Origin: Saccharothrix espanaensis DSM 44229
GTDB taxonomy: Bacteria > Actinomycetota > Actinomycetes > Mycobacteriales > Pseudonocardiaceae
Reading direction: 5' to 3'
DNA: 64,000 bases
Assembly (NCBI RefSeq): GCF_000328705.1
Contig: NC_019673.1
Coordinates: 4,092,001 to 4,156,000, forward strand
The translations under genes were made by a program, and so were the position numbers. A model generated the notes under the pieces. The model saw only the letters and a program-made list of their open reading frames with translations, made no database searches and was not told the origin of the DNA. Shown piece by piece: positions 1 to 64,000 of this stretch; the first letter of the stretch is position 1; each line of letters opens with the position of its first letter.

Positions 1-298
1 CGACACCGGGCCCACGCCCGTGCTGGCGGAGCTGGCGGCGGGCGCGGACGTGCTGCTCGCCGAGGCGACGCTGACGCGCAGCGACGTCACCGCGCACGGT
101 CACCTGTCCGGTGCGGACGCGGGCCGCGCGGCGGCGCGGGCGGGCGTCGGGCGGCTCGTGCTGACCCACTTCGCGTCCGTCGAGCCGGACTGGCTCAGCG
201 GTCTGGCCGGGGCGGCGTCCCGGGAGTTCGCCGGTCCGGTCACGCTCGCCGAGCCGGGGATGACCCTCGCCGTCCGCGACCCAGGTCGCAGCGAGTGA
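1..298 (+). CDS. MBL-fold metallo-hydrolase, C-terminal part (gene cut by window edge)
   Basis: Only the last 98 codons are present; the frame opens at base 2 and stops at 296-298. The fragment begins DTGPT, the conserved Asp stretch of ribonuclease Z-like metallo-beta-lactamase folds. It goes on through LLAEAT, then GHLSG with its metal-binding His, and ends the fold with LVLTHF. This order is what the C-terminal half of RNase Z/ElaC-type hydrolases shows. The N-terminal HxHxDH metal site would lie upstream of the window, so neither activity nor substrate can be judged. The family assignment is good; the exact subfamily is not known. Confidence 0.75.
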   Translation, partial: DTGPTPVLAELAAGADVLLAEATLTRSDVTAHGHLSGADAGRAAARAGVGRLVLTHFASVEPDWLSGLAGAASREFAGPVTLAEPGMTLAVRDPGRSE

Positions 299-586
299 CC
301 GCAGTTGTGCGGCTTCGCCGGTTGTAGTCACGCCGTGCGTTCGCCGTGTCCGCAGGATCGCGGAAGTCTGCGGGCCGGGATCCCTCGACCTTGTGAATTC
401 GTGCACGTGCAACCACGAAGGACCACCGTCGGAAGGTCGTCCGCTGCCATCCGGATGAACCTCGTGAGGGGGCGGCAACCTGCGCGAGTGGTGTTCCGAG
501 CTGTCCCTCCTTTTAGCGCAGGGTGACTGTTAGCTTGCGGAGAGCGATGTGCTTCTCCGGCTCGCTGCCCCCTGTGGAGGTTTGGG
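299..586. other. Intergenic region with probable promoter for the 587 transcript
   Basis: No convincing coding frame exists on either strand. Base composition is less GC-rich than the neighbours, especially around 500-540, where a TTAGCT hexamer near 531-536 could act as a -10 box. Transcription from there would give a leader of about 45 nt before the small gene at 587. The rest shows no clear repeat or hairpin. Confidence 0.35.
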
Positions 587-772
587 ATGAAACGCTTCAC
601 CACGGTCCCGCCCGGTGCGCGCGCCGCCACCGCGCCGACCGTTCCGCTGGACCCGGTGGCCGGCGAGGTCGCCGGGGCCGGGGAGGTCTCGGTCCCCGGA
701 AACCCCGGAGGGCGACGTGATACTGCGGCAGGTATGCGCGTACCGCCTGCGAAAGCCCCGTTCCGCGCCTGA
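587..772 (+). CDS. Small hypothetical protein (61 aa)
   Basis: The ATG is preceded at 7 nt by a good Shine-Dalgarno (GGAGG) and starts MKRFTTVPPG. The first 40 or so codons have the strong G/C third-position bias of real genes in this genome; the last third loses it. It is rich in Pro, Ala, Val and Gly, with no cysteines, no signal peptide and no membrane helix. It lies directly upstream of the nucleotide-sugar dehydrogenase on the same strand. It may be a genuine small protein, or the 5-prime remnant of a larger gene fused to unrelated sequence. No family is recognised. Confidence 0.35.
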   Translation: MKRFTTVPPGARAATAPTVPLDPVAGEVAGAGEVSVPGNPGGRRDTAAGMRVPPAKAPFRA

Positions 773-819
773 AGAAGTCATGGGACACAACACATACCGA
801 TGCGGTGGAAAGGGCGCAC

Positions 820-2067
820 GTGTCCGTCGATCTCGTCGTCGTGGGAGTCGGCTACGTTGGACTTCCCCTGGCGGCCGCGGCCAGTGCCGCGGGCCTGTCG
901 GTCATCGGATACGACATCTCGCCGACGGTCCGGGACCGTCTCGAAGCGGGCCTCTCGCACGTCCCGGACGTCACCCCGGCGCAGCTCAAGGCGATGCTGG
1001 CCACCGGTTTCCGCGCCACCACCGACCCGGCCGCGATCGCCTCGGCCGACACCGTCGTCATCTGCGTGCCCACCGGGCTCGGCCCGGACGGCCGGCCCGA
1101 CCTGTCCGCCGTGCGCGCCGCGACCGCGACCGTCTCCGACCACCTGCGCCCCGGCACGCTGGTGGTCCTGGAGTCCACCAGCTTCCCCGGCACCACGGAC
1201 GAGGTGGTGCGGCCCATCCTGGAGCGGCACGGCCTGGTCGCCGGCGAGGACTTCCCGCTGGCCTACTCGCCCGAGCGGATCGACCCGGGCAACCGGCGGC
1301 ACGGCATCCGCAACACACCGAAGGTGGTCAGCGGGCACACCCCGTTGTGCGCCAAGCACTGCGCCGCGTTCTACGGCCGGTTCGTGGAGACCGTCGTGGT
1401 GGCCCGGGGCACCCGCGAGGCCGAGATGGCCAAGCTGCTGGAGAACACCTACCGCTACGTGAACATCGCGCTGGTCAACGAGATGGCGGTGTTCTGCGAC
1501 CAGTTGGGCCTGGACGTGTGGGACGTGCTGCACTGCGCGGCGACCAAGCCGTTCGGCTTCGCGCCGTTCACCCCCGGCGCGGGCGTCGGCGGCCACTGCA
1601 TCCCCATCGACCCCCGCTACCTGCTGGACAAGGCGCGCCGCGAGGGCGCGCGCCTGACGGTCGTGGAGGCGGCCCGCGAGGTCGACCGGAACATGCCCGG
1701 CTACCTGGTGGACCGGGTGGGGCGGCTGCTGGTCGGCGACGGCAAACCCGTGGCCGGGGCGAGCGTGCTGCTGCTGGGCGTCACCTACAAGGCCGACGTG
1801 CCCGACACCCGGGAATCGGCCGCGCTCCGGATCGCCGCCGGGCTGACCGCGCTCGGCGCCCGGATCGCCTACCACGACCCGGTCGCGGGCGACGTGCCGC
1901 AACTCGGCCCGCCCGTCCCGGACCTGGACGCCGCGCTGCGCGAGTCGGACGCCACCGTCCTGCTCGTCCCGCACCGCGAGTACGACCTGGGCCACCTGGC
2001 CCGGAACGCACGGCTCCTGCTCGACGTCACGGGACGCGTGCCCGGAGGGGAGATCCAGCGCCTGTAG
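820..2067 (+). CDS. Nucleotide-sugar dehydrogenase (UDP-glucose/UDP-ManNAc dehydrogenase family)
   Basis: This NAD-dependent four-electron dehydrogenase would oxidise the C6 hydroxyl of a nucleotide sugar to a carboxylate. The N-terminal Rossmann motif GVGYVGLP is near residues 8-15 counting from GTG 820. A central ENTYRYVNIALVNE helix and the catalytic-Cys segment GVGGHCIPIDP follow; a C-terminal UDP-binding domain includes LLLGVTYKADVPDTRES. Length (415 aa) is normal. A GTG at 805 in the same frame is possible, but GGAAAGGG sits 7 nt before 820. The closest look is to the WecC/UDP-ManNAcA type. It is followed by a strong terminator, so it ends its own transcript, and it faces convergently the minus-strand sugar operon. 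Confidence 0.85.
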   Translation: MSVDLVVVGVGYVGLPLAAAASAAGLSVIGYDISPTVRDRLEAGLSHVPDVTPAQLKAMLATGFRATTDPAAIASADTVVICVPTGLGPDGRPDLSAVRAATATVSDHLRPGTLVVLESTSFPGTTDEVVRPILERHGLVAGEDFPLAYSPERIDPGNRRHGIRNTPKVVSGHTPLCAKHCAAFYGRFVETVVVARGTREAEMAKLLENTYRYVNIALVNEMAVFCDQLGLDVWDVLHCAATKPFGFAPFTPGAGVGGHCIPIDPRYLLDKARREGARLTVVEAAREVDRNMPGYLVDRVGRLLVGDGKPVAGASVLLLGVTYKADVPDTRESAALRIAAGLTALGARIAYHDPVAGDVPQLGPPVPDLDAALRESDATVLLVPHREYDLGHLARNARLLLDVTGRVPGGEIQRL

Positions 2068-2119
2068 TTCCCCGGAGTCCCACCGCCTCGGCAGCCGGAC
2101 CTCAGAACTGCCGCGCTGA

Positions 2120-2169
2120 CCGACCCGGCGAAGGGGCCCGGCGATCTCAGGACCCCTTCGCCGGGTCGG
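2120..2169. terminator. Bidirectional intrinsic terminator between convergent genes
   Basis: A perfect 17-bp stem pairs CCGACCCGGCGAAGGGG (2120-2136) with its reverse complement at 2153-2169 around a 16-nt loop. It lies between the converging ends of the dehydrogenase (2067) and the oxidoreductase (2195). Confidence 0.85.
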
Positions 2170-2194
2170 CCGAGCCGGTGCCGGGTTCAGCGCA

Positions 2195-3070
2195 TCACGC
2201 GTGTTCCCTCCGGTACGCCTCGTCCACCAGGGACAGCGCGGCCAGGCCGCCGTCCGGCCGACCGCCGACCCGGACCACCCGGGCGAAGTCGGCCAGCACG
2301 CCCTCGTACTCGTGCCACAGCGACCCCCTGAACTCCCGGTGACCGGCCAGCAGGTCGGCGCGCAGCACGGTGCCGTCGACCAGCCGCACCTCGACGTCCT
2401 TGGTCTCGCCCGGGAACGACCAGTCCAGCTCGACGGTGGCCGGCGCTGACCCCCGCACGTGCAGCAGCGCCTGCCGGTCCACGCCGTCGGCGTCCCGGAC
2501 GATCTTCGCCGACTCGAACGTCAGCGGCCCGAGGAACAGCCGGGCCAGGTCCAGCGCGTTGGGCCCGTTGCCGGCCACGCACCCGCCGCCGCTGCGCGCC
2601 ACGTCCAAGTGCCGGCGATCCCGGCCGACGTGGTCCTCCATGCACTCCAGGTAGCGCACGGTCAGCGACTCGATCGGCGGGGCGGACGCCAGCCGCTCAC
2701 GCAGGTCCAGGACGTTGTCGTTGTAGCGGCGGTGGAACGCGGTGAACACCAGGCCGCCGCGGGTGGCCAGCCCCATCCCGTCGGACAGGGTGGTGGCCAG
2801 CGGCTTCTCCACGCACAGCGGCAGCCCGGCGTCGAGCACGTCCCGGCCGATCAGCGCGTGCGCGTCGTTCGGCGCGGTCACCACCACCGCGTCCAGTCCG
2901 CCGTCGGCGAGCATCGCCCGGTGGTGCAGGTAGTCGCGCACGCCGTGGCCGGCCAGCGCGTCCCGGTCCACGTCGCACACCGCGACCAGCTCGAAGTCGG
3001 CGGAACGGTCGATCGCGGCCAGGTAGTACCGGGAGACCAGACCCAGCCCGACCAGCCCGACCCGGATCAC
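2195..3070 (-). CDS. Gfo/Idh/MocA family oxidoreductase
   Basis: This 291-aa NAD(P)-dependent sugar or inositol oxidoreductase begins VIRVGLVGLGLVSRYY, the Rossmann fingerprint of the family. VEKPLATT, the conserved EKP motif carrying the Lys that contacts substrate and cofactor, lies near residue 90, and a C-terminal beta-sheet domain follows. GTG 3070 is chosen because it overlaps the stop of the upstream 111-aa gene (GTGA); further upstream in this frame the sequence is low quality. It is the last gene of the overlapping operon 5663 to 2195. The family is typically 330-350 aa, so this one is rather short. Substrate is unknown; context suggests a nucleotide or cyclic sugar. Confidence 0.8.
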   Translation of the reverse strand: MIRVGLVGLGLVSRYYLAAIDRSADFELVAVCDVDRDALAGHGVRDYLHHRAMLADGGLDAVVVTAPNDAHALIGRDVLDAGLPLCVEKPLATTLSDGMGLATRGGLVFTAFHRRYNDNVLDLRERLASAPPIESLTVRYLECMEDHVGRDRRHLDVARSGGGCVAGNGPNALDLARLFLGPLTFESAKIVRDADGVDRQALLHVRGSAPATVELDWSFPGETKDVEVRLVDGTVLRADLLAGHREFRGSLWHEYEGVLADFARVVRVGGRPDGGLAALSLVDEAYRREHA

Positions 3071-3402
3071 CCGACGGCCCGCAGGTCCGCCGCGAGCACG
3101 CGCAGCTCCGCGTCCTGATCGTCGGGCAGCGGCACACCGCGCACTCGCCGCCACCCGGCCCGCTCGTCCTCCGCACCGCAGTGTCGGGTGACCGGGCGGC
3201 GCTCGTCCTCCGGTGGGCCGGGGTAGGTCGCCTGGTGGCGCTCGCCCATCGGCGGGCAGCGCAGTGGCACCGGGAACAGCCGGTGCGCGTCGCCGGCGGA
3301 CTTCGGCCGCCGAAGGTTCGGGGCGACCACCGGCGCGCCCCGCTCGGCGAGCGCTCCGCCGGCGGCGGCCGACAGGGGCGGGTGGGGCACTACGGCGGTC
3401 AT
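3067..3402 (-). CDS. Hypothetical protein (111 aa), possible DegT aminotransferase C-terminal remnant
   Basis: The ATG is preceded by GGAGG and overlaps the stop of the 50-aa gene upstream; its own stop overlaps the oxidoreductase start, so it is embedded in the operon. The protein is Arg/Pro-rich with no membrane segment. Its end (ERRPVTRHC, then GVPLPDDQDAELRVLAADL) weakly resembles the last segment of DegT/DnrJ/EryC1 aminotransferases, where PVT...C is followed by a helix and a final short helix. No PLP lysine is present, so it cannot be an active aminotransferase by itself. The similarity is my reading and is uncertain; a real but unknown small protein is equally possible. Confidence 0.4.
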   Translation of the reverse strand: MTAVVPHPPLSAAAGGALAERGAPVVAPNLRRPKSAGDAHRLFPVPLRCPPMGERHQATYPGPPEDERRPVTRHCGAEDERAGWRRVRGVPLPDDQDAELRVLAADLRAVG

Positions 3403-3551
3403 GTTCCTCCGTTGCGGGCGAACCGCACGACGAGGTCGCGCACCACGGCGGAGAACCGGTCGAGTTCCCCGACGTCGGCGCGCTCGCCGCGGGTGCGCGT
3501 TGATGGGGTCCACGGCAGCCCCAGCAGCAGGTCGCGGTCGGCTGGGGTCAT
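3399..3551 (-). CDS. Hypothetical 50-aa protein in sugar operon
   Basis: The ATG at 3551 overlaps the stop of the isomerase (ATGA), and the stop at 3399 overlaps the next start. This makes it a translationally coupled link between two genes. It starts MTPADRDLLLGLPWTP and ends RFARNGGT; the last codons encode the GGAGG ribosome site of the following gene. No family is recognised. It could be a short remnant of a longer enzyme gene, or a true small subunit. Confidence 0.4.
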   Translation of the reverse strand: MTPADRDLLLGLPWTPSTRTRGERADVGELDRFSAVVRDLVVRFARNGGT

Positions 3552-4642
3552 CGCAGCAGGCGGGCCATCGCCCGACCCGCCGCGACGAACGCCGCCGGCG
3601 CGCCCGCGGCCAGTGCACCGGCCTGGTGCGGGACCAGCGAGACGTGTGGTTCGAGCGACCAAGTGCCCTGATAACCGTTGTCCCGCAAGAGTTTCACGCA
3701 GTCGGCGACCCTCGCGGCACCCTGCCCCGGTGCGACGAAGCGGCCGCCGACCGCGTCCTTGACGTGCACGTGGACCACGTGCGGCAAGACCTTCTCCAGC
3801 AGCGCGAGCCCGTCGTAGCCGTGCGCCACGCCGTTGCCGGTGTCGAACAGGAGCTTGAGCGCCGGGCTGCGCACCGCGTCGAGCAGCTCCAGCGCCCGCT
3901 CCGCGCTGGTGCCCGCCCACCCCGAGCAGTTCTCGTGCAGCAGCACCACCCCGGCGGTCTCGGCGGCTTCGGCGAGCACGCCGATCCGGGCGACCACCCG
4001 GTCCCGCCAACGGGTCTCGGGCAGGCCGGAGTTCGGGTAGGACATGATCCGGATGTACCGGGTGCCCAGCTCGCCGCAGCGCCGCGCGAGCGTGTCGAAC
4101 TCGGCGAGGTCGTGCTCGAACGGCGTGGACACCGGCCGCGCCCAGCCGCCGATCCCGGACGCCAGGCAGACCGCGCGCACGCCGTGGTCGGACAGGGTCT
4201 TGGCGACCTCGGTGAACCGCCGGTCGCTCAGCGCGGCGACCGGCACGGTGTCGACGCTGCGCAGCTCGATCGCCGACCAGCCCAGCTCGGCCAGCACCGC
4301 GAGCTGACCCGGCAGGTCGGGCGCGGCCTCGTCGGTGATCCCCGCCAACACCGGCCCGCCCGCGCTCCCCGGTGCCCCGGACCCGGCCGCCGCCGGCTGG
4401 AGCCCGTCACCGGGCGCGGTGGCCGGAGCCCGGCTGGTGAGGCTCGCCCCTGGTGGGAGGTGGTGCGCGTGCGCGGGGTCCGAGGTGGGTGGCGCGGTCG
4501 CGCCGGCGTCGACCTGGCCGAGCGGTGCCGGCCGGCGTGCGTCGGGGAGTGCCGTCGGTGTCGGGCGGGTCCCCTCGGCGGACGCGTGGTGCCGGGTTCC
4601 CGGGTGTCGGGTCCCCACGGCCGGTGGGTGGTCAGCGGGCAT
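3548..4642 (-). CDS. Sugar phosphate isomerase/epimerase (xylose isomerase-like TIM barrel)
   Basis: The conserved TIM barrel starts around residue 97 (VLAGITDEAAPDLPGQLAVL) and carries the usual metal-site landmarks: ELRSVD, LHENCSGWAG, LLFDTGNG, HVHVKDA and SLEPHVS. The family isomerises or epimerises sugars or acts on inositols with a divalent metal. The first 96 residues are Pro/Ala/Thr/His-rich, and their codons have a weaker G/C bias. Either the gene starts at ATG 4642, overlapping the upstream stop, with a disordered tail, or it starts at GTG 4351 with a conventional 267-aa length. I give the longer form because of the overlap, with little confidence in it. It is the second gene of the minus-strand sugar operon. 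Confidence 0.75.
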   Translation of the reverse strand: MPADHPPAVGTRHPGTRHHASAEGTRPTPTALPDARRPAPLGQVDAGATAPPTSDPAHAHHLPPGASLTSRAPATAPGDGLQPAAAGSGAPGSAGGPVLAGITDEAAPDLPGQLAVLAELGWSAIELRSVDTVPVAALSDRRFTEVAKTLSDHGVRAVCLASGIGGWARPVSTPFEHDLAEFDTLARRCGELGTRYIRIMSYPNSGLPETRWRDRVVARIGVLAEAAETAGVVLLHENCSGWAGTSAERALELLDAVRSPALKLLFDTGNGVAHGYDGLALLEKVLPHVVHVHVKDAVGGRFVAPGQGAARVADCVKLLRDNGYQGTWSLEPHVSLVPHQAGALAAGAPAAFVAAGRAMARLLR

Positions 4643-5663
4643 GGGCGACCACCGGGGCTTCCGCGCGGGCGGCCGGGACGACCGGTTCGGCGCAGATGTT
4701 CTTCGCCACCGACAGCAGCTGCACCACGTCCGTGGCGAACGCGAACCCCCGGGCGTGCTGGTCGCCGACGCCCCGGAAGAGCTGGTAGGCGCGGATCATC
4801 CACTCGGTCAGCGAGTCGTCGCGCAGCACCTCGTGCTCGCGGTGGCCGTTGCGGGTCACCGCGAGCTGGGAGTGGTCGTCGTCGGCGCTCACCGCGAAGT
4901 GCCCGACCACCGTGCCCCGCTCGAACTTCATCGTGATCCGGCGCTCCCGGACCGGCGAGGTCAGGTCCGAGCTGATCTCGGTGCGCACCCCGCTGTTGTG
5001 CCGCAGCCCGACCCGCGCGCCGCCCATCCGGGGCACCACGACGTCCCCGACGACCAGGTCGAACCCGGCGGCGTGGGTGACCCGGGCGTTCCCGGCCAGG
5101 CGCAGCGCCAGGCCCACGCCGTGCGGCAGCTCCACGTCGAACGCCGTCGGGTGGCTGGGCCGGGTCATCGAGCGGCGGAAGCGCGGCTTGTTCTGCACGA
5201 TCGCGATCGACTTCGGCTCGCCCAGCGTCCCGCCGCGCACCAGGTCGGTCAGCCGCCCGGTCAGCGCGCTGGTCAGCCACGGCTCGACCACCGCGATGCG
5301 CAGGCCGTGCTTGCGCCGCAGCCGGATGATCCGGGCCAGGTCGTCGGTGTCGGCGGCCAGCGGCTTCTCCACGATCAAGTGGCGGAACCCCCGCTCGGCC
5401 AGCTCGCCGATCACCTCCGTGCGCACGGTGGGCGGCGTGCACACGTGCGCCACCGCCTCCGCCGGGTCGACCAGTGCGGCGGCCTCGGCGAGGCTGGTCA
5501 CCGTCACCAGGCCGGGCCGGTCGCTCAGCACCAGACGTGGGTCGCACGCGACCACCGGCTCCTCGGCGAACAGCCGGCGGGTCGCGGCCCGTGCCCTGGC
5601 CAGCACCGGGAGGTGCAGCTCCGCGCCGGCCCGGCCGAGTCCCACGACGAGTGTCCGCACCAT
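4632..5663 (-). CDS. Gfo/Idh/MocA family oxidoreductase
   Basis: This 343-aa protein has the N-terminal nucleotide fold VRTLVVGLGRAGAELH, then HVCTPPTVR and IVEKPLAADTDD with the EKP lysine. A long C-terminal substrate domain contains HGVGLALRLAG. Length is normal for the family. It is the first gene of the minus-strand operon and starts at ATG 5663 next to an AT-richer promoter region. Together with the second oxidoreductase, the TIM-barrel isomerase and the dehydrogenase, it suggests oxidation, isomerisation and reduction of an activated sugar. A role like RifL in aminosugar formation is conceivable, but I cannot establish it from the sequence. Confidence 0.8.
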   Translation of the reverse strand: MVRTLVVGLGRAGAELHLPVLARARAATRRLFAEEPVVACDPRLVLSDRPGLVTVTSLAEAAALVDPAEAVAHVCTPPTVRTEVIGELAERGFRHLIVEKPLAADTDDLARIIRLRRKHGLRIAVVEPWLTSALTGRLTDLVRGGTLGEPKSIAIVQNKPRFRRSMTRPSHPTAFDVELPHGVGLALRLAGNARVTHAAGFDLVVGDVVVPRMGGARVGLRHNSGVRTEISSDLTSPVRERRITMKFERGTVVGHFAVSADDDHSQLAVTRNGHREHEVLRDDSLTEWMIRAYQLFRGVGDQHARGFAFATDVVQLLSVAKNICAEPVVPAARAEAPVVAHAR

Positions 5664-5860
5664 TGAGCCCCTGGTTCGTCCGGTGTGTTCGCAAGGCGTA
5701 CGAATAAAGCGACCGAATTCGATCGATAACGACGTTGTACGACTGGGCGCGTGCTGTCAACGCGGCTCGACGTAGTTGACCAGGAAGAGTGAACTCGGGT
5801 GCGTGCGAGCACCCCCCGGACCGCCTGCCATACGCTCCGAACCGTGCTTCGACAGCGGAG
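5664..5860. promoter_or_regulatory. Divergent promoter region
   Basis: This is the only clearly AT-richer patch in the locus, with GAATTCGATCGATAACG at 5715-5732 and TAGTTGACC near 5773. It separates the minus-strand sugar operon from the plus-strand relic and acyl-CoA genes, so promoters for both directions probably lie here. I cannot assign exact -35/-10 boxes. Confidence 0.4.
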
Positions 5861-6180
5861 GTGAGCGCGCTGCCCGTCCCATTCTTCACCCAATCCGCCA
5901 CCTTTTCCCGACAGTGGCCGATAACGCGGGAGCGCATTGTCGAGGCGATTCGGAACGACCGGTGTTCACCGGCTGCCGAGGTGGCCGAGTCGGAGGGCGC
6001 GTTAGCCGCCTGCACCGGCGCCCGGCACGTCGTCGGGGTCGACAGTGGCACGGACGCGCCGGTGCCGCTGCTCCGGGCGTGCGGGCTGCGCCCCGGCGAC
6101 GAGGTCGTGATGCCCGCGTTCTCGTCCATGGCCACCGCGCCCTCGGTCGTCCTGGCCGGCGGGCCGCCGTCCGCGTGCTC
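5861..6180 (+). pseudogene. DegT/DnrJ/EryC1 aminotransferase, N-terminal relic
   Basis: From GTG 5861 (just after GCGGAG) the frame reads VPFFTQSATFSRQWP. It then gives ACTGARHVVGVDSGTDA, LLRACGLRPGDEVVMPAF and SVVLAGG, which is the first 100 residues of a sugar aminotransferase of the DegT family. After about 6165 similarity stops, and the PLP-binding His/Lys region is absent. A new ribosome site at 6192-6198 starts a different small gene, so an internal deletion has fused the aminotransferase start to foreign sequence. The G/C third-position bias is weak in the first half, consistent with transfer or decay. The product cannot be an active enzyme. Confidence 0.6.
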
Positions 6181-6203
6181 GCCGAGTCCACAAAGGAGCA
6201 CGT

Positions 6204-6383
6204 GTGAATCCGCACGGCACGCGGACGTTGTCCGACGAGGCCGCCACCCGGCACGTCGTGTCGTTGGGGGAAGTGGAGGAACGGGTGCCCGAGATGGTGC
6301 AGTTCGTGGTGCTCGGCGCGGCGCGCCGGCCGCAGTCGCGGGTCGTGGTCGCCGCGCGGGCCTGCCCGGGGCGGTGGGTGTGA
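6204..6383 (+). CDS. Small hypothetical protein (59 aa)
   Basis: AAAGGAG lies 5 nt before GTG 6204. The protein starts MNPHGTRTLSDEAATRHVVS and ends RACPGRWV; its stop overlaps the next start (GTGA), so it is coupled to the methyltransferase. Codon bias is gene-like. No family is recognised. Its good ribosome site suggests it is translated, but its position at the scar of the aminotransferase relic means it may be the beginning of another truncated gene. Confidence 0.45.
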   Translation: MNPHGTRTLSDEAATRHVVSLGEVEERVPEMVQFVVLGAARRPQSRVVVAARACPGRWV

Positions 6384-7024
6384 CCGCGACGGGGTGCGCC
6401 TTCGCCGGGCACGGGCTGCACGCCACCGAGCAGTTCCGCTGCCTGTCCGCCGCCTACGACCCGATCACGCCGGCCCGGCTCGGCCAGACGGGCGTGCGCA
6501 AGGGCCGGCGGTGCCTGGAGGTCGGCGCGGGCGGCGGCAGCGTGGCGCAGTGGCTCGCGCGGCGCTCCGGGTCGGTGCCGGCCACCGACCTCGACCCGCG
6601 GCACGTCCCGGCCGAGCCGGGGCTCACCGTGCGCCGGCACGACGTCGTGCGCGAGCTGCTGCCGGAGGGCGGGTTCGACCTGGTGCACGCCCGGTTCGTG
6701 CCGGCCCACCTGCCCGAGCGGGAGGAGGTGCTGTGCAAGCCGGTGCTCAGCCTCAAACCCGGCGGCTGGTCGCAGATCGACGAGTTCGACCGGACCTGCG
6801 CGCCGGTCCTGGTCGACGTCGACCCGGTGCCGGTCACACAGCCGTGGCGGGCCGGCTCGCCGGCCGTGCGGCTGCTCGCGCACCGCACCCACCTCCTGCG
6901 GGACGGGCTGGTCGAGGCCGGGATGACCGACCAGGACCTGCACCGGCTGCGCGCGCTGCCGGCCGACCCGGTGCTCCGGGTCGCGTCGTGCGTGCGCTAC
7001 TCGGTGCACGGGCGGCGGCCGTGA
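6380..7024 (+). CDS. Class I SAM-dependent methyltransferase, shortened
   Basis: This 214-aa protein begins with a HATEQFRCLSAAYDPIT lead-in, then SAM motif I CLEVGAGGGSVAQWLA, an acidic-loop region ATDLDPRHV, and DLVHARFVPAHLPERE, matching post-I and motif II. LKPGGWSQIDEFD matches motif III. Relatives of this layout are usually about 260-280 aa. Here the segment after DEFDRT is compressed, with RLLAHRTHLLRDGLVEAGM close to the C terminus, so an internal deletion is likely. It is coupled on both sides by GTGA overlaps. A small-molecule methylation role is inferred; activity is doubtful. Confidence 0.65.
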   Translation: MTATGCAFAGHGLHATEQFRCLSAAYDPITPARLGQTGVRKGRRCLEVGAGGGSVAQWLARRSGSVPATDLDPRHVPAEPGLTVRRHDVVRELLPEGGFDLVHARFVPAHLPEREEVLCKPVLSLKPGGWSQIDEFDRTCAPVLVDVDPVPVTQPWRAGSPAVRLLAHRTHLLRDGLVEAGMTDQDLHRLRALPADPVLRVASCVRYSVHGRRP

Positions 7025-8430
7025 CCGCTGCCGCGCTGGAGACCGTCAGCTGGGCCGGGCCGGTGGACCTGCCGCTGGCGGGCGAACTGGACGTGCAGGC
7101 GGCGTGCGGGCTGATGCACGTCCACGGCCGCCGGTTCGGCCGCCCCACGAGGCTGGGCCTGGACTACGCGTCGATCACCGCGGTCGAGCTGGCCGGGATC
7201 GGCGCGGCGGCGGTGGAGGTGGCGCGGGCGCGCGGCATCGCGTTGCGGGCGGCGACGACGTCGGTGGCACAGGCCGCGTTGCTCGCCGTGTCGCAGTACC
7301 TGGCGGCGGCGACCGCCGAGCCGCGGCCCGAGCGGCACGAGCCGGGCGGGCCGCCGTTCCGCTCGGCCGAGGGCGTGGCGTTCGAGCTGGACGTGCTGGA
7401 CGCCGAGGTGTGGCAGCGGTTCTGGGCGGCACTGGGCGCGGGGCGGCGGGCCGTCGAACACGGGTGGCGGTCGTTTCCGCACCGGTTCGCCACGGCCACC
7501 TGCCCGCTGCCCGCCGAGCTGCTCGACCTGACCGCGCTGACGCCGATCGCGGAGGTGGCGGAGGTGGCGCGGCGGACCGGGGCCACGCTGGTCCGGGTGG
7601 CGTCGCGGGTCGTGGACCACCTGCACGCCTACCGGTCCACGCCCCTGGGCGACGCCTCGCGCTCGGCACCGGGCGGCGTGGTGCGGCGGGACGCGGGCCT
7701 CACGTCGCCGTTGTCCGGTCTGGTGGTGCTGGAGTCGTGCCGGCGGGTGCAGGGGCCGCTGGCGGGACACCTCCTGGGCCTGCTGGGCGCGACCGTGGTG
7801 CGGATCGAGCCGCCGGGCGGCGACCCGTCGCGCGGCGTGCCGCCGATGGCGGGCGACTGCTCGGCGCGCTTCCTGGCGGTGAACCGGGGCAAGCAGGTGG
7901 TCGAGGTCGACCTGCGCACGCCCGCCGGGCGGCGCTGCGCGCTGGAACTGGCGTCGGCGGCGGACGTGTTCCTGCACGACTGGGCTCCGCGCCGCGCCGA
8001 CGCGTGGGCGCTGGGACCCGAGGACGTCGCCCGCGCGCGGCCGGGGATCGTCTACGCGCACGCGTCCGGCTGGGGCGGCGAACTCGGCCCGGAACCGCCG
8101 CCGGGCAGCGATTTCCTGGTCCAGGCGCACGCCGGCGTGCCGCCGACGCTGATGACCGTCGTGGAGGTGTTCGGCGGGCTGGTGGCGGCGCACGGGATCG
8201 TCGACGGCCTGCTGCGGCGGGTGCGCACCGGGCGCGGCCGGTCGGTGGCGACGTCGCTGCTCTCGGCCGCCTCCCGGCTCAACGCCCGGTCGCGCGGCCG
8301 GTGCGCGGCCCCGCTGACCGTGCCGGTGCGCACCGACCTGGCGGGCCTGGGCCGCGACCCCCGGTTCGCCCGCGCGCTCGTCCGGGACGGGTGCGTGTTC
8401 CCCGCCTCGCCCTGGGAGTTCGTGCGATGA
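7021..8430 (+). CDS. CaiB/BaiF (family III) CoA-transferase-like protein with duplicated halves
   Basis: This 469-aa protein has two family III-like parts. Residues 1-200 resemble the second half of a CaiB enzyme (VQAACGLMHVHG, LGLDYAS, TSVAQAALLAVSQYLA). From about residue 230 a canonical start appears (SGLVVLES, GPLAGHLLGLLGATVVRIEPPGGDPSRG, NRGKQVVEVDLRTPAGR). It then runs to a second copy of the same half motif (FLVQAHAG, GGLVAAHGIVDGLL, VATSLLSAA). The catalytic Asp usually found in this family's central region is not obvious. It sits between methyltransferase and acyl ligase, coupled by overlaps, so it may transfer CoA to or from the acid that the ligase handles. Confidence 0.7.
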   Translation: MTAAALETVSWAGPVDLPLAGELDVQAACGLMHVHGRRFGRPTRLGLDYASITAVELAGIGAAAVEVARARGIALRAATTSVAQAALLAVSQYLAAATAEPRPERHEPGGPPFRSAEGVAFELDVLDAEVWQRFWAALGAGRRAVEHGWRSFPHRFATATCPLPAELLDLTALTPIAEVAEVARRTGATLVRVASRVVDHLHAYRSTPLGDASRSAPGGVVRRDAGLTSPLSGLVVLESCRRVQGPLAGHLLGLLGATVVRIEPPGGDPSRGVPPMAGDCSARFLAVNRGKQVVEVDLRTPAGRRCALELASAADVFLHDWAPRRADAWALGPEDVARARPGIVYAHASGWGGELGPEPPPGSDFLVQAHAGVPPTLMTVVEVFGGLVAAHGIVDGLLRRVRTGRGRSVATSLLSAASRLNARSRGRCAAPLTVPVRTDLAGLGRDPRFARALVRDGCVFPASPWEFVR

Positions 8431-9923
8431 CCTGGCGCTCCGCCAACGGTGTCGAGCTGCGCGACCTGGTGCCCGAGGCGACCCGCCGGGGCTGGGTGGC
8501 GGCCGGCCACTGCCCGGACCTCGACCTCTGCTCGCTGTGGCGCGACCGGGTCGCCCGGCACCCCCGGCGCACCGCCGTGGTGGACGAGCGGGGCGCGCTG
8601 GACTACGCCTCGCTCGACGCCGAGGTGCGCCGGCTGGCCGGCGCGCTGCACGGGTTCGGGCCGGCGGACATCATCGGCGTGCGGGTGCCCAACGGCCGGG
8701 ACGCGGTGATCGCCGAACTGGCCGTGGCCGCGGTCGGCGCGGTCGCGCTGCCGTTCGCGGGCGGCCTGGCCGACGCGGTGAGCCTGCTCGCCCGGTCCCG
8801 GGCGAGCGCGCTGATCACCGACTCGCCCGGCCCGGAAGGACTGCCGCACCTGCGGAAGGTGCTGCCGGTGAGCGCGCGCGGGCCGGTCTGGCGGCCGGTG
8901 CCGGTCGACCCGGAGGCCCCGGCCCGGATCCTGGTCTCGTCCGGACCGCGGGCCGAGCCGACGATGGTGGCCTACTCGCACAACGCGGTCGCCGGCGGCC
9001 GGGGCAACCACCTGCGGGCGGTGCACCGGGGCACGGCGGTGTGGCGGGACCTGGTGCTGGTGCCGCTGTCGTCGGCGTTCGGGTCGTTCGGGGCGGCGGT
9101 CACGCTGTGCCGGTTCGGCGGCACGGTGCTGCTGATGCGCCGGTTCGACGCCCTCTCGGCGTTGCGGGTGGTCGCCCGCCAGCGGCCGACGCACGTGTTC
9201 GGCGCGCCCGGGATGCTCGCCCGGATGGCCGCCGCCGCGTCCACTGTGGACACCTCATCGCTGCGGGCGGTGGTGGCCGGCGGTGATGTCCTGCCGCCGC
9301 CGGTGCTGCGGGCGTGCCGGGTGGCGTTCGGCGTCGACGTGGTCGACGTCTACGGCTCCCCGGAGGGCGTCGACTGCCACACCACCACCCCGGAGCACGG
9401 GGCGGGCCGGCCGGACCCGGCGGTCGCCGACATCCGGGTGGTCGACGGCGAGATCTGCGGCCTGGGCCCGATGACCCCGCTGTGCCACGTCGGAGTGCCC
9501 TCGCCCCGGCTGCCCGGTGGCTGGGTGCGCACCGGCGACCAGGGCCGGTTCGACGCGAGCGGTGTGCTGCACGTCGAGCGGCGGCTCGCGCGGGTGGTGA
9601 TCCGGGGCGGCTACCCGATCAGCCCCGCCGAGGTCGAGCAGGCGCTGGGCGCGCACCCCGGTGTCTCGGAGGTCGCGTGCGTGCCGGTGCCCGACCGGGA
9701 ACTCGGCGAGCGGCTGTGCGCGTGCGTGAGCCCGAAACCCGGCCACCCGGCCCCGGACCTGCCGCAGCTCACCGCGTTCCTGGCCGACCGGCAGGGGGTG
9801 ACCCGGCACAAGCTGCCCGAGTTCCTGTTGGTGCTGCCCGACTTCCCGGTGGGTCCCACCGGGAAGGTGTGCCTGCGGACGTTGGCCAGGCTTGCCGCCG
9901 AACGGCACGGGGGAACCCGGTGA
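8427..9923 (+). CDS. AMP-dependent acyl-CoA synthetase/ligase-like protein
   Basis: This 498-aa ANL-superfamily protein has an N-terminal domain (WRDRVARHPRRTAVVD, ALDYASLDAEVRRLAG), the A5-like VDVYGSPEG, the A7/A8 hinge GWVRTGDQGRFD and VIRGGYPISPAEVEQAL, and the C-terminal catalytic lysine in GPTGKVCLR. The phosphate-binding loop, usually TSGTTGxPKG, reads LVSSGPRAEPTMVAYSHN, so its Gly/Thr residues are replaced. This may reduce or change adenylation. ATG 8427 overlaps the CoA-transferase stop. It is the last gene of the run, followed by a hairpin. The likely role is activation of a carboxylic acid, if active. Confidence 0.75.
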   Translation: MTWRSANGVELRDLVPEATRRGWVAAGHCPDLDLCSLWRDRVARHPRRTAVVDERGALDYASLDAEVRRLAGALHGFGPADIIGVRVPNGRDAVIAELAVAAVGAVALPFAGGLADAVSLLARSRASALITDSPGPEGLPHLRKVLPVSARGPVWRPVPVDPEAPARILVSSGPRAEPTMVAYSHNAVAGGRGNHLRAVHRGTAVWRDLVLVPLSSAFGSFGAAVTLCRFGGTVLLMRRFDALSALRVVARQRPTHVFGAPGMLARMAAAASTVDTSSLRAVVAGGDVLPPPVLRACRVAFGVDVVDVYGSPEGVDCHTTTPEHGAGRPDPAVADIRVVDGEICGLGPMTPLCHVGVPSPRLPGGWVRTGDQGRFDASGVLHVERRLARVVIRGGYPISPAEVEQALGAHPGVSEVACVPVPDRELGERLCACVSPKPGHPAPDLPQLTAFLADRQGVTRHKLPEFLLVLPDFPVGPTGKVCLRTLARLAAERHGGTR

Positions 9924-9929
9924 AGCGGT

Positions 9930-9960
9930 CGCCCGGGGCGCGGTCGACGCGCCCGGGTCG
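9930..9960 (+). terminator. Hairpin after the acyl-CoA ligase gene
   Basis: GCCCGGGGCGCG and CGCGCCCGGGTC pair across GTCGA with one bulge, 7 nt after the stop codon. There is no U-tract, which is normal for actinomycetes. Confidence 0.55.
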
Positions 9961-10123
9961 CGGCTGCATCCTGTCGGTATCCGCACTCTGTGGCGTCTTT
10001 CCGGGCGGGTTGTGTCACTCGACCAGGTGAGTGGCATGACCTGAAAGTGGTGGCCACTGCCACGGTTGTAGCGTGCTCGCCACCCTCCCCGACGCTCACC
10101 ACGCAATCCCGAGAGGATTCGCA

Positions 10124-11140
10124 GTGCGACCACTCCGCGCCTTGGCCGCGTCACTCCTGCTCGTCGCCACCCTGCTGGCCCCGTCCGCGCGGGCCGACTC
10201 CGCCGTCGAGTGCACCGAGACCGACCTCCCGGTGTCGCTGGGCCTGTTCACCCAGACCGTGCACGGCCAACTGTGCCTGCCCACCGGGGCCTCTCCGGAC
10301 ACCGTCCAACTCCTCCTCCACGGTGCCAGCTACAACCGCCGGTACTGGGACCTGCCGGTCGACGGCGGCTCGTACTCCTACCAGCGCGACCTGGCCCGGC
10401 GCGGGGTCGCGACCTTCGCCGTGGACTGCGTCGGCTCGGGCGAGAGCTCCCAGCCGCCGAGCGTCCTGGTCACCGGCGTCAGCCAGGCTTCCGTGGTGCA
10501 CCAGGTGGTCGGCAAGCTGCGGGCCGGCCACGTCCTGGGCCACCGCTTCGACCGCGTCGTGCTGGTCGGCCACTCGATGGGCTCGGGACTGGCGGTGGTC
10601 GAGGCGGCCACCTACCGGGACGTGGACGGCGTCGTGCTCACCGGGTTCAGCCACTCGGTGAACTTCCCGGAGGTCGCCCGCGTCTTCGTGGAGGGCGTCC
10701 GGCCGGCGGTCCTGGACCCGGTGCTGGCGCAGCGCGGCTCGGACCCCGGCTACGTCACCACGGCGCCGGGTGCGCGCCGGGTGTTCCACGACCCGGGCGC
10801 GATCGACCCGGCGGTGCTCGCGGCCGACGAGGCGACCAAGGACCAGTTCCCCGCCACGGTCGTGACCGACCTGCTGGCGCTGGCGTTCCTGAGCCCGCTG
10901 ACCCGGGAGATCTCCGTTCCGATCCTGGTGGTCAACGGCCAGGTGGACTCGCTGTTCTGCGCGTCGCTGTGCGAGGACCGCACGACGTTCCTGGACTCCG
11001 AGGACCTGTACTTCGCGTCGAACACCCCGGTGGACGCTTTCCTGTTGCCGCAGGCGGGTCACAGCCACGGCTACGCGCCCAACGCCGCCGACTACCGCAC
11101 CGCCGTGGTGAACTGGATGAACGCTCACTTCACGCCGTGA
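10124..11140 (+). CDS. Secreted alpha/beta hydrolase
   Basis: GTG 10124 follows GAGAGGA and gives a clear Sec signal peptide (RPLRALAASLLLVATLLAPSA, cleavage after ARA). The mature enzyme has the oxyanion region LLLHGASYNRRYWD, the nucleophile elbow GHSMGSG (near residue 150), and a late Asp/His pair in LLPQAGHSHGYAPN. Length (338 aa) fits secreted esterases or haloperoxidase-like hydrolases of actinomycetes. It is monocistronic with its own upstream region (9961-10123). It acts outside the cell; the substrate cannot be told. Confidence 0.8.
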   Translation: MRPLRALAASLLLVATLLAPSARADSAVECTETDLPVSLGLFTQTVHGQLCLPTGASPDTVQLLLHGASYNRRYWDLPVDGGSYSYQRDLARRGVATFAVDCVGSGESSQPPSVLVTGVSQASVVHQVVGKLRAGHVLGHRFDRVVLVGHSMGSGLAVVEAATYRDVDGVVLTGFSHSVNFPEVARVFVEGVRPAVLDPVLAQRGSDPGYVTTAPGARRVFHDPGAIDPAVLAADEATKDQFPATVVTDLLALAFLSPLTREISVPILVVNGQVDSLFCASLCEDRTTFLDSEDLYFASNTPVDAFLLPQAGHSHGYAPNAADYRTAVVNWMNAHFTP

Positions 11141-11217
11141 GCGCGACACCGGGAGTTCACCTCCGGTTGGGGAACGAGCGGTGCCGATCTTCCGTCTGAC
11201 CGACGGAGGTTCCCCAC

Positions 11218-12777
11218 ATGCTGCGTTATCTGACGCTCGTCGGTGCGGCGACCGCCGCCGTCGCACCGTTCCTGTCGGGCGGGGCCGCGCGCCCGGAACC
11301 GGTGGACGGCCCGGTCATCGGGCTGGCGGTCGGCGTGATCGCGGTGGCCGCGCTCGGGTTCGCGCGGCACCGGGCCGCACGGATCACCGCCGTGCTGGGC
11401 GCGGTGGTCGCCCTGGGCCTGGTGCTCTGGGCGCTGGTGACCGACGTCGGCGCGGGGTTGACCGGGCCGCGCCTGCCGGTGTTGGCGGTGGGCTCGCTGG
11501 CCGTCGCGATCGGCGTCGGCCTGTCCGGCAGTTGGCGGCCCCGGCCGGTCGGGGTGCTGGCGGCGGTCGTCGCGGTGGCCGCCGCGGTGCTCGCGCCCGC
11601 CGGTGCCGACGCGGTGATCGTCGAGTCGGTGACCCGGGACGCCCGGGACTTCGCGCCGCCGCCGGTCGCCGAGGAGCTGACCGGGCGCCAGTGGGCGTGG
11701 CAGCCCCCGGCGGACGTCGTCGGGGTCGTCGCGGCCGGGCACGGGGTGGTCGTCGGCGTCGGCGGCGGTGCCGTCGTCGCGCTGGACGGCGCGGACGGCG
11801 ACGAGCAGTGGCGCTACACCCGGCACGGCGCGTTCGTCGGCACGCTGGCCGCGTCGAAGGACGGCAAGGCCGTCGTGGCGACCTTCCGGTCCCGGCTCGC
11901 CACCCGCAACGACCTGCTGGTGGTGCTGGACGCCGACACCGGTGCCGTGCGGTTCGAGAAGGTCGTCCCGGCGGTGGTGGCCGAGATCGAGGACATCGCG
12001 CCCGGCACGACCGCGCTGGCGTTGCGGGACCGGGACCTGATCACCGCCTACGACCTGGTCACCGGCGACGAGAAGTGGCGCTGGACCCCGCCGGACGGGT
12101 GCACCTCGCCCTACGCGCGCGCGGTGCGCGGCAAGACCACCGTGCTGGCCCCCGTCGAGTGCCCGGACGCCGCCCGGCTGGTCGCGCTGGACGAGGCGAC
12201 CGGCGTCGAGCGGTGGCAGCACCAGGTCGGGCTCGGCAAGGACGACCGCCGGCGGCTGGACGTCCACCTCGCGGGCACCCCGGACGGCGCGGTGGTGTCG
12301 GCGCGGCTGATCTCCACCCGGGCGCTGCCCGGTTCGGTCACCAGCGGCCTGTTCGACGCCGAGACGGGGAAGCTGCTGCACCGGGCCGATCCGCGCTGGG
12401 TCGTGCGGGCCGACCGCGGCCCGCGGGTGCTGCTGGAGGTGCAGGACGGGGCCGAACCCCGGGAGCTCGAGGTCCTCGACCTGGCCGCCGGCACCAGCCG
12501 CCCGCTCGACCCGGCCGCGTGCCGGGACCGCACCGATGACGTCACCACGGCGACCACGTACGTGCGCAAGTGCGCCGACAACGGGCGTGAGGTGACCGTG
12601 GTGCTCCAAGGCTTGGACGGATCGCCGGCGGTCGCGGTGCCGGTGCGGATGGACGGCTCGGGCAGCGTGCCGGAGTCGTTCCTGGTCGCCGCACCGGGCG
12701 CGGTCGTGATCGCGCGGGGCACCTCCGGCGGCACCCCGTCGCCGGTGGTCGGGCTCACCGGGGGCGCGCCTGCGTAG
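11218..12777 (+). CDS. Membrane-anchored PQQ-like beta-propeller protein
   Basis: This 519-aa protein starts 9 nt after GGAGG. Residues 1-140 contain four or five hydrophobic helices. The remainder is a propeller of repeated PQQ-type blades: VVALDGADGDEQWRY, VVLDADTGAVRFEK, TAYDLVTGDEKWRW and LVALDEATGVERWQH. The Trp-containing ends of these blades are typical of the PQQ-like domain in BamB-like and actinobacterial surface proteins. No PQQ-dehydrogenase active site was seen, so a structural or protein-binding role at the cell surface is more likely than catalysis. Confidence 0.75.
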   Translation: MLRYLTLVGAATAAVAPFLSGGAARPEPVDGPVIGLAVGVIAVAALGFARHRAARITAVLGAVVALGLVLWALVTDVGAGLTGPRLPVLAVGSLAVAIGVGLSGSWRPRPVGVLAAVVAVAAAVLAPAGADAVIVESVTRDARDFAPPPVAEELTGRQWAWQPPADVVGVVAAGHGVVVGVGGGAVVALDGADGDEQWRYTRHGAFVGTLAASKDGKAVVATFRSRLATRNDLLVVLDADTGAVRFEKVVPAVVAEIEDIAPGTTALALRDRDLITAYDLVTGDEKWRWTPPDGCTSPYARAVRGKTTVLAPVECPDAARLVALDEATGVERWQHQVGLGKDDRRRLDVHLAGTPDGAVVSARLISTRALPGSVTSGLFDAETGKLLHRADPRWVVRADRGPRVLLEVQDGAEPRELEVLDLAAGTSRPLDPAACRDRTDDVTTATTYVRKCADNGREVTVVLQGLDGSPAVAVPVRMDGSGSVPESFLVAAPGAVVIARGTSGGTPSPVVGLTGGAPA

Positions 12778-12781
12778 TCAC

Positions 12782-12975
12782 CCGGCGATTCGACCTGCCG
12801 GGTCCGCACGTTCGAGGCCGGGCAGACCTCCAGCGGCACGTGGTGTTCGGCCAGGCAGGCCGGCAGCGCCGGGTCGGCGGCGGCAGGGCGTGGACGAACG
12901 AACGCATGGCTGCGCTGGACGAATTCGCGTTCGGTGTCGGCCCCGTAGAGGGGCAGCTTGAACTCCGTCACGGTT
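12782..12975 (-). pseudogene. Adenosine deaminase relic
   Basis: Reading right to left, one frame gives AAADPALPACLAEHHVPLEV followed by CPASNVRTRQVES. This is the well-conserved adenosine deaminase segment around the CPTSN motif and its preceding helix. There is no catalytic HxH metal site upstream and no NSDDP segment downstream, and the frame runs straight on into the neighbouring gene. Only about 60 residues of the roughly 340-aa enzyme remain. Confidence 0.5.
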
Positions 12976-13027
12976 CGCACCGCAACAGATTGACCGCAGG
13001 CGCACCAAGGGGTTGCGCCCGACGGGT

Positions 13028-13306
13028 TCAGCGCTGCGGTTGCGGCGGGCAGCGCGCCGCGTCGCCGGCGTCGTACACGACCGAACCGGCGAGAGCGGCC
13101 CGGGAGCGCTCGTGGTGGTAGCGGCACAGCAGCAGGTCCACCGGGTGGGCCGGGTCGTCGGGCAGCGTCACCAGCACGACGACGGCGGGCTTGGCGGAGC
13201 AGCAGCACGACCGCTCGGCCGACCACAGCACCGGTGCCCACTCGGACGCGAGCGGGGACACCTGCTCGGCGATGGCCCGCCGGAGCCAGTAGAGGTTGTT
13301 GTCCAC
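13028..13306 (-). CDS. Small Cys-rich protein (92 aa), DUF7455-like zinc-binding candidate
   Basis: Codon bias is strongly gene-like over the full length. The protein has AERSCCCSAKPAVVVLV and then LLLCRYHHERSRAAL, a Cys-rich pair followed by C-x2-H-H. This pattern matches small actinobacterial metal-binding proteins of the DUF7455 kind. There is no signal peptide or membrane helix. The start ATG at 13306 lies 7 nt after a GACGCT -10-like hexamer, so the message is probably leaderless. A DevR-box-like palindrome sits about 31 nt further upstream (13342-13355), suggesting control by low oxygen or redox state. Family assignment is moderate; function is unknown. Confidence 0.6.
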   Translation of the reverse strand: MDNNLYWLRRAIAEQVSPLASEWAPVLWSAERSCCCSAKPAVVVLVTLPDDPAHPVDLLLCRYHHERSRAALAGSVVYDAGDAARCPPQPQR

Positions 13307-13312
13307 CCCGGC

Positions 13313-13355
13313 AGCGTCACACGGCGAGGCGGCCCGTGGCAGGGACCTAAGTCAC
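13313..13355 (-). promoter_or_regulatory. Putative DevR-type box and -10 for the Cys-rich gene
   Basis: GGGACCTAAGTCAC (13342-13355 on the plus strand) is an imperfect palindrome close to the mycobacterial DevR/DosR consensus GGGACTWWAGTCCC. Reading toward the gene, its centre is about 31 nt before GACGCT (13318-13313), which is 7 nt before the start codon. The same spacing recurs at two other genes in this window. Confidence 0.5.
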
Positions 13356-13715
13356 TGCGGGGCACGAAAGAGCCGGGAAAGCCACGGAAAGTCAGCGGTT
13401 CCCGGGGTGCAGACCGGGAAAGCCGAGCGGGGTTCACAGTCCCACCGCAACGACACCTCGCCACGCCGCGAATCGTGGCCCGTCAGGTCCAGGTGCGGGG
13501 CGTCGCGGGTGAACGCCTCGGCGACCAGCGCCGGATCGGCTGCCGCGCCGTCGAAGCCGCCACCGCCGCGCCCACTTGACTTCCAGCGTCGCCCGCTGAC
13601 CTGCCGGCACACCGAGCAGCACGGCCCGCTCGTCGCCCGTGGTGGGGCCGTCGAACCTGGTGTCCCGGGCGAACAACTCGGCTCTGCGCCGCCTTTCGAC
13701 CATGTCCGCGATCAT
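13352..13715 (-). pseudogene. DUF664/DinB-like protein relic, frameshifted
   Basis: Two minus-strand frames carry complementary pieces. The upstream one has RFDGPTTGDERAVLLGVPA and QRATLEVKW, the start of DUF664/DinB proteins. The downstream one has AFTRDAPHLDL and RRGEVSLRW, the middle of the same family. The joining region is Arg-rich noise, and the C-terminal part with the HxxxH-like metal residues is missing. A frameshift plus deletion explains this. Confidence 0.45.
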
Positions 13716-13812
13716 GCCCGCCCGCCCTGGCGACGGTCAGTGCACCCGGTTCACCCGAACGTGCAAGCGTGTCCGGGATGTGGGAAGGCCGTTCCGCCAG
13801 ATCGGAGCACCC

Positions 13813-13828
13813 TACGCTCGCGATCGTG
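13813..13828 (+). promoter_or_regulatory. Leaderless promoter of the oxygenase/transport operon
   Basis: TACGCT (13813-13818) ends 7 nt before GTG 13826, and there is no Shine-Dalgarno. The arrangement predicts a transcript starting at or next to the start codon. It is also the reason for choosing this start over the in-frame ATG upstream. Confidence 0.5.
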
Positions 13829-14851
13829 AGTTCCCCGACCGCCCGCGCACTGCCGTTGATCGACATCTCCCGCTTCCGCGGCCCCGCCGCCGACCGCTCC
13901 GCGTTCCTCGCCGACCTGCGCCGCGCGGCGCACGAGGTCGGGTTCTTCTACGTCGTCGGGCACGGCGTGCCGGAGGAGCTGACCTCGGGCATCTTCGCCG
14001 TGGCGCGGGAGTTCTTCGCACTGCCGCTGGAGGACCGGCTCGCCGTCGAGAACCTCCGCTCGCCCCAGTTCCGCGGCTACACCCGCACCGGGCACGAGTA
14101 CACCGGGGGAGTGCCGGACTGGCGCGAACAGCTCGACATCGGCCCCGAACGAGCGGTCTTGGAGGTCGGCACCGGCGAACCGCTGTGGCGGCGGCTGATC
14201 GGGCCCAACCAGTGGCCCGGGGGGCTGCCCGCGCTGCGCACGACGACGTTGGCGTGGCAGGCCGAAGCGCTGCGGGTCAGCCGCGAGGTGCTGCGCGCGC
14301 TGGCCGCCGCGCTGGGCCAGGACGAGGGCTACTTCGACACCTGGTTCGACGAGGAGGCCTCGACCCACGTCAAGATCGTCCGCTACCCCGGGCGGCCGGC
14401 CGACGACGTCGACCAGGGCGTGGGCGCGCATAAGGACTACGGCTACCTGGCGCTGCTGCAACAGGACGACGTCGGCGGACTGCAGGTGCAGGCGGCCGAC
14501 GGCGGCTGGATCGACGCCACCCCGGTCCCCGGCAGCTTCGTGGTCAACATCGGCGAGATGCTGGAGATCGCCACGCAGGGCTACCTCACCGCGACCCGAC
14601 ACCGGGTGGTCAGCCCGCCCGCCGGGGTGGAGCGGTTCTCCGTGCCGTTCTTCCTGGGCCCCAGGCTGGACGCCGTGGTGGAACCGCTGGAACTGCCCGC
14701 CGACCTCGCGGCCGGGGCGCGCGGCGTGAGCCAGGAGGCGGACAACCCGCTGCACGCGGCGTTCGGCGACAACGCGGTGGTCGGCTGGCTGCGCTCGCAC
14801 CCGGAGGTGGCGCGGCGCTGGTGGGCCGACGTCGTGGCGGAGCGCGGATGA
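13826..14851 (+). CDS. 2-oxoglutarate/Fe(II) oxygenase, isopenicillin N synthase-like
   Basis: This 341-aa protein has the N-terminal DIOX_N domain (LPLIDISRF, EVGFFYVVGHGV) and a C-terminal 2OG-Fe(II) domain. The iron triad is GAHKDYG (His and Asp) plus ATRHRV (distal His), and the 2-oxoglutarate-binding Arg lies in VERFSVPFF. Length is usual for this superfamily. It opens a ten-gene overlapping run and is coupled to the sulfhydrylase (ATGA overlap). Next to a peptide-type importer it probably hydroxylates or cleaves an imported small molecule. The substrate is not known. Confidence 0.85.
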   Translation: MSSPTARALPLIDISRFRGPAADRSAFLADLRRAAHEVGFFYVVGHGVPEELTSGIFAVAREFFALPLEDRLAVENLRSPQFRGYTRTGHEYTGGVPDWREQLDIGPERAVLEVGTGEPLWRRLIGPNQWPGGLPALRTTTLAWQAEALRVSREVLRALAAALGQDEGYFDTWFDEEASTHVKIVRYPGRPADDVDQGVGAHKDYGYLALLQQDDVGGLQVQAADGGWIDATPVPGSFVVNIGEMLEIATQGYLTATRHRVVSPPAGVERFSVPFFLGPRLDAVVEPLELPADLAAGARGVSQEADNPLHAAFGDNAVVGWLRSHPEVARRWWADVVAERG

Positions 14852-16134
14852 GCGGCTGGTCGTTCGACACGCGGCAGGTCCACGCGGGCGCCCGGCCCGA
14901 CCCGGCGACCGGGGCGCGGGCCACGCCGATCTACCAGACGACGTCGTTCGCGTTCGAGGACGCGAACCACGCCGCCGAGGTGTTCGCGTTGCGGGACTTG
15001 GAAAGCCACGCCTACACGCGGTTGTCCAACCCGACGACGCTGGTGGTGGAGGAGCGGATCGCCGACCTGGAGGGCGGGGTGGCGGCGGTCGCCGTGGCCA
15101 GCGGTCAGGCCGCGACGACGTTGGCGCTGCTGAACATCGCGCGCGCCGGCGACCACGTCGTGTCCTCCGCCGCGCTCTACGGCGGCACGTACAACCTGCT
15201 CGCGTACACGTTCGCCGACCTGGGCATCACGGTCGACTTCGTGCGCGACCCGGACGACCTGGCCGCGTGGCGGGCCGCGGTCCGGCCCGAGACCAAGGCG
15301 TTCTACGCGGAGAGCGTCGGAAACCCGCGCGGGAACGTGCTGGACGTGGCGGCGGTCGCGGACGTGGCGCACCAGGCCGGCGTGCCGCTCGTGGTGGACA
15401 ACACGGTGCCGACGCCGTACCTGTCCCGGCCGTTCGAGCACGGCGCGGACATCGTCGTCCACTCCACCACCAAGTTCCTGTCCGGTCACGGCAGCGGCAT
15501 CGGCGGCGTCGTGGTCGACGGCGGCCGGTTCGACTTCACCGCCGACCCGGCGCGCTGGCCGCAGCTCAACGAACCCGACCCGAGCTCCCACGGCCTGGTG
15601 TTCGGGCAGGAGTTCGGCGACGTCGGCTACAGCCTGCGGCTGCGCACGAAGCTCGTGCGGGACCTGGGTCCGGCGGTGTCGCCGTTCAACAGCTTCCTGC
15701 TGTTGCAGGGAATCGAGACGTTGTCGTTGCGGCTGGACCGGCACGTGGCGAACGCGCGGGCGGTCGCCGAGTGGCTCGCCGACCAGCCGCAGGTGACCGA
15801 GGTGCACTACGCCGGCCTGCCCGACAGCCCGTGGCACGACGCCGCGAAGCGCTACCACCCGCTGGGGGTCGGCGCGATCGTGTCGTTCGAGCTGGCGGGC
15901 GGGGTGGCGGCGGGGCGGCGGTTCGTGGACCGGGTGGAGCTGTTCAGCCACCTGGCCAACATCGGCGACGTCCGCAGCCTGGCGATCCACCCGGCGTCCA
16001 CCACGCACGCGCAGCTCACCCCGGACCAGCAGGCGGCCTCCGGCGTGACGCCCGGCCTGATCCGGCTGTCGGTGGGCATCGAGGGCGTCGGCGACCTGAT
16101 CGCCGACCTGCGCCGGGGCCTCGCCGATGGGTGA
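14848..16134 (+). CDS. O-acetylhomoserine/O-acetylserine sulfhydrylase-type PLP enzyme (MetY/Cys-Met family)
   Basis: This 428-aa Cys/Met metabolism PLP enzyme starts [10 protein letters not shown] and has TPIYQTTSF. It carries [12 protein letters not shown] and [11 protein letters not shown] with the PLP Asp, and [16 protein letters not shown] with the Schiff-base Lys. The C-terminal [16 protein letters not shown] and [10 protein letters not shown] are landmarks of MetY-type gamma-replacement enzymes. It would make homocysteine or cysteine from an acetylated amino acid and sulfide, in the cytosol. Placed between an oxygenase and a transporter with a flavin-monooxygenase-like gene, it may capture sulfide or a thiol released from an imported organosulfur compound. 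Confidence 0.85.
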
Positions 16135-16948
16135 GTTCCGGGTGGGTGGGTTCGCGGGCCGCACCGGGAAGGTCCACTTCGGACAGTGGGTGCCGGTCGA
16201 CCCGCACGCCGCGGTGGTCTTCTTCCACGGCTTGGGCGAGCACATCGGCAGCTACGAACCGCTGGCGGCGGCTTTGAACGCCACCGGGTTCGCGTTCTGG
16301 GCGCACGACCACGCCGGGCACGGCCGCAGCGAGGGCGAACGGGTCCTGGTCGAGTCGGTGGACGACCTGCTGGACGACGCCGAGACGTTGCTCGACCTGG
16401 CCCGCGCCCGGCACCCCGGCCTGCCGGTCGTCCTCGCGGGCCACTCGCTGGGCGCGACCGTGGCGGCGCTGCTGACCGCGGAACGCTTGCTGGGCACGGG
16501 GAAAGCGCCCGCCGCGCTGGTGCTGACGGGTGCGTCGCTGCTGCCCGAGGCGTCACCGCTGGAAGCGCTGCTCGCCTCCGGCGTCGACCCGTGGGACCTG
16601 CGCAAGGACCCCGGCGAGATGACCCGGCACACCGGCTACGCCGAGCAGCTCCGCAACGACCCGCTGACGTGGCAGGGCGGCCTGCGCCGGGAAACCCTGC
16701 GGGCGCTGACCGAGGCCGCGCCGCGCACGCACGCCGCCGTGCCGAAGCTGGACCTGCCGGTCCTGCTGCTGCACGGCGCGGAGGACGACCTCGCCCCCGC
16801 GACGAGCGCCGCCCGCGCGGCCGACGTGCTGCCGGACGCGCGCCTGGCGGTCTTCCCCGAGGACCGGCACAACATCCTGAACGAGATCGACCGCGACGAG
16901 GTGCACCGCGTCTTCGCCGATTTCGTCGCCCAGCACACCCGCGGCTGA
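16127..16948 (+). CDS. Monoacylglycerol lipase-like alpha/beta hydrolase
   Basis: This 273-aa cytosolic serine hydrolase has VVFFHGLGEHIGSYEPLA, the HGxxEHxxRY-like signature of the monoacylglycerol lipase/lysophospholipase group. The elbow GHSLGATVAAL is near residue 107, the Asp lies in LLLHGAEDDLAP, and the catalytic His is in FPEDRHNILNE. It overlaps the sulfhydrylase by 8 nt. In this operon it may hydrolyse an ester or amide in the imported substrate. Confidence 0.8.
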   Translation: MGEFRVGGFAGRTGKVHFGQWVPVDPHAAVVFFHGLGEHIGSYEPLAAALNATGFAFWAHDHAGHGRSEGERVLVESVDDLLDDAETLLDLARARHPGLPVVLAGHSLGATVAALLTAERLLGTGKAPAALVLTGASLLPEASPLEALLASGVDPWDLRKDPGEMTRHTGYAEQLRNDPLTWQGGLRRETLRALTEAAPRTHAAVPKLDLPVLLLHGAEDDLAPATSAARAADVLPDARLAVFPEDRHNILNEIDRDEVHRVFADFVAQHTRG

Positions 16949-17000
16949 CACCGACGCCGAGACCGACGCCGAGACCGACACCGACGCCGGCACTGACGCT
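16949..17000 (+). repeat. Short degenerate tandem repeat between operon genes
   Basis: Six-base units ACCGAC/GCCGAG alternate (ACCGACGCCGAGACCGACGC and onward) through the 73-nt gap before the binding-protein gene. It is a minisatellite-like tract that could vary in length between strains. Confidence 0.6.
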
Positions 17001-17021
17001 GACGCCGCACCGAGGAGAACC

Positions 17022-18581
17022 ATGCGACGCCTTGCCAGGATCCCGGCCGCCCGGATCGCCGCGTCCGTGATCGCGGTGTCCCTGTTCGCCGGGGCGTGCG
17101 GCACCGGCGGGGCGGTCGACCCCGGCGCGGTGACCGCGAACCAGGAGGCAACACCGCCCGACGACCGGCTGGACCTCGACGCCGCCGTCGACGTGCGGCT
17201 GGTGCTCGAACCGACCGGCCTCGACCTGTTCTCCACCGCCGGCGCGGCGCTCGACCAGGTGTTGCTGGACAACGTCTACGAGGGCCTGCTGTCGGTCGAC
17301 ACCGACGACAACGACAAGATCGTGCCCAGGCTCGCGTCCTCGCACGAGGTGTCGCCGGACGGCCTGACCTACACCTTCCACCTGGTGCCCGGCGCGAAGT
17401 TCCACGACGGCACGCCGCTCACCTCGGCCGACGTGGCGTGGTCGCTGGAACAGCAGTTCGCGCCCGGTTCGAAAGCCGTCTACGCGGCCGACTTCGCCTC
17501 CATCGCCTCGGTCGCCGCACCCGACCCGGCCACCGTCGTGGTCACGCTCAAGCAGCGGGACACGTTCCTGCTGTGGAACCTGACCCAGCGCGGCGGCGCG
17601 GTCTACCGCAAGGGCACCGACTCCGCCTCGCTCGCCGGCACCGCCAACGGCTCCGGTCCGTTCACGCTGACCCGGTGGAACCGGGGCGCCTCCATCACGT
17701 TGAGCCGCAACGGCGACTACTGGGGCGCGCGGCCGAAGGTGGCGAAGGTGGTCTTCCACTACATCCCGGAACCCAACGCCGCCAACAACGCGCAGCAGAC
17801 CGGCGAGACCGACGTCCAGACGGCGGCCGACCCGACGCTGCTCCAGCCGTTCACCGGGGACGGCTACACGATCCTGCGCGGCACCACGACCGACAAGTTC
17901 ACGTTGGCGTTCAACGGCACCCGTGCGCCGTTCGACAACCCGGACGTGCGTCGCGCGATCCGCCAGGCGATCGACAAGCAGGACGTGATCAAGGCGGTGG
18001 GCGCGGGCACCGCGATCGGCAGCGCCGTCCCGCCGCAGGACCCGTGGTACGAGGACCTGACCGCGATCGACGCCCACAACCCCGACAACGCCCGGAAGCT
18101 CTTGGCCGGCGCTGGCTTCCCGAACGGTCTGGAGCTCACGCTCACCGTGCCCTCGTTCTACCCGCGCGCGATCGGCGACGTGCTGGTGTCGAACCTGAAG
18201 GACGTCGGGGTGACGCTCGCCGTCAAGCAGGTCGAGTTCCAGACCTGGTTGTCGCAGGTCCACCGGGACAAGGAGTTCCAGCTCAGCCTGGTCGACCACG
18301 CCGAGGCGCGGGACCTGGTCAACTACACCAAACCCGACTACTACTTCGGCTACGACGACGAGCAGGTCCGGCAGTGGTACGCGCAGGCGCGCACCGCGTC
18401 GGGCGACGGCGAGCGGGACGGCCTGCTCAAGCGGGTGGCGCGCAAGATCTCCGAGGACGCCGCCACCGACTGGCTGTTCCTCGACCAGACCCACACGGTG
18501 GTGCGCAAGGGCGTCTACGGCGTGCCGAAGGCGGAAACGAGCAACCGCTACGACCTCGCGTCGCTCGCGGTGGCCAAGTGA
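17022..18581 (+). CDS. ABC transporter substrate-binding lipoprotein, peptide/nickel family 5
   Basis: This 519-aa protein starts after GAGGAGAA. A signal peptide ends in the lipobox LFAGACG, with the lipid-modified Cys near residue 26. The mature part is a family 5 solute-binding protein: LDNVYEGLLSVD, RLASSHEVSPDGLTYTFHL, KFHDGTPLTSADVAWSLEQ, NGSGPFTLTRWN, and VRRAIRQAIDKQDVI. It sits on the outer face of the membrane and delivers peptides, metal chelates or other small ligands to the permeases that follow. The ligand cannot be read from the sequence. Confidence 0.9.
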   Translation: MRRLARIPAARIAASVIAVSLFAGACGTGGAVDPGAVTANQEATPPDDRLDLDAAVDVRLVLEPTGLDLFSTAGAALDQVLLDNVYEGLLSVDTDDNDKIVPRLASSHEVSPDGLTYTFHLVPGAKFHDGTPLTSADVAWSLEQQFAPGSKAVYAADFASIASVAAPDPATVVVTLKQRDTFLLWNLTQRGGAVYRKGTDSASLAGTANGSGPFTLTRWNRGASITLSRNGDYWGARPKVAKVVFHYIPEPNAANNAQQTGETDVQTAADPTLLQPFTGDGYTILRGTTTDKFTLAFNGTRAPFDNPDVRRAIRQAIDKQDVIKAVGAGTAIGSAVPPQDPWYEDLTAIDAHNPDNARKLLAGAGFPNGLELTLTVPSFYPRAIGDVLVSNLKDVGVTLAVKQVEFQTWLSQVHRDKEFQLSLVDHAEARDLVNYTKPDYYFGYDDEQVRQWYAQARTASGDGERDGLLKRVARKISEDAATDWLFLDQTHTVVRKGVYGVPKAETSNRYDLASLAVAK

Positions 18582-19543
18582 CGTGGTTCCTGGTGCGCCG
18601 GTCGGGGCTGCTGGTGCTCTCGCTGGCGGCGGCCAGTGCGCTGGTGTTCGTGCTGCTGCGCCTGCTGCCCGGTGACGTCGCCGCCACGATCGGCGGCCTC
18701 CAGGCCAGTCCCGAGCAGCTTGCCGCGATCCGCGCCGACCTGGGCTTGGACCGGCCGGTGGTCGCGCAGTACGCGTCCTGGCTGTCCGGTGTGCTGCACG
18801 GCGATTTCGGCCGCTCCCAGCTCAACGGCACGTCGGTGGGCGCGGAACTGGGGCGCAAACTCCAGGTGACGGCTCCGTTGACGGCCGGTGCCGTCGTCGT
18901 GGCGCTCGTCGTGGCCGTGCCGTTGGGGACGTGGGCCGCACTGCGGTCCAGGTCGTTCGTCGGCACGGGGATCAGCGCCGTGGCGCAGATCGGGATCGCC
19001 GTGCCGACGCTCTGGCTGGGCCTGGTGCTCGTGCTGGTGTTCTCGGTGCAGCTCGGGTGGCTTCCCGCGCAGGGGTTCCCGGTCGACGGGTGGGCCGATC
19101 CCGTTGCGGCGGCACGGAGTCTGGTGCTGCCGTGGATCGCGCTCGGCCTGACCGAAGGAGCGGTGCTGCTGAGGTTCGTTCGGTCGGCGGTGTTGGGCGT
19201 GCTGCACGCCGACTACGTGCGGACCGCGCGCGCCAAAGGGCTGACGCGGACGCAGGCGTTGCTGCGACACGGTGTCCGCAACGCCGCGCTGCCGGTCGTG
19301 TCGGTGCTGGGATTGCAGTTGGCAGCGTTGGTGGTCGGTGCGGTGGTGGTCGAGCGGGTGTTCACGCTGCCGGGTGTGGGGTCGATGCTGGTGACCGACG
19401 TGGGCAACCGGGACCTGGTGAAGGTGCAGGGTGAGGTGTTCCTGGTGGTGGCGGCGGTGCTGGTGATCGGGTTCGCGGTCGACGTGGCGCACCGGCTGAT
19501 CGATCCTCGGCTGATCGATCCTCGGCTGCGGGAGCCCCGGTGA
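18578..19543 (+). CDS. ABC transporter permease, DppB/OppB type
   Basis: This 321-aa protein begins with the typical N-terminal helix and FVLLRLLPGDVAA. The binding-protein-dependent transport domain spans about five more helices, with the cytoplasmic EAA-like loop ADYVRTARAKGLTRTQALLR-type sequence near residue 210. GTG 18578 overlaps the stop of the binding protein. The C terminus has an exact tandem duplication encoding LIDPRLIDPRL. It forms the transmembrane channel with the next permease. Confidence 0.9.
   Translation: MTWFLVRRSGLLVLSLAAASALVFVLLRLLPGDVAATIGGLQASPEQLAAIRADLGLDRPVVAQYASWLSGVLHGDFGRSQLNGTSVGAELGRKLQVTAPLTAGAVVVALVVAVPLGTWAALRSRSFVGTGISAVAQIGIAVPTLWLGLVLVLVFSVQLGWLPAQGFPVDGWADPVAAARSLVLPWIALGLTEGAVLLRFVRSAVLGVLHADYVRTARAKGLTRTQALLRHGVRNAALPVVSVLGLQLAALVVGAVVVERVFTLPGVGSMLVTDVGNRDLVKVQGEVFLVVAAVLVIGFAVDVAHRLIDPRLIDPRLREPR
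19493..19528 (+). repeat. Tandem duplication inside the permease 3-prime end
   Basis: The 15-base unit CTGATCGATCCTCGG occurs twice in direct succession, followed by a third partial copy (CTGCGGG). In frame it duplicates LIDPR without shifting the reading frame. Confidence 0.8.
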
Positions 19544-20370
19544 TCCGGGCGGTGCTGCGCAGGCCGACCGGCGTCTTCGGGCTCGCCGTGGTGGCGCTGC
19601 TGGTCGTCGGCGGTGTGGTGTCGTGGTGGTGGACCCCGTTCGACCCGCGGGCCACCGACCCGGGGCGGGCGTGGCTGCTCCCGTTGCAGCGCGGGCACCT
19701 GCTGGGCACCGACCGGATCGGGCACGACCAGTTCAGCCAGTTGATGGCGGGTGCGGGCAGCACGCTGGTCACGGCGGTGGCGTCGGCGGCGGTCGCGGCC
19801 GTGGTGGGCTTGGCGCTCGCGTTGGTCGCCGTGCTCGCGCCGCGCCCGGTCGGTGCGTCGGCGGTGGGGCTGATCGACGTGTTGGTGGCGTTCCCGACGT
19901 TGTTGCTTGCCATGGTGTTGGCGGCGGTGTACGGGAGTTCGACGGCGACGGTGGTGGCGGCGATCGGCATCGGGTTCGGCGTGGGCGTCGCGCGGGTGGC
20001 TCGGGCCGAGCTGACCTCGGTGCTGGGCAGTGATTTCGTGCTGGCGGCACGGGCCTCGGGCGCGCGGACGGGGCGGATCGTGCGGCGGCACCTGCTGCCG
20101 AACGTGGCGCCGACGTTGATCGTGCAGTTGTCGCTGGTGATGGCGCTGGCGGTGCTGGCCGAGGCGGCTCTGACCTATCTCGGCTACGGCGCGTCGCCGT
20201 CGTCCCCGTCGTGGGGCGGGATGCTGCACGAACAGCAGTCCTACATCGCGGCCCGGCCGCTGCTGGTGATCTGGCCCGGTCTGGCGGTGGCCGGTACCGT
20301 CCTGGGGTTCAACCTGCTCGGTGACGCGCTGCGCGACGCCTCGGACCCGAGGCTGGTGGCGGCGCGGTGA
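19540..20370 (+). CDS. ABC transporter permease, DppC/OppC type
   Basis: This 276-aa inner-membrane permease has an early periplasmic stretch ending HLLGTDRIGHDQFSQL, the hallmark of DppC proteins, then five hydrophobic helices. The coupling loop FVLAARASGARTGRIVRRHL and LPNVAPTLIVQ follow, with LTYLGYG near the end. It overlaps DppB by 4 nt and the ATPase by 4 nt. It pairs with DppB for substrate translocation. Confidence 0.9.
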   Translation: MIRAVLRRPTGVFGLAVVALLVVGGVVSWWWTPFDPRATDPGRAWLLPLQRGHLLGTDRIGHDQFSQLMAGAGSTLVTAVASAAVAAVVGLALALVAVLAPRPVGASAVGLIDVLVAFPTLLLAMVLAAVYGSSTATVVAAIGIGFGVGVARVARAELTSVLGSDFVLAARASGARTGRIVRRHLLPNVAPTLIVQLSLVMALAVLAEAALTYLGYGASPSSPSWGGMLHEQQSYIAARPLLVIWPGLAVAGTVLGFNLLGDALRDASDPRLVAAR

Positions 20371-21161
20371 GCCTGCTGGAGGTCTCCGGGCTGACCGTGC
20401 GGTCCGGCGGGCGGACGCTGCTGGACGACGTGGGCTTCACCGTGGAGCCGGGGGAGCGGGTCGGGCTGATCGGCGGCTCCGGCTCCGGCAAGTCGTTGAC
20501 GGCGCTGGCCGTGCTGGGGTTGCTGCCCGAGGGCATGGGGGTCGAGGGCAGCGTCCGGTTCGACGGGGTCGAGCTGGTCGGACGCGGCGACCGGGAGCTC
20601 TCGGCGGTGCGCGGCAAGCGGATCGCCATGGTGTTCCAAGAACCTCTGACGGCGCTCAACCCGTTGATGCGCGTGGGCAAGCAGATCGCCGAGCCGTTGC
20701 GGACCCACCGCGGGCTGTCCCGGAAGGCGGCGTTCGCGGAGGCGGTGCGGTTGGCGGACAAGGTCGGCCTGCCCGACCCGGAGCACACCGTGCGCGCGTT
20801 CCCGCACCAGCTCTCCGGCGGGCAGCGGCAGCGGGTCGGCATCGCGATGGCGCTGGCGTGCCGCCCGGCGCTGCTGCTGGCCGACGAGCCCACGACCGCG
20901 CTGGACGTGACCGTGCAGGCCGGGATCCTGCGGCTGCTGGCCGAACTCGTCGCCGAGGAGGGCACGGCGTTGCTGTTCATCACCCACGACCTCGCGGTGC
21001 TGGCCCAGGTCGTGCGGCGGGTGCTGGTGCTCGGCGACGGGCGACTGCTGGAAGAGGGCGTGCCGGCCGACGTGCTGCGCGCCCCGCGCCACCCCGCGAC
21101 CCGCGAACTCGTCGCGCTCGCCCGTGCCGGGTCGTTCCGGCGACAGGAGGCCCGGCCGTGA
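20367..21161 (+). CDS. ABC transporter ATP-binding protein, DppD type
   Basis: This 264-aa ATPase has Walker A GGSGSGKSLT (residues 38-47), a Q-loop in VFQEPLTALNPLMRVG, signature LSGGQRQRVGIAMAL, Walker B LLLADEPTTALDV and the H-loop ITHDLAVL. The final APRHPATRELVAL is the short oligopeptide-type C-terminal tail. Overlaps on both sides give the order B, C, D, F, so it is one of the two nucleotide-binding subunits of this importer. Confidence 0.9.
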   Translation: MSLLEVSGLTVRSGGRTLLDDVGFTVEPGERVGLIGGSGSGKSLTALAVLGLLPEGMGVEGSVRFDGVELVGRGDRELSAVRGKRIAMVFQEPLTALNPLMRVGKQIAEPLRTHRGLSRKAAFAEAVRLADKVGLPDPEHTVRAFPHQLSGGQRQRVGIAMALACRPALLLADEPTTALDVTVQAGILRLLAELVAEEGTALLFITHDLAVLAQVVRRVLVLGDGRLLEEGVPADVLRAPRHPATRELVALARAGSFRRQEARP

Positions 21162-21940
21162 CGTTGTTGTCGGTGGACGGGGTGAGCCGGTCGTTCCGGC
21201 TGCCCCGGCGCAAGGTCTTCGAACGGGCCCGGTGGCGGCACGCCGTGCGGGAGGTCGGCCTGTCGCTGGCCGAGGGCGGGCGGTTGGGCATCGTCGGCGA
21301 GTCCGGGTCCGGCAAGTCCACGCTGCTGCGGCTCCTGCTCGCGCTGGACCGGCCGGACGCGGGCACCGTCCGCTACCGGGGCCGCGAGGTGACCGGCCGG
21401 GACCTGACCTGGTTCCGGCGCGAGGTCCAGGTGGTGCTCCAGGACCCGTTCGGCTCGTTGAACCCGAGGCACGTGGTGCGCGAGATCGTCGCCGAGCCGC
21501 TGGAGTGCCTGGGCCTGCCCGGCGACCACGGGGCGCGCGTGGCCGAGGTGCTGGCCGCGGTGGGGCTGGACCCGGACGTCGCGACCCGCTACCCGCACCA
21601 GTTCTCCGGCGGCCAGCGGCAGCGGATCGCCCTCGCCCGCGCCCTCGCACCGAACCCGAAAGTGCTGGTGGGCGACGAGCCATTCGCGGCGCTGGACGCT
21701 GCGGTGCGGGCCAGGGTGGTCGAGCTGGTCGCAGGTTTGGCCACCGATCACGGCCTGTCGCTGGTCCTGGTGTCGCACGATATCGGTGTGGTCCGACAAC
21801 TGTGCGACCGGTTGATGGTGCTCAAGGACGGGGAGGTGGTGGAGCGGGGCGCGACCGACGAGGTGCTGCGCGATCCCCGGCACCCCTGCACCAGGGCGTT
21901 GCTCGACGCCGTGCCCCAGCTGCCCGGGGAGGTCGGGTGA
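21158..21940 (+). CDS. ABC transporter ATP-binding protein, DppF type
   Basis: This 260-aa second ATPase subunit has Walker A GESGSGKSTLLRLL, a Q-loop in VVLQDPFGSLNPRH, signature FSGGQRQRIALARAL, Walker B VLVGDEPFAALD and H-loop VSHDIGVV. The C-terminal DPRHPCTRALLDAVP is typical of DppF/OppF. It completes a five-component importer. Confidence 0.9.
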   Translation: MTLLSVDGVSRSFRLPRRKVFERARWRHAVREVGLSLAEGGRLGIVGESGSGKSTLLRLLLALDRPDAGTVRYRGREVTGRDLTWFRREVQVVLQDPFGSLNPRHVVREIVAEPLECLGLPGDHGARVAEVLAAVGLDPDVATRYPHQFSGGQRQRIALARALAPNPKVLVGDEPFAALDAAVRARVVELVAGLATDHGLSLVLVSHDIGVVRQLCDRLMVLKDGEVVERGATDEVLRDPRHPCTRALLDAVPQLPGEVG

Positions 21941-22554
21941 GCACCTTCAAGCTGGGGTTCCACCTGCGCGGCGACCCCGACCCGCGCAAGCTCCTGGACG
22001 TCTTCGCCGCGGCGGGCCGGCTCGGCTTCGACGGCGGGTGGATCGGCACGCACCTCTCCTCGCCGCTGGTGTTCCTCGGTGCGGCGGCCGTGCGGGCACC
22101 CGGTCTGCGGCTGGGCGCGGTGGCGGCCACCTTCGCGCACCCGCTGCGGCTGGCCGAGGACGCCGCCGTGCTCGACGCGTTCAGCGGCGGCCTGCTCGAA
22201 CTGGGCGTGGACGAGCCGGCGGCGGTCCGCGCCGCCCTGCGCGGCGAGTCGCGGCTGCCGGCCGCGCCCGCCCTGGCCGACCGGATCTGGCGGCGCGCGG
22301 CGGACACCGGCGACGCCGCCCGGGTCGGCCGTGACGGCGACGGCCTGCTGACCGCCGAGCGGCGGATCGCGCTGGCCTACGCCGAGGCGGCCCGCCGCCC
22401 CCGGTTCGCGGTGCCCGAGCCAGGCCTGGTCGACCTGCTCAACGCGCAGAGCTGGTTCCTGCCCGAGATCACCCTGGTCGACGTGGACGCGGCGGTCGAG
22501 GAGCTGAGCCGGCTGGCCACCGTGATCGCCCCCGCGCTCGGCTGGCGGCGCTGA
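21937..22554 (+). CDS. Short LLM-class (luciferase-like) flavin oxidoreductase homologue
   Basis: This 205-aa protein begins STFKLGFHLRGDPDPRKLLD and has AAGRLGFDGGWIGTHL, LGAVAATFAHPLRLAEDAAVLDAFSGG and LELGVD. This is the N-terminal half of a bacterial luciferase-like TIM barrel. Members are usually 320-360 aa. Here the middle insertion and much of the C-terminal half are missing, though DAAVEELSRLA resembles the very end. It may be a trimmed enzyme, a non-catalytic partner or a decaying copy. It is coupled to DppF by a GTGA overlap, so it belongs to the transport operon. Confidence 0.6.
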   Translation: MSTFKLGFHLRGDPDPRKLLDVFAAAGRLGFDGGWIGTHLSSPLVFLGAAAVRAPGLRLGAVAATFAHPLRLAEDAAVLDAFSGGLLELGVDEPAAVRAALRGESRLPAAPALADRIWRRAADTGDAARVGRDGDGLLTAERRIALAYAEAARRPRFAVPEPGLVDLLNAQSWFLPEITLVDVDAAVEELSRLATVIAPALGWRR

Positions 22555-22705
22555 GGGTGGGCGCTGAGGGCCGTTGGTGGTGCCGGTCGACCAGCAGCCG
22601 CCACAGGTGGTGCGGCCCGAGGAGGCCGGGCCGCCCGGCGGTGCGCGGGTTCTCGACGTGGACCGGTCGGGTGATCCACGATGGGGCGTCGGGAAGGGGG
22701 TCGCG

Positions 22706-27911
<5,206 letters not shown>

Positions 27912-27918
27912 CCGCGGG

Positions 27919-27937
27919 ACGGCCGCGCGCCGGCCGT
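27919..27937. terminator. Short bidirectional hairpin
   Basis: ACGGCCG (27919-27925) and CGGCCGT (27931-27937) form a perfect 7-bp stem around CGCGC, exactly between the converging ends of the kinase and isochorismatase genes. Confidence 0.6.
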
Positions 27938-27954
27938 CGACGGGGAAGGCGGGG

Positions 27955-28497
27955 TCAGGACCAGTCGGCGCAGGGCACGACGGTGAACCCCCGGCTGGGG
28001 AAGACGGCGTCCACGAAGAAGTCGTGCATCGCCTGGTCGGCGTCGGCGCAGCCGTCGCGCAGGACGGTCACGTGGTAGCCGCGGTCGGCCGCGTCGTAGG
28101 CGGTCGCGGCGACCATCGCGCTGGTCGCGACCCCGGCGATCACGACCGTGTCGACCTTGCGGGCGCGCAGCACGATGTCGAGGTCGGTGCCGGCGAACGC
28201 GCTGGCGCGGCGTTTGAGCACGACCACGTCCTCGTCGGCGACCGGGAGATCGACCACGGTCCCGGCCGAGCCCTCGTGGAAGGCGTCTCCGGCGTCGAAG
28301 AACCCCCGGTACAGCGCGTTGTCCGGCGGCAGGTCGGCCCCGTTGGGGCGGAAGGCGATGTGCACGAACACCACCAGCGCGCCGGCCGCACGGGCACGGG
28401 GCAGCAGCTCGGTGATCGGCGGCAGGACCTGTCGGGCGAACGGGAAGTCGCCCGTGATGCCGCGCTGGAGGTCGCCGATGATCAGTGCGGTGGTCAA
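27955..28497 (-). CDS. Isochorismatase-fold cysteine hydrolase-like protein lacking the Cys
   Basis: This 180-aa protein starts from a probable TTG (LTTALIIGDLQRG) 5 nt after GGGAG. The fold landmarks are present: catalytic Asp in IIGDLQRG, IAFRPNGADLP, Lys in VVLKRRASAFAGTDLD, and the cis-peptide region VVIAGVATSAMVAATAYDAAD. In nicotinamidase/isochorismatase hydrolases the nucleophilic Cys sits two to four residues after the GVAT turn. Here the segment reads GVATSAMV, with no Cys, as in isochorismatase-type members that do not use a thiol nucleophile. Substrate is unknown; it is a single gene. Confidence 0.75.
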   Translation of the reverse strand: MTTALIIGDLQRGITGDFPFARQVLPPITELLPRARAAGALVVFVHIAFRPNGADLPPDNALYRGFFDAGDAFHEGSAGTVVDLPVADEDVVVLKRRASAFAGTDLDIVLRARKVDTVVIAGVATSAMVAATAYDAADRGYHVTVLRDGCADADQAMHDFFVDAVFPSRGFTVVPCADWS

Positions 28498-28644
28498 GAC
28501 TGGCTCCCGTGATCGCGAAGGTCGGCAGTGCGCGGTTGAAGCTACCTGCCGGGCCTCGATGCGATTGCCGGACTCGGTACGTTGGGGTGGCTTGCCGAAT
28601 GTGCGAGCCGAAGTGTGCGAGCCGACGTCGTTCAGGGAGGCCGG

Positions 28645-29046
28645 GTGGGTGTGCCGGCGGGTGGGGGTCCCGCGGTGCCGGAAGGGGTGTCGCGCGCGGC
28701 GACCCGGGTCGACTGGGGCAGGGCGTCGATCCGCGCCGACCCGGACCACAAGAGCGCCGCCGGCCGGTACGGCGTGATCAGCGCCTTGACGGCCGCCGGT
28801 GTCGACTCGGCGCACATCAGCGTCTACTACGACGAGGACGATCACGGCGTGTACTGGGTGGTCGACCCGCGACGAGGCCGCAGTGTCGTGTTGACCGACG
28901 ACACGGAGAGCTACGCGGGTTGGCTGGAAGGGCCGTGGCCGTTCGTCGCCATCTTCCGCGACGCGGCCGGTGTCGTCCGCACCGACGTCGACCTCTCCCT
29001 CGACACCCTGCTGACCCGGACCATCGCGTGGTGCACCGACCGGTAG
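28645..29046 (+). CDS. Hypothetical protein (about 133 aa)
   Basis: AGGGAGG at 28634-28640 precedes two possible GTG starts, 28645 (4 nt) and 28651 (10 nt). Codon bias is gene-like throughout. The protein is acidic and aromatic-rich, with RYGVISALTAAGVDSAHISV, YYDEDDHGVYWVVDP and WPFVAIFRDAAGVVRTD, looking like a small alpha/beta single-domain protein without cysteines near the middle or membrane helices. It resembles in style the immunity/SMI1-type proteins of actinomycetes, but I cannot assign it to a family. It lies 88 nt upstream of the AI-2E transporter. Confidence 0.55.
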   Translation: MGVPAGGGPAVPEGVSRAATRVDWGRASIRADPDHKSAAGRYGVISALTAAGVDSAHISVYYDEDDHGVYWVVDPRRGRSVVLTDDTESYAGWLEGPWPFVAIFRDAAGVVRTDVDLSLDTLLTRTIAWCTDR

Positions 29047-29133
29047 CGCCCGGCGGGTTGGCCGGCCGGCGTAACGGGTAGCACCTCAACGCCCGTGGTG
29101 TGCGGGCGGATGACGGAGGCGGGAGGCGGGGGC

Positions 29134-30336
29134 ATGGGGTTGGCGGACTCCTCCCGTGAGCGGGGCGAACCGGCGTCGGCGGCCGAGGGCGGGCACCACG
29201 ACCTGGTGGCGCAGCCGCACCGGGGCGACGAGGAGGGGCCGGTCGCCGAGGCCGAGGCCATCGCGGCCGAGATCAGCACCCCGCAGCAGCCGCTGGGCCG
29301 GCCCGGCAAGCCGCTCAACCACCGCTCGCCGTTCTTCGTCGGCATGCTCGGTGCCGCCGGCGTGGCCACCACCTACCTGCTGGCCCAGCTGGTGGTCACC
29401 GCGCAGGACATGCTGGTGTTGTTCGGCCTGGCGTGGTTCATCGCGATCGGGCTGGAGCCGGGGGTGTCCTGGCTGGTCGGCCGCGGCCTGCCGCGCTGGG
29501 CCGCGGTGACGGCGGTGTTCGTCGGGGTGCTCGGGCTGGTGGGCGGGTTCCTGGCCGCGGCGATCCCGGTGATCGTCGACCAGGCCGGGCAGTTCACCGA
29601 CCAGGTCCCCGGGCACCTGCGGGCGTTGCAGGACAGCCACTCCACGCTCGGGCAGCTGGAAACGCGCTTCGGGATCCGCGAGCGGGTGGAGAGCCTGTTC
29701 ACCGGCGGCTCCCAGGACTGGATGAGCGGCGTGCTCGGTGCCGGGCAGGCGGTGCTGGGCGCGCTGGGCGACTTCCTGGTCGTGATGGTGCTGATGGTGT
29801 ACTTCCTGGCCGACCTGCCGCGCATCCGCCAGGGCCTGTACCGGCTGGTGCCCCACTCGCGCCGGCCGCGGGTCATCCTCATCGGTGACGAGATCTTCGC
29901 CAAGGTCGGCGGCTACGTCCTGGGCAACCTGGCCATCTCGCTGATCGCCGGCGTGCTGACCTTCCTGTGGCTGCTGGCCTTCGGCGTCCCCTACGCCCTG
30001 CTGCTGGCCGTCACCGTCGCCCTGCTCGACCTGGTCCCGGTCGTCGGCGCGGCGCTCGGCGCGATCATCGCGAGCCTGGTCGCCTTCACCGTCTCGCCGA
30101 CCGCGGGCCTGGCCACCATCGGGTTCTTCCTGGCCTACCAGGTGATCGAGGACTACCTGCTGGTGCCCCGGATCATCGGCCGCGCGGTCAAGGTCCCCGC
30201 CCTGGTCACGGTGATCGCGGTGCTGCTGGGCGGCGCGCTGCTGGGCGTGGTCGGCGCGCTGGTCGCCATCCCGATCGCGGCGGCGCTCCTGCTCGTCCTG
30301 CGCGAGGTCACCTTCCCGCGCCTGGACAAGGCATAG
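29134..30336 (+). CDS. AI-2E family transporter (membrane permease)
   Basis: This 400-aa integral membrane protein has a roughly 60-residue hydrophilic N-terminal tail, then about eight hydrophobic helices. Family landmarks are MVYFLADLPRIRQGLYRLVP, GGYVLGNLAISLIAG, YALLLAVTVALLDLVPVVG and YQVIEDYLLVPRIIGRAVKV. Some family members export small signalling molecules or act as Na+/H+ antiporters; substrate here is unknown. ATG 29134 follows GGAGGCGGGAGG. An earlier in-frame GTG at 29095 is less likely. Confidence 0.85.
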   Translation: MGLADSSRERGEPASAAEGGHHDLVAQPHRGDEEGPVAEAEAIAAEISTPQQPLGRPGKPLNHRSPFFVGMLGAAGVATTYLLAQLVVTAQDMLVLFGLAWFIAIGLEPGVSWLVGRGLPRWAAVTAVFVGVLGLVGGFLAAAIPVIVDQAGQFTDQVPGHLRALQDSHSTLGQLETRFGIRERVESLFTGGSQDWMSGVLGAGQAVLGALGDFLVVMVLMVYFLADLPRIRQGLYRLVPHSRRPRVILIGDEIFAKVGGYVLGNLAISLIAGVLTFLWLLAFGVPYALLLAVTVALLDLVPVVGAALGAIIASLVAFTVSPTAGLATIGFFLAYQVIEDYLLVPRIIGRAVKVPALVTVIAVLLGGALLGVVGALVAIPIAAALLLVLREVTFPRLDKA

Positions 30337-30391
30337 GACCCGCCTGCACGCCGTTCGGCGTACTGGCACAGGTCGACCCGCCGGGCCCCGC

Positions 30392-31018
30392 TCAGCCGGC
30401 CGGGATCGAGACGGCGATCTCGTCGCCGAGCCGGGCGCCGTCGGTCAGTTCGAGCTCGTCGCCGCTCCAGAAGCGGCCGGGGTCGTACCAGTTCGGGTTG
30501 CGGTCGGCCGGGAGCAGCCCCATCGCCTGGTAGGTCACCGCCACGACCTCGGCGCAGTACGCCGTCTCCAGCTCGGCGTCCGACCGCTTGCGCAGCGGGA
30601 CGCGGCCGCGCAGCCAGCGCGAGGCCAGCCGGGCGGAGGAGGGGAACGGCGTGCCGTCCATCCGCGCGATCGTGCGCAGGACGGCGTCCTCGGCCGCGCG
30701 GGTGACCGGGTGGTCGAGCTGCCGCAGCCAGGCGCGCTGCCCGTACTTGCGCGCCCAGGTCAGCACGGCCTCGCGCAGGTCGTGCAGCTGCGCGCCGCGC
30801 TGCTGCTTCCCGGCCCACAGGTCGGGCAGCGACCGGCCCAGCTCGGCGTGCCACATCAACGGCGGCAGGTCGTCGATCACCACCGACATGCCGACGTGGT
30901 TGACCGGGCTGTTGGTCAACGCCTGGATGGCCCGGTCGGCGGCACTGCGACCGCGGAACACCCAGACGTCACCGGTGCGCGTCGCGTCGAGAGCCTCGTC
31001 CAAGGAGATGCCTGCCAC
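30392..31018 (-). CDS. YiiX/YebB-like permuted papain-fold hydrolase
   Basis: This 208-aa protein has TGDVWVFRGRSAADRAIQ, then NSPVNHVGMSVVI with a candidate catalytic His, WHAELGRS, and a late ETAYCAEVVAVTYQAMGLL with a candidate Cys. The His-before-Cys order matches circularly permuted NlpC/P60-like (YiiX) enzymes, which act on lipids or amide bonds. GTG 31018 is the first codon after a TAGGCT -10-like box (31031-31026), so the mRNA is probably leaderless. It shares an 18-bp promoter gap with the 53-aa membrane protein on the other strand. Family assignment is by motif only. Confidence 0.55.
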   Translation of the reverse strand: MAGISLDEALDATRTGDVWVFRGRSAADRAIQALTNSPVNHVGMSVVIDDLPPLMWHAELGRSLPDLWAGKQQRGAQLHDLREAVLTWARKYGQRAWLRQLDHPVTRAAEDAVLRTIARMDGTPFPSSARLASRWLRGRVPLRKRSDAELETAYCAEVVAVTYQAMGLLPADRNPNWYDPGRFWSGDELELTDGARLGDEIAVSIPAG

Positions 31019-31036
31019 GGGCAGTAGCCTAGGCAC
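31019..31036. promoter_or_regulatory. Compact bidirectional leaderless promoter
   Basis: The 18 nt between two divergent start codons contain TAGCCTAGG. TAGCCT (31025-31030) serves the plus gene, ending 6 nt before its ATG. TAGGCT on the other strand (31031-31026) ends 7 nt before the minus GTG. The two -10 hexamers overlap by five bases. Confidence 0.55.
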
Positions 31037-31198
31037 ATGCGTTGGTGGAAGCTCGCAGGCCTGGCCGCGTTCGTCGGAGTCGCCGCGACCGGGGCCGTGG
31101 TCGCACGCGCCGAACGACGTCGTCGCGCCTACACCCCGGACCAGATCCGCGAACGCCTCCACGCCCGCCTGGCGGAGGCCGACAAGCCCGCCGGCTGA
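31037..31198 (+). CDS. Small single-pass membrane protein (53 aa)
   Basis: The sequence starts MRWWKLAGLAAFVGVAATGA, one N-terminal transmembrane helix. It continues with a basic patch AERRRRAYT and an amphipathic tail PDQIRERLHARLAEADKPAG. Codon bias is strongly gene-like, and such short proteins are widespread in actinomycetes. Translation is expected from a leaderless message. The orientation rule (positive residues after the helix) places the tail in the cytoplasm. Function is unknown. Confidence 0.7.
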   Translation: MRWWKLAGLAAFVGVAATGAVVARAERRRRAYTPDQIRERLHARLAEADKPAG

Positions 31199-31253
31199 CC
31201 TCGGGCCGGCGACGACGTGGTCCTTCGACGTCACCGGCCCTCCTCGGTCACGG

Positions 31254-32855
31254 CTACCGCGTGAACCCCTTCCACCACGGGTGCGCGCCGCTCGCTCGGG
31301 AGCCCGGAGTCGCGGCCGCCGCCGACGGGATGGGGAGTTCGGGGGAGTCGGCGGGCGCGCAGCGGGTGCCGTCGGCCGGTGCGCGCAGCGAGATCAGGTA
31401 GCGGTCCGCCGCGTCGCGCACGCAGTCCGTGCGGATGTACGAGCCGTGGCCCCAGCCCTCGTAGGTCAGCAGCACGGTCGTGCCCCGGGTCTGGCGGTGC
31501 AGGGACTTCGCCCAGCCGTAGCCGGTCGACGGGTCGTGCAGGTTGTTCAGCAGCAGGATCTTCGGCGCGTCGTCGAGGCGCGGCCGCTGCTGCGGGTTGG
31601 TCGCGTCGGGCAGGCCCACGCAGCCGTGCACGACCTGGTGCCCGAGGAACGCGCGGGACATGTGCGGTGCGATGTCGTCGGCGCGGCGGAGCAGGCTCGT
31701 GTACTCCCGCAGCGAGCGCGGCCGGATCTGCCAGTCCTGGCAGAACACCGGGACGAACGGGAAGGCGGTCGCTTCCCCCGACACCCCGGACACGCCCGAC
31801 ACGCCAGACACCCCAGACACCGCCGGCGCGGTCCGGCCCGCAGGGGCGGCGGTGCGCGCGCGGGCGACCAGCCACTCCGAGAGCTGGGTCCAGCTCGGGT
31901 CGTAGAACGACAGCAGCGCGTAGTCGATGATCTGGCTCGCGGACACCGGCCGCGAGGGGTCGCCCGGCTCGGAGATCTCGCCCCGGTCGGCGCGGGCGAT
32001 CAGGTCGTCCCAGAACGCGCCGACGTCCTGGCCGTGCAGCGCGCAGGCCGGCTTGGCGTCGCACCACTCCACGAACTCGCGGAACGAGTCCTCGGCGGCG
32101 GTCGCGGTGCCCTCGTTGAAGCTCCACGCGTCGAGGCTGTGGTCGAGGTTCGAGTCGCTGACCATCGCGCGCAGGTTGCGGCCGTACCGCTCGGCGTACT
32201 GCTGGCCGATCAGCGTGCCGTAGGACAGGCCGTAGTAGCTGATCTTCCGCTCGCCGAGCGCCCGGCGGATCGCGTCGAGGTCCTCGACCACGGCCTTCGA
32301 GTCGGAGTGGTCGAAGATCGGGCCGCTGCGCTTGCGGCAGTCGGCGGCCAGTTCGCGGTTGTAGCGGCCCAGCGCCTGGAAGCCGGCCTGCGTCGTCGGG
32401 TAGGTCGACGGGCGGCGGGCGATCAGGTCGGTGGAGCAGGTGATCGGCGCGCTGCGCCCGACGCCGCGCGGGTCGAACCCGACGATGTCGAACCGCTGCT
32501 GGACCTGCGGGCTGAACCAGTAGGGCGCGGCGAAGGCGAACTCGACCCCGGACGGCCCGGGACCGCCGGGGTGGATCACCAGGCTGCCGACGCGGTTGGC
32601 CGGGTCGGTCGCCTTGCGCCGGGCCAGGGCGAGGTCGAACTTCGCGCCGTGCGGCTCGGCCCAGTCGACCGGCAGTCGCAGCGTGCCGCACTCCACCTCG
32701 GGGAGTTCCGGGCACGGGCTCCAGTCGACGGCGGCGGGCCGGAAGTCGTCCTCCGGCGCGGCCGAGGCCACGGCGGCCGGCGTCACCGTCACCGTCGCCA
32801 CGACGAGCGCGAACACGGCGGCCAGGCCACCGAGCGCCCGGGATGTCGATCCCAC
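31254..32855 (-). CDS. Secreted TAP-like alpha/beta hydrolase (tripeptidyl aminopeptidase family)
   Basis: GTG 32855 follows GGAGGA and gives a Sec signal peptide (GGLAAVFALVVATVTVTPAA). The mature enzyme (533 aa in all) starts VDWSPCPELPEVECGTLRLP and has VIHPGGPGPSG and FDPRGVGRS. The nucleophile elbow is GLSYGTLIG, and the C-terminal TAP domain has LLLNNLHDPSTGY with the Asp and EGWGHGSY with the His. A five-fold Val-Ser-Gly repeat sits in an exposed loop near residue 370. It probably trims peptides outside the cell. It has its own promoter region at 32870-32960. Confidence 0.85.
   Translation of the reverse strand: MGSTSRALGGLAAVFALVVATVTVTPAAVASAAPEDDFRPAAVDWSPCPELPEVECGTLRLPVDWAEPHGAKFDLALARRKATDPANRVGSLVIHPGGPGPSGVEFAFAAPYWFSPQVQQRFDIVGFDPRGVGRSAPITCSTDLIARRPSTYPTTQAGFQALGRYNRELAADCRKRSGPIFDHSDSKAVVEDLDAIRRALGERKISYYGLSYGTLIGQQYAERYGRNLRAMVSDSNLDHSLDAWSFNEGTATAAEDSFREFVEWCDAKPACALHGQDVGAFWDDLIARADRGEISEPGDPSRPVSASQIIDYALLSFYDPSWTQLSEWLVARARTAAPAGRTAPAVSGVSGVSGVSGVSGEATAFPFVPVFCQDWQIRPRSLREYTSLLRRADDIAPHMSRAFLGHQVVHGCVGLPDATNPQQRPRLDDAPKILLLNNLHDPSTGYGWAKSLHRQTRGTTVLLTYEGWGHGSYIRTDCVRDAADRYLISLRAPADGTRCAPADSPELPIPSAAAATPGSRASGAHPWWKGFTR
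31779..31823 (-). repeat. Tandem 9-bp repeat encoding (VSG)5
   Basis: Five near-identical copies of GTGTCTGGG/GTGTCCGGG-type units (minus strand) encode Val-Ser-Gly repeats within the TAP-like hydrolase. Synonymous differences between copies indicate some age. Confidence 0.75.
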
Positions 32856-33020
32856 AGTTGTCCTCCGAACTCCCACCGCCCATTGGGTCAACGAAGTGTT
32901 CAGGAGTAGGAAAGCGGACACAATCGGCTCAACGGACCCACTCCCAAGGGTGAGCAGGACTGAAAAGATGATCACGTTCGGTGGGCGGTCTGACGTGCGA
33001 CACCGAGGCGGGCTGCCCGG

Positions 33021-33392
33021 TCAGGTCCCCGGAGCCGAGTCGTCCGAGCAGCCGACGACGAGGCGGTACCGCGTGCCGCCGAGGTCGAGCACGACCGAGA
33101 AACCGTCCTCGGACAGCGGGACGTCCTGGGCGGCGTAGAGCTTTGAGCGGCCCGGGACCGAGATCCGCACCAGCCCGACCCACTCCTTGAGGTGGTGCGG
33201 CAGCCAGCGGTGGTGGAACGCCGACAGCGTGGTGTCCGCCAGCTCGACGGCTCCGCCGGTGAACCAGTGCGACGGTGGGCCCTCCACCAGCCAGACCGTG
33301 CGACCGGGCAGGCGTCGCAAGGCGAAGTCGGTCGTCGTTCCGTCGGACTCCACTCGCAGCACGTCCCACTGGTCGCTGAACGACGGCGTCAC
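33021..33392 (-). CDS. Small beta-rich protein, fourth gene of the GTPase operon (123 aa)
   Basis: GTG 33392 overlaps the stop of the tail-anchored gene (GTGA). The protein has alternating hydrophobic strands: DQWDVLRVESDGTTTDFALR, RTVWLVEGPPSHWF, LVRISVPGRSKLYAAQ and RYRLVVGCSDD. These suggest a single beta-sandwich or PH-like domain. It has no signal peptide or membrane helix. No family is recognised. Its place at the end of a tightly coupled GTPase operon implies a partner role, perhaps as an adaptor or sensor domain. Confidence 0.6.
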   Translation of the reverse strand: MTPSFSDQWDVLRVESDGTTTDFALRRLPGRTVWLVEGPPSHWFTGGAVELADTTLSAFHHRWLPHHLKEWVGLVRISVPGRSKLYAAQDVPLSEDGFSVVLDLGGTRYRLVVGCSDDSAPGT

Positions 33393-34288
33393 CCCAGCAG
33401 CAGGATGATCGCCACGATCGTGATCGCCATCAGGCCGCAGAGCACCAGCAGGACCACCGGGTGCCGGCTCCGCTCGTCCGACTCGTGCTCCCCGGTCGGC
33501 GGGATCGGCTCCGGTACCGGTGGCCTCGGGCGGGCTTTTCCCGGGGCCGCCGGTGCCGGCAGGGGGACCGGCCGCTCCCCGAGGGCGCCGCCGGAGCGCT
33601 GCACCAGCAGGGCGAGCGGTTCGTCGGCGGGGTCGGCGAGCACCGGGAAGCCGGTCAGCCCGTCCAGCACGTCCTCTTCGCGGCAGTAGTTCGCGAGCAC
33701 CGCCCGGCCCGGTGCGCCGTCGAGCAGTTCGCGCACGCGGTGCGTGAAGGCCGTCCGGCTGGGTGCCGCGTCGGCCGGCCCCGCCCACCTGGGCAGGTCG
33801 GTCCGGTGCCCGTCGTCCACCGCCTCGGGCGCGGGCAGGGCGCGCAGCCCCTCGCGGAACGCGGCCTCGACCAGTCGCCGGGTGGCTTCGTCGGGCGTGG
33901 CCCGCCACTCGGTGATCAGCCGCCCGTCGGGCGGGAAGGCGGTCGACAGTGCACGCGCCACCTGGCCGTCCTGCCCGGTCGACCAGAGCGCGACCAGTCG
34001 CGGCAGCAGGGCCAGGTCGTCGTCCTCGCCGTGCGGGCCCTCCACGACCACGACGAGGCTGATCGCGGTGCCGCCCGGCCCGACGGCGGAGATGGCGACG
34101 GGGGAGAGGTAGAGCCGCCAGCCGGCGTCGTCGGACTCGACGATGAGCGACGGCAGCTGGAAGTTGGTCGCGTCCCGGTACCCGCGCCACCAGAACCGCG
34201 CGGGCTGCGCGCCGAGGAAGGCGAACTCCTCCCGCATCCCGGTGCCGCGCGTCATCACGTGCACGCGCATCCCGGCCGCCGGGCTCAC
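33389..34288 (-). CDS. Tail-anchored protein of the GTPase operon (299 aa)
   Basis: GTG 34288 overlaps the stop of the second GTPase; an internal ATG at 34270 is the alternative. Residues 1-110 look like a folded alpha/beta domain (FLGAQPARFWWRGYRDATNF, LIVESDDAGWRLYLSPVAIS). The middle is helical with AFTHRVRELLDGAPGRAVLA. After a Pro-rich linker (about 235-265) a C-terminal hydrophobic helix, HPVVLLVLCGLMAITIVAII, ends the protein. With no N-terminal signal, this is a tail-anchored cytoplasmic protein that could tether the GTPases to the membrane. No family is recognised. Confidence 0.65.
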   Translation of the reverse strand: MSPAAGMRVHVMTRGTGMREEFAFLGAQPARFWWRGYRDATNFQLPSLIVESDDAGWRLYLSPVAISAVGPGGTAISLVVVVEGPHGEDDDLALLPRLVALWSTGQDGQVARALSTAFPPDGRLITEWRATPDEATRRLVEAAFREGLRALPAPEAVDDGHRTDLPRWAGPADAAPSRTAFTHRVRELLDGAPGRAVLANYCREEDVLDGLTGFPVLADPADEPLALLVQRSGGALGERPVPLPAPAAPGKARPRPPVPEPIPPTGEHESDERSRHPVVLLVLCGLMAITIVAIILLLG

Positions 34289-35526
34289 GGCGTGCACACC
34301 CGTTTCGAGTACTGGCGGCGGGCGAAGTCCTCCACCACCTCGTTGAGCGCCTGCAACTGCTCCAACGCCCGCCGGTGGCCGGCGTCGAGCGCCTTCGCCT
34401 GGCCCGACTCCCTGGTGTACTCGCCGAGCCGGCGCAGGCCGAGCCCCTGGAGCAGCGCTTGGCGGCGGTCGAGGAAACCGCGGAACTGCTCGTCGCCGTA
34501 CATGCCGGCGAGCGCCCGGTCCACCGTGCGGAAGGTGTTGCCGACCAGGCCGCGATCCCGCTCGGCGATCCGGCCCGCGTCCTGCGCCTGCACGGCCAGC
34601 GCTCGGGCACGGGCCTCCTCGGCGCTCTTGCGCGCGGCGAGCAGGGTCCGGCACAACGCGATGAGCACGTCCTCGACGCCGACGATCGACAACGTCGGCC
34701 GCCCGCGCACCATGAACCGCCCGTCGAACCGGAGGTGCGTGTCGGCGTCGGGGACCCAGGTGCCGGACACGCGCTCGACGCAGCCCAGCGTGTCGACCGG
34801 CGTGTACAGCACCTCGACGTCGCCGCCGGCCTCCTCCTCGATGGCGTTGAGCACGTCGAGGTACACCGTCTTGAACCGGTCGTACAGCTCGTCGGACCGG
34901 TCGCGCCGGCCGCCGTTGTCGGCGAAGTACGACTCGCACTTGACCGGCACGAACAGCGCCAGCGCCGGCGCGTCGGCGTTCGCGGCGCGGCCGCGGGCCC
35001 ACTGCCGGGCGACCTGCGCCACGTCGTAGGTGTCCAGCAGCAGTGGGACCGCGCCGCGCTGGGGGTCGGTGACCGCCTCCACCAGGACGGTCGCGTCCAC
35101 CGGGATGATCAGCACCGAACTGCGCAGGATGAACTCCTCGACCGCCTTCCAGTCGCCCTCGCTGGTCAGCGGCCGGTTCGCCGGGTCGAGCCAGCCGCCC
35201 GGGAAGTCCAGCATCCGCAGCGCGACGCCCTGGTCGGACGGGCCGTCGGCGTCGCCGCCGGGGTCGAGCAGCAGCTCGAACGACACGGTCTCGTGGTTCG
35301 GGGCCAGCGCGCCGGGCGTGAAGCGGCCGGACTGGAGCAGCTGGTCGAGCGCCCGCGCGTGCTGCGCCATCTTGACCTCGGTCGGCCGGTCGTTGGCGCG
35401 GATCGTCACCGCGGAGGAGGCGAGCAGGCGCTGGCCGTCCCGGAAGATCGAGCTGATCAACGACGTCTTGCCGACCCGGGACGGGCCGAGCAGGCCGATC
35501 TCGAACAGCAGCTGGTTGCCGGTCAC
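34285..35526 (-). CDS. P-loop GTPase, second GTPase of the operon (413 aa)
   Basis: Walker A GPSRVGKT is at residues 14-21 directly after a short beta strand. A switch/G3 site LRMLDFPGGW has DFPG at 107-110. The base-recognition site is atypical (LFVPVKCES where NKxD is expected). A long helical C terminus follows (ARKSAEEARARALAVQAQDA, RRALEQLQALNEVVEDFARR). The layout is like the TRAFAC-type double-GTPase proteins found in bacterial conflict operons, but I cannot confirm family membership. It overlaps its neighbours by 4 nt on each side and is probably a partner of the dynamin-like GTPase. Confidence 0.7.
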   Translation of the reverse strand: MTGNQLLFEIGLLGPSRVGKTSLISSIFRDGQRLLASSAVTIRANDRPTEVKMAQHARALDQLLQSGRFTPGALAPNHETVSFELLLDPGGDADGPSDQGVALRMLDFPGGWLDPANRPLTSEGDWKAVEEFILRSSVLIIPVDATVLVEAVTDPQRGAVPLLLDTYDVAQVARQWARGRAANADAPALALFVPVKCESYFADNGGRRDRSDELYDRFKTVYLDVLNAIEEEAGGDVEVLYTPVDTLGCVERVSGTWVPDADTHLRFDGRFMVRGRPTLSIVGVEDVLIALCRTLLAARKSAEEARARALAVQAQDAGRIAERDRGLVGNTFRTVDRALAGMYGDEQFRGFLDRRQALLQGLGLRRLGEYTRESGQAKALDAGHRRALEQLQALNEVVEDFARRQYSKRVCTP

Positions 35527-37721
35527 GCGGTCCTCCGGTCGGCCAGTGCCCCGGCGATCTGCTCGGCGAGCAGCGCCACGCGCGCGGCCCGCCGGCGCTC
35601 GGTCTCCAGCCGGTCGAGCTCGTCGGACCACAGCCGGTGCCGGTAGGTGCGGGCCAGCCGGGCGAACTCGGGCTCGGAGCGGCCCGAGCGGATCAGCTCG
35701 TCCTCGAACTGCTCGACGGCCGCGTGCACGACCAGCGACGGCACCACCGCGTCGCGCTGGAGCGCCAGCATCGTCTCGTAGGCGGCCTGCTCGGTCAGCT
35801 CGGCCAGCCGCGACTCCAGCCGGTCCAGCCCGGCCTCGTCGGAGGTGACCACGAGCTGCGCCATCGGTTCCCCGGTGAGCGGGTCGATGCCCTCCAGGTT
35901 GAAGCCGTCCAGCGCGGCGCGCACCCGGGGGTGCAGCTGCGTCCGGTAGTCCAGCCGGGTCTCCAGCAGGTCGGCGACCGCGTCGCGCAGCGTGCGGCAG
36001 GAGGCGTCCTCGAAGACCTTCGCCAGCAGCCGCAACGCGTCCTCGCCCCGGGCCGCGCCGAGCAGCGGCCCGAGGACGCCGGTGAACGCCTCGGCGACGC
36101 TGTCCCACGTCTGGTGCAGCAGGGTGGCGAAGTAGGCGTCGATCCGGCTGAACCGCTTGCTGATCTCGACCCGGAGGCGGCTCATCTCCTCGGCCACGAA
36201 GGGGCTGGTGTTGCGGGCCGCGCCGATCTCCAGCAACGCCCGTTCGCGCCACTTCTCCGCGCCCAGCCCGAATCCGTCCCCGATCCACTCCCGGATCTCG
36301 GTGAAGACCGCGGTCACGGAGTCGAGGTAGGCGTCGTTGTCACCGGTGTCCCGGGCTTGGAGCTGCAACCGCGACACCAGTCGCCGCAGGGCGAACGACA
36401 CCCGTTGCCGCAGCGCGCGGGCCTCGCTGCCGACCAGCTCGACCGCTTCGTGCTCGACGGTGGCGAGGTCGCCGGTGGCCTCGACCAGCGCTGGCAGTTC
36501 GAGGTCGACCAGTTCGGCGGTGCCGGCGGCGCGCCGCATCGCGGCGGCGACGACCTCGTCGTCCATGGCGCCCAGCGTCGTCACGAGGTCGGACAGCAGC
36601 GGCAGGAGGATCGAGCGCTCGACGTCCTCGCGGTCCTTCAGGTCGGCTTCTACCAAGGTGAAGTACTGGCCGTCGACACCGGCGTTCACGTCGGCGAGGA
36701 TCCGGTCGCGCAGGACCGCCACCCGTTCCCGCTCGACACCGGTGTTCAGCACGATCCGCACGAAGTCCTTGGGGCTGCGCACATCGCCGCGGGCCACGTC
36801 GAGGAGCTTCAGGGTGCGCTGGTCGGCCTTGCCGAAGTAGGAGCTGTCCCGGCTGGCGGCGGTCACCAGCAGCACGACGTCGATGCCGTGGCGCAGGCCC
36901 GCGACGTGGCTCTCCTCCGCGCCCGCGGCGAGTTCGCCCAGACCGGGCAGGTCCACCAGGGTCAGCCGGTGGACCTCCTCCTGCGGGAACGTGCACTCGA
37001 TGACCGCTTCCCGGACGGCGAGGTAGCGGCGGTCGACCACACCGGCTTTCTCCTCGTCGTTGGTCGGGTAGGCGACGTACGGGCGCAGCCGGTCGACGTC
37101 CACGACCAGGTCCTGCCCGTCGAGCAGGCCGGCGTAGGAGTCGAGCGTCGCCTGCATGCGGCGCAGGCGCTCGTACAAGCCGACGGCGCTGTGCCGTTCG
37201 ACGTCGTCCTCGGACGGGACCGGGTAGTGCCGTTCGCGGAACTCGGCGAGGGTTCGCGGGGCTCCGGCGATGCCGAGTTCCGCGTGGTAGGGCGCGATGA
37301 CCTCGGCGAGGAACGAGTCGGCGGTGTGCGTGGTGAGCACGGCGCGCCGGGCCGTCGAGTGGACGATCCGGCTGCGGACCGCGGTGACGGGGACGTCCGG
37401 GCCGGTGGGGATCTGCTCGTCGGACAGCCCGGAGATCGACTGGAGCAGGGTGCTCTTGCCGACCCGGGCGCGGCCGCTGACCCCGACGCACAGGTTCTCG
37501 CGGGCCAGCCGGGACTCCACCGCCGACAGGGCGTCCAGCGCTTCCCCGACCCGGGTCGCCAGGCCCGCGAACCGGCTGCGCGCGTCGTCGTCGCCGATGT
37601 CGTGCAGGGAACCGACCGATTCGGCGATCACCCGCCACCGCGCCGCCTCCGCGCGCACCTCGGGTAACCGCTCGCGCCTGCGGCGCAGCACCTCTTCGAT
37701 GCCGGTCGCCAACTCGCCCAT
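35523..37721 (-). CDS. Dynamin-like large GTPase, first gene of the operon (732 aa)
   Basis: A helical N-terminal region (1-75) leads to the G domain: P-loop GRARVGKS near residues 83-90, a switch I threonine region in PVTAVRSRIVHST, and G3 LTLVDLPGLGE near 254-264. A G4-like IVLNTGVERE follows. A long alpha-helical remainder (about 400-730) contains heptad-rich stretches such as LDRLESRLAELTEQAAYETM, as in bacterial dynamin-like and LeoA/SrfC-type proteins. No transmembrane helix was seen. ATG 37721 lies 5 nt after GGGGAG; GTG 37727 is the alternative. It likely self-assembles on membranes on GTP binding. The operon promoter should lie in 37728-37916. Confidence 0.75.
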   Translation of the reverse strand: MGELATGIEEVLRRRRERLPEVRAEAARWRVIAESVGSLHDIGDDDARSRFAGLATRVGEALDALSAVESRLARENLCVGVSGRARVGKSTLLQSISGLSDEQIPTGPDVPVTAVRSRIVHSTARRAVLTTHTADSFLAEVIAPYHAELGIAGAPRTLAEFRERHYPVPSEDDVERHSAVGLYERLRRMQATLDSYAGLLDGQDLVVDVDRLRPYVAYPTNDEEKAGVVDRRYLAVREAVIECTFPQEEVHRLTLVDLPGLGELAAGAEESHVAGLRHGIDVVLLVTAASRDSSYFGKADQRTLKLLDVARGDVRSPKDFVRIVLNTGVERERVAVLRDRILADVNAGVDGQYFTLVEADLKDREDVERSILLPLLSDLVTTLGAMDDEVVAAAMRRAAGTAELVDLELPALVEATGDLATVEHEAVELVGSEARALRQRVSFALRRLVSRLQLQARDTGDNDAYLDSVTAVFTEIREWIGDGFGLGAEKWRERALLEIGAARNTSPFVAEEMSRLRVEISKRFSRIDAYFATLLHQTWDSVAEAFTGVLGPLLGAARGEDALRLLAKVFEDASCRTLRDAVADLLETRLDYRTQLHPRVRAALDGFNLEGIDPLTGEPMAQLVVTSDEAGLDRLESRLAELTEQAAYETMLALQRDAVVPSLVVHAAVEQFEDELIRSGRSEPEFARLARTYRHRLWSDELDRLETERRRAARVALLAEQIAGALADRRTA

Positions 37722-37916
37722 GGACACTCCCCGCTCCGGATCGGGCGCGGTGCCCGACGAACGCGTCCGGGCCTGACGGTCGTGAGTTCGAACCGGTGCG
37801 CCGGGGCGTTACACGCGGCGATTGTGCTGGACGAACCGCACCGGCCAGGCGCAGTTTTGCGGATCCGGCCGGGCGATCTGTCCGTTCTTCGGCTGTCCCC
37901 CGTGGGGGAACCGCTG

Positions 37917-39152
37917 TCAGCGCCGGAATTCCACCTCCGGGTAGCGGGGTGACGGGCCGTCGAGCAGGTGCTCGGCTCGGCCGCGCAGGAAGCGGTCGAA
38001 GAACGCGGCCAGGTACGTGCGCTGCGCCTCGACGGAACGGGCCGGGTCGATCGTGCCCACGTGGCGGCTGACCTGCTCGGGGGTGAGCAGGCCCGCCGCG
38101 CCCAGCCGCGGCACGAACACCTGGCGGTCGCTGAACGACGGGTGGTTCGAGCCGCGCAGCAGCAGGTCGAGCTTCCAGCCGCGCTGGTTGCGCCAGAACG
38201 AGGCCAGCGACGGGTCGGTCCGGTGGCTCAGGCCGCTCTGCTCGCTGCCCATCAACAACACCGGGCGGTCCAGGCCCTCCACGGCCACCGGCGGCAGCAC
38301 CTCGCCGTACGGGTCGTAGGACAGCCCGCTGTCGAGATCGGCCCCCGCGCGCACGCGGCGGTCGTGGTACATGAGCTCGATCGCGGTCGCCCCGCCGGCC
38401 GACACGCCGAACATGCCGACTCTGGTCAGGTCGAGCGCGCCGGACACCGCAGGCAACGTCGCCAGCCTGTCGAGCACGAACCGCAGGTCCTTCACACGGG
38501 CGTCCATCGTCCGGCGGTGGAACTCGACGAACCACGGGTCGTCCAAGCCGGTCGGGACCGGCACCGACCCGACCTCGACCCGTCCGCCCGGGAACTCCAC
38601 CTCGGCCGCCTCGTGGGTGTGGTCGACGGCCACCACCACGTACCCCCGGCTCGCCAGGTCCTCGGCCACCCCGGTGCCCAACGTCCGCGACGCCAGGTGG
38701 CCCGACGAGTACAGCACCACCGGGTACCGGCCACCGCGCCGGTCGACGGGCGCGCCTTCCCGGGCGTGCGTCGGGCCGGTCCAGTCGAGCGCGCCGCTCG
38801 GCAGCCCGATCTCCGGCAGGCGCCGGTCGGCGTGCGCTGCTTCGGCGGCCGTTCGGTACGGCGCGCGCGGCCGGTGCTCGGCCCGCCGCGCCGGGTACCA
38901 CAGGCTCACCATCACCTCCCGGTACGGGCGATCGGCGACCCACGGATCGGGCCGGCTCCGGTCGACCAGGTGCGCCGTGGCGTGGCCGACCGGATGGGGC
39001 CCGGTCGGCGCGGGCAACCCGATCGCCACCTTCGCCCACTCCACCCCGACCTGCCCGGCACCGGCACCGGCACCGGCCTGCCACGCCGTCGACGTGACCG
39101 CGCCGGCGGTCAGCGCGACCACGACGAGCATCCGCCGTGTGGTTCCCCGCAT
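37917..39152 (-). CDS. Secreted platelet-activating-factor acetylhydrolase-like hydrolase
   Basis: This 411-aa protein has a signal peptide (RRMLVVVALTAGAVTSTAW). The mature region carries MVSLWYPARRAEHRPRAPY near the start, PVVLYSSGHLASRTLGT with the oxyanion segment, the elbow GMFGVSAGGATAIEL, VLLMGSEQSGL and the His in LRGSNHPSFSD. This is the order of PAF-acetylhydrolase isoform II-type esterases in actinomycetes. It probably hydrolyses short acyl esters outside the cell. It is a single gene with its ribosome site GGGGGAAA. Confidence 0.8.
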   Translation of the reverse strand: MRGTTRRMLVVVALTAGAVTSTAWQAGAGAGAGQVGVEWAKVAIGLPAPTGPHPVGHATAHLVDRSRPDPWVADRPYREVMVSLWYPARRAEHRPRAPYRTAAEAAHADRRLPEIGLPSGALDWTGPTHAREGAPVDRRGGRYPVVLYSSGHLASRTLGTGVAEDLASRGYVVVAVDHTHEAAEVEFPGGRVEVGSVPVPTGLDDPWFVEFHRRTMDARVKDLRFVLDRLATLPAVSGALDLTRVGMFGVSAGGATAIELMYHDRRVRAGADLDSGLSYDPYGEVLPPVAVEGLDRPVLLMGSEQSGLSHRTDPSLASFWRNQRGWKLDLLLRGSNHPSFSDRQVFVPRLGAAGLLTPEQVSRHVGTIDPARSVEAQRTYLAAFFDRFLRGRAEHLLDGPSPRYPEVEFRR

Positions 39153-39257
39153 GGTTTCCCCCTTCGCAGAACCGAACAGGGCGAGGATGCGGCACCGACC
39201 TTGAGAGGGCGCTGAGACCTGCCACCGGCGGTCCCGGTTGGGCCGTCCGGCCGTAGC

Positions 39258-39292
39258 AGTGGTCTAGACCTTGACCTAGCGTGGTCTGAACC
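39258..39292 (+). promoter_or_regulatory. DasR-type operator pair upstream of chitinase
   Basis: AGTGGTCTAGACCTT (39258-39272) closely matches the DasR dre consensus ACTGGTCTAGACCACT. A second half-conserved copy, GTGGTCTGAACC (39281-39292), follows 9 nt later. GlcNAc-responsive GntR regulators of the DasR type bind such sites before chitinase genes in streptomycetes. Confidence 0.7.
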
Positions 39293-39319
39293 ATGCTGGC
39301 TGTGAGTGCGAGGAGGACC

Positions 39320-40624
39320 ATGTCGAGGAAGAGGTGGGGTGCCGCCGTCGTAGCGGGTGCCCTGTTGACGGGGTTGTCGGTCGCCGTGCCGGCGGCCCAG
39401 GCTCACGACCACCGCGGCGGCAACGCCGTCCGCACGGTCGGGTACTACACGCAGTGGAGCCAGGCCGACCGCGGCATCCCGGCCCGCTACCTGGTCGAGA
39501 ACGGCAGCGCCGCCAAGCTGACCCACCTCAACTACGCCTTCGGCCTCCTCGACGAGCAGGGCGGCTGCGTCAGCTCCGACCCGCGCGCCGACTACCAGCG
39601 GCTGTACTCGGCCGAGGAGTCCGTCAGCGGCAAGGCGGACAAGCCCGGCCAGGCGCTGGCGGGCAACCTGAACCAGCTCAAGCAGCTCAAGCAGAAGTTC
39701 CCCCGGCTGCGGGTCTACATCTCGCTCGGCGGGTGGATCGGGTCGGCGTACTTCTCCAACGCCGCGCTCACCCCGCAGTCGCGCGCGGCGCACGTGAAGT
39801 CGTGCATCGACCTGTGGCTCAAGGGCAACCTGCCGGGCGCGCCCGCCGGTGCGGCCAAGGGCGTGTTCGACGGCATCGACCTGGACTGGGAGTGGCCGTC
39901 CACCGAGGGCAACGTCGGCAACGTCGTGCGCCCCGAGGACAAGCAGAACTTCACCAAGCTGCTGCGCGAGTACCGCACGCAGCTCAACAAGCAGGGTGCC
40001 AAGGACCGCAGGGTCTACGACCTCACGGCGTTCCTGCCCGCCAACCGCGAGGCGATGGACCGCGGCTACGAGATGGCCGAGGTCTACAAGCTGCTGACCT
40101 TCGCCACCGTGCAGGGCTACGACTACCACGGCGCGTGGGAGAGGACCTCCAACCAGCAGTCCGCGCTGCGCGTTCCCGAAGGCGACCCGACCACGCCCAA
40201 GGACAGCGGCGAGATCGTCGTGGACGCCTACCTGGAGCGCGGTGCGCCCCGCCACAAGATCACGCTCGGCGTGCCGTACTTCGGTCGCGGCTGGACCGGT
40301 CTGCCGAACCAGAACAACGGCCTGTTCCAGCAGTCGACGGGCCCGGCACCGGGCAGCTACGAAGCGGGCTACGAGGACTACCGCACGCTCAAGCCCCTGC
40401 TGGCCGGCGGGAAGTTCAAGCTCTACCGCGACGACAAGGCCGGTCACGCCTACCTGTTCGACGGCACCACGTTCTGGAACTACGACGACCCGACCGAGCT
40501 GAAGCGCAAGGGCAAGTTCATCCGCGACCGCAAGCTCGGCGGCGCGATGATCTGGGCGCTGGACGGCGACACCCCGCAAGGTGAGCTGACCAAGGCCCTG
40601 GACGCCGGCCTGCGCCGACGTTAG
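39320..40624 (+). CDS. Secreted GH18 chitinase
   Basis: This 434-aa protein has ATG 39320 after GGAGGACC. The signal peptide (KRWGAAVVAGALLTGLSVAV) ends near AQA. The GH18 barrel shows VGYYTQWSQADRG, LNYAFG, the SxGG strand VYISLGGWIGS, and the catalytic FDGIDLDWEWP, where DxxDxDxE supplies the acid Glu. VQGYDYHGAWE and the final GGAMIWALDGD are also present. There is no chitin-binding module. It hydrolyses chitin in the medium to GlcNAc oligomers, matching the DasR-type operators in front of it and the strong terminator behind. Confidence 0.92.
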   Translation: MSRKRWGAAVVAGALLTGLSVAVPAAQAHDHRGGNAVRTVGYYTQWSQADRGIPARYLVENGSAAKLTHLNYAFGLLDEQGGCVSSDPRADYQRLYSAEESVSGKADKPGQALAGNLNQLKQLKQKFPRLRVYISLGGWIGSAYFSNAALTPQSRAAHVKSCIDLWLKGNLPGAPAGAAKGVFDGIDLDWEWPSTEGNVGNVVRPEDKQNFTKLLREYRTQLNKQGAKDRRVYDLTAFLPANREAMDRGYEMAEVYKLLTFATVQGYDYHGAWERTSNQQSALRVPEGDPTTPKDSGEIVVDAYLERGAPRHKITLGVPYFGRGWTGLPNQNNGLFQQSTGPAPGSYEAGYEDYRTLKPLLAGGKFKLYRDDKAGHAYLFDGTTFWNYDDPTELKRKGKFIRDRKLGGAMIWALDGDTPQGELTKALDAGLRRR

Positions 40625-40637
40625 ACGCAACCGCGTG

Positions 40638-40669
40638 CACGGGGCGGGCCCTCATCGGCCCGCCCCGTG
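40638..40669 (+). terminator. Strong hairpin terminator after chitinase
   Basis: CACGGGGCGGGCC (40638-40650) pairs perfectly with GGCCCGCCCCGTG (40657-40669) around a 6-nt loop, 14 nt after the stop codon. Confidence 0.85.
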
Positions 40670-40760
40670 ACCGTCACGCACCGGGCCTGCGGTCCGTCGT
40701 GGCGGCGAGGATGTCGTCGCCGGGCGGAACCGGCGTGACACCGAGCGCGTTCAAGCTTCT

Positions 40761-40928
40761 GTGCTGATCTTCATCGGTGTCATCCTGCTCGTGGTCCAGC
40801 TGGTCGTGGTCATCCGCTACGGGATGTCGGACGTGGGGGACGAAGGCGAGGCCAAGCGCCGCAAGGCGCTGATCGTGACCACCGTGCTCGTCCTGCTCAC
40901 CTCGACCGCCCTGTTCCTCACCGCCTGA
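40761..40928 (+). CDS. Small two-helix membrane protein (55 aa)
   Basis: The frame from GTG 40761 gives LIFIGVILLVVQLVVVIRYG, a short charged loop SDVGDEGEAKRRK, and then ALIVTTVLVLLTSTALFLTA, which is two transmembrane helices. Codon use is gene-like. No strong ribosome site is visible, so the true start may lie slightly elsewhere. No family is recognised. Confidence 0.55.
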   Translation: MLIFIGVILLVVQLVVVIRYGMSDVGDEGEAKRRKALIVTTVLVLLTSTALFLTA

Positions 40929-41004
40929 CCGTCGGGGCCGGTCCACGGCCCTGGGGCCCAGCCGCAGCACGGCCCGATCCACGCCCGGCACGCGCTGGAC
41001 CGGG

Positions 41005-42009
41005 CTACTCCGGCGTGGCTCGGACGAGCATCTTGCCGGTGTTCTCGCCTCGGAGCATGCCGAGGAACGCGTCGACGATGGTGTGGAAGCCGTCGGTCAC
41101 CGTCTCGTCGGTGGTGACCGTGCCGTTCTGCACGTGCGGGACCAGGAAGTGTTCGAACTCCTCGCGGGCGTCGGGGTGGTCGCGGACCAGGAAGCCCTCC
41201 AGGCGGAGGCTCTTGCCGACGATGTCGAAGAGGTTGTGCGGCGCGGCCGGGGGAGTGTCGAGGGTGTTGTACTGGGCGACGGCACCGCACCAGGCGATCC
41301 TGCCGTGGTCGCGCAGCGCGTCGATGGCCGCCGCCAGGTGGTCGCCGCCGACGTTGTCGAAGCAGACGTCGACGCCGTCCGGGGCCGCCTTCGCCAGGGA
41401 CGTCCGGACCGGGCCGTCGTGGTAGTCGAACGCGGCGTCGTAGCCCAGGTGCGTGGTCAGGTGCCGGACCTTGGCCGCCGAACCCGCGCTGCCGACGATC
41501 CGGCCCGCGCGCAGCAGTCGGGCGATCCGCCCGGTCGCGCTGCCGACGGCACCGGCCGCCGCCGAGATGAACAGGTCTTCGCCGGGCTGCAAGCGGGCGA
41601 CGCGGGTCAGGCCGACGTACGCGGTCAGGCCGGTCCCGCCGAGGATGCCGAGGTAGGCGCTGAGCGGGACGCCGTCCGCCGGGGTGATCGGCCGCGCGTC
41701 CGCCTCGGTGAGCACGGCGTGCGTGCACCAGCCGTGCCGGTGCAGGACGACGGTCCCCACGGGCAGGGCCGGCGCCTTGGACTCGATCACGCGCCCCAGG
41801 GTGCGGCCTTCGAGGCCGAGGCCCTTCTCCCAGCCGCCGAAGTCCATCAGTTCCCGCATGTACGGGTCGACCGACAGGTAGATGTTCTCGACGAGCACCT
41901 GTCCGTCGTCGGGGCCGGCCAACGGCTCGGTGACGAACGTGAAGTCCTCCGGGCGTGGCTCGCCCCGGGGGCGACGCACCTGGCGGACGGCGGTGGCACT
42001 GCGGGTCAC
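41005..42009 (-). CDS. NADP-dependent medium-chain oxidoreductase (CurA/leukotriene B4 reductase type)
   Basis: This 334-aa zinc-free MDR enzyme starts with QVRRPRGEPRPEDFTFVTEP and has NIYLSVDPYMRELM and LGGTGLTAYVGL. The nucleotide-binding AAAGAVGSATGRIARLL is near residue 155, with DVCFDNVGGDHLAAAIDAL and RIAWCGAVAQYN as in prostaglandin/curcumin reductases. It reduces alpha,beta-unsaturated ketones or aldehydes with NADPH in the cytosol. GTG 42009 follows AAGGAG. It is divergent from a LysR regulator with a perfect palindrome in between, so it is probably that regulator's target. Confidence 0.85.
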   Translation of the reverse strand: MTRSATAVRQVRRPRGEPRPEDFTFVTEPLAGPDDGQVLVENIYLSVDPYMRELMDFGGWEKGLGLEGRTLGRVIESKAPALPVGTVVLHRHGWCTHAVLTEADARPITPADGVPLSAYLGILGGTGLTAYVGLTRVARLQPGEDLFISAAAGAVGSATGRIARLLRAGRIVGSAGSAAKVRHLTTHLGYDAAFDYHDGPVRTSLAKAAPDGVDVCFDNVGGDHLAAAIDALRDHGRIAWCGAVAQYNTLDTPPAAPHNLFDIVGKSLRLEGFLVRDHPDAREEFEHFLVPHVQNGTVTTDETVTDGFHTIVDAFLGMLRGENTGKMLVRATPE

Positions 42010-42097
42010 GGGCTCTCCTTCGCGGGAACGGGCTGGTGGGGACCGTAGGCGGGGAGGTGGGCGGTCGGGCAGGTCGCCGCGTCGATGGACCTCCGGT

Positions 42098-42132
42098 TTC
42101 CATGAATGGACTTCATGGAACGGCGTTAGCCT
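42098..42132. promoter_or_regulatory. LysR operator palindrome and leaderless -10
   Basis: TTCCATGAA (42098-42106) and TTCATGGAA (42112-42120) are perfect inverted repeats separated by TGGAC, a 23-bp LysR-type dyad between the divergent genes. TAGCCT (42127-42132) ends 6 nt before the regulator's GTG, giving a leaderless transcript whose promoter the dyad would overlap. Confidence 0.75.
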
Positions 42133-42138
42133 GAGCGG

Positions 42139-43029
42139 GTGAGCACCACCGATCTGAGTCCCGGCGAGCTGCGGCTGCTGCTCGCCGTCGAGCGCACGGG
42201 CAGTTTCACCGCGGCGGCCGCCGACCGCGGGCTGACCCAGTCCGCGGTGTCGCACGCCGTGCGGGTCTGCGAGCGCAAGATCGGGGCTGTCCTGTTCGAG
42301 CGCGGCCGGACCGGTGCGCGGGCGACGAAGGCCGGGGACCGCGTCCGCGTGCACGCGCGTCAGATCCTGCGCCAGCTCGACCTGCTGGTCACCGAGGCGC
42401 GCGGTGCGGCCGCCGGGACGTTGACCGGTCCGCTGCGCATCGCGGCCTTCCGCAGCGCCGCCGCGCACCTGCTGCCGGCCGCGCTCGACCGGCTCGCGGC
42501 GGGAAACCCCGAGCTGAGCCCGAGGGTGCTGATCGTGCCGGAACTCGGCAGGGGCACCGCGGGCGAGGTCGCCGACGGCCGGGCGGACGTCGCCATCGCC
42601 ACGCTCGCCGAGGACTCGCCGGCACCGGCCGGGCTCGTCGCGGGCGAGCTGCTGCGGGAGCCGTACGTGCTGGTGCACCCGGCCGGGCGGCGGGAGCCGC
42701 GCGACCTCCCGCTGATCGACTGGGCCGAGAACTGCTCCTCCTACACGCGGGCGTGGTGGGCCCGGCAGGAGTGGCTGCCGAAGGCGACCCTCGACGTGGC
42801 CGACGACGGTGTCGTCCTGTCGATGGTGGCGCAGGGCATCGGCATGGCCATCCTGCCGAAGCTCAGCCTCCTGGCCACGCCGCCGGGCGTCACCGTCACC
42901 TCTCTCGGCGAGAACGCCCCGACCCGCCGGATCGTCTACGTGGCCACCCACGCCACGGCCCAGTCCCTGGCGGTCCGGCGGCTGGTCGCCGAACTGCGCG
43001 CCACGGCGAAGCCGCACGCGATGGCCTGA
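42139..43029 (+). CDS. LysR-family transcriptional regulator
   Basis: This 296-aa protein has an N-terminal winged helix (LRLLLAVERTGSFTAAAADR, LTQSAVSHAVRVCERKIG, LFERGR). The periplasmic-binding-like effector domain begins LTGPLRIAAFRSAAAHLLPA and includes DVAIATLAEDS and VVLSMVAQGIGMAILPKLSL. The layout is that of GltC/CynR-type activators. It likely binds the palindrome at 42098-42120 and controls itself and the divergent NADP oxidoreductase in response to a small electrophile or metabolite. Confidence 0.9.
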   Translation: MSTTDLSPGELRLLLAVERTGSFTAAAADRGLTQSAVSHAVRVCERKIGAVLFERGRTGARATKAGDRVRVHARQILRQLDLLVTEARGAAAGTLTGPLRIAAFRSAAAHLLPAALDRLAAGNPELSPRVLIVPELGRGTAGEVADGRADVAIATLAEDSPAPAGLVAGELLREPYVLVHPAGRREPRDLPLIDWAENCSSYTRAWWARQEWLPKATLDVADDGVVLSMVAQGIGMAILPKLSLLATPPGVTVTSLGENAPTRRIVYVATHATAQSLAVRRLVAELRATAKPHAMA

Positions 43030-43142
43030 CCGCACAACGCGGCACGTCCGGTTCTCGTGGCGCGCCGACGACCATCCGCGCTGCCGCGGTAGACGAAGGT
43101 GGACATCGGGATCAGACCTTTGTCGGAAAGTTTCCCACGGGC

Positions 43143-43173
43143 TTGACCGTGCCGTAGCGGCATGGTTTCCACT
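43143..43173 (+). promoter_or_regulatory. MerR-type promoter with 19-bp spacer and dyad
   Basis: TTGACC (43143-43148) and TCCACT (43168-43173) are 19 nt apart, the stretched spacing typical of MerR-controlled promoters. A near-perfect dyad, ACCGTGCCG (43146-43154) with CGGCATGGT (43158-43166), fills the spacer. It lies 53 nt before the MerR-family start codon. Confidence 0.6.
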
Positions 43174-43225
43174 TGACGTGTCGGCGCGACCGCGTCGGGG
43201 ACGTTCGAGGGCCGGGGGTCACGTC

Positions 43226-43942
43226 GTGGGGTGGAGCACCAGTCAGCTCGCGGACCTCGCCGGCACGACCCTGCGCGCGATCCGGCACTACCACGAGGTG
43301 GGTCTGCTCGCCGAGCCCGAACGCCGGGCCAACGGCTACAAGAGCTACGGCGTGCCCCACCTGGTCCGCGTGCTGCGGATCAAGCGCCTGACCGGGCTGG
43401 GGCTGTCGCTCGCGCAGATCGCCGACCTGGGCGACGCGGACGAGCACCCCGGCGAGGCGCTGCGCCGGCTGGACGCCGAGCTGGCCGCGACGATCGAACG
43501 CCTCCAGCGGGTGCGCGCCGAACTCGGCGTGATCCTGAGCCGGGAGACGCCGACCGACCTGCCGCCCGACCTGGCCCAGCTGGTCGTGGAAGCGGACATG
43601 TCGCCGCAGGACCGCGCGTTCACCGTCGTGCTGGCCCAGCTCGCCACGCCGGCGGCGCTGGCCGCGTACGCCGACGCGGTGCGGCGCTACTCGAAGGACC
43701 CGGTGGTGGTCGAGTTCGACACCCTGCCCGTCGACGCGGACGAGCAGACCCGTCAACGCCTCGCCGAACGCCTGGGCGCACTCCCGCACGTGCGGGAGAT
43801 GCGCGCGATGTTCCCGGACGCCGCCGGCATGTACGCCGGTGCGCCGCGCGGCGAGGCGTTCGCGCTCCAGACCATCGGCAAGGTCGTCGCCGAGCTCTAC
43901 AACAAGGCTCAGATCGACGTCCTGATCCGCATGAACGACTGA
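43226..43942 (+). CDS. MerR-family transcriptional regulator
   Basis: This 238-aa protein has a MerR helix-turn-helix (WSTSQLADLAGTTLRAIRHY, HEVGLLAEPERRANGYKSYG), then coiled-coil dimer helix residues (LDAELAATIERLQRVRAELG). A larger C-terminal domain (about 130-238) is of the type found in drug- or stress-responsive MerR proteins, without the Cys pattern of metal sensors. GTG 43226 gives the usual N terminus just before the first helix. Its own upstream region has a MerR-type promoter, implying autoregulation. No obvious separate target gene adjoins it. Confidence 0.88.
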   Translation: MGWSTSQLADLAGTTLRAIRHYHEVGLLAEPERRANGYKSYGVPHLVRVLRIKRLTGLGLSLAQIADLGDADEHPGEALRRLDAELAATIERLQRVRAELGVILSRETPTDLPPDLAQLVVEADMSPQDRAFTVVLAQLATPAALAAYADAVRRYSKDPVVVEFDTLPVDADEQTRQRLAERLGALPHVREMRAMFPDAAGMYAGAPRGEAFALQTIGKVVAELYNKAQIDVLIRMND

Positions 43943-43997
43943 CGACCCACAGATTTCGGCACGCCGTCGGAGCGTGCCGTCGGGGAGGTATTTGCAA

Positions 43998-45515
43998 ATG
44001 CGAAAAGCACTGTCCTTAGTGGCGGTCCTGGCCGCCGCGGCGTCGTTGGTGGCGCCCGGCGTGTCATCGGCCGCACCTGCCGCACCTGCCGCACCTGCCA
44101 CACCTGCCGCACCGGACGTGAGGTGGGTCGCGTGCCCGGCGGACGTCGCCGCCGAGGGTCTGGAGTGCGGGACGCTGTCCGTGCCGCTGGACTACAAGAA
44201 GCCCGAAGGCCGCAAGATCGAGGTGATGATCTCGCGTTTGGCCAGCAAGAACCCGCAGAAGCGCCGGGGCATCCTGCTGACCAACCCCGGTGGGCCGAGC
44301 GAGGGCCTGACGTTCCCGGCGGTGCTGAAGGCCGCCGGTCTGCCGCAGAGCGTGCAGGACGCGTACGACGTGATCGGCGTCGACCCGCGTGGCCTCGGCT
44401 ACAGCACACCCGTGACGTGCGACCTGACCGAGGAGCAGCAGTACGCGGGCAACGTCCCGCCGTACGCGGTGACACCCGCCGACGTGCGCAAGCGGGCCGA
44501 CGAGACGAAGAAGATCGCGCGGCAGTGCGCCACGTCGTCGACCGCGTACATGTTGCCGCACAACACGACCGCGAACATCGCGCGCGACCTGGACCGCATC
44601 CGTGCCGCGCTGGGGGAGCGCAAGGCGTCGTTCCTGGGCTACTCGTACGGCACGTACCTGGGTTCGGTCTACACCACGCTGTTCCCGCGCACCACCGACC
44701 GCGTCGTGATCGACAGCAACCTCGGCGCGGGCGGCTGGGACGTCGACGCCAACCGCCTCTACGGCCGGGGCGTGGAGGACACGTTCCCGGACTTCGCGAA
44801 CTGGGCGGCGGCGCACCCCGGGTTCGGCCTGGGCGGCACGCCCGAGCAGGTGCGCGCGAAGTACTTCGACCTCGCCGCACGCCTCGACACAGCGCCCGTG
44901 CAAGGCGTGACGGGCCCGTTGTTCCGCCTGCTCACGTTCGGCGGCCTCTACGGCAGCGGCGACGCACCGTTCGGCAAGCTCGCCGCCGTCTGGAAGGCGT
45001 TGGACACCGACACGCCGCTGCCGCCGGACAACCCGCCCGTCCCCCCGCGCATCGAAAGCCTGGTCTCCGGGCGCTTCGCCGTGATCTGCGCCGACTCCCG
45101 CTGGCCGACGTCGGTGGCGACCTACGAGCGCAACGTCGCCGTCGACCGCGTCCGCCACCCGATGTTCGGGGCGGCCGGGGCGAACATCCAGCCGTGCGCC
45201 TTCTGGCCGGACCCCGTCGACCAGCCGGTGCGGATCTCCGACCGGGGACCGCGCAACGTGCTCATGGCGCAGAACGAGCGCGACCCCGCCACGCCGCTGG
45301 TGGGCGCGCGGTCGACGCGTCGTGCCTTCGGGGATCGGGCGGTGATGGTGACCGCCGACCAGGGTGGGCACGGGCTGTACGTCTTCGGTGCGAACAGGTG
45401 TGCCGACGACAAGGTGACCGGGTTCCTGCTCGGCGGGCAACGTCCCGCGCACGACCTGAAGTGCGCCGCCGAGCCCTCGGCCCCGGCTCGTGGTGAGGTT
45501 CCGGCGATCGGGTAG
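43998..45515 (+). CDS. Secreted TAP-like alpha/beta hydrolase
   Basis: This 505-aa protein has ATG 43998 after GGGGAGG. The signal peptide (KALSLVAVLAAAASLVAPGV) is followed by an Ala-Pro repeat tract. The mature enzyme shows VRWVACPADVAAEGLECGTL and VPLDYKKPEGRKI, LLTNPGGPSEG, VDPRGLGYS, the nucleophile GYSYGTYLG, and C-terminal MAQNERDPATPLVGARS and ADQGGHGLYV. This is the tripeptidyl aminopeptidase group, secreted. It is the second such enzyme in the window but with different sequence. A perfect hairpin follows. Confidence 0.87.
   Translation: MRKALSLVAVLAAAASLVAPGVSSAAPAAPAAPATPAAPDVRWVACPADVAAEGLECGTLSVPLDYKKPEGRKIEVMISRLASKNPQKRRGILLTNPGGPSEGLTFPAVLKAAGLPQSVQDAYDVIGVDPRGLGYSTPVTCDLTEEQQYAGNVPPYAVTPADVRKRADETKKIARQCATSSTAYMLPHNTTANIARDLDRIRAALGERKASFLGYSYGTYLGSVYTTLFPRTTDRVVIDSNLGAGGWDVDANRLYGRGVEDTFPDFANWAAAHPGFGLGGTPEQVRAKYFDLAARLDTAPVQGVTGPLFRLLTFGGLYGSGDAPFGKLAAVWKALDTDTPLPPDNPPVPPRIESLVSGRFAVICADSRWPTSVATYERNVAVDRVRHPMFGAAGANIQPCAFWPDPVDQPVRISDRGPRNVLMAQNERDPATPLVGARSTRRAFGDRAVMVTADQGGHGLYVFGANRCADDKVTGFLLGGQRPAHDLKCAAEPSAPARGEVPAIG
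44070..44113 (+). repeat. Tandem 9-bp repeat encoding Ala-Ala-Pro units
   Basis: GCCGCACCT recurs four to five times (one copy reads GCCACACCT) just after the signal peptide of the TAP-like hydrolase, encoding an Ala/Pro linker. Confidence 0.75.
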
Positions 45516-45526
45516 CCACAGCCTCC

Positions 45527-45567
45527 GGCGCGGCGTTCTTCTTGTACATCAAGGAGAACGCCGCGCC
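45527..45567 (+). terminator. Strong hairpin terminator
   Basis: GGCGCGGCGTTCT (45527-45539) pairs perfectly with AGAACGCCGCGCC (45555-45567), 12 nt after the TAP-like hydrolase stop. Confidence 0.85.
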
Positions 45568-45587
45568 GCTGGTTCACCGCCGCTGGT

Positions 45588-46010
45588 TCACCGCTCTCGG
45601 TCGCACGGGTCGGCTTCGGCGGTCGTCTTGAGGTCCTTCAGCCAGGTCTCCAGCCCCAGGTCGGAGTTCTCGTCGGCCTGGGGCCCGACGGGGTAGCCGG
45701 GGCCGTCGGCGGGGCTGCCCCAGCGGACGCACCGGCCGTGCTGGAGCCGCCGGACGGTGGAGGTGATCACGACCGTGCCGGGCGGAGCGGGAGGGGCGGA
45801 CGGGAGCCGGATGGTCGCGCGGAACCGCGAGTGCTGGCGCAGCGGGCCCGGGTCCAGCCGCTCGACGGTCATCGGGGCGGCGGGGTGCTGCCAGGAGGGC
45901 CGGTCCTCCACGTCGGTGTGCAGGTCCCAGACGGTGCGCAGCGGCGCCTCGATGAGGGTCTCGGCGCGGTAGCGGGCCTTGGCGTTGGGGTCGACACCTT
46001 GGCCTGAGCG
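45588..46010 (-). pseudogene. SRPBCC (START-like) protein, 5-prime truncated and internally deleted
   Basis: The minus-strand frame reads ARYRAETLIEAPLRTVWDLH, TDVEDRPSWQHPAAPMTVER and RATIRLPSAPPAPPGTVV, the first half of an SRPBCC domain. It then jumps from VRWGSPADGPGYPVG to the C-terminal helix LGLETWLKDLKTTAEA, missing about 60 residues in between. No start codon in this frame fits before the similarity merges into the opposite-strand transposase relic near 46010. The gene was evidently cut when that element inserted or recombined. Confidence 0.6.
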
Positions 46011-46300
46011 GCCCGAGTCCGGTGGACGGGGGCAAGCCCGGCTCGAAGATCCACGCGATGAGCGACCGTGGCGGCATTCCGCCGACCGTGGTGGTCTCGG
46101 CGTCCAACCGCAACGACCACCTGCTGCCGGAGACCGTGGTCGACGTCGTCGCCCCAGTCACAGGACGCGTCGGCCGGCCTCTTCCGGCGACTGGCGCGCC
46201 GCTACGAAACGCAAGGCCGCCCACTTCACGGCGTCCGCCCAGCCGGCCTGCGCGGTGACCTGCTACCGCCGAGCCGACAAGCTCTCGATGTGCTGACTCA
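46010..46300 (+). mobile_element. IS5-family transposase relic
   Basis: The plus strand encodes VDGGKPGSKIHAMSDRGGIP followed by VVSASNRNDHLLPETVVD, the central DDE region of IS5-type transposases (consensus DRGKxGSKxHxxxD...SAANxHDS). Further on LARRYETQ and, in another frame, FTASAQPACAVTCYRRADKL correspond to the C-terminal YERxAxxxxAFxxxACxxxCxRxL segment. A frameshift and two deletions have destroyed it. No terminal inverted repeats were found. Confidence 0.6.
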
Positions 46301-46393
46301 GCACATCTCCGGATGAGAGCCGGTCTTCGGCAGCCGGACCTCGCCGACTTCGTGGCGTTCGGGTGCGGCCGATCGGGTTCACCAGGCCGGGTG

Positions 46394-46897
46394 ATGGGGT
46401 ACTCGTCGCAGGTGAGCGAATCCGAGCAGTCGGACCAGCGCCGGCTGGCCCGCAACTTCAACGAGCTGCTGCAAGAGTTGCGGGTGGCGCAGGCGGGTGT
46501 GCAGATCCTGTTCGGGTTCCTGCTGTCCATCGCCTTCACCGACCGGTACGCGGCGGCGGACTCCTACGTCCGCGTCACGCACATGATCACGATCCTGTTC
46601 TCGGCCGGGGCCGTCGCGTTGTTGACCGCGCCCGCCGCGTGGCACCGGATCCTGTTCCGGAAGGGGCGGCGCGAGGACATCATCGACGTGGCGAACCGGT
46701 TCGCCATCGGTGGCCTGGCGTGCCTGGCGGTCGCGATGACCGGAACGATCCTGTTGCTGGGCGAGGTCGTGGTGGGCGGGTGGGCGGCGATCGTGCTCGG
46801 TGCGGTCGCCGCGGTGTTCTTCGCCTCGCTGTGGTTCCTGCTGCCGTGGCGGGAACGCGGCGTGGACACCGTCGACTCCGACGACGGTCCGGCTTGA
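46394..46897 (+). CDS. DUF6328 family membrane protein
   Basis: This 167-aa protein begins with a cytoplasmic helix RRLARNFNELLQELRVAQAG and goes straight into VQILFGFLLSIAFTDRYAAA, the signature start of DUF6328 proteins. Three more hydrophobic helices follow (THMITILFSAGAVALLTAPA, GLACLAVAMTGTILLLGEVV, WAAIVLGAVAAVFFASLWFL). ATG 46394 fits the family; a GTG lies one codon before. Function of the family is unknown. It precedes the phytoene-desaturase-like gene by about 100 nt. Confidence 0.8.
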   Translation: MGYSSQVSESEQSDQRRLARNFNELLQELRVAQAGVQILFGFLLSIAFTDRYAAADSYVRVTHMITILFSAGAVALLTAPAAWHRILFRKGRREDIIDVANRFAIGGLACLAVAMTGTILLLGEVVVGGWAAIVLGAVAAVFFASLWFLLPWRERGVDTVDSDDGPA

Positions 46898-47000
46898 CGG
46901 CCGGGCCGCCGGTGCCGGCGTGGGCGCGCCGGGTGCCCCCAGGTCGGGCAGGCTCGGACCTGACGGGACGACGGACCGGGCAGCGAGGTCGGGAGGCGTG

Positions 47001-48587
47001 GTGAGCGAGTACGACGCGGTGGTCGTCGGGGCGGGGCCCAACGGCCTGGTGGCGGCGAACCTGCTGGCCGACGAGGGCTGGAGCGTCCTGGTCCTGGAGG
47101 CCGCCGCCGAGCCCGGCGGTGCCGTGCGCACGGCGGAGATCACCGCGCCCGGCTTCCGCAACGACCTGTTCAGCGCCTTCTACCCGCTCGGCGTGGCGTC
47201 CCCGGTGCTGCGCGGCCTGGGGCTGACCGACTACGGCCTGACCTGGGTGCACGCGCCCGAGGTGCTGGCCCACGTCTTCCCGGACGGGCGGACCGCGCTG
47301 CTGTCGCGCGACCTGGAGCGGACCGCCGAGTCGGTCGGCGCGTTCGCCCCGGGCGACGCGACCGCGTGGCGGGCGGAGTTCGAGCGGTGGCGGCGCGTCC
47401 GCGACGACCTGCTGGGCGCGGTGCTCCGGCCGTTCCCGCCGGTCCGCCCGGGTCTGCGGTTGCTGCGTGGGCTCGGCGCGTCCGACGCGCTGCGGTTCGC
47501 GCGGATGGTCGCCCAGCCCGTGCGCGCGTTCGGCGACGAGCGGTTCGCCGGCGACGGGGCGAAGATCCTGCTGGCCGGCAACGCCCTGCACACCGACCTG
47601 GGGCCGGACCACGCGGGCGGCGCGGTGTTCGGCTGGTTGCTCGCGATGCTCGGCCAGGACGTCGGCTTCCCGGTCCCTCAGGGCGGCGCGGGCGAACTGG
47701 CGCGCGCCTTGGTGCGCCGGCTGGACGCGCGCGGCGGCCGGGTGGAGTGCGGCAGGCCGGTCAGCCGGGTGGTCGTGGCCGACGGCCGGGCGCTCGGCGT
47801 CCGGGACGCCCACGGCGAGTTCGTGCGGGCCCGCCGCGCCGTGCTCGCCGACGTGCCCGCGCCGCCGCTCTACCTCGACCTCGTGGGACCCGACCACCTG
47901 CCCGCGCGGCTGCTCGACGACCTGGACCGCTTCCACTGGGACGACGCCACGATCAAGGTCGACTGGGCGTTGTCCGGTCCGGTCCCGTGGCTGTCCGAGG
48001 ACGCCCGCCGGGCGGGCACCCTGCACCTGGGCACGGACCTGGACGGCCTGGCCGACTTCGCCAACGACCTCGCCTGCCGGCGCGTGCCGCGCACCCCGTT
48101 CCTGCTGCTCGGCCAGATGACCACCACCGACCCCACCCGCTCGCCGGCGGGCACCGAGTCGGTCTGGGCCTACACCCACGTGCCGCGCGGCGACGCGTGG
48201 TCGGCCGACCGGCTGCGGGAGCGGGCCGACCTGGTGGAGCAGGTGGTCGAGCGGCACGCGCCGGGCTTCCGGGACCTGGTGCTGGCCCGGTCGGTGAGCG
48301 GTCCGGCCGAGTTGCGGGCGCGCGACCGCAGCCTGGACGGCGGCGCGATCAACGCCGGCACCTCGGCCGTCCACCAGCAACTGGTGTTCCGGCCGACGCC
48401 GGGGCTGTCCCGCGCGGACACCCCGATCGACCGGCTGTTCCTGGCGAGCGCGTCCGCCCACCCCGGCGGCGGGGTGCACGGCGCGTGCGGTGCGAACGCG
48501 GCCCGCGCGGCGCTCGCCCGGCACGGTCACGCCGGTGGCGCGTACCGGGCGGTGGTGGGCGCCCTCCAGCGGGCCCTCTACCGCTGA
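47001..48587 (+). CDS. NAD(P)/FAD-dependent oxidoreductase, phytoene desaturase-like
   Basis: This 528-aa flavoprotein starts YDAVVVGAGPNGLVAANLLA (Rossmann GxGxxG) followed by VLEAAAEPGGAVRTAE, as in CrtI/amine-oxidase-type proteins. NALHTDLGPDHAGGAVFGWL and VPQGGAGELARALVRRLDAR follow in the middle. The C-terminal FAD-contact end is LFLASASAHPGGGVHGACGA. It is the actinobacterial CrtI-like group often called pyridine nucleotide-disulfide oxidoreductase domain 2. GGGAGG precedes two GTG codons, of which 47001 has better spacing. There are no carotenoid genes nearby, so the substrate is unknown. Confidence 0.82.
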   Translation: MSEYDAVVVGAGPNGLVAANLLADEGWSVLVLEAAAEPGGAVRTAEITAPGFRNDLFSAFYPLGVASPVLRGLGLTDYGLTWVHAPEVLAHVFPDGRTALLSRDLERTAESVGAFAPGDATAWRAEFERWRRVRDDLLGAVLRPFPPVRPGLRLLRGLGASDALRFARMVAQPVRAFGDERFAGDGAKILLAGNALHTDLGPDHAGGAVFGWLLAMLGQDVGFPVPQGGAGELARALVRRLDARGGRVECGRPVSRVVVADGRALGVRDAHGEFVRARRAVLADVPAPPLYLDLVGPDHLPARLLDDLDRFHWDDATIKVDWALSGPVPWLSEDARRAGTLHLGTDLDGLADFANDLACRRVPRTPFLLLGQMTTTDPTRSPAGTESVWAYTHVPRGDAWSADRLRERADLVEQVVERHAPGFRDLVLARSVSGPAELRARDRSLDGGAINAGTSAVHQQLVFRPTPGLSRADTPIDRLFLASASAHPGGGVHGACGANAARAALARHGHAGGAYRAVVGALQRALYR

Positions 48588-49021
48588 TCGCCGTGCACGA
48601 CCAGGTCGGCCAGCCGCTTGAGGGTCTCCCTGTTGCGGGGCACCAGCAAGGCCGCCTGCACCCGTTCCGGCAGCAGGCTGCCCGGCCCGCTGACGGCCTT
48701 CTCGCGCATGGTGACCCTGGTGCCGCCGTCGGCGGCGGGCGCCAGGTCGAACCGGATCCAGGCGGCACCGACCGGCCACAGCTTGGCGTCCAGCTCCAGT
48801 GACTTGCCCGCCTCGACCGCGCGCACCACAGTCTCGTCCTCGATCTGTAGCGGCCAGGCACCGACGCTGTGCCGGATGCGCGTGCCGACCTCGGGCCACG
48901 CGCGGTCCACGTCGCGGATGTGCGTCGCGCCGACCACCCAACCGGCGTAGGACCACCCGTCGGCCAGTACCTCGAAGATCCGGTCGGGTGAACGGGGGAT
49001 GTCGAGTTCGACCTTCGCCAT
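48578..49021 (-). CDS. SRPBCC family protein
   Basis: This 147-aa intact START-like domain reads MAKVELDIPRSPDRIFEVLA, then WSYAGWVVGATHIRDVDRAW, VGAWPLQIEDETVVRAVEAG, and a final helix RVQAALLVPRNRETLKRLAD. Such proteins bind hydrophobic ligands. Its 3-prime end overlaps the oxidoreductase gene by 10 nt in convergent orientation, leaving no room for a terminator. In many actinomycetes this SRPBCC type sits beside the CrtI-like gene, suggesting a shared lipid or isoprenoid substrate. Confidence 0.85.
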   Translation of the reverse strand: MAKVELDIPRSPDRIFEVLADGWSYAGWVVGATHIRDVDRAWPEVGTRIRHSVGAWPLQIEDETVVRAVEAGKSLELDAKLWPVGAAWIRFDLAPAADGGTRVTMREKAVSGPGSLLPERVQAALLVPRNRETLKRLADLVVHGDQR

Positions 49022-49225
49022 GACCCTGGGTACCCCGCTCGTCGGTCCGGAATCCGGTTCGTCGGCACGATTCGTCCCGGGTGGACCCAGCGTGGGTCCG
49101 GCCCGTCGCGGCGGCGTGGGATTGCACCCGGACAGGTGGATTCGGCACGCCCGACGCGGTGCAGGGCGGCGGTCGGACGCCGGCACTGCCGGGCGCGGCC
49201 GGGCACGGCGGCCGACAATCGTGGC

Positions 49226-49441
49226 ATGGGTGACAAGGAACTGCACAAGGGAGACGAGGTCGCGTGGTCCAGCCACGGGCAGACGGTGCACGGTGAGGTG
49301 GTCGAGAAGATCACCGAGGACACCGAGGCCGCCGGCAGGCAGGTCCGCGCGTCGGAGGACGAGCCGCAGTACCGGGTGCGCAGCGACAAGAGCGGCAAGG
49401 ACGCCGTGCACAAGCCGAGCGCGTTGAAGGACGACTCGTGA
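49226..49441 (+). CDS. Tudor-like (hypervirulence-associated HVA1-type) small protein
   Basis: This 71-aa protein reads LHKGDEVAWSSHGQTVHGEV, VEKITEDTE, then QYRVRSDKSGKDAVHKPSAL. The GDxVxWxSHGxxVxGxV start and YxVxSDKSGxxAxHKPxAL end are the signature of the HVA1/DUF2945 Tudor-like domain. It is coupled to the DUF3140 gene by a GTGA overlap, a pairing common in actinomycetes. The role is unknown; binding to nucleic acid or modified protein is a guess from the fold. Confidence 0.85.
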   Translation: MGDKELHKGDEVAWSSHGQTVHGEVVEKITEDTEAAGRQVRASEDEPQYRVRSDKSGKDAVHKPSALKDDS

Positions 49442-49746
49442 GCGAGGACTTCGACGAGGCGGTGAACATGACGGCGGCCGAGTTGGAACGCTGGCTGGCG
49501 ACCGACGAGTCCAAGTCCGCCGGCCAGTCCGAGGGCGGCGAGTCGGTCGGGCACGCGTCCGGCAGGCACATCGTCAAGGTGCTGCGGAAGAAGAAGGCCG
49601 AGTTGACCGACGACGACCACGCCCACATGCGCAAGGTCGTCGGCTACGTCCACCGGCACCTCGCACAGCGGCCCGACGGCGATGTCGAGCACACGAAGTG
49701 GCGGTACTCGTTGATGAACTGGGGACACGACCCGTTGAAGAAGTGA
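49438..49746 (+). CDS. DUF3140 family protein
   Basis: This 102-aa protein has DEAVNMTAAELERWLATDES, SVGHASGRHIVKVLRKKKAE, then DHAHMRKVVGYVHRHLAQRP, and ends RYSLMNWGHDPLK. These are the landmarks of DUF3140, a small helical actinobacterial protein. GTG 49438 overlaps the HVA1-like stop. Charged, soluble and without a signal peptide; a nucleoid or stress role has been guessed for the family, but none is established here. Confidence 0.85.
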   Translation: MSEDFDEAVNMTAAELERWLATDESKSAGQSEGGESVGHASGRHIVKVLRKKKAELTDDDHAHMRKVVGYVHRHLAQRPDGDVEHTKWRYSLMNWGHDPLKK

Positions 49747-49930
49747 CGCTGCGGCTTTCGCTTTCGCGAGACGGTCGCGCGTCGACACGTTGAGTGACGA
49801 CGGCGGTCCTGCGTCCACACACGGGAGGGAAGAATCCACCGTGTCAGGTGATTCGGCCGTGGACGAATGGCGGGCATCGGCAGGTGGTGCGTGTACTTGA
49901 GTCCGTTGATCACGCACTGATCAGGAGGCA

Positions 49931-50221
49931 ATGGTGAGGTCGTTCGTGGCGAGGATTTCGGCAGTGGGCATGGCTCTGGTGGTCGCGGGTTTCCTGGCAC
50001 CCCAGGCAGCCACGGCGTCCGCAGCGCCGCGCAGCTTCTCCGACTGCATGGACATCGCCGTCGAGCACGACGCCGACGTGTGGATCGCCCACGACGCCTG
50101 CGAGTCCACCTCCATCACGGCCTGCTACCGGATCTTCCGCGACGAGTACGGCCGGCAGGAGTGGGCCCTGCGCGCCTGCAAGGCCCGCGACGACCAGCGC
50201 TCCGACGCCTCGGCCAGCTAG
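49931..50221 (+). CDS. Small secreted Cys-containing protein (96 aa)
   Basis: ATG 49931 follows AGGAGGCA. A signal peptide (SFVARISAVGMALVVAGFLA) ends near ASA. The mature 60-residue part has four cysteines (FSDCMDIAVE, AHDACESTS, ACYRIF, LRACKARD), enough for two disulfides, and is rich in Asp and Arg. No family is recognised. Its stop overlaps by 4 nt the end of the convergent zinc-ribbon gene. Confidence 0.75.
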   Translation: MVRSFVARISAVGMALVVAGFLAPQAATASAAPRSFSDCMDIAVEHDADVWIAHDACESTSITACYRIFRDEYGRQEWALRACKARDDQRSDASAS

Positions 50222-51252
50222 ATCAGGGACGGGTAGCGGGAGTTCCACAGGTCGTCGTAGACGGCGCGCAGCCAGGGTTCGCGGACGGCGGGCAGGCGGG
50301 CCAGCGTGTGGAGGAGGGCGTCCGGGTACGGCCGGACCCACCGCCACTCGCGCGTCGGCGGCGGGTCGTCGCGGAGGAACTCGCGGGGCAGTCCGCCGGT
50401 GGCCGGGATCAGCGGTCCCGGGTGGAAGGCCAGGGTGGTCCACAGGCCGGCAGCCACCGGGACCGCGGTCGCGGCACCGGGCGGTCGCCACGGCCGGCCC
50501 GTGCGCGGGTGCCGGGGCACCAGGACGATGTCGGCGGTGTCCTGGGCGGGTAGGCCGGGGCCGGCCAGGGTCGCGACCTTCGCCGGTCCCGCCGGCGGCA
50601 GCACCTCCAGCACGGTGCCGAAGGAGTTGGCGACGACCCCGTCCGGGACGGTCACCGGCATGCCCGCCGATGCCGCCAACAGGTGGGCCAGCGCGACCCC
50701 GGCCTCGACCTCCAGCCGCGCGGTGTCCTCCTCGAACGGCTCGACGGGTCGCGTCACGGTCGCCCAGTCGGGTGTCGGGCCGGCCGGGGTACCTGTGGGC
50801 GTGCGGCGGACGGCGCCCGGTACCAGCCACGTGGCCTGCCACAACGAGCAGTCGTCGATGCGGGTCGCCACCACTCGCCCGCAGTCCGCGCACGCCAGGT
50901 TCGGGCCGGTGCGCCCGTCGAGCCCGCAGCAGCGGCCGTCGAGGCGCGTCGGGATCAGGACGGTGCCCCGGGTGTCGCCCGGCGCGACCACGATCGCCCC
51001 CGGCGCGCCCGTGGACAGGGCGTGGACCGGGGCGAACACGCCGCGTGCCGCCGCCTCGCCCGGCTCCAGCCCGCTCCACGGCCGCCACGGCGCGCCGGAC
51101 GGTGCCGGGTCCACGGCGTAGGTCCCCGCTTCCACGAGCGGCGGCAACGCCACACCGTTGCCGTACGCGCGGTGGGCGTGCTCGGGCAGCGCAACCCGCG
51201 TCACCGGGACGGTCAGCGCGGCCCCGCACCCGGCGCACTCGAACACCACCAC
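50218..51252 (-). CDS. Zinc-ribbon hypothetical protein (344 aa)
   Basis: GTG 51252 (the first of three consecutive GTG codons) follows GGGGGGAT. It begins VVVFECAGCGAALTVPVTRV, a CxxC knuckle. The middle has GRCCGLDGRTGPNLACADCG, a second CC...CxxC site, so a structural zinc site is likely. The C-terminal half is Pro-rich with WRWVRPYPDALLHTLARLPA near the end. It is a cytoplasmic protein without helices long enough for membranes. Similar hypothetical proteins occur in actinomycetes; function is unknown. Confidence 0.7.
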   Translation of the reverse strand: MVVFECAGCGAALTVPVTRVALPEHAHRAYGNGVALPPLVEAGTYAVDPAPSGAPWRPWSGLEPGEAAARGVFAPVHALSTGAPGAIVVAPGDTRGTVLIPTRLDGRCCGLDGRTGPNLACADCGRVVATRIDDCSLWQATWLVPGAVRRTPTGTPAGPTPDWATVTRPVEPFEEDTARLEVEAGVALAHLLAASAGMPVTVPDGVVANSFGTVLEVLPPAGPAKVATLAGPGLPAQDTADIVLVPRHPRTGRPWRPPGAATAVPVAAGLWTTLAFHPGPLIPATGGLPREFLRDDPPPTREWRWVRPYPDALLHTLARLPAVREPWLRAVYDDLWNSRYPSLI

Positions 51253-51357
51253 GGATCCCCCCAAGGTAGGCAGCCCTCGAACATATCCCGGCACGGCACA
51301 GGTGGACAAACGATTTAGGTGCGCGGGCCGAGGGGTCAGCCGGGTGGCGTGGCGGGG

Positions 51358-52026
51358 TCAGCCGTTCTCGCGGGTCGACGGGTCCGGCTTGCGCAGGCGG
51401 GTGGCGAGGACGGCGGCCTGGGTGCGGCGTTCGAGGCCGAGTTTGGCCAGCAGGTGGGAGACGTAGTTCTTGATGGTCTTCTCGGCGAGGAACATCTGCT
51501 CGGCGATCTGGCGGTTGGTGAGGCCGCGTCCGATGTGGTCGAGGACGACGCGTTCCTGTTCGGTGAGCATTCGGACGGGGTCGCCGTGTTCGCGTTCGCG
51601 GCGGATGCGGTTGAGCAGGGCGGAGGTGGAGCGGGCGTCGAGCAGGGATTCGCCGGCGGCGACGGTGCGGACGGCGGAGACGAGGTCGGTGCCGAGGATG
51701 CGTTTGAGGACGAAGCCGGAGGCGCCGGCCATGATGGCGTCGAACAGGGCTTCGTCGTCGGTGAAGGAGGTGAGCATGAGGCATTTGAGGTCGGGCAGCA
51801 GGGAGCGCAGTTCGCGGCACAGTTCGATGCCGTTGCCGTCGGGCAGGCGGACGTCGAGCACGGCGACGTCGGCTCGGCTGCCGGGTACCCGGGCCAGGGC
51901 TTCGGCCACCGATCCGGCCTCGCCGACCACGTCCAGGTCGTCCGCGCTGTTCAACAGCTCGCGGACCCCGACCCGGACCACCTCGTGGTCGTCCACGAGG
52001 AACACCTTCGCGCCCATCTCAGCCAT
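51358..52026 (-). CDS. DevR/DosR-like NarL-family response regulator
   Basis: This 222-aa protein has a receiver domain [20 protein letters not shown] with phospho-acceptor Asp58 ([19 protein letters not shown]), [20 protein letters not shown] and the conserved Lys in [10 protein letters not shown]-terminal LuxR helix-turn-helix follows, [20 protein letters not shown] then [20 protein letters not shown]. This closely follows the layout of mycobacterial DevR, including the TxxTIKNYVS recognition helix. ATG 52026 follows GGGAGG. A 45-aa membrane protein is encoded just upstream. The likely partner is the DevS-like kinase at 26.2 kb; likely targets carry the GGGACCT-type box. Confidence 0.9.
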
Positions 52027-52055
52027 CATGCCTCCCACGATCAGCGTATGGGGTG

Positions 52056-52193
52056 TCACCGGCGCGCGTGACGCCCGGTCGGGCGGGGACGCCGCAGCGC
52101 GACGACTGCCAGGGTGGTCGCCGACGTGATCGCGAGCACGCCCGCCGCCGCGTGCGGTACCAGGCCGTGGTCCAGTCCGAAGTACCAGCTCAT
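52056..52193 (-). CDS. Small membrane protein (45 aa) upstream of the DevR-like gene
   Basis: ATG 52193 lies 6 nt after GGGAGGAG. The protein reads [20 protein letters not shown], then [18 protein letters not shown] and a basic end GRHARR, a single transmembrane helix with the basic tail in the cytoplasm. Codon bias is gene-like. It stops 29 nt before the regulator start, so the two are probably cotranscribed. No family is recognised. It could be a small modulator of the sensor system or merely a leader gene. Confidence 0.6.
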
Positions 52194-52357
52194 CCTCACT
52201 CCTCCCGCCGTCCATTGCGCCATCCGGGCGATCTGCTGAACGCGGTCTTTGGTCCTCGATCGGCCGGGACCTACGGCCGCTGCCGGCGTGCCGGCGGGCG
52301 CTTAGCGTCGGTGTTGTCGGCGCGCGCGCAGCGCTGTCTTCGGAAAGGATTGGGCTC
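52194..52357. promoter_or_regulatory. Divergent regulatory region with DevR-type box
   Basis: GGGACCTACGGCC (52267-52279) has its centre 31 nt before TAGCGT (52304-52309), placing it near -43 of the stress-protein transcript, the usual site for DevR activation. Just upstream GGTCCT (52252-52257) forms a partial inverted repeat with GGGACC (52267-52272), the same 6-9-6 arrangement as at 26165-26185. The region also serves the divergent regulator operon. Confidence 0.55.
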
Positions 52358-53227
52358 ATGAGCGATCCGATCGTGGTCGGTGTGGACGGTTCGGCCTCGG
52401 CGCTGTCGGCGGTGAAGTGGGCCGCCGCCGAGGCGGCCCGGCACCGCCTGCCGCTCAAGCTGGTGCACGCCTACCTGGTGCCCGGCCGCGGCTACCCGGA
52501 GATCGTGCTGACCGGGCACGAGGTGCGCCAGGCGCTGGAGGACCAGGGCCGGCAGTGGCTGGCCGAGGCGGAGGCCGCCGCGCTGGCGGCCGCGCCCGGG
52601 GTCGAGGTGTCGGTGGCGCTGGAGCACTCGGGTGCGGCCGGCGCGATGGTGTGGGAGTCCAAGCGCGCCCGGACCGTCGTGCTCGGCTCACGGGGGCTGG
52701 GCGGGTTCACCGGCGTGCTGGTCGGGTCGGTCGCGGTGGCCGTGGCGGCGCACGGCGAGTGCCCGGTGGTCGTGGTGCGCGGGTCGGTGCCCGAGGACGG
52801 GCCGGTCGTGGTCGGGGTGGACGGGTCGCCCGCGAGCGAACGGGCGGTGGGCTTCGCGTTCGAGGCCGCGTCGATGCGCGACGTCCCGCTGGTCGCGGTG
52901 CTGGCCGGCGACGACTTCGCGGTGGACGGCGTGTTCGGCGGTCCGCTCGCGGTGGACTGGGAGCGGGTCGAGGAGGAGGAGCGGCTGGTGCTCGCCGAGC
53001 GGCTGGCCGGGTGGCAGGAGAAGTACCCGGACGTCGACGTCGAGCGGGTCGTGGTGCAGGACCGGCCGGCGCGCGCCCTGCTCAAGATCGCGGAGCGGGC
53101 GCAGCTGCTCGTGGTCGGCAGCCGGGGGCGCGGCGGGTTCAAGGGCATGGTGCTCGGCTCGACCAGCCAGACGCTGGTCTACCACTCGCCGTGCCCGCTG
53201 GCCGTGGTCCGACCGCCCGCCGACTGA
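52358..53227 (+). CDS. Universal stress protein, two tandem Usp domains
   Basis: This 289-aa protein has domain 1 from [20 protein letters not shown] to [20 protein letters not shown], and domain 2 from [20 protein letters not shown] to [20 protein letters not shown]. Each domain ends with the GxxGxxxGS(V/T) ATP-binding loop. Such tandem Usp proteins are typical DosR-regulon members. ATG follows AAAGGA. The gene is followed within 80 nt by phosphoketolase, so the stress protein and fermentation enzymes may form one transcript. Confidence 0.92.
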
Positions 53228-53304
53228 ACCTCGTGTGGCAGGGCGGCCGCAACCGGGTAGCCCCGCCGTGGAGACAACCGAACCCAGGGGAGAGGGCCTC
53301 ACGG

Positions 53305-55632
53305 ATGACGGACCTGGCACTGGTCGACGCCTACTGGCGCGCCGCGAACTACCTGTCGGCCGGTCAGATCTACCTGTTGGACAACCCGCTGCTGACCGAA
53401 CCGCTGACCCCGGAGCACATCAAGCCCCGGCTGCTGGGCCACTGGGGCACCACGCCCGGCCTGAACTTCCTCTACGCCCACCTCAACCGGGCGATCCGGG
53501 AGCGGGACGTCGAGGTGCTGTTCGTGACCGGGCCCGGTCACGGCGGCCCGGCGCTGCTGGCCAACACCTGGTTGGAGGGCTCCTACAGCGAGAACTACCC
53601 GGACGTGCCGCGCGACGAGGAGGGGATGCGCCGGTTGTTCCGGCAGTTCTCCTTCCCGGGCGGGGTCCCGAGTCATGTCGCGCCGGAGGTGCCGGGCTCG
53701 ATCCACGAGGGCGGGGAGCTGGGGTACTCGCTGGCGCACGCGTTCGGCGCGGCGTTCGACAACCCGGACCTGCTGGTGGCGTGCGTGATCGGCGACGGCG
53801 AGGCGGAGACCGGCCCGCTGGCGGCCAGCTGGCACGGCAACAAGTTCCTCGACCCGGCGCGCGACGGTGTCGTGCTGCCGATCCTGCACCTCAACGGCTA
53901 CAAGATCGCCAACCCGGCGGTGCTGGCGCGGATCCCGCACGAGGAGCTGGACGCGCTGCTGCGCGGCTACGGCTACGCGCCGCACTACGTGGAGGGTGCC
54001 GACCCGGCGGCGATGCACGCCCGGATGGCCGAGGTGCTCGACGGCGTGCTGGACGAGGTCCGCCGCATCAAGGAGTCCGGCGACGGCGAGCGACCGCGCT
54101 GGCCGATGATCGTCCTGCGCAGCCCGAAGGGGTGGACCGGTCCGTCCGAAGTGGACGGTGTGCCGATCGAGGGCACGTGGCGGGCGCACCAGGTGCCGCT
54201 CGCGGGCGTGCGGGACAACCCCGAGCACCTGCGGCAGTTGGAGACGTGGCTGCGCTCGTACCGGCCGCAGGAGCTGTTCGACGACCACGGCCGGCCGAAA
54301 CCGGAACTGCTGGCGCTCGCGCCCTCCGGCACCCGCCGGATGGGCTCGACCCCGCACGCCAACGGCGGCCTGCTGCTGAGGGAGTTGCGGCTGCCGTCCG
54401 TCGCCGCGCACAGCGTCGAGGTGACCAAGCACGGCACCACGACGTCCGAACCGACGCGCGTGCTCGGCCGGCTGCTGCGCGATGTCATGACCCTGAACGC
54501 GGACGAGAAGAACTTCCGGTTGTTCGGGCCGGACGAGACGGCGTCGAACCGGTTGGACGCGGTGTACGAGGCGACCGCGAAGCAGTGGCAGGCCGAACGT
54601 CTGCCGACCGACGAGCACCTGGAGCCGAACGGTCGGGTGGTGGAGGTGCTGTCCGAGCACCTGTGCCAGGGGTTCCTGGAGGGTTATCTGCTGACCGGGC
54701 GGCACGGGCTGTTCAACTGCTACGAGGCGTTCATCCACATCGTGGACTCGATGTTCAACCAGCACGCCAAGTGGCTGGGCACGAGCCGGAAGCTGCCGTG
54801 GCGGCGGTCGGTGGCGTCGTTGAACTACCTGCTGTCGTCGCACGTGTGGCGGCAGGATCACAACGGGTTCTCGCACCAGGACCCGGGGTTCATCGACCAC
54901 GTGATGAACAAGAAGGCCGAGGTGGTGCGGGTCTACCTGCCGCCGGACACCAACACGCTGCTGTCGGTCGCCGACCACTGCCTGCGCAGCCGTGACTACG
55001 TCAACGTGGTCGTGTCGGGCAAGAACCTGACGCCGGACTGGCTGGGTCCGCAGGAGGCGGCGCTGCACTGCGCGCGCGGCGCGGGCACGTGGGAGTGGGC
55101 GGGGACGGCCGACGGCGAGCCGGACGTGGTGCTGGCGTGCGCGGGCGACGCGCCGACGTTGGAGGTGATGGCGGCGGCGGCGCTGCTGCGGGAGCACCTG
55201 CCGGAGTTGCGGGTGCGGGTGGTCAACGTGGTCGACCTGATGCGGTTGCAGCCGGAGACCGAGCACCCGCACGGGATGCCGGACCGCGAGTTCGACGCGT
55301 TGTTCACGCCCGACCGGCCGGTGATCTTCGCCTACCACGGCTACCCGTGGCTGATCCACCGGCTGACCTACCGGCGGGCCAACCACGTCAACCTGCACGT
55401 GCGCGGCTACAAGGAGGAGGGCACCACGACCACGCCGTTCGACATGCTGGTGCTCAACGACATGGACCGGTACCGGTTGGTGATCGACGTGATCGACCGG
55501 GTGCCGGGGCTGGGCGTCCGGGCCGCCGGGCTGCGTCAACTGATGCAGGACCAGCGGACCCGGCACCACACCTGGATCCGGGAGCACGGCGAGGACCTGC
55601 CCGAAGTCCGCGACTGGGCCTGGCCGTACTGA
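53305..55632 (+). CDS. xfp: Phosphoketolase (xylulose 5-phosphate/fructose 6-phosphate)
   Basis: This 775-aa TPP enzyme cleaves xylulose 5-phosphate or fructose 6-phosphate with phosphate to acetyl phosphate plus a triose or tetrose phosphate. Landmarks are [14 protein letters not shown] at the N terminus, [38 protein letters not shown] and [40 protein letters not shown] (TPP/Mg site), [15 protein letters not shown] and the C-terminal [20 protein letters not shown] follow. Length is normal. Its TGATG overlap with acetate kinase couples the two, turning acetyl phosphate into acetate and ATP without oxygen. Confidence 0.95.
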
Positions 55633-56690
55633 TGCGCGTGCTGGTGGTGAACGCGGGTTCGTCGAGCCTGAAGCTGTCCGTGCTCGACGGCGACGACGTG
55701 GTGGCGCAACGCCACGTAGAGCGCTGGGACGGCACCGGCGGCGTCGCCGAGTTCCTGGCCGACGCGCCGGACGTGGACGCCGTGGGCCACCGGGTGGTCC
55801 ACGGCGGGCCGGACTTCTCCGGTCCCGTGGTCCTCGACGCCGAGAGCCGCGCGGCGGTGGAACGCCTCACCGACCTTGCCCCGCTGCACCAACCTCGGGC
55901 GTTGGCGGGGATCGACGCGGCCACGTCGGCGTTGCCGGACGTGCCGCAGGTGGCGTGCTTCGACACCGCGTTCCACCACACCATGCCCGGTTTCGCGACC
56001 ACGTACGCGGTGCCGGCGCGGTGGCGGGACGAGTGGGGCGTGCGTCGGTACGGGTTCCACGGGCTGTCGCACGCGTACGCGTCCCGCCGTGCCGGGGAAC
56101 TGGCCGGTGGCTCCCGGGTGGTCACCTGTCACCTGGGCGCGGGCTGTTCGCTGGCCGCCGTGCGCGACGGGCGGTCGGTCGACACGACGATGGGCTTCAC
56201 CCCGTTGGCGGGTCTGGTGATGGCGACCCGCAGCGGCGACGTGGACCCCGGGCTGCTGGTGTGGTTGCTGCGCGACGGGAAGCTGTCGGCGGCGGAGCTG
56301 GAGGACGACCTGGAGCACCGGTCCGGTCTGCTCGGCCTGTCCGGGAGCGCCGATCTCCGGGACGTCCACCGCGCCGGGACGCCTGAGGCGGCGTTGGCCG
56401 TGGAGGTGTTCGTGCACCGGCTGCGCCAGGCGATCGCGGCGATGGTGGCGTCGCTGGGCGGGCTGGACGTGCTCGTGTTCACCGGTGGGGTGGGCGAGCA
56501 CGACGCGGCCGTGCGCGCGCGGACCGTGGAGGGGTTGGGGTTCCTGGGTGTCGCGGTGGACCAGGAGCGCAACGCGGGACGTGCCGGTGACGAGGTGATC
56601 AGCGCCGACGGGTCGTCGGCCGCGGTCGTGGTGGTGCAGGCGCGGGAAGACCTGGAGATCGCCGCGGGCGTGCGGCAGGCCGTCGGCTGA
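55632..56690 (+). CDS. ackA: Acetate kinase
   Basis: This 352-aa ASKHA-fold enzyme has the first family signature VLVVNAGSSSLKLSVLD at the N terminus, GHRVVHGGPDFSGPVV, and CFDTAFHHTMPGFATTYAVP. The second signature is RYGFHGLSHAYASRRAGEL, followed by LGAGCSLAAVRDGRSVDTTM, TPLAGLVMATRSGDVDPGLL and VFTGGVGEHDAAVR. It is about 40 residues shorter than the usual enzyme, mostly in loops. It makes ATP from acetyl phosphate and sits directly after phosphoketolase with a 1-nt overlap, forming a complete substrate-level phosphorylation bypass. Confidence 0.95.
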   Translation: MRVLVVNAGSSSLKLSVLDGDDVVAQRHVERWDGTGGVAEFLADAPDVDAVGHRVVHGGPDFSGPVVLDAESRAAVERLTDLAPLHQPRALAGIDAATSALPDVPQVACFDTAFHHTMPGFATTYAVPARWRDEWGVRRYGFHGLSHAYASRRAGELAGGSRVVTCHLGAGCSLAAVRDGRSVDTTMGFTPLAGLVMATRSGDVDPGLLVWLLRDGKLSAAELEDDLEHRSGLLGLSGSADLRDVHRAGTPEAALAVEVFVHRLRQAIAAMVASLGGLDVLVFTGGVGEHDAAVRARTVEGLGFLGVAVDQERNAGRAGDEVISADGSSAAVVVVQAREDLEIAAGVRQAVG

Positions 56691-56850
56691 GCCGGGTCGG
56701 CTCGACCGGGTCGGCCGCGACGGGGTCGGCTGAACCGTCCACGGGGGACGATTCGGGCCGGTGGTGTTCAGGATGTGGGAGCCGGTGGACAGCGGTCTGC
56801 GGTCGAACGGATGATTCGCCCGTTTGCGAACATCGGACGGGGGCCGCCAC

Positions 56851-57573
56851 ATGACGACCGCACTGGACCACCCAGGGCTGGACCACCCGGAGCTGGACCA
56901 CCCGGTGTGGACGTCGTTGACCGGCGTGCACGCCCGCTTCGCCGAGCGGCACGGTCAGGTGCTGCGCTACCGGGCCGACGTCGCGCCGTTCCTGGCGCTG
57001 CCGCCGGAGCCGGACGAACGGGTCTGGGACGACATCGCCGGCCTGGTCGGGCCCGGCCTGCTGGCCGGGCTGAGCAGCCCGGCGGGCATCGACCCGCCGG
57101 CGGGCTGGGAGGTCGAGTTCCGCGGCGCGGGCGTGCAGCTCGTCGGCGAGGGCGTGCGGGCCGCCGAGGACCCGGAGGCGGTCCGGCTGACGGCGGCGGA
57201 CGTGCCGGAGATGCTGGAGCTGGTGGAGCGCGCCAAGCCCGGCCCGTTCCGGGAGCGGACCATCGAGCTGGGCACCTACCTGGGGATCCGGCGCGCCGGG
57301 CGGCTGGTCGCGATGGCCGGCGAGCGGATGCACCCGCCGGGGTGGACCGAGATCAGCGCGGTGTGCACCGACGCCGAGCACCGGGGCCAGGGGCTCGCGA
57401 CGCGGCTCGTGCTGGCGGTGGCGGCCGGGATCCGGGCGCGCGGCGAGACGCCGATGATGCACGCGACGGAGGACAACACCAACGCGATCCGGCTCTACGA
57501 GTCGCTCGGCTTCCGGCTCCGCCGCCGGTCGGAGTTCGTGGCGGTGCGGGTCCCGGTGGCCGAGGTCGCGTGA
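56851..57573 (+). CDS. GNAT family N-acetyltransferase
   Basis: This 240-aa protein has an N-terminal 100 residues that begin with the short repeat LDHPGLDHPELDHP and form a FR47-like extension. The acetyltransferase core follows: VRLTAADVPEMLELVERAKP, YLGIRRAGRLVAMAGERMHP, and the acetyl-CoA-binding motif A AEHRGQGLATRLVLAVAAGI. It ends with MMHATEDNTNAIRLYESLGF. It would acetylate a small amine or protein N terminus. It is monocistronic, with ATG after GGGGGCC. Confidence 0.85.
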   Translation: MTTALDHPGLDHPELDHPVWTSLTGVHARFAERHGQVLRYRADVAPFLALPPEPDERVWDDIAGLVGPGLLAGLSSPAGIDPPAGWEVEFRGAGVQLVGEGVRAAEDPEAVRLTAADVPEMLELVERAKPGPFRERTIELGTYLGIRRAGRLVAMAGERMHPPGWTEISAVCTDAEHRGQGLATRLVLAVAAGIRARGETPMMHATEDNTNAIRLYESLGFRLRRRSEFVAVRVPVAEVA

Positions 57574-57614
57574 ACCGGCGGTGCCGGACCCCGTGACCGG
57601 GCAGGGTGGTCGTC

Positions 57615-58088
57615 ATGAGCGACGATCTCCTGGCCCGGCTGGACCGCCTCGAAGCCGAACTCGCGCTGCGCCGGCTGGCCAACGAGTACTGCGTGGCCGC
57701 CGACCACCGCGACCTGGAACTGTGGCGGGCGGTGTGGGCGCCGGACGCGGTGTGGGCGACCGGCCCGGCTCCCGAGCGGATCTTCACCGGAGTGGCCGCG
57801 ATCTGCGCCGCCGTCCAGTGGCAGTGGCGGACGTACCCCCTCATGCAGCACGGCACGGTCAACCACGTGGTCGACCTCGACGCCGTGGCGCAGGGCGTCG
57901 CGACCGGCCGCAGCGACGTCGTCCTGCACGTCCGGCTGGCCGACGACACCTGGGTGACCGGCGGCGGCACCTACCTGGACGAGTACCGCCGGCACGACGG
58001 CCGGTGGCGGATCACCCGGCGAACCGTGCACCGGCCGTTCGAGGTCGGCCCACTGCCCGGCTGGGTGCCCGAGCCGAAGGCCGAGTAG
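57615..58088 (+). CDS. NTF2/SnoaL-like protein
   Basis: This 157-aa cone-fold protein opens with LARLDRLEAELALRRLANEY, then AADHRDLELWRAVWAPDAVW, QHGTVNHVVDLD, and a final strand RRHDGRWRITRRTVHRPFEV. This is the order of SnoaL_4-type hydratase/isomerase or ligand-binding proteins. Possible catalytic His residues are in HGTVNH. It lies 41 nt after the acetyltransferase and may be cotranscribed. Substrate is unknown. Confidence 0.75.
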   Translation: MSDDLLARLDRLEAELALRRLANEYCVAADHRDLELWRAVWAPDAVWATGPAPERIFTGVAAICAAVQWQWRTYPLMQHGTVNHVVDLDAVAQGVATGRSDVVLHVRLADDTWVTGGGTYLDEYRRHDGRWRITRRTVHRPFEVGPLPGWVPEPKAE

Positions 58089-58108
58089 CGATGGCCGCCG
58101 CCGGGGCG

Positions 58109-58675
58109 TTACGGCGTGGGCGAGTCGGTGAGCGTGGCGACGTAGCCGTGCTCGACGATCCGCTGCGCGGACTCCTTGTAGACCGCCGGGTCCTCGGGTG
58201 CGAGCGTGCCCAGGCCGTCGACGTACCGGTTGAACATCGCGAACGCCGCCGCGATCAGCACCGTGTCGTGGATCTCCACGTCGGTCGCGCCCTCGGCGCG
58301 CGCCTCGTCCACGAGCAGCGTGGTCACCTTGCGGCCGGACTCCTGCACGGCGGCGGCGATCTTGAGCAGCGCCCGCAGCTTGTCCGAGATGGGCGCGCTG
58401 TACGGGTCCTTGCGGACCTCCTTGACCAGCGCCATCCCGTCGTCCAGCTGGGCGGCGGCGAAGGCCGAGTGCGAGTCGCAGCAGAACTTGCACTCGTTGA
58501 GCCCGGACACGTACGCGGCGATCAGCTCGCGTTCGCCCTGCGGCAGGGAGTGCGGCGCGCGCAGCAGCGCCTCGGCCAGCTGGTTGAGCGGTCCGGCGGT
58601 CTCCGGCCGGAACCGCATCGGGCCGGAGATGCCGGGGAACAGGGACTCGTCCACGCCGAAGTCGATATGCGCCAT
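58109..58675 (-). CDS. AhpD-like/carboxymuconolactone decarboxylase family peroxidase
   Basis: This 188-aa all-helical protein has the active-site motif GLNECKFCCDSHSAFAAAQL (Cys-x-x-Cys with the preceding Glu and following His). It starts with LPQGERELIAAYVSGLNECK-type helices and has IHDTVLIAAAFAMFNRYVDG near the end, as in the uncharacterised peroxidase-related subfamily. It probably reduces peroxides through its thiol pair. It is a single gene divergent from a TetR/MFS unit whose operator region lies beside its start. Confidence 0.85.
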   Translation of the reverse strand: MAHIDFGVDESLFPGISGPMRFRPETAGPLNQLAEALLRAPHSLPQGERELIAAYVSGLNECKFCCDSHSAFAAAQLDDGMALVKEVRKDPYSAPISDKLRALLKIAAAVQESGRKVTTLLVDEARAEGATDVEIHDTVLIAAAFAMFNRYVDGLGTLAPEDPAVYKESAQRIVEHGYVATLTDSPTP

Positions 58676-58770
58676 GACTTCACGCTAGTACCCGTTCCGG
58701 GGCCGGCGTGCCCCGAAACGGACCAACCCCGGGCCGTCCACCCGGGACTCCTCGGCGGTCCGACGACCCA

Positions 58771-58801
58771 TTTGGATCGAGCGGTCCAAAACTGCTAGCG
58801 T
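58771..58801 (+). promoter_or_regulatory. TetR operator and leaderless promoter
   Basis: TTTGGA (58771-58776) and TCCAAA (58785-58790) form a 20-bp dyad overlapping the promoter. TAGCGT (58796-58801) ends 7 nt before GTG 58809. A closely similar sequence precedes the MFS gene at 59443-59469. Confidence 0.65.
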
Positions 58802-58808
58802 CGGCGAC

Positions 58809-59405
58809 GTGGCCCGACCGAAGAGCTTCGACGAGGACCGCGCGCTGGACGCGGCGATGCACGCGTTCTGGGCGAACGGCTACCACGCCACCTCGACCCA
58901 GGACCTGTGCGCCGCGACGGGCCTGGGGCGCAGCAGCGTCTACCACGCGTTCGTCAGCAAGCACGAGCTGTTCACCCGCGCGCTGACCAGGTACGTCGAG
59001 TCGATGACCGCCGGACACCTGGCGATCCTGGAGGACGACTCGCGATCCGCGGTGGACCGGGTCCGCGCGCTGCTCGCGTTCGTGGTGGACGGCGAGCAGG
59101 CGCACCGGCGCGACGGCCGTGGTCTGGGCTGCCTGTCGGTGAACACGGTGGTGGAGCTCGGCGGTGACGACGCCGTGGTGGCCCGGCTGCTCGACCGCGA
59201 CCGGGAACGGCGGCACGCCGCGTTGCGCGCGGTGGTCGAGCGCGGGCAGCGCGACGGCGAGTTCCGCACCGGGCAGGACCCGGCGCACCTGGTCCGGTTC
59301 CTGGACTCGGTGGTGGCCGGGATGCGGGTGGCCAGCCAGGGTGGCGCGGACCGCGCCGACCTCGAAGGTGTCGCGGCGACCGCGTTGAGCGCGTTGACCG
59401 GCTGA
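58809..59405 (+). CDS. TetR-family transcriptional regulator
   Basis: This 198-aa protein has an N-terminal TetR helix-turn-helix, ARPKSFDEDRALDAAMHAFW followed by ANGYHATSTQDLCAATGLGR and SSVYHAFVSKHELF, in the usual AcrR/NemR-like spacing. The ligand domain starts RALTRYVESM and includes GRGLGCLSVNTVVELGGDD, typical of TetR_C_16/NemR-type repressors. The gene is leaderless from a promoter overlapped by a dyad. It is expected to repress itself and the MFS transporter 75 nt downstream. Confidence 0.88.
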   Translation: MARPKSFDEDRALDAAMHAFWANGYHATSTQDLCAATGLGRSSVYHAFVSKHELFTRALTRYVESMTAGHLAILEDDSRSAVDRVRALLAFVVDGEQAHRRDGRGLGCLSVNTVVELGGDDAVVARLLDRDRERRHAALRAVVERGQRDGEFRTGQDPAHLVRFLDSVVAGMRVASQGGADRADLEGVAATALSALTG

Positions 59406-59442
59406 GGTCCCGTCCCGGCAGGAGCGGGTCGTGGGCTGCACT

Positions 59443-59469
59443 CATTTTGTACTGATCGTTCCATAACTG
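59443..59469 (+). promoter_or_regulatory. Second TetR-type operator, in front of the MFS gene
   Basis: CATTTTGTACTGATCG (59443-59458), followed by TTCCATAACTG (59459-59469), aligns along its length with the dyad before the TetR gene (CATTTGGATCGAGCG then GTCCAAAACTG). It lies 11 nt before the transporter's start, so binding should block transcription. Confidence 0.6.
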
Positions 59470-59480
59470 GGGGTGGGCGC

Positions 59481-60689
59481 GTGCCTCGTGCGGTGTACGT
59501 GATCGCGGTCGGCATCTTCGCGATGGTGACCGGGGAGTTCGTGGTGGCGGGGCTGATGCCGCAGATGGCGGCCGGCCTGGGCGTCACCGTCCCGGAGATC
59601 GGCTACCTGATCACGGCGTTCGCCGTGGCGATGGCCGTCGGCGGGCCGTTCCTGACCGTCGCGGTGATGCGACTGCCGGTCCGCCGCGCGCTGCTGGTGC
59701 TGTTCGCGGTGTTCCTGGCGGGCAACGTGCTCGCCACGACCGCGTCGGACTACGGCGTGATGCTGGCGGCGCGGGTGGTCACCGGCGTGGCGGCGCAGGC
59801 GTTCTTCGGGGTCGGGATCTCGCTGTGCCTCCAGGTCGTGCGACCCGACCTGCGCGGCCGGGCCGTCGCGGCGGCGATGAACGGGCTGATGCTCGGCACG
59901 GTGCTCGGCCTGCCGCTCTCGACGCTGGTCGGGGAGCACTTCGGCTGGCGCGCGGCGTTCTGGGTGATCACCGCGTTGGCGGTGCTCGCGGCGGGCGCGA
60001 CGGCCGTCGGCGTGCCCGCCGGCGTGTCGACCCACGCGGGCGGCCGGCTGCGGGACGAACTCGCGGTGTTCCGCCGGGCGCGGCTGTGGCGGGTGCTCGC
60101 GGCGAGCACCTTCACGATCGGCGCGACCTTCGCCGCGTTCAGCTACTTCACCCCGATCCTGACCGAGGTCACCGGGTTCTCCGCCGGCGTGGTCCCACTG
60201 CTGCTGGTCGGGTACGGGGTGGCGACCGTCGTGGGCAACCTGGTCGTCGGGCGGCTGGCCGACCGGCGGCCGCACACCGTGCTGGTGGCCGGGTTGGGGC
60301 TCAACGCGGCCTTCCTCGCGGTGTTCGCGCTGACCGCCGACGTGCCGGTGCTCGCGATCGCGGCCATGGCCGGCGTCGGGCTGGTCGGTGTGACCATGAA
60401 CCCGGCCATGGCGACCCGCGTGCAGCGCGCGGGGAACGCCGGGCCGCTGGTCAACACCGTGCACACGTCGTTCATCACGCTGGGGATCATCATCGGCTCG
60501 TCGGTGGGCGGCGCGGCGATCACCGCGTTCGGGCTGCGTGCCCCACTGTGGCTGGGCGTGGTGCTGGCGCTGGCCGGCGTGCTGACGGTGCTGCCCGACG
60601 TGCTGCCCCGAGGACGACCCCGAGGACGGCGCGAAGGAAGGCGAGGTGGGCCGGCCGAGGCACGACCGGCCCACGACGTCACGGCGTGA
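59481..60689 (+). CDS. MFS transporter, DHA1 drug:H+ antiporter type
   Basis: This 402-aa protein has 12 predicted helices, from VYVIAVGIFAMVTGEFVVAG to LWLGVVLALAGVLTVLP. It shows the DHA1 early motif GEFVVAGLMPQMAAGLGVTV, the MFS motif A-like VGNLVVGRLADRRPHTVLV between helices 6 and 8, and MLAARVVTGVAAQAFFGVGI. It is close in style to chloramphenicol/arabinose-efflux-type exporters. The Arg/Gly-rich C-terminal tail is short. Expression is probably repressed by the adjacent TetR protein, so it should respond to a toxic ligand. Confidence 0.9.
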   Translation: MPRAVYVIAVGIFAMVTGEFVVAGLMPQMAAGLGVTVPEIGYLITAFAVAMAVGGPFLTVAVMRLPVRRALLVLFAVFLAGNVLATTASDYGVMLAARVVTGVAAQAFFGVGISLCLQVVRPDLRGRAVAAAMNGLMLGTVLGLPLSTLVGEHFGWRAAFWVITALAVLAAGATAVGVPAGVSTHAGGRLRDELAVFRRARLWRVLAASTFTIGATFAAFSYFTPILTEVTGFSAGVVPLLLVGYGVATVVGNLVVGRLADRRPHTVLVAGLGLNAAFLAVFALTADVPVLAIAAMAGVGLVGVTMNPAMATRVQRAGNAGPLVNTVHTSFITLGIIIGSSVGGAAITAFGLRAPLWLGVVLALAGVLTVLPDVLPRGRPRGRREGRRGGPAEARPAHDVTA

Positions 60690-62337
60690 CCGGGACGTTG
60701 GTCAGGCCGTTGACCGCGCGGGTCACCGTGTTCGAGGCGTGTACCACGTTGGGCAGCGCGGAGCACTTCGACGTGGACGTGATCTTGATGGCGTACTGGC
60801 CGACGCCGCCGAGGTCGGAACGGTTGCCGCGCCACACGTTGCCGCACCCGTTGGCGAACGACGGGGTGGTGGCCGGGTTGTGCGTCTCGTAGCCGTTGGC
60901 GAACGTGCCGGGGGAGCCGAATGTGCCGGTGTTGTCCTCGATCGTGTAGCCGACGCCCTTCACGTCGATCCACGAGTCGGCGGAGTTCTGACCGGAGATC
61001 CCCTTGCCGTCGAAGGTGTTGCCGCGGATCACGCCGTGGAACGTGCCCTCCTTGACGTCGATCGGCTCGGCCGCGATGTTCGGCCCGATCCGGTTGCCCA
61101 GCACCTGCACCCGGTCGCTGCGGTCGACGCCGCCGGAGTTGCCGTGGCAGCCCCAGTTCGAGTTGGCCGACCCGAGGTAGACGCCCTCGCCGTAGCCGGG
61201 CTGCACCAGCCCGGTGTCGGTGATGGTCGAGTCGCGCAGGACGCTGTCCGCCGACGAGCGCCGGAAGTGCACGCCCTCCTCGTCGACGTGGTGCACCGAG
61301 ACCCGGGAGATCACCGTGTGGTGCGAGTTGTCGGCGACGATGCCCTTCTTGGACTCCCGCACGGTGAACCCGGTCAGGTTCCAGTGCGGCGCGTCGTACA
61401 GCCACAGGCCGTACCCCGGGTCCCAGCCCGCCGTCGGGGCCGGGCAGCTCGGCGCGTCGCCGGACGGGCCGTCGTTGACCAGCACGGCGTCCGCCGGGCC
61501 GGTGAGCGTGATCGGCGCGCCGGCCGTGCCGGGGCGGGTGGTCGCGAACGAGCCCCGGTACACGCCCGCCGCGAGCCGGATCGTCTGGCCGGGAGCGGCG
61601 GCGGTGAGCGCGGCCTGGAGCTGCGCGGCGGTGGCGACGTCCACTGTGGACCCGCCGGAGGCCGGGCTGGTCCGGGCGGCGACCGGGGAGCCGGCCGGGG
61701 AGGTGTTGCCCGCCGCGTCACGGGCGCGGACGGTGAACGCGTAGGCGGTGTCGGGGGTGAGCGCGCCGACCGTGGCGGCCGTCGTGGTGGAGGTGGCGAC
61801 GACCGTGGAGCCGTGCAGCACCTGGTACTCGACCACGCCGACGTTGTCGGTGGACTCCTTCCACAGCAAGGAGATCGAGGTGGACGTGACACCGGTCGCG
61901 AGGGGCGGGCCGGGCGTGGTCGGCGGGGTGGTGTCGGGTGCCGGGCCGCCGCCCGCGCACGGCGCGCCGTTCACCGTGCAACTCGCGGGCAGGCCCGGTC
62001 CGCTGACGTTGAAGCCGAACCCGGCGGTGCCGCCGGGCCGGATCTTGCCGTTGAACCCGGCGTTGGCGAACCTGAAGTGCTGACCGGTCCTGGTGAGCAC
62101 CGAGTTCCACGAGTTGGTGACCGCCGTGCCCGCCGGGAGGTCGAACTCGACCACCCAGCCGGTGCTGTCCGCGTCGCCGGTGTTGGTCAACGCGAACCTG
62201 CCGCCGTAGCCGGTGCTCCAGACCGAGTCCTGGCTGAACTCGGCGGTCACCCGGGCCGCCGCCGCGTGGGCCGGTGGGCTGAGCACGGCGGTGAGCGCGG
62301 CGCAGGCGACCGCGACCGCTGACAGACGTTTCCTCAT
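60679..62337 (-). CDS. Secreted CBM2-FN3-parallel beta-helix protein
   Basis: This 552-aa protein has a signal peptide (KRLSAVAVACAALTAVLSPP). A CBM2 cellulose-binding module occupies about residues 30-128 (VWSTGYGGRFALTNTGDADS, WNSVLTRTGQHFRFANAGFN). A Pro/Thr linker leads to an FN3 domain (about 145-225; SISLLWKESTDNVGVVEYQV). The rest is a right-handed parallel beta-helix (STVDVATAAQLQAALTAAAP, IRLAAGVYRGSF, then TVISRVSVHHVDEEGVHFR-type rungs). Such helices occur in pectin or other polysaccharide lyases and hydrolases. Active residues could not be pinned down. It acts outside the cell on plant or fungal wall material. Confidence 0.82.
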   Translation of the reverse strand: MRKRLSAVAVACAALTAVLSPPAHAAAARVTAEFSQDSVWSTGYGGRFALTNTGDADSTGWVVEFDLPAGTAVTNSWNSVLTRTGQHFRFANAGFNGKIRPGGTAGFGFNVSGPGLPASCTVNGAPCAGGGPAPDTTPPTTPGPPLATGVTSTSISLLWKESTDNVGVVEYQVLHGSTVVATSTTTAATVGALTPDTAYAFTVRARDAAGNTSPAGSPVAARTSPASGGSTVDVATAAQLQAALTAAAPGQTIRLAAGVYRGSFATTRPGTAGAPITLTGPADAVLVNDGPSGDAPSCPAPTAGWDPGYGLWLYDAPHWNLTGFTVRESKKGIVADNSHHTVISRVSVHHVDEEGVHFRRSSADSVLRDSTITDTGLVQPGYGEGVYLGSANSNWGCHGNSGGVDRSDRVQVLGNRIGPNIAAEPIDVKEGTFHGVIRGNTFDGKGISGQNSADSWIDVKGVGYTIEDNTGTFGSPGTFANGYETHNPATTPSFANGCGNVWRGNRSDLGGVGQYAIKITSTSKCSALPNVVHASNTVTRAVNGLTNVPVTP

Positions 62338-62447
62338 GCCGGAGACACCCTTCGGGCAGGGGAGGGGTTGAGTGTCGCGGCTTACACCCGTGGTCGGGAC
62401 ATTTATAAGCACGCGTTCCGGCGTAGTCAACGAACCGCTTCGGACAG

Positions 62448-63338
62448 TCAGACGTGGAGATCGGGCCTGGGTTGCCGGGCGCGCGACAACCGGCGCGCGG
62501 CGGGTTGGCCGAGCAGAACGCCGACGAGCACCAGCGCCAGGCCGAAGCCCTGCCGGGCGGTCAGCGGCTCGCCCGCCACGGCCATCCCGAGCACCACCCC
62601 GGTCACCGGGTTGAGCAGGCCGATCAGCCCGACCGTGCCCGCGTCGAGGTGGCGCAGCCCGGTGAACCACGCGCTGAACGCGACCGCCGTGGCGATCACC
62701 GTGACGTAGCCGAACGCGGCGGCGCTGCTCGCGGTCAGCGGTGGCGGGCCGCCCTCGATGACGACCGCCGCGACGGTGAGCACCAGTCCGCCGGCGATGA
62801 GCTGCCACGACGTCACCGACAGCACGTCGGCGTCGGAGGCCCACTTCTTGGTCAGCACGTGGCCGGTGGCGGACATGAGCATCGCGGCGGCGGACGCGAC
62901 CACGCCCAGCGGGCTGACCGCGCCGACGCCGGTGGCCAGCATCAGCACCACGCCGCCGATCCCGACCGCCGCGCCGGTCACCGCCAGGGCACGCGGCCGC
63001 TCGGCGAGCGCGAGCCAGGCGACCGCCATCATCGCGGCGGGCGAGACGGCCATGATCGTCGCCGCCAGGCTGGTGGGCAGCAGTTGCGCGGAGACGTAGA
63101 CCAGGGCGAAGAACGCGCCCATGTTCAGCGTGCCGAGCACCGCCGCGCGCCACCACCAGTCGCCGCGCGGCCGTTCCCGGCGGACCGCCAGCAGGAGCAG
63201 GCCGGCGGGCAGGGCGCGCAGCGCGGAGCCCCACAGCGGCTGGTCGGCGGGCAGGAACCGGTGCGTGACGTAGTAGGTCGATCCCCAGGCGATCGGCGCG
63301 ACGGCGGTGACCAGCGCCCACCGGGTGGTAGCTTCCAT
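62448..63338 (-). CDS. EamA/RhaT family transporter (DMT superfamily)
   Basis: This 296-aa protein has ten hydrophobic helices in two EamA repeats. The first starts WALVTAVAPIAWGSTYYVTH and GSALRALPAGLLLLAVR. The second begins GVVASAAAMLMSATGHVLTK and has AVAFSAWFTGLRHLDAGTVG and LLNPVTGVVLGMAVAGEPLT, the family's C-terminal hallmark. ATG 63338 lies 7 nt after TATATT on the minus strand, so the message is leaderless. An operator palindrome overlaps the start codon itself. It probably exports a metabolite or drug under control of the divergent MarR protein. Confidence 0.88.
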   Translation of the reverse strand: MEATTRWALVTAVAPIAWGSTYYVTHRFLPADQPLWGSALRALPAGLLLLAVRRERPRGDWWWRAAVLGTLNMGAFFALVYVSAQLLPTSLAATIMAVSPAAMMAVAWLALAERPRALAVTGAAVGIGGVVLMLATGVGAVSPLGVVASAAAMLMSATGHVLTKKWASDADVLSVTSWQLIAGGLVLTVAAVVIEGGPPPLTASSAAAFGYVTVIATAVAFSAWFTGLRHLDAGTVGLIGLLNPVTGVVLGMAVAGEPLTARQGFGLALVLVGVLLGQPAARRLSRARQPRPDLHV

Positions 63339-63371
63339 GGAAGGCAATATAGCTTCCGTGGAAGGTATATT
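63332..63371. promoter_or_regulatory. Two MarR-type palindromes in a divergent promoter
   Basis: CTTCCATGGAAG (63332-63343) and CTTCCGTGGAAG (63353-63364) are 21 bp apart. TATATT occurs on the minus strand (63351-63346) before the transporter and on the plus strand (63366-63371) before the regulator. Each palindrome thus covers or abuts one promoter. Confidence 0.75.
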
Positions 63372-63380
63372 GTCGCGGGT

Positions 63381-63890
63381 GTGAGCGGACACCAGGACCA
63401 CGTGGCCCGGATCCAGGCCGAGTGGGCACGCGAACGACCGGACCTCGACGTCTCGCCGCAGGGCGTCATCGGCCGGCTGCACCGGTTGGCCGCCGTGCTG
63501 ACCGAGCAGCTCACCGTCGTCTACCGGCGGCACGGCCTGGGCGAGGGCGAGTTCGACGTGCTGGCCGCCCTGCGCCGGGCGGGCGAGCCTTGCGAGCGCG
63601 CGCCCGGCGAACTCGCCCTGCACACCATGGTCACCACCGGTGCCATCACCAAGCGCATCGACCGGCTGGAGCGCGACGGCCTGGTCGCCCGCCGGGCCGC
63701 CTCCGCCGACGGCCGCCGCCGCGTCGTGGCGCTGACCGACGCGGGCAAGCGCGTGATCGACCAGGCGTTCACCGAGCACATGGCCAACGAGCGCCGGTTG
63801 CTCGACGTGCTGGACCCGGCCGACGCGCGGGCGCTGGAGCGGCTGCTCGCGACCTGGCTCGGCCACTTCGAGACACCGTCCGCCGGCTGA
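63381..63890 (+). CDS. MarR-family transcriptional regulator
   Basis: This 169-aa protein has the winged helix-turn-helix VIGRLHRLAAVLTEQLTVVY, GEGEFDVLAALRRAGEPCER, and TMVTTGAITKRIDRLERDGL. The wing is ARRAASADGRRRVVALTDAG, followed by a C-terminal dimerisation helix (RALERLLATWLGHFE). GTG 63381 starts 10 nt after TATATT, almost leaderless. It should bind the two CTTCCRTGGAAG palindromes and repress the divergent EamA transporter and itself. Confidence 0.9.
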   Translation: MSGHQDHVARIQAEWARERPDLDVSPQGVIGRLHRLAAVLTEQLTVVYRRHGLGEGEFDVLAALRRAGEPCERAPGELALHTMVTTGAITKRIDRLERDGLVARRAASADGRRRVVALTDAGKRVIDQAFTEHMANERRLLDVLDPADARALERLLATWLGHFETPSAG

Positions 63891-64000
63891 CGCGCCCGAG
63901 CCAGGCCCGCGACTGGACCGACCGGGTGATCTTCGGCGGACCGCCGCGCCGGGACGGGCCGCGCGGCCCGGCGACCACCTCACCCGCCTGGGCGATCGGC
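63891..64000. other. Window end, no gene assigned
   Basis: A GC-rich stretch after the MarR stop has no supported start or conserved motif in the 110 nt available. The inverted repeat CGGGCCGCG/CGCGGCCCG around 63957-63971 might be a weak hairpin. Confidence 0.3.

Follow-up and report, generated by a model that had tools for sequence, protein, structure and literature searches.

The question raised by this locus is whether three putative DevR-type boxes, lying before a stress-protein gene, an Acg-like gene and a gene for a Cys-rich protein, belong to one regulon, and which regulator would read them. All three lie in the window, i.e., the whole 64,000-nt stretch of Saccharothrix espanaensis DNA that was analysed. 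The mycobacterial DosR box reads GGGAC-n4-GTCCC, and acg and usp genes are among its targets. Judging from the sequence, we hold with a probability of roughly three in four that the three boxes are promoter-proximal sites of the DevR/DosR/OsdR type and that gene conversion has homogenised the devR gene of the window (devR1) and a second copy elsewhere in the genome (devR2), so that one pooled regulator would likely act on both sets of genes.

The three boxes of the original prediction were recovered as GGGACCTACGGCC from position 52266 on the plus strand (given earlier as 52267), GGGACCTTCGACC at 26170 on the minus strand and GGGACCTAAGTCAC at 13342 on the plus strand; in matrix orientation, the corresponding 18-mers occupy 52264–52281 (+), 26155–26172 (-) and 13340–13357 (-). 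Scoring used a matrix of 75 sites from 69 upstream regions in other genomes of the genus Saccharothrix, which was built with a low cut-off and from a seed motif picked after an initial look at the relatives. By this matrix the acg box ranks first in the window (26.9 bits), the usp box second (15.2 bits) and the box of the Cys-rich gene third (13.6 bits). A first-order Markov null predicts 0.00 sites per 64 kb at 21 bits or more, 0.44 at 15 or more and 2.03 at 12 or more. We regard the acg box as real beyond doubt and the usp box as a strong candidate once conservation is counted; the putative site at 13340 has a score near chance for 64 kb and stands only through its conservation in one relative (genome G011).

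Frequency alone gave no support, because the loose motif did not exceed its reversed control in any of three forms: GGGACCTWNGNCC had 10 matches in the 9.36-Mb genome vs 13 for the reversed pattern, and two further forms were rarer than their controls genome-wide (61 vs 82 and 66 vs 130). Such counts would be expected if the window held no regulon and the boxes matched a GC-rich palindrome by chance. Against this reading stand the derivation of the matrix from other genomes, the conserved position and hexamers, the secondary boxes and the orthologous box in G011; conservation rules it out for the acg and usp boxes, and for the three together we consider it highly improbable. The evidence for the boxes is carried by position and conservation rather than by genome-wide frequency. 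For seven of the ten GGGACCTWNGNCC matches, one of three DevR-like genes is no more than 26 kb away (binomial 4e-11), a distance chosen after the matches had been viewed. The composite GGGACN4GNCC-N(18-28)-TAGSGT matched the genome twice, adjoining devR1 and devR2, with one match for the reversed control. Four matches, all adjoining DevR-like systems, were found for GGGACN4GNNC-N(23-25)-TANCGT, a pattern composed to fit already known sites, and none for its reversed control.

The hexamers TAGCGT (52303–52308, +), GACAGT (26133–26128, -) and GACGCT (13318–13313, -) are present as predicted, the last two without the leading T of the usual -10 element. The claim of one common box-to-hexamer geometry held for all three promoters; its value of about 31 nt did not, as the spacing is 33.0 nt from centre to centre, with a gap of 21 nt. 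The same 33.0 nt were found at a CBS gene adjoining devR2, and two promoters adjoining a third DevR-like system have 33.0 and 34.0 nt. At 33 nt from the -10 hexamer, the primary box therefore overlies the -35 region. The acg and usp promoters each have, another 23 bp upstream, a secondary box that the original prediction had not included.

The primary acg box (TAGGGACCTTCGACCGTG, minus strand) has counterparts in all 17 acg promoters compared, 16 of which carry GACAGT, CACAGT or GATAGT at the same offset; acg2, the second copy in S. espanaensis, lacks the hexamer and has GAATGA instead. The secondary box (26178–26195, +; 8.5 bits) is weak alone, and similar sites occur at that distance in several relatives. 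Downstream, acg1 (25089–26129, -) encodes an Acg-family FMN-binding oxidoreductase (NCBIfam NF047509, 317 bits, cut-off 199), whose real start is probably 50–70 nt further in. The neighbouring devS1 (26247–27911, +) encodes a kinase of the DevS/DosT type with Pfam domains GAF-GAF-HisKA_3-HATPase. The presence of a DevS-like kinase was borne out by matches to solved DevS domains, the GAF-A domain resembling DevS/DosT (five best solved chains, E 1e-56 to 3e-48). The histidine of an HPPM motif, the heme-binding one in DevS, was found in 21 of 21 kinases examined, and we take it to be the equivalent of DevS H149, the proximal heme histidine. All 21 also have Gly at the place of DevS E87, presumably a DosT-like trait. 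MadS, the best NCBIfam match, was rejected as a name for the kinase (96.6 bits, below the cut-off of 500).

At usp1, the primary box (CCGGGACCTACGGCCGCT) recurs in G003, G011 and G021 at -93/-94 relative to usp, and the secondary box (52241–52258, -; 11.8 bits), located between devR1 and usp1, at -116/-117 in the same three genomes. The -10 hexamer keeps its offset in relatives: among nine usp promoters with a primary box, seven have TAGCGT and one TAACGT at this place. The gene usp1 (52358–53227, +) encodes a double-domain universal stress protein (Pfam PF00582, E 3.6e-52, two stretches) and is followed by xfp (53305–55632, +), encoding a phosphoketolase (Pfam XFP_N, XFP and XFP_C), and ackA (55632–56690, +), encoding an acetate kinase (TIGR00016, 366 bits, cut-off 293; also Pfam); the starts of xfp and ackA are predicted ones. 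Both have relatives in G011, G021 and G003, and the gene order usp-xfp-ackA is common to S. espanaensis and these three.

The box of the Cys-rich gene (CAGTGACTTAGGTCCCTG, minus strand) is the weakest of the three sites in S. espanaensis; at the orthologous place, G011 has the perfect palindrome CAGGGACTTTGGTCCCTG. The spacing to the hexamer is 3 nt longer in G011 and thus not conserved there. A leaderless transcript is predicted to start at or adjoining the GTG at 13306. The encoded 92-aa protein (13028–13306, -) matched no Pfam family, even at E 0.01, and the gene was found in 2 of 25 genomes of the genus (E 1e-5), S. espanaensis counted, with the one in G011 as the sole orthologue found.

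Which regulator would bind these sites? The DevR-like regulator that had been proposed for the window is encoded by devR1 (51358–52026, -), a NarL-type response regulator of the DevR/DosR/OsdR type with the Pfam domains Response_reg and GerE. Its top solved match is M. tuberculosis DevR (PDB 3c3w, E 9.8e-84), and the next, another regulator, follows at 8.9e-40. The recognition helix KTxKNYVS is important in the DevR family; the helix of devR1 is conserved and aligns with KTVKNYVSRLLAKLG of DevR. The name MadR, again the best NCBIfam match, was not adopted (177.7 bits, cut-off 300). Second copies that the original prediction did not mention, devR2, devS2, acg2 and usp2, lie in the main regulon cluster at 6.29 Mb, and at 135 kb there is a third DevR-like system, which has boxes ahead of cydAB and a regulator 63% identical. 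The proposed dispersed regulon stands insofar as acg, usp and the Cys-rich gene all have boxes of one geometry before them. A better description is that the genome has two paralogous DevR clusters, of which the one in the window is split into two parts. Control might lie mainly with another NarL-type regulator such as that at 135 kb, rather than with DevR1 and DevR2, as the 135-kb locus has boxes of equal geometry. We consider this very unlikely: boxes recur beside devR and devS across the genus, devR and devS occur in the same 18 of 25 genomes, and the proximal 135-kb boxes are unlike in the right half-site (GGGACCGTCGTACC).

The two devR genes share 97.3% DNA identity over 669 nt, ending within one base of the ORF, vs 80–83.5% for the other paralogue pairs of the two clusters (acg, devS and usp). 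At fourfold sites, the paralogues differ in 6 of 139 cases for devR, 118 of 302 for devS, 51 of 159 for usp and 42 of 158 for acg. Unusually strong purifying selection on protein and codons, acting without recombination, might keep the copies alike, and DevR is indeed conserved between species (86–92% protein identity). However, third positions of devR are 71% identical (median) between genomes vs 95% between devR1 and devR2, and the fourfold sites rule out selection as the cause; we give this reading next to no weight.

The near-identity instead points to gene conversion. A sharp breakpoint lies at about codon 18 of devR1, where the 5′ end differs from devR2 at 9 of 42 sites and the rest at only 7 of 615 (MaxChi, 0 of 5000 permutations); the putative tract covers 51361–51972 (-). 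For the same pair, a permutation test on the longest agreeing run did not reach significance (0.06). Gene trees, in which the clades tested were named after the initial trees had been viewed, place usp1 with G011, G021 and G003 and reject a usp1 and usp2 clade (p-AU 0.009). For devR, a grouping of devR1 with these genomes is rejected (3.6e-5), and devR1 and devR2 form a clade with support of 100/100. Neither devS, with devS1 and devS2 as sisters (95/96), nor acg, where a sister relation of acg1 and acg2 is not rejected (p-AU 0.097), adds support for old loci. The array of the usp1-xfp-ackA region (locus A) is present in S. espanaensis (G000), G011, G021 and G003, with devR at that place in each. 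Over the 36–42 sites on which the comparison rests, G011 is the closest of 21 compared to the 5′ end of devR1 (1/36), followed by G021 (2/42), G020 at another locus (3/36) and G003 in fourth place (4/42). A difference between 5′ end and body is seen in G011 alone (Fisher 0.012, uncorrected). For devR2, the 5′ end is distant from every genome (17–31%), and other genomes are not closer to the body of the pair (15.5%) than locus A is (16%). The likeness to locus A suggests that the devR1 5′ end may have a different ancestry, and the simplest direction of conversion would be from the 6.29-Mb copy into the window devR; the small number of sites, the third place of G020 and the values for G011, devR2 and the body of the pair count against that direction.

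The boxes could be real and the near-identity of devR1 and devR2 still reflect recent duplication of an ORF-sized piece rather than conversion between old copies. High identity stops at the ORF in S. espanaensis (669 nt) and in G008 (656 nt), the devS copies of S. espanaensis are sisters, and the 5′ difference could stem from rapid change in devR2, as no genome comes close to the 5′ end of that copy. Recent duplication is also possible in G001, where remnants of a second devS adjoin one devR (92–96% DNA identity), and could apply to G023 (793 nt). However, devR1 adjoins usp1 in an array with a devR gene at the same place in all three relatives, two of which are the closest to the devR1 5′ end. 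Likewise, the copies G008b and G023b occupy a common locus, sharing the neighbour block SulP-ArsR (83% over 1961 nt); their devR genes are 98.8% and 97.4% identical to the other copy of their own genome vs 86.5% to each other's species, and a clade of the two is rejected (p-AU 0.0005). G008 and G023 also show MaxChi breaks (p 0.03 and p 0.0006, respectively), in both cases at the very 3′ end. We judge recent duplication unlikely, because independent duplications ending at the ORF in several genomes are improbable.

With conversion as the preferred reading, the oxygen response and DNA binding of the regulon would run as follows. The predicted heme-GAF DevS-type kinases would sense low oxygen and then phosphorylate DevR, pairs of which would recruit RNA polymerase to acg, to the Cys-rich gene and to usp-xfp-ackA, which would supply a stress protein and a means of making ATP through phosphoketolase and acetate kinase. 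Between the two clusters, the genes for the kinase, the oxidoreductase and the stress protein have diverged, whereas the devR genes are near-identical from about codon 18, probably through gene conversion that may have overwritten the window copy; therefore, both clusters would make nearly the same DNA-binding protein. Upstream of devR1, the proximal box that is present at devR2 and in at least 18 of 24 devR copies examined is missing; a 45-aa ORF (52056–52193, -), probably encoding a membrane peptide, also lies upstream of devR1. The likely outcome would be a single regulator pool, common to both kinases and to two devR genes under different control.

M. tuberculosis DevR binds paired sites cooperatively, the proximal one over the -35 region, according to a published account (PMC3029386). 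The system studied here resembles the DevR/DosR-DevS/DosT dormancy regulon in the type of regulator and kinase, in boxes at acg and usp and in their pairing, and differs, as far as that account extends, in having two clusters with two near-identical devR genes and a usp-xfp-ackA array headed by the usp box. The box itself, GGGACCTTCGACC at acg, can be set against the mycobacterial GGGAC-n4-GTCCC. In Streptomyces coelicolor, OsdR-OsdK is likewise a non-mycobacterial DevR system, in which boxes stand ahead of usp and nitroreductase genes and also around the gene of the regulator; its consensus is AGGGCCGATCGGCCCT vs CAGGGACCTTCGACCGTG here, and the accessible portion of the report describes no homogenised second regulator (PMC5069765). 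Mycobacterium smegmatis has two DosR genes, dosR1 and dosR2, one named for its nearness to dosS; in the part of the source available they are not described as near-identical, which would set them apart from devR1 and devR2 (PMC6898941). Among the titles listed from open-licence literature, we found none on homogenised regulators, which does not prove absence.

After duplication, two-component systems are generally expected to diverge, which keeps their pathways insulated. Here, sensor and target genes have diverged and the regulator has apparently been pulled back together. Concerted evolution by gene conversion is familiar from duplicate bacterial genes such as tuf and rRNA, with copies that are alike and show breakpoints. 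As in those cases, devR copies within one genome are closer than orthologues; unlike them, the gene is a response regulator. The closer likeness within a genome is clear in four of five multi-copy Saccharothrix genomes, the exception being G006, whose pair is no closer than other pairs. In three of the five (G000, G008 and G023), the copies lie at loci older than the species split. We see an even chance that recurrent conversion in Saccharothrix keeps devR copies near-identical while kinases, targets and promoters diverge. Selection would then keep all copies at a single specificity for DNA and for the kinase, and homogenising would yield a many-sensors-to-one-regulator network like DosS/DosT-DosR. 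If recurrent, gene conversion would be a force that wires bacterial signalling, and these loci would offer a natural test. For the genus, the analysis further yields a matrix of DevR boxes and a promoter geometry that is fixed; it also finds, in a soil actinomycete, a dormancy-type box ahead of an array with phosphoketolase and acetate kinase genes. Other genera gave a mixed picture (9 of 80 loci, from four multi-copy genomes). One copy of Lentzea nigeriaca matches L. aerocolonigenes (91.5%) as closely as its own partner (91.3%); in L. kentuckyensis, two copies have each other as closest match (91.3%, against no more than 85.8% elsewhere) and the third is nearest L. aerocolonigenes (92.8%). 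The devR pair of Actinokineospora is 84.9% identical.

The regulatory pair reported for the window, a DevS-like kinase and a DevR-like regulator, held up in domain and structure searches of the single S. espanaensis contig (9,360,653 bp; the window spans bases 4,092,001-4,156,000). The kinase devS1 (26247-27911, + strand) has a GAF-GAF-HisKA_3-HATPase arrangement by domain matches, and its GAF-A matched five solved chains (E 1e-56 to 3e-48), four named DevS and the fifth 2vzw (DosT). The heme-binding histidine of DevS was found in 21 of the 21 kinases examined, all of which carry Gly at the position of DevS E87, as in DosT. The regulator devR1 (51358-52026, - strand) is closest to M. tuberculosis DevR. 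The predicted targets include acg1, an Acg-family FMN oxidoreductase (25089-26129, - strand; NF047509 profile match), and usp1, a double universal stress protein (52358-53227, + strand) followed by phosphoketolase (xfp) and acetate kinase (ackA).

Predicted DevR binding sites (boxes) were scored with a matrix trained on the DNA preceding acg, devS, devR and usp in other genus genomes (69 upstream regions). Its consensus is CAGGGACCTTCGACCGTG; the seed motif was picked after a first look at the relatives' sites, and some of the 75 training sites are spurious because of a low cut-off. The three boxes originally proposed, before acg (26.9 bits), usp (15.2 bits) and a Cys-rich gene (13.6 bits), ranked first to third in the 64-kb window, where a first-order Markov null gave 0.00, 0.44 and 2.03 sites at 21, 15 and 12 bits, respectively. 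At acg and usp a secondary box, scoring 8.5 and 11.8 bits, respectively, sits a further 23 bp upstream. The genome-wide frequency check attached to the original prediction went against it: three loose forms of the consensus were not enriched in the whole genome (10, 61 and 66 matches vs 13, 82 and 130 for the backwards-written motif), so that motif frequency alone counts against the motif. Support for the predicted boxes is positional and comes from conservation, not from frequency.

A common box-to-hexamer geometry was recovered, although the distance between centres is 33.0 nt in all three window promoters instead of about 31 nt; the CBS-domain gene beside devR2, the second regulator copy, has the same 33.0-nt spacing. 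With boxes chosen by hand, the -10-like hexamer at this offset reads GACAGT, CACAGT or GATAGT in 16 of 17 acg promoters, the sole exception being the second S. espanaensis copy, acg2 (GAATGA). It reads TAGCGT or TAACGT in 8 of the 9 usp promoters in which a primary, promoter-proximal box was taken, from 12 copies (G000b, G001b and G022 left out; G000 is S. espanaensis, G001-G024 are other genus genomes and b marks a second copy). The pattern GGGACN4GNCC-N(18-28)-TAGSGT matches the 9.36-Mb genome twice, beside devR1 and beside devR2 (reversed control, 1). A second pattern, composed to cover boxes already seen, has four genome matches (reversed control, 0); the two additional ones lie close to a third DevR-like system at 135 kb, ahead of the cytochrome bd oxidase genes cydAB and of a gene for an ABC transporter. 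The boxes there (L043:9317-9357 and 12521-12559; genome 127,317-127,357 and 130,521-130,559) are paired, and their geometry equals that of the window promoters or comes close to it. Nearby are the DevR-like regulator of this system (63% identical) and a kinase with one GAF domain. In published DevR promoters, the start-proximal box overlaps the -35 element and binding to a second site is cooperative, an arrangement that the window boxes fit (PMC3029386).

The box before the 92-aa Cys-rich gene is the weakest of the three, and we take this predicted site as real. Among 25 genus genomes, two have the gene, S. espanaensis and G011. In G011, the matching place holds a perfect 18-bp palindrome, CAGGGACTTTGGTCCCTG (19.8 bits), within upstream DNA that has otherwise diverged, and the hexamer lies 3 nt farther from the box than in the window; the assigned -10 hexamer is likely.

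A second cluster around devR2 (6,290,800) contains further boxes and duplicates of three more genes, devS, acg and usp, whose DNA is 80-83.5% identical to that of the window copies. devR2 shares 97% protein identity with devR1, and the DNA likeness (97.3% over 669 nt) ends within one base of the ORF. Fourfold-degenerate differences between the copies are 6/139 for devR, 118/302 for devS, 51/159 for usp and 42/158 for acg, a comparison that presumes joint duplication, which trees test only partly. Between devR2 and devS2 lies a NaeI-type restriction endonuclease gene (L041:13472-14377, - strand), and farther along the cluster a devS piece (L042:7144-7356; 84% DNA identity over 213 nt) is probably what remains of another kinase copy.

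Within devR, the likeness switches abruptly in the aligned sequences: 9 of 42 sites differ in columns 9-54 and 7 in the other 615 nt. MaxChi placed a break at column 56, matched by 0 of 5000 permutations; a longest-run permutation test on the same pair was not significant (0.06). Among the 21 compared, the devR1 5' end is nearest to G011 (1/36), G021 (2/42), G020 (3/36) and G003 (4/42), the contrast with the body being significant for G011 only (Fisher 0.012, uncorrected), and the devR2 5' end is distant from all genomes compared. The window, G011, G021 and G003 share a gene order, locus A, with devR beside usp and xfp plus ackA; the devR1/devR2 body is no closer to other genomes than to locus A.

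Trees, with tested clades named only after quick trees had been viewed, placed usp1 with usp of G011, G021 and G003 (support 100/99) and rejected a usp1+usp2 clade (p-AU 0.009); the gene order agrees with this usp tree. Contrary to it, the two devS copies form a sister pair (95/96), and such a pairing is not rejected for acg (p-AU 0.097). The devR1+devR2 clade has full support, and grouping devR1 with G011, G021 and G003 was rejected (p-AU 3.6e-5). The simplest reading, only suggested by these comparisons, is that the devR1 gene belongs to locus A and has been overwritten with devR2 sequence. The regulon is of a known kind; the homogenised regulator is the new part.

At thresholds of 1e-90 (devR) and 1e-100 (devS), both genes occur in the same 18 of 25 genus genomes and both are absent from seven (G005, G007, G009, G016-G019); gain and loss apparently affect the two genes jointly. 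Five genomes have at least two devR copies, mutually nearest in four; in G006 they are not clearly each other's nearest. G008b and G023b have common neighbours, sulfate-permease and ArsR genes (83% DNA identity over 1961 nt), with two small genes intervening at the G008b locus. Their devR genes are 98.8% and 97.4% identical to the other copy of their own genome vs 86.5% to each other, and a G008b+G023b clade was rejected (p-AU 0.0005). Fourfold differences in G023 are 10/139 for devR and 108/303 for its two devS genes. Recent duplication is possible in G001, because its devS remnants are 92-96% identical. A second, seemingly decayed cluster in G011 (L118) holds a devS-like stretch with three stops, a partial devR and a partial usp.

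Of 24 devR copies, no fewer than 18 are preceded by a box that starts 54-74 nt upstream; in G021 and G024 the gap between devR and usp likewise contains one, recorded under usp. devR1 has no box in the 54-74-nt interval; the closest ones are the two usp boxes, at -232 and -255. Upstream of devR1 lies instead a 45-aa ORF (52056-52193, - strand) with a likely membrane helix; in G011 a 65-aa ORF that begins similarly occupies the same place, and Lentzea kentuckyensis (L159) has a 73-aa ORF upstream of a devR. The proposed conversion would not have extended to this upstream region, and devR1 and devR2 therefore probably differ in control while encoding nearly one protein.

Gene families, boxes, spacing, conservation and the breakpoint are established at the sequence level, where the original finding is confirmed, and its interpretation appears mostly right. 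In the proposed mechanism, DevS would sense oxygen, phosphotransfer would follow, and DevR would bind the boxes cooperatively and activate acg, usp-xfp-ackA and the Cys-rich gene; two kinases would share one regulator. Feedback from acetate kinase is thinkable, as a speculation, because OsdR was phosphorylated in vitro with acetyl phosphate (PMC5069765). Elsewhere in the window, an MFS transporter resembling Cmx/CmrA chloramphenicol exporters (59481-60689, + strand) scored 295/400 bits, under the family cut-off.
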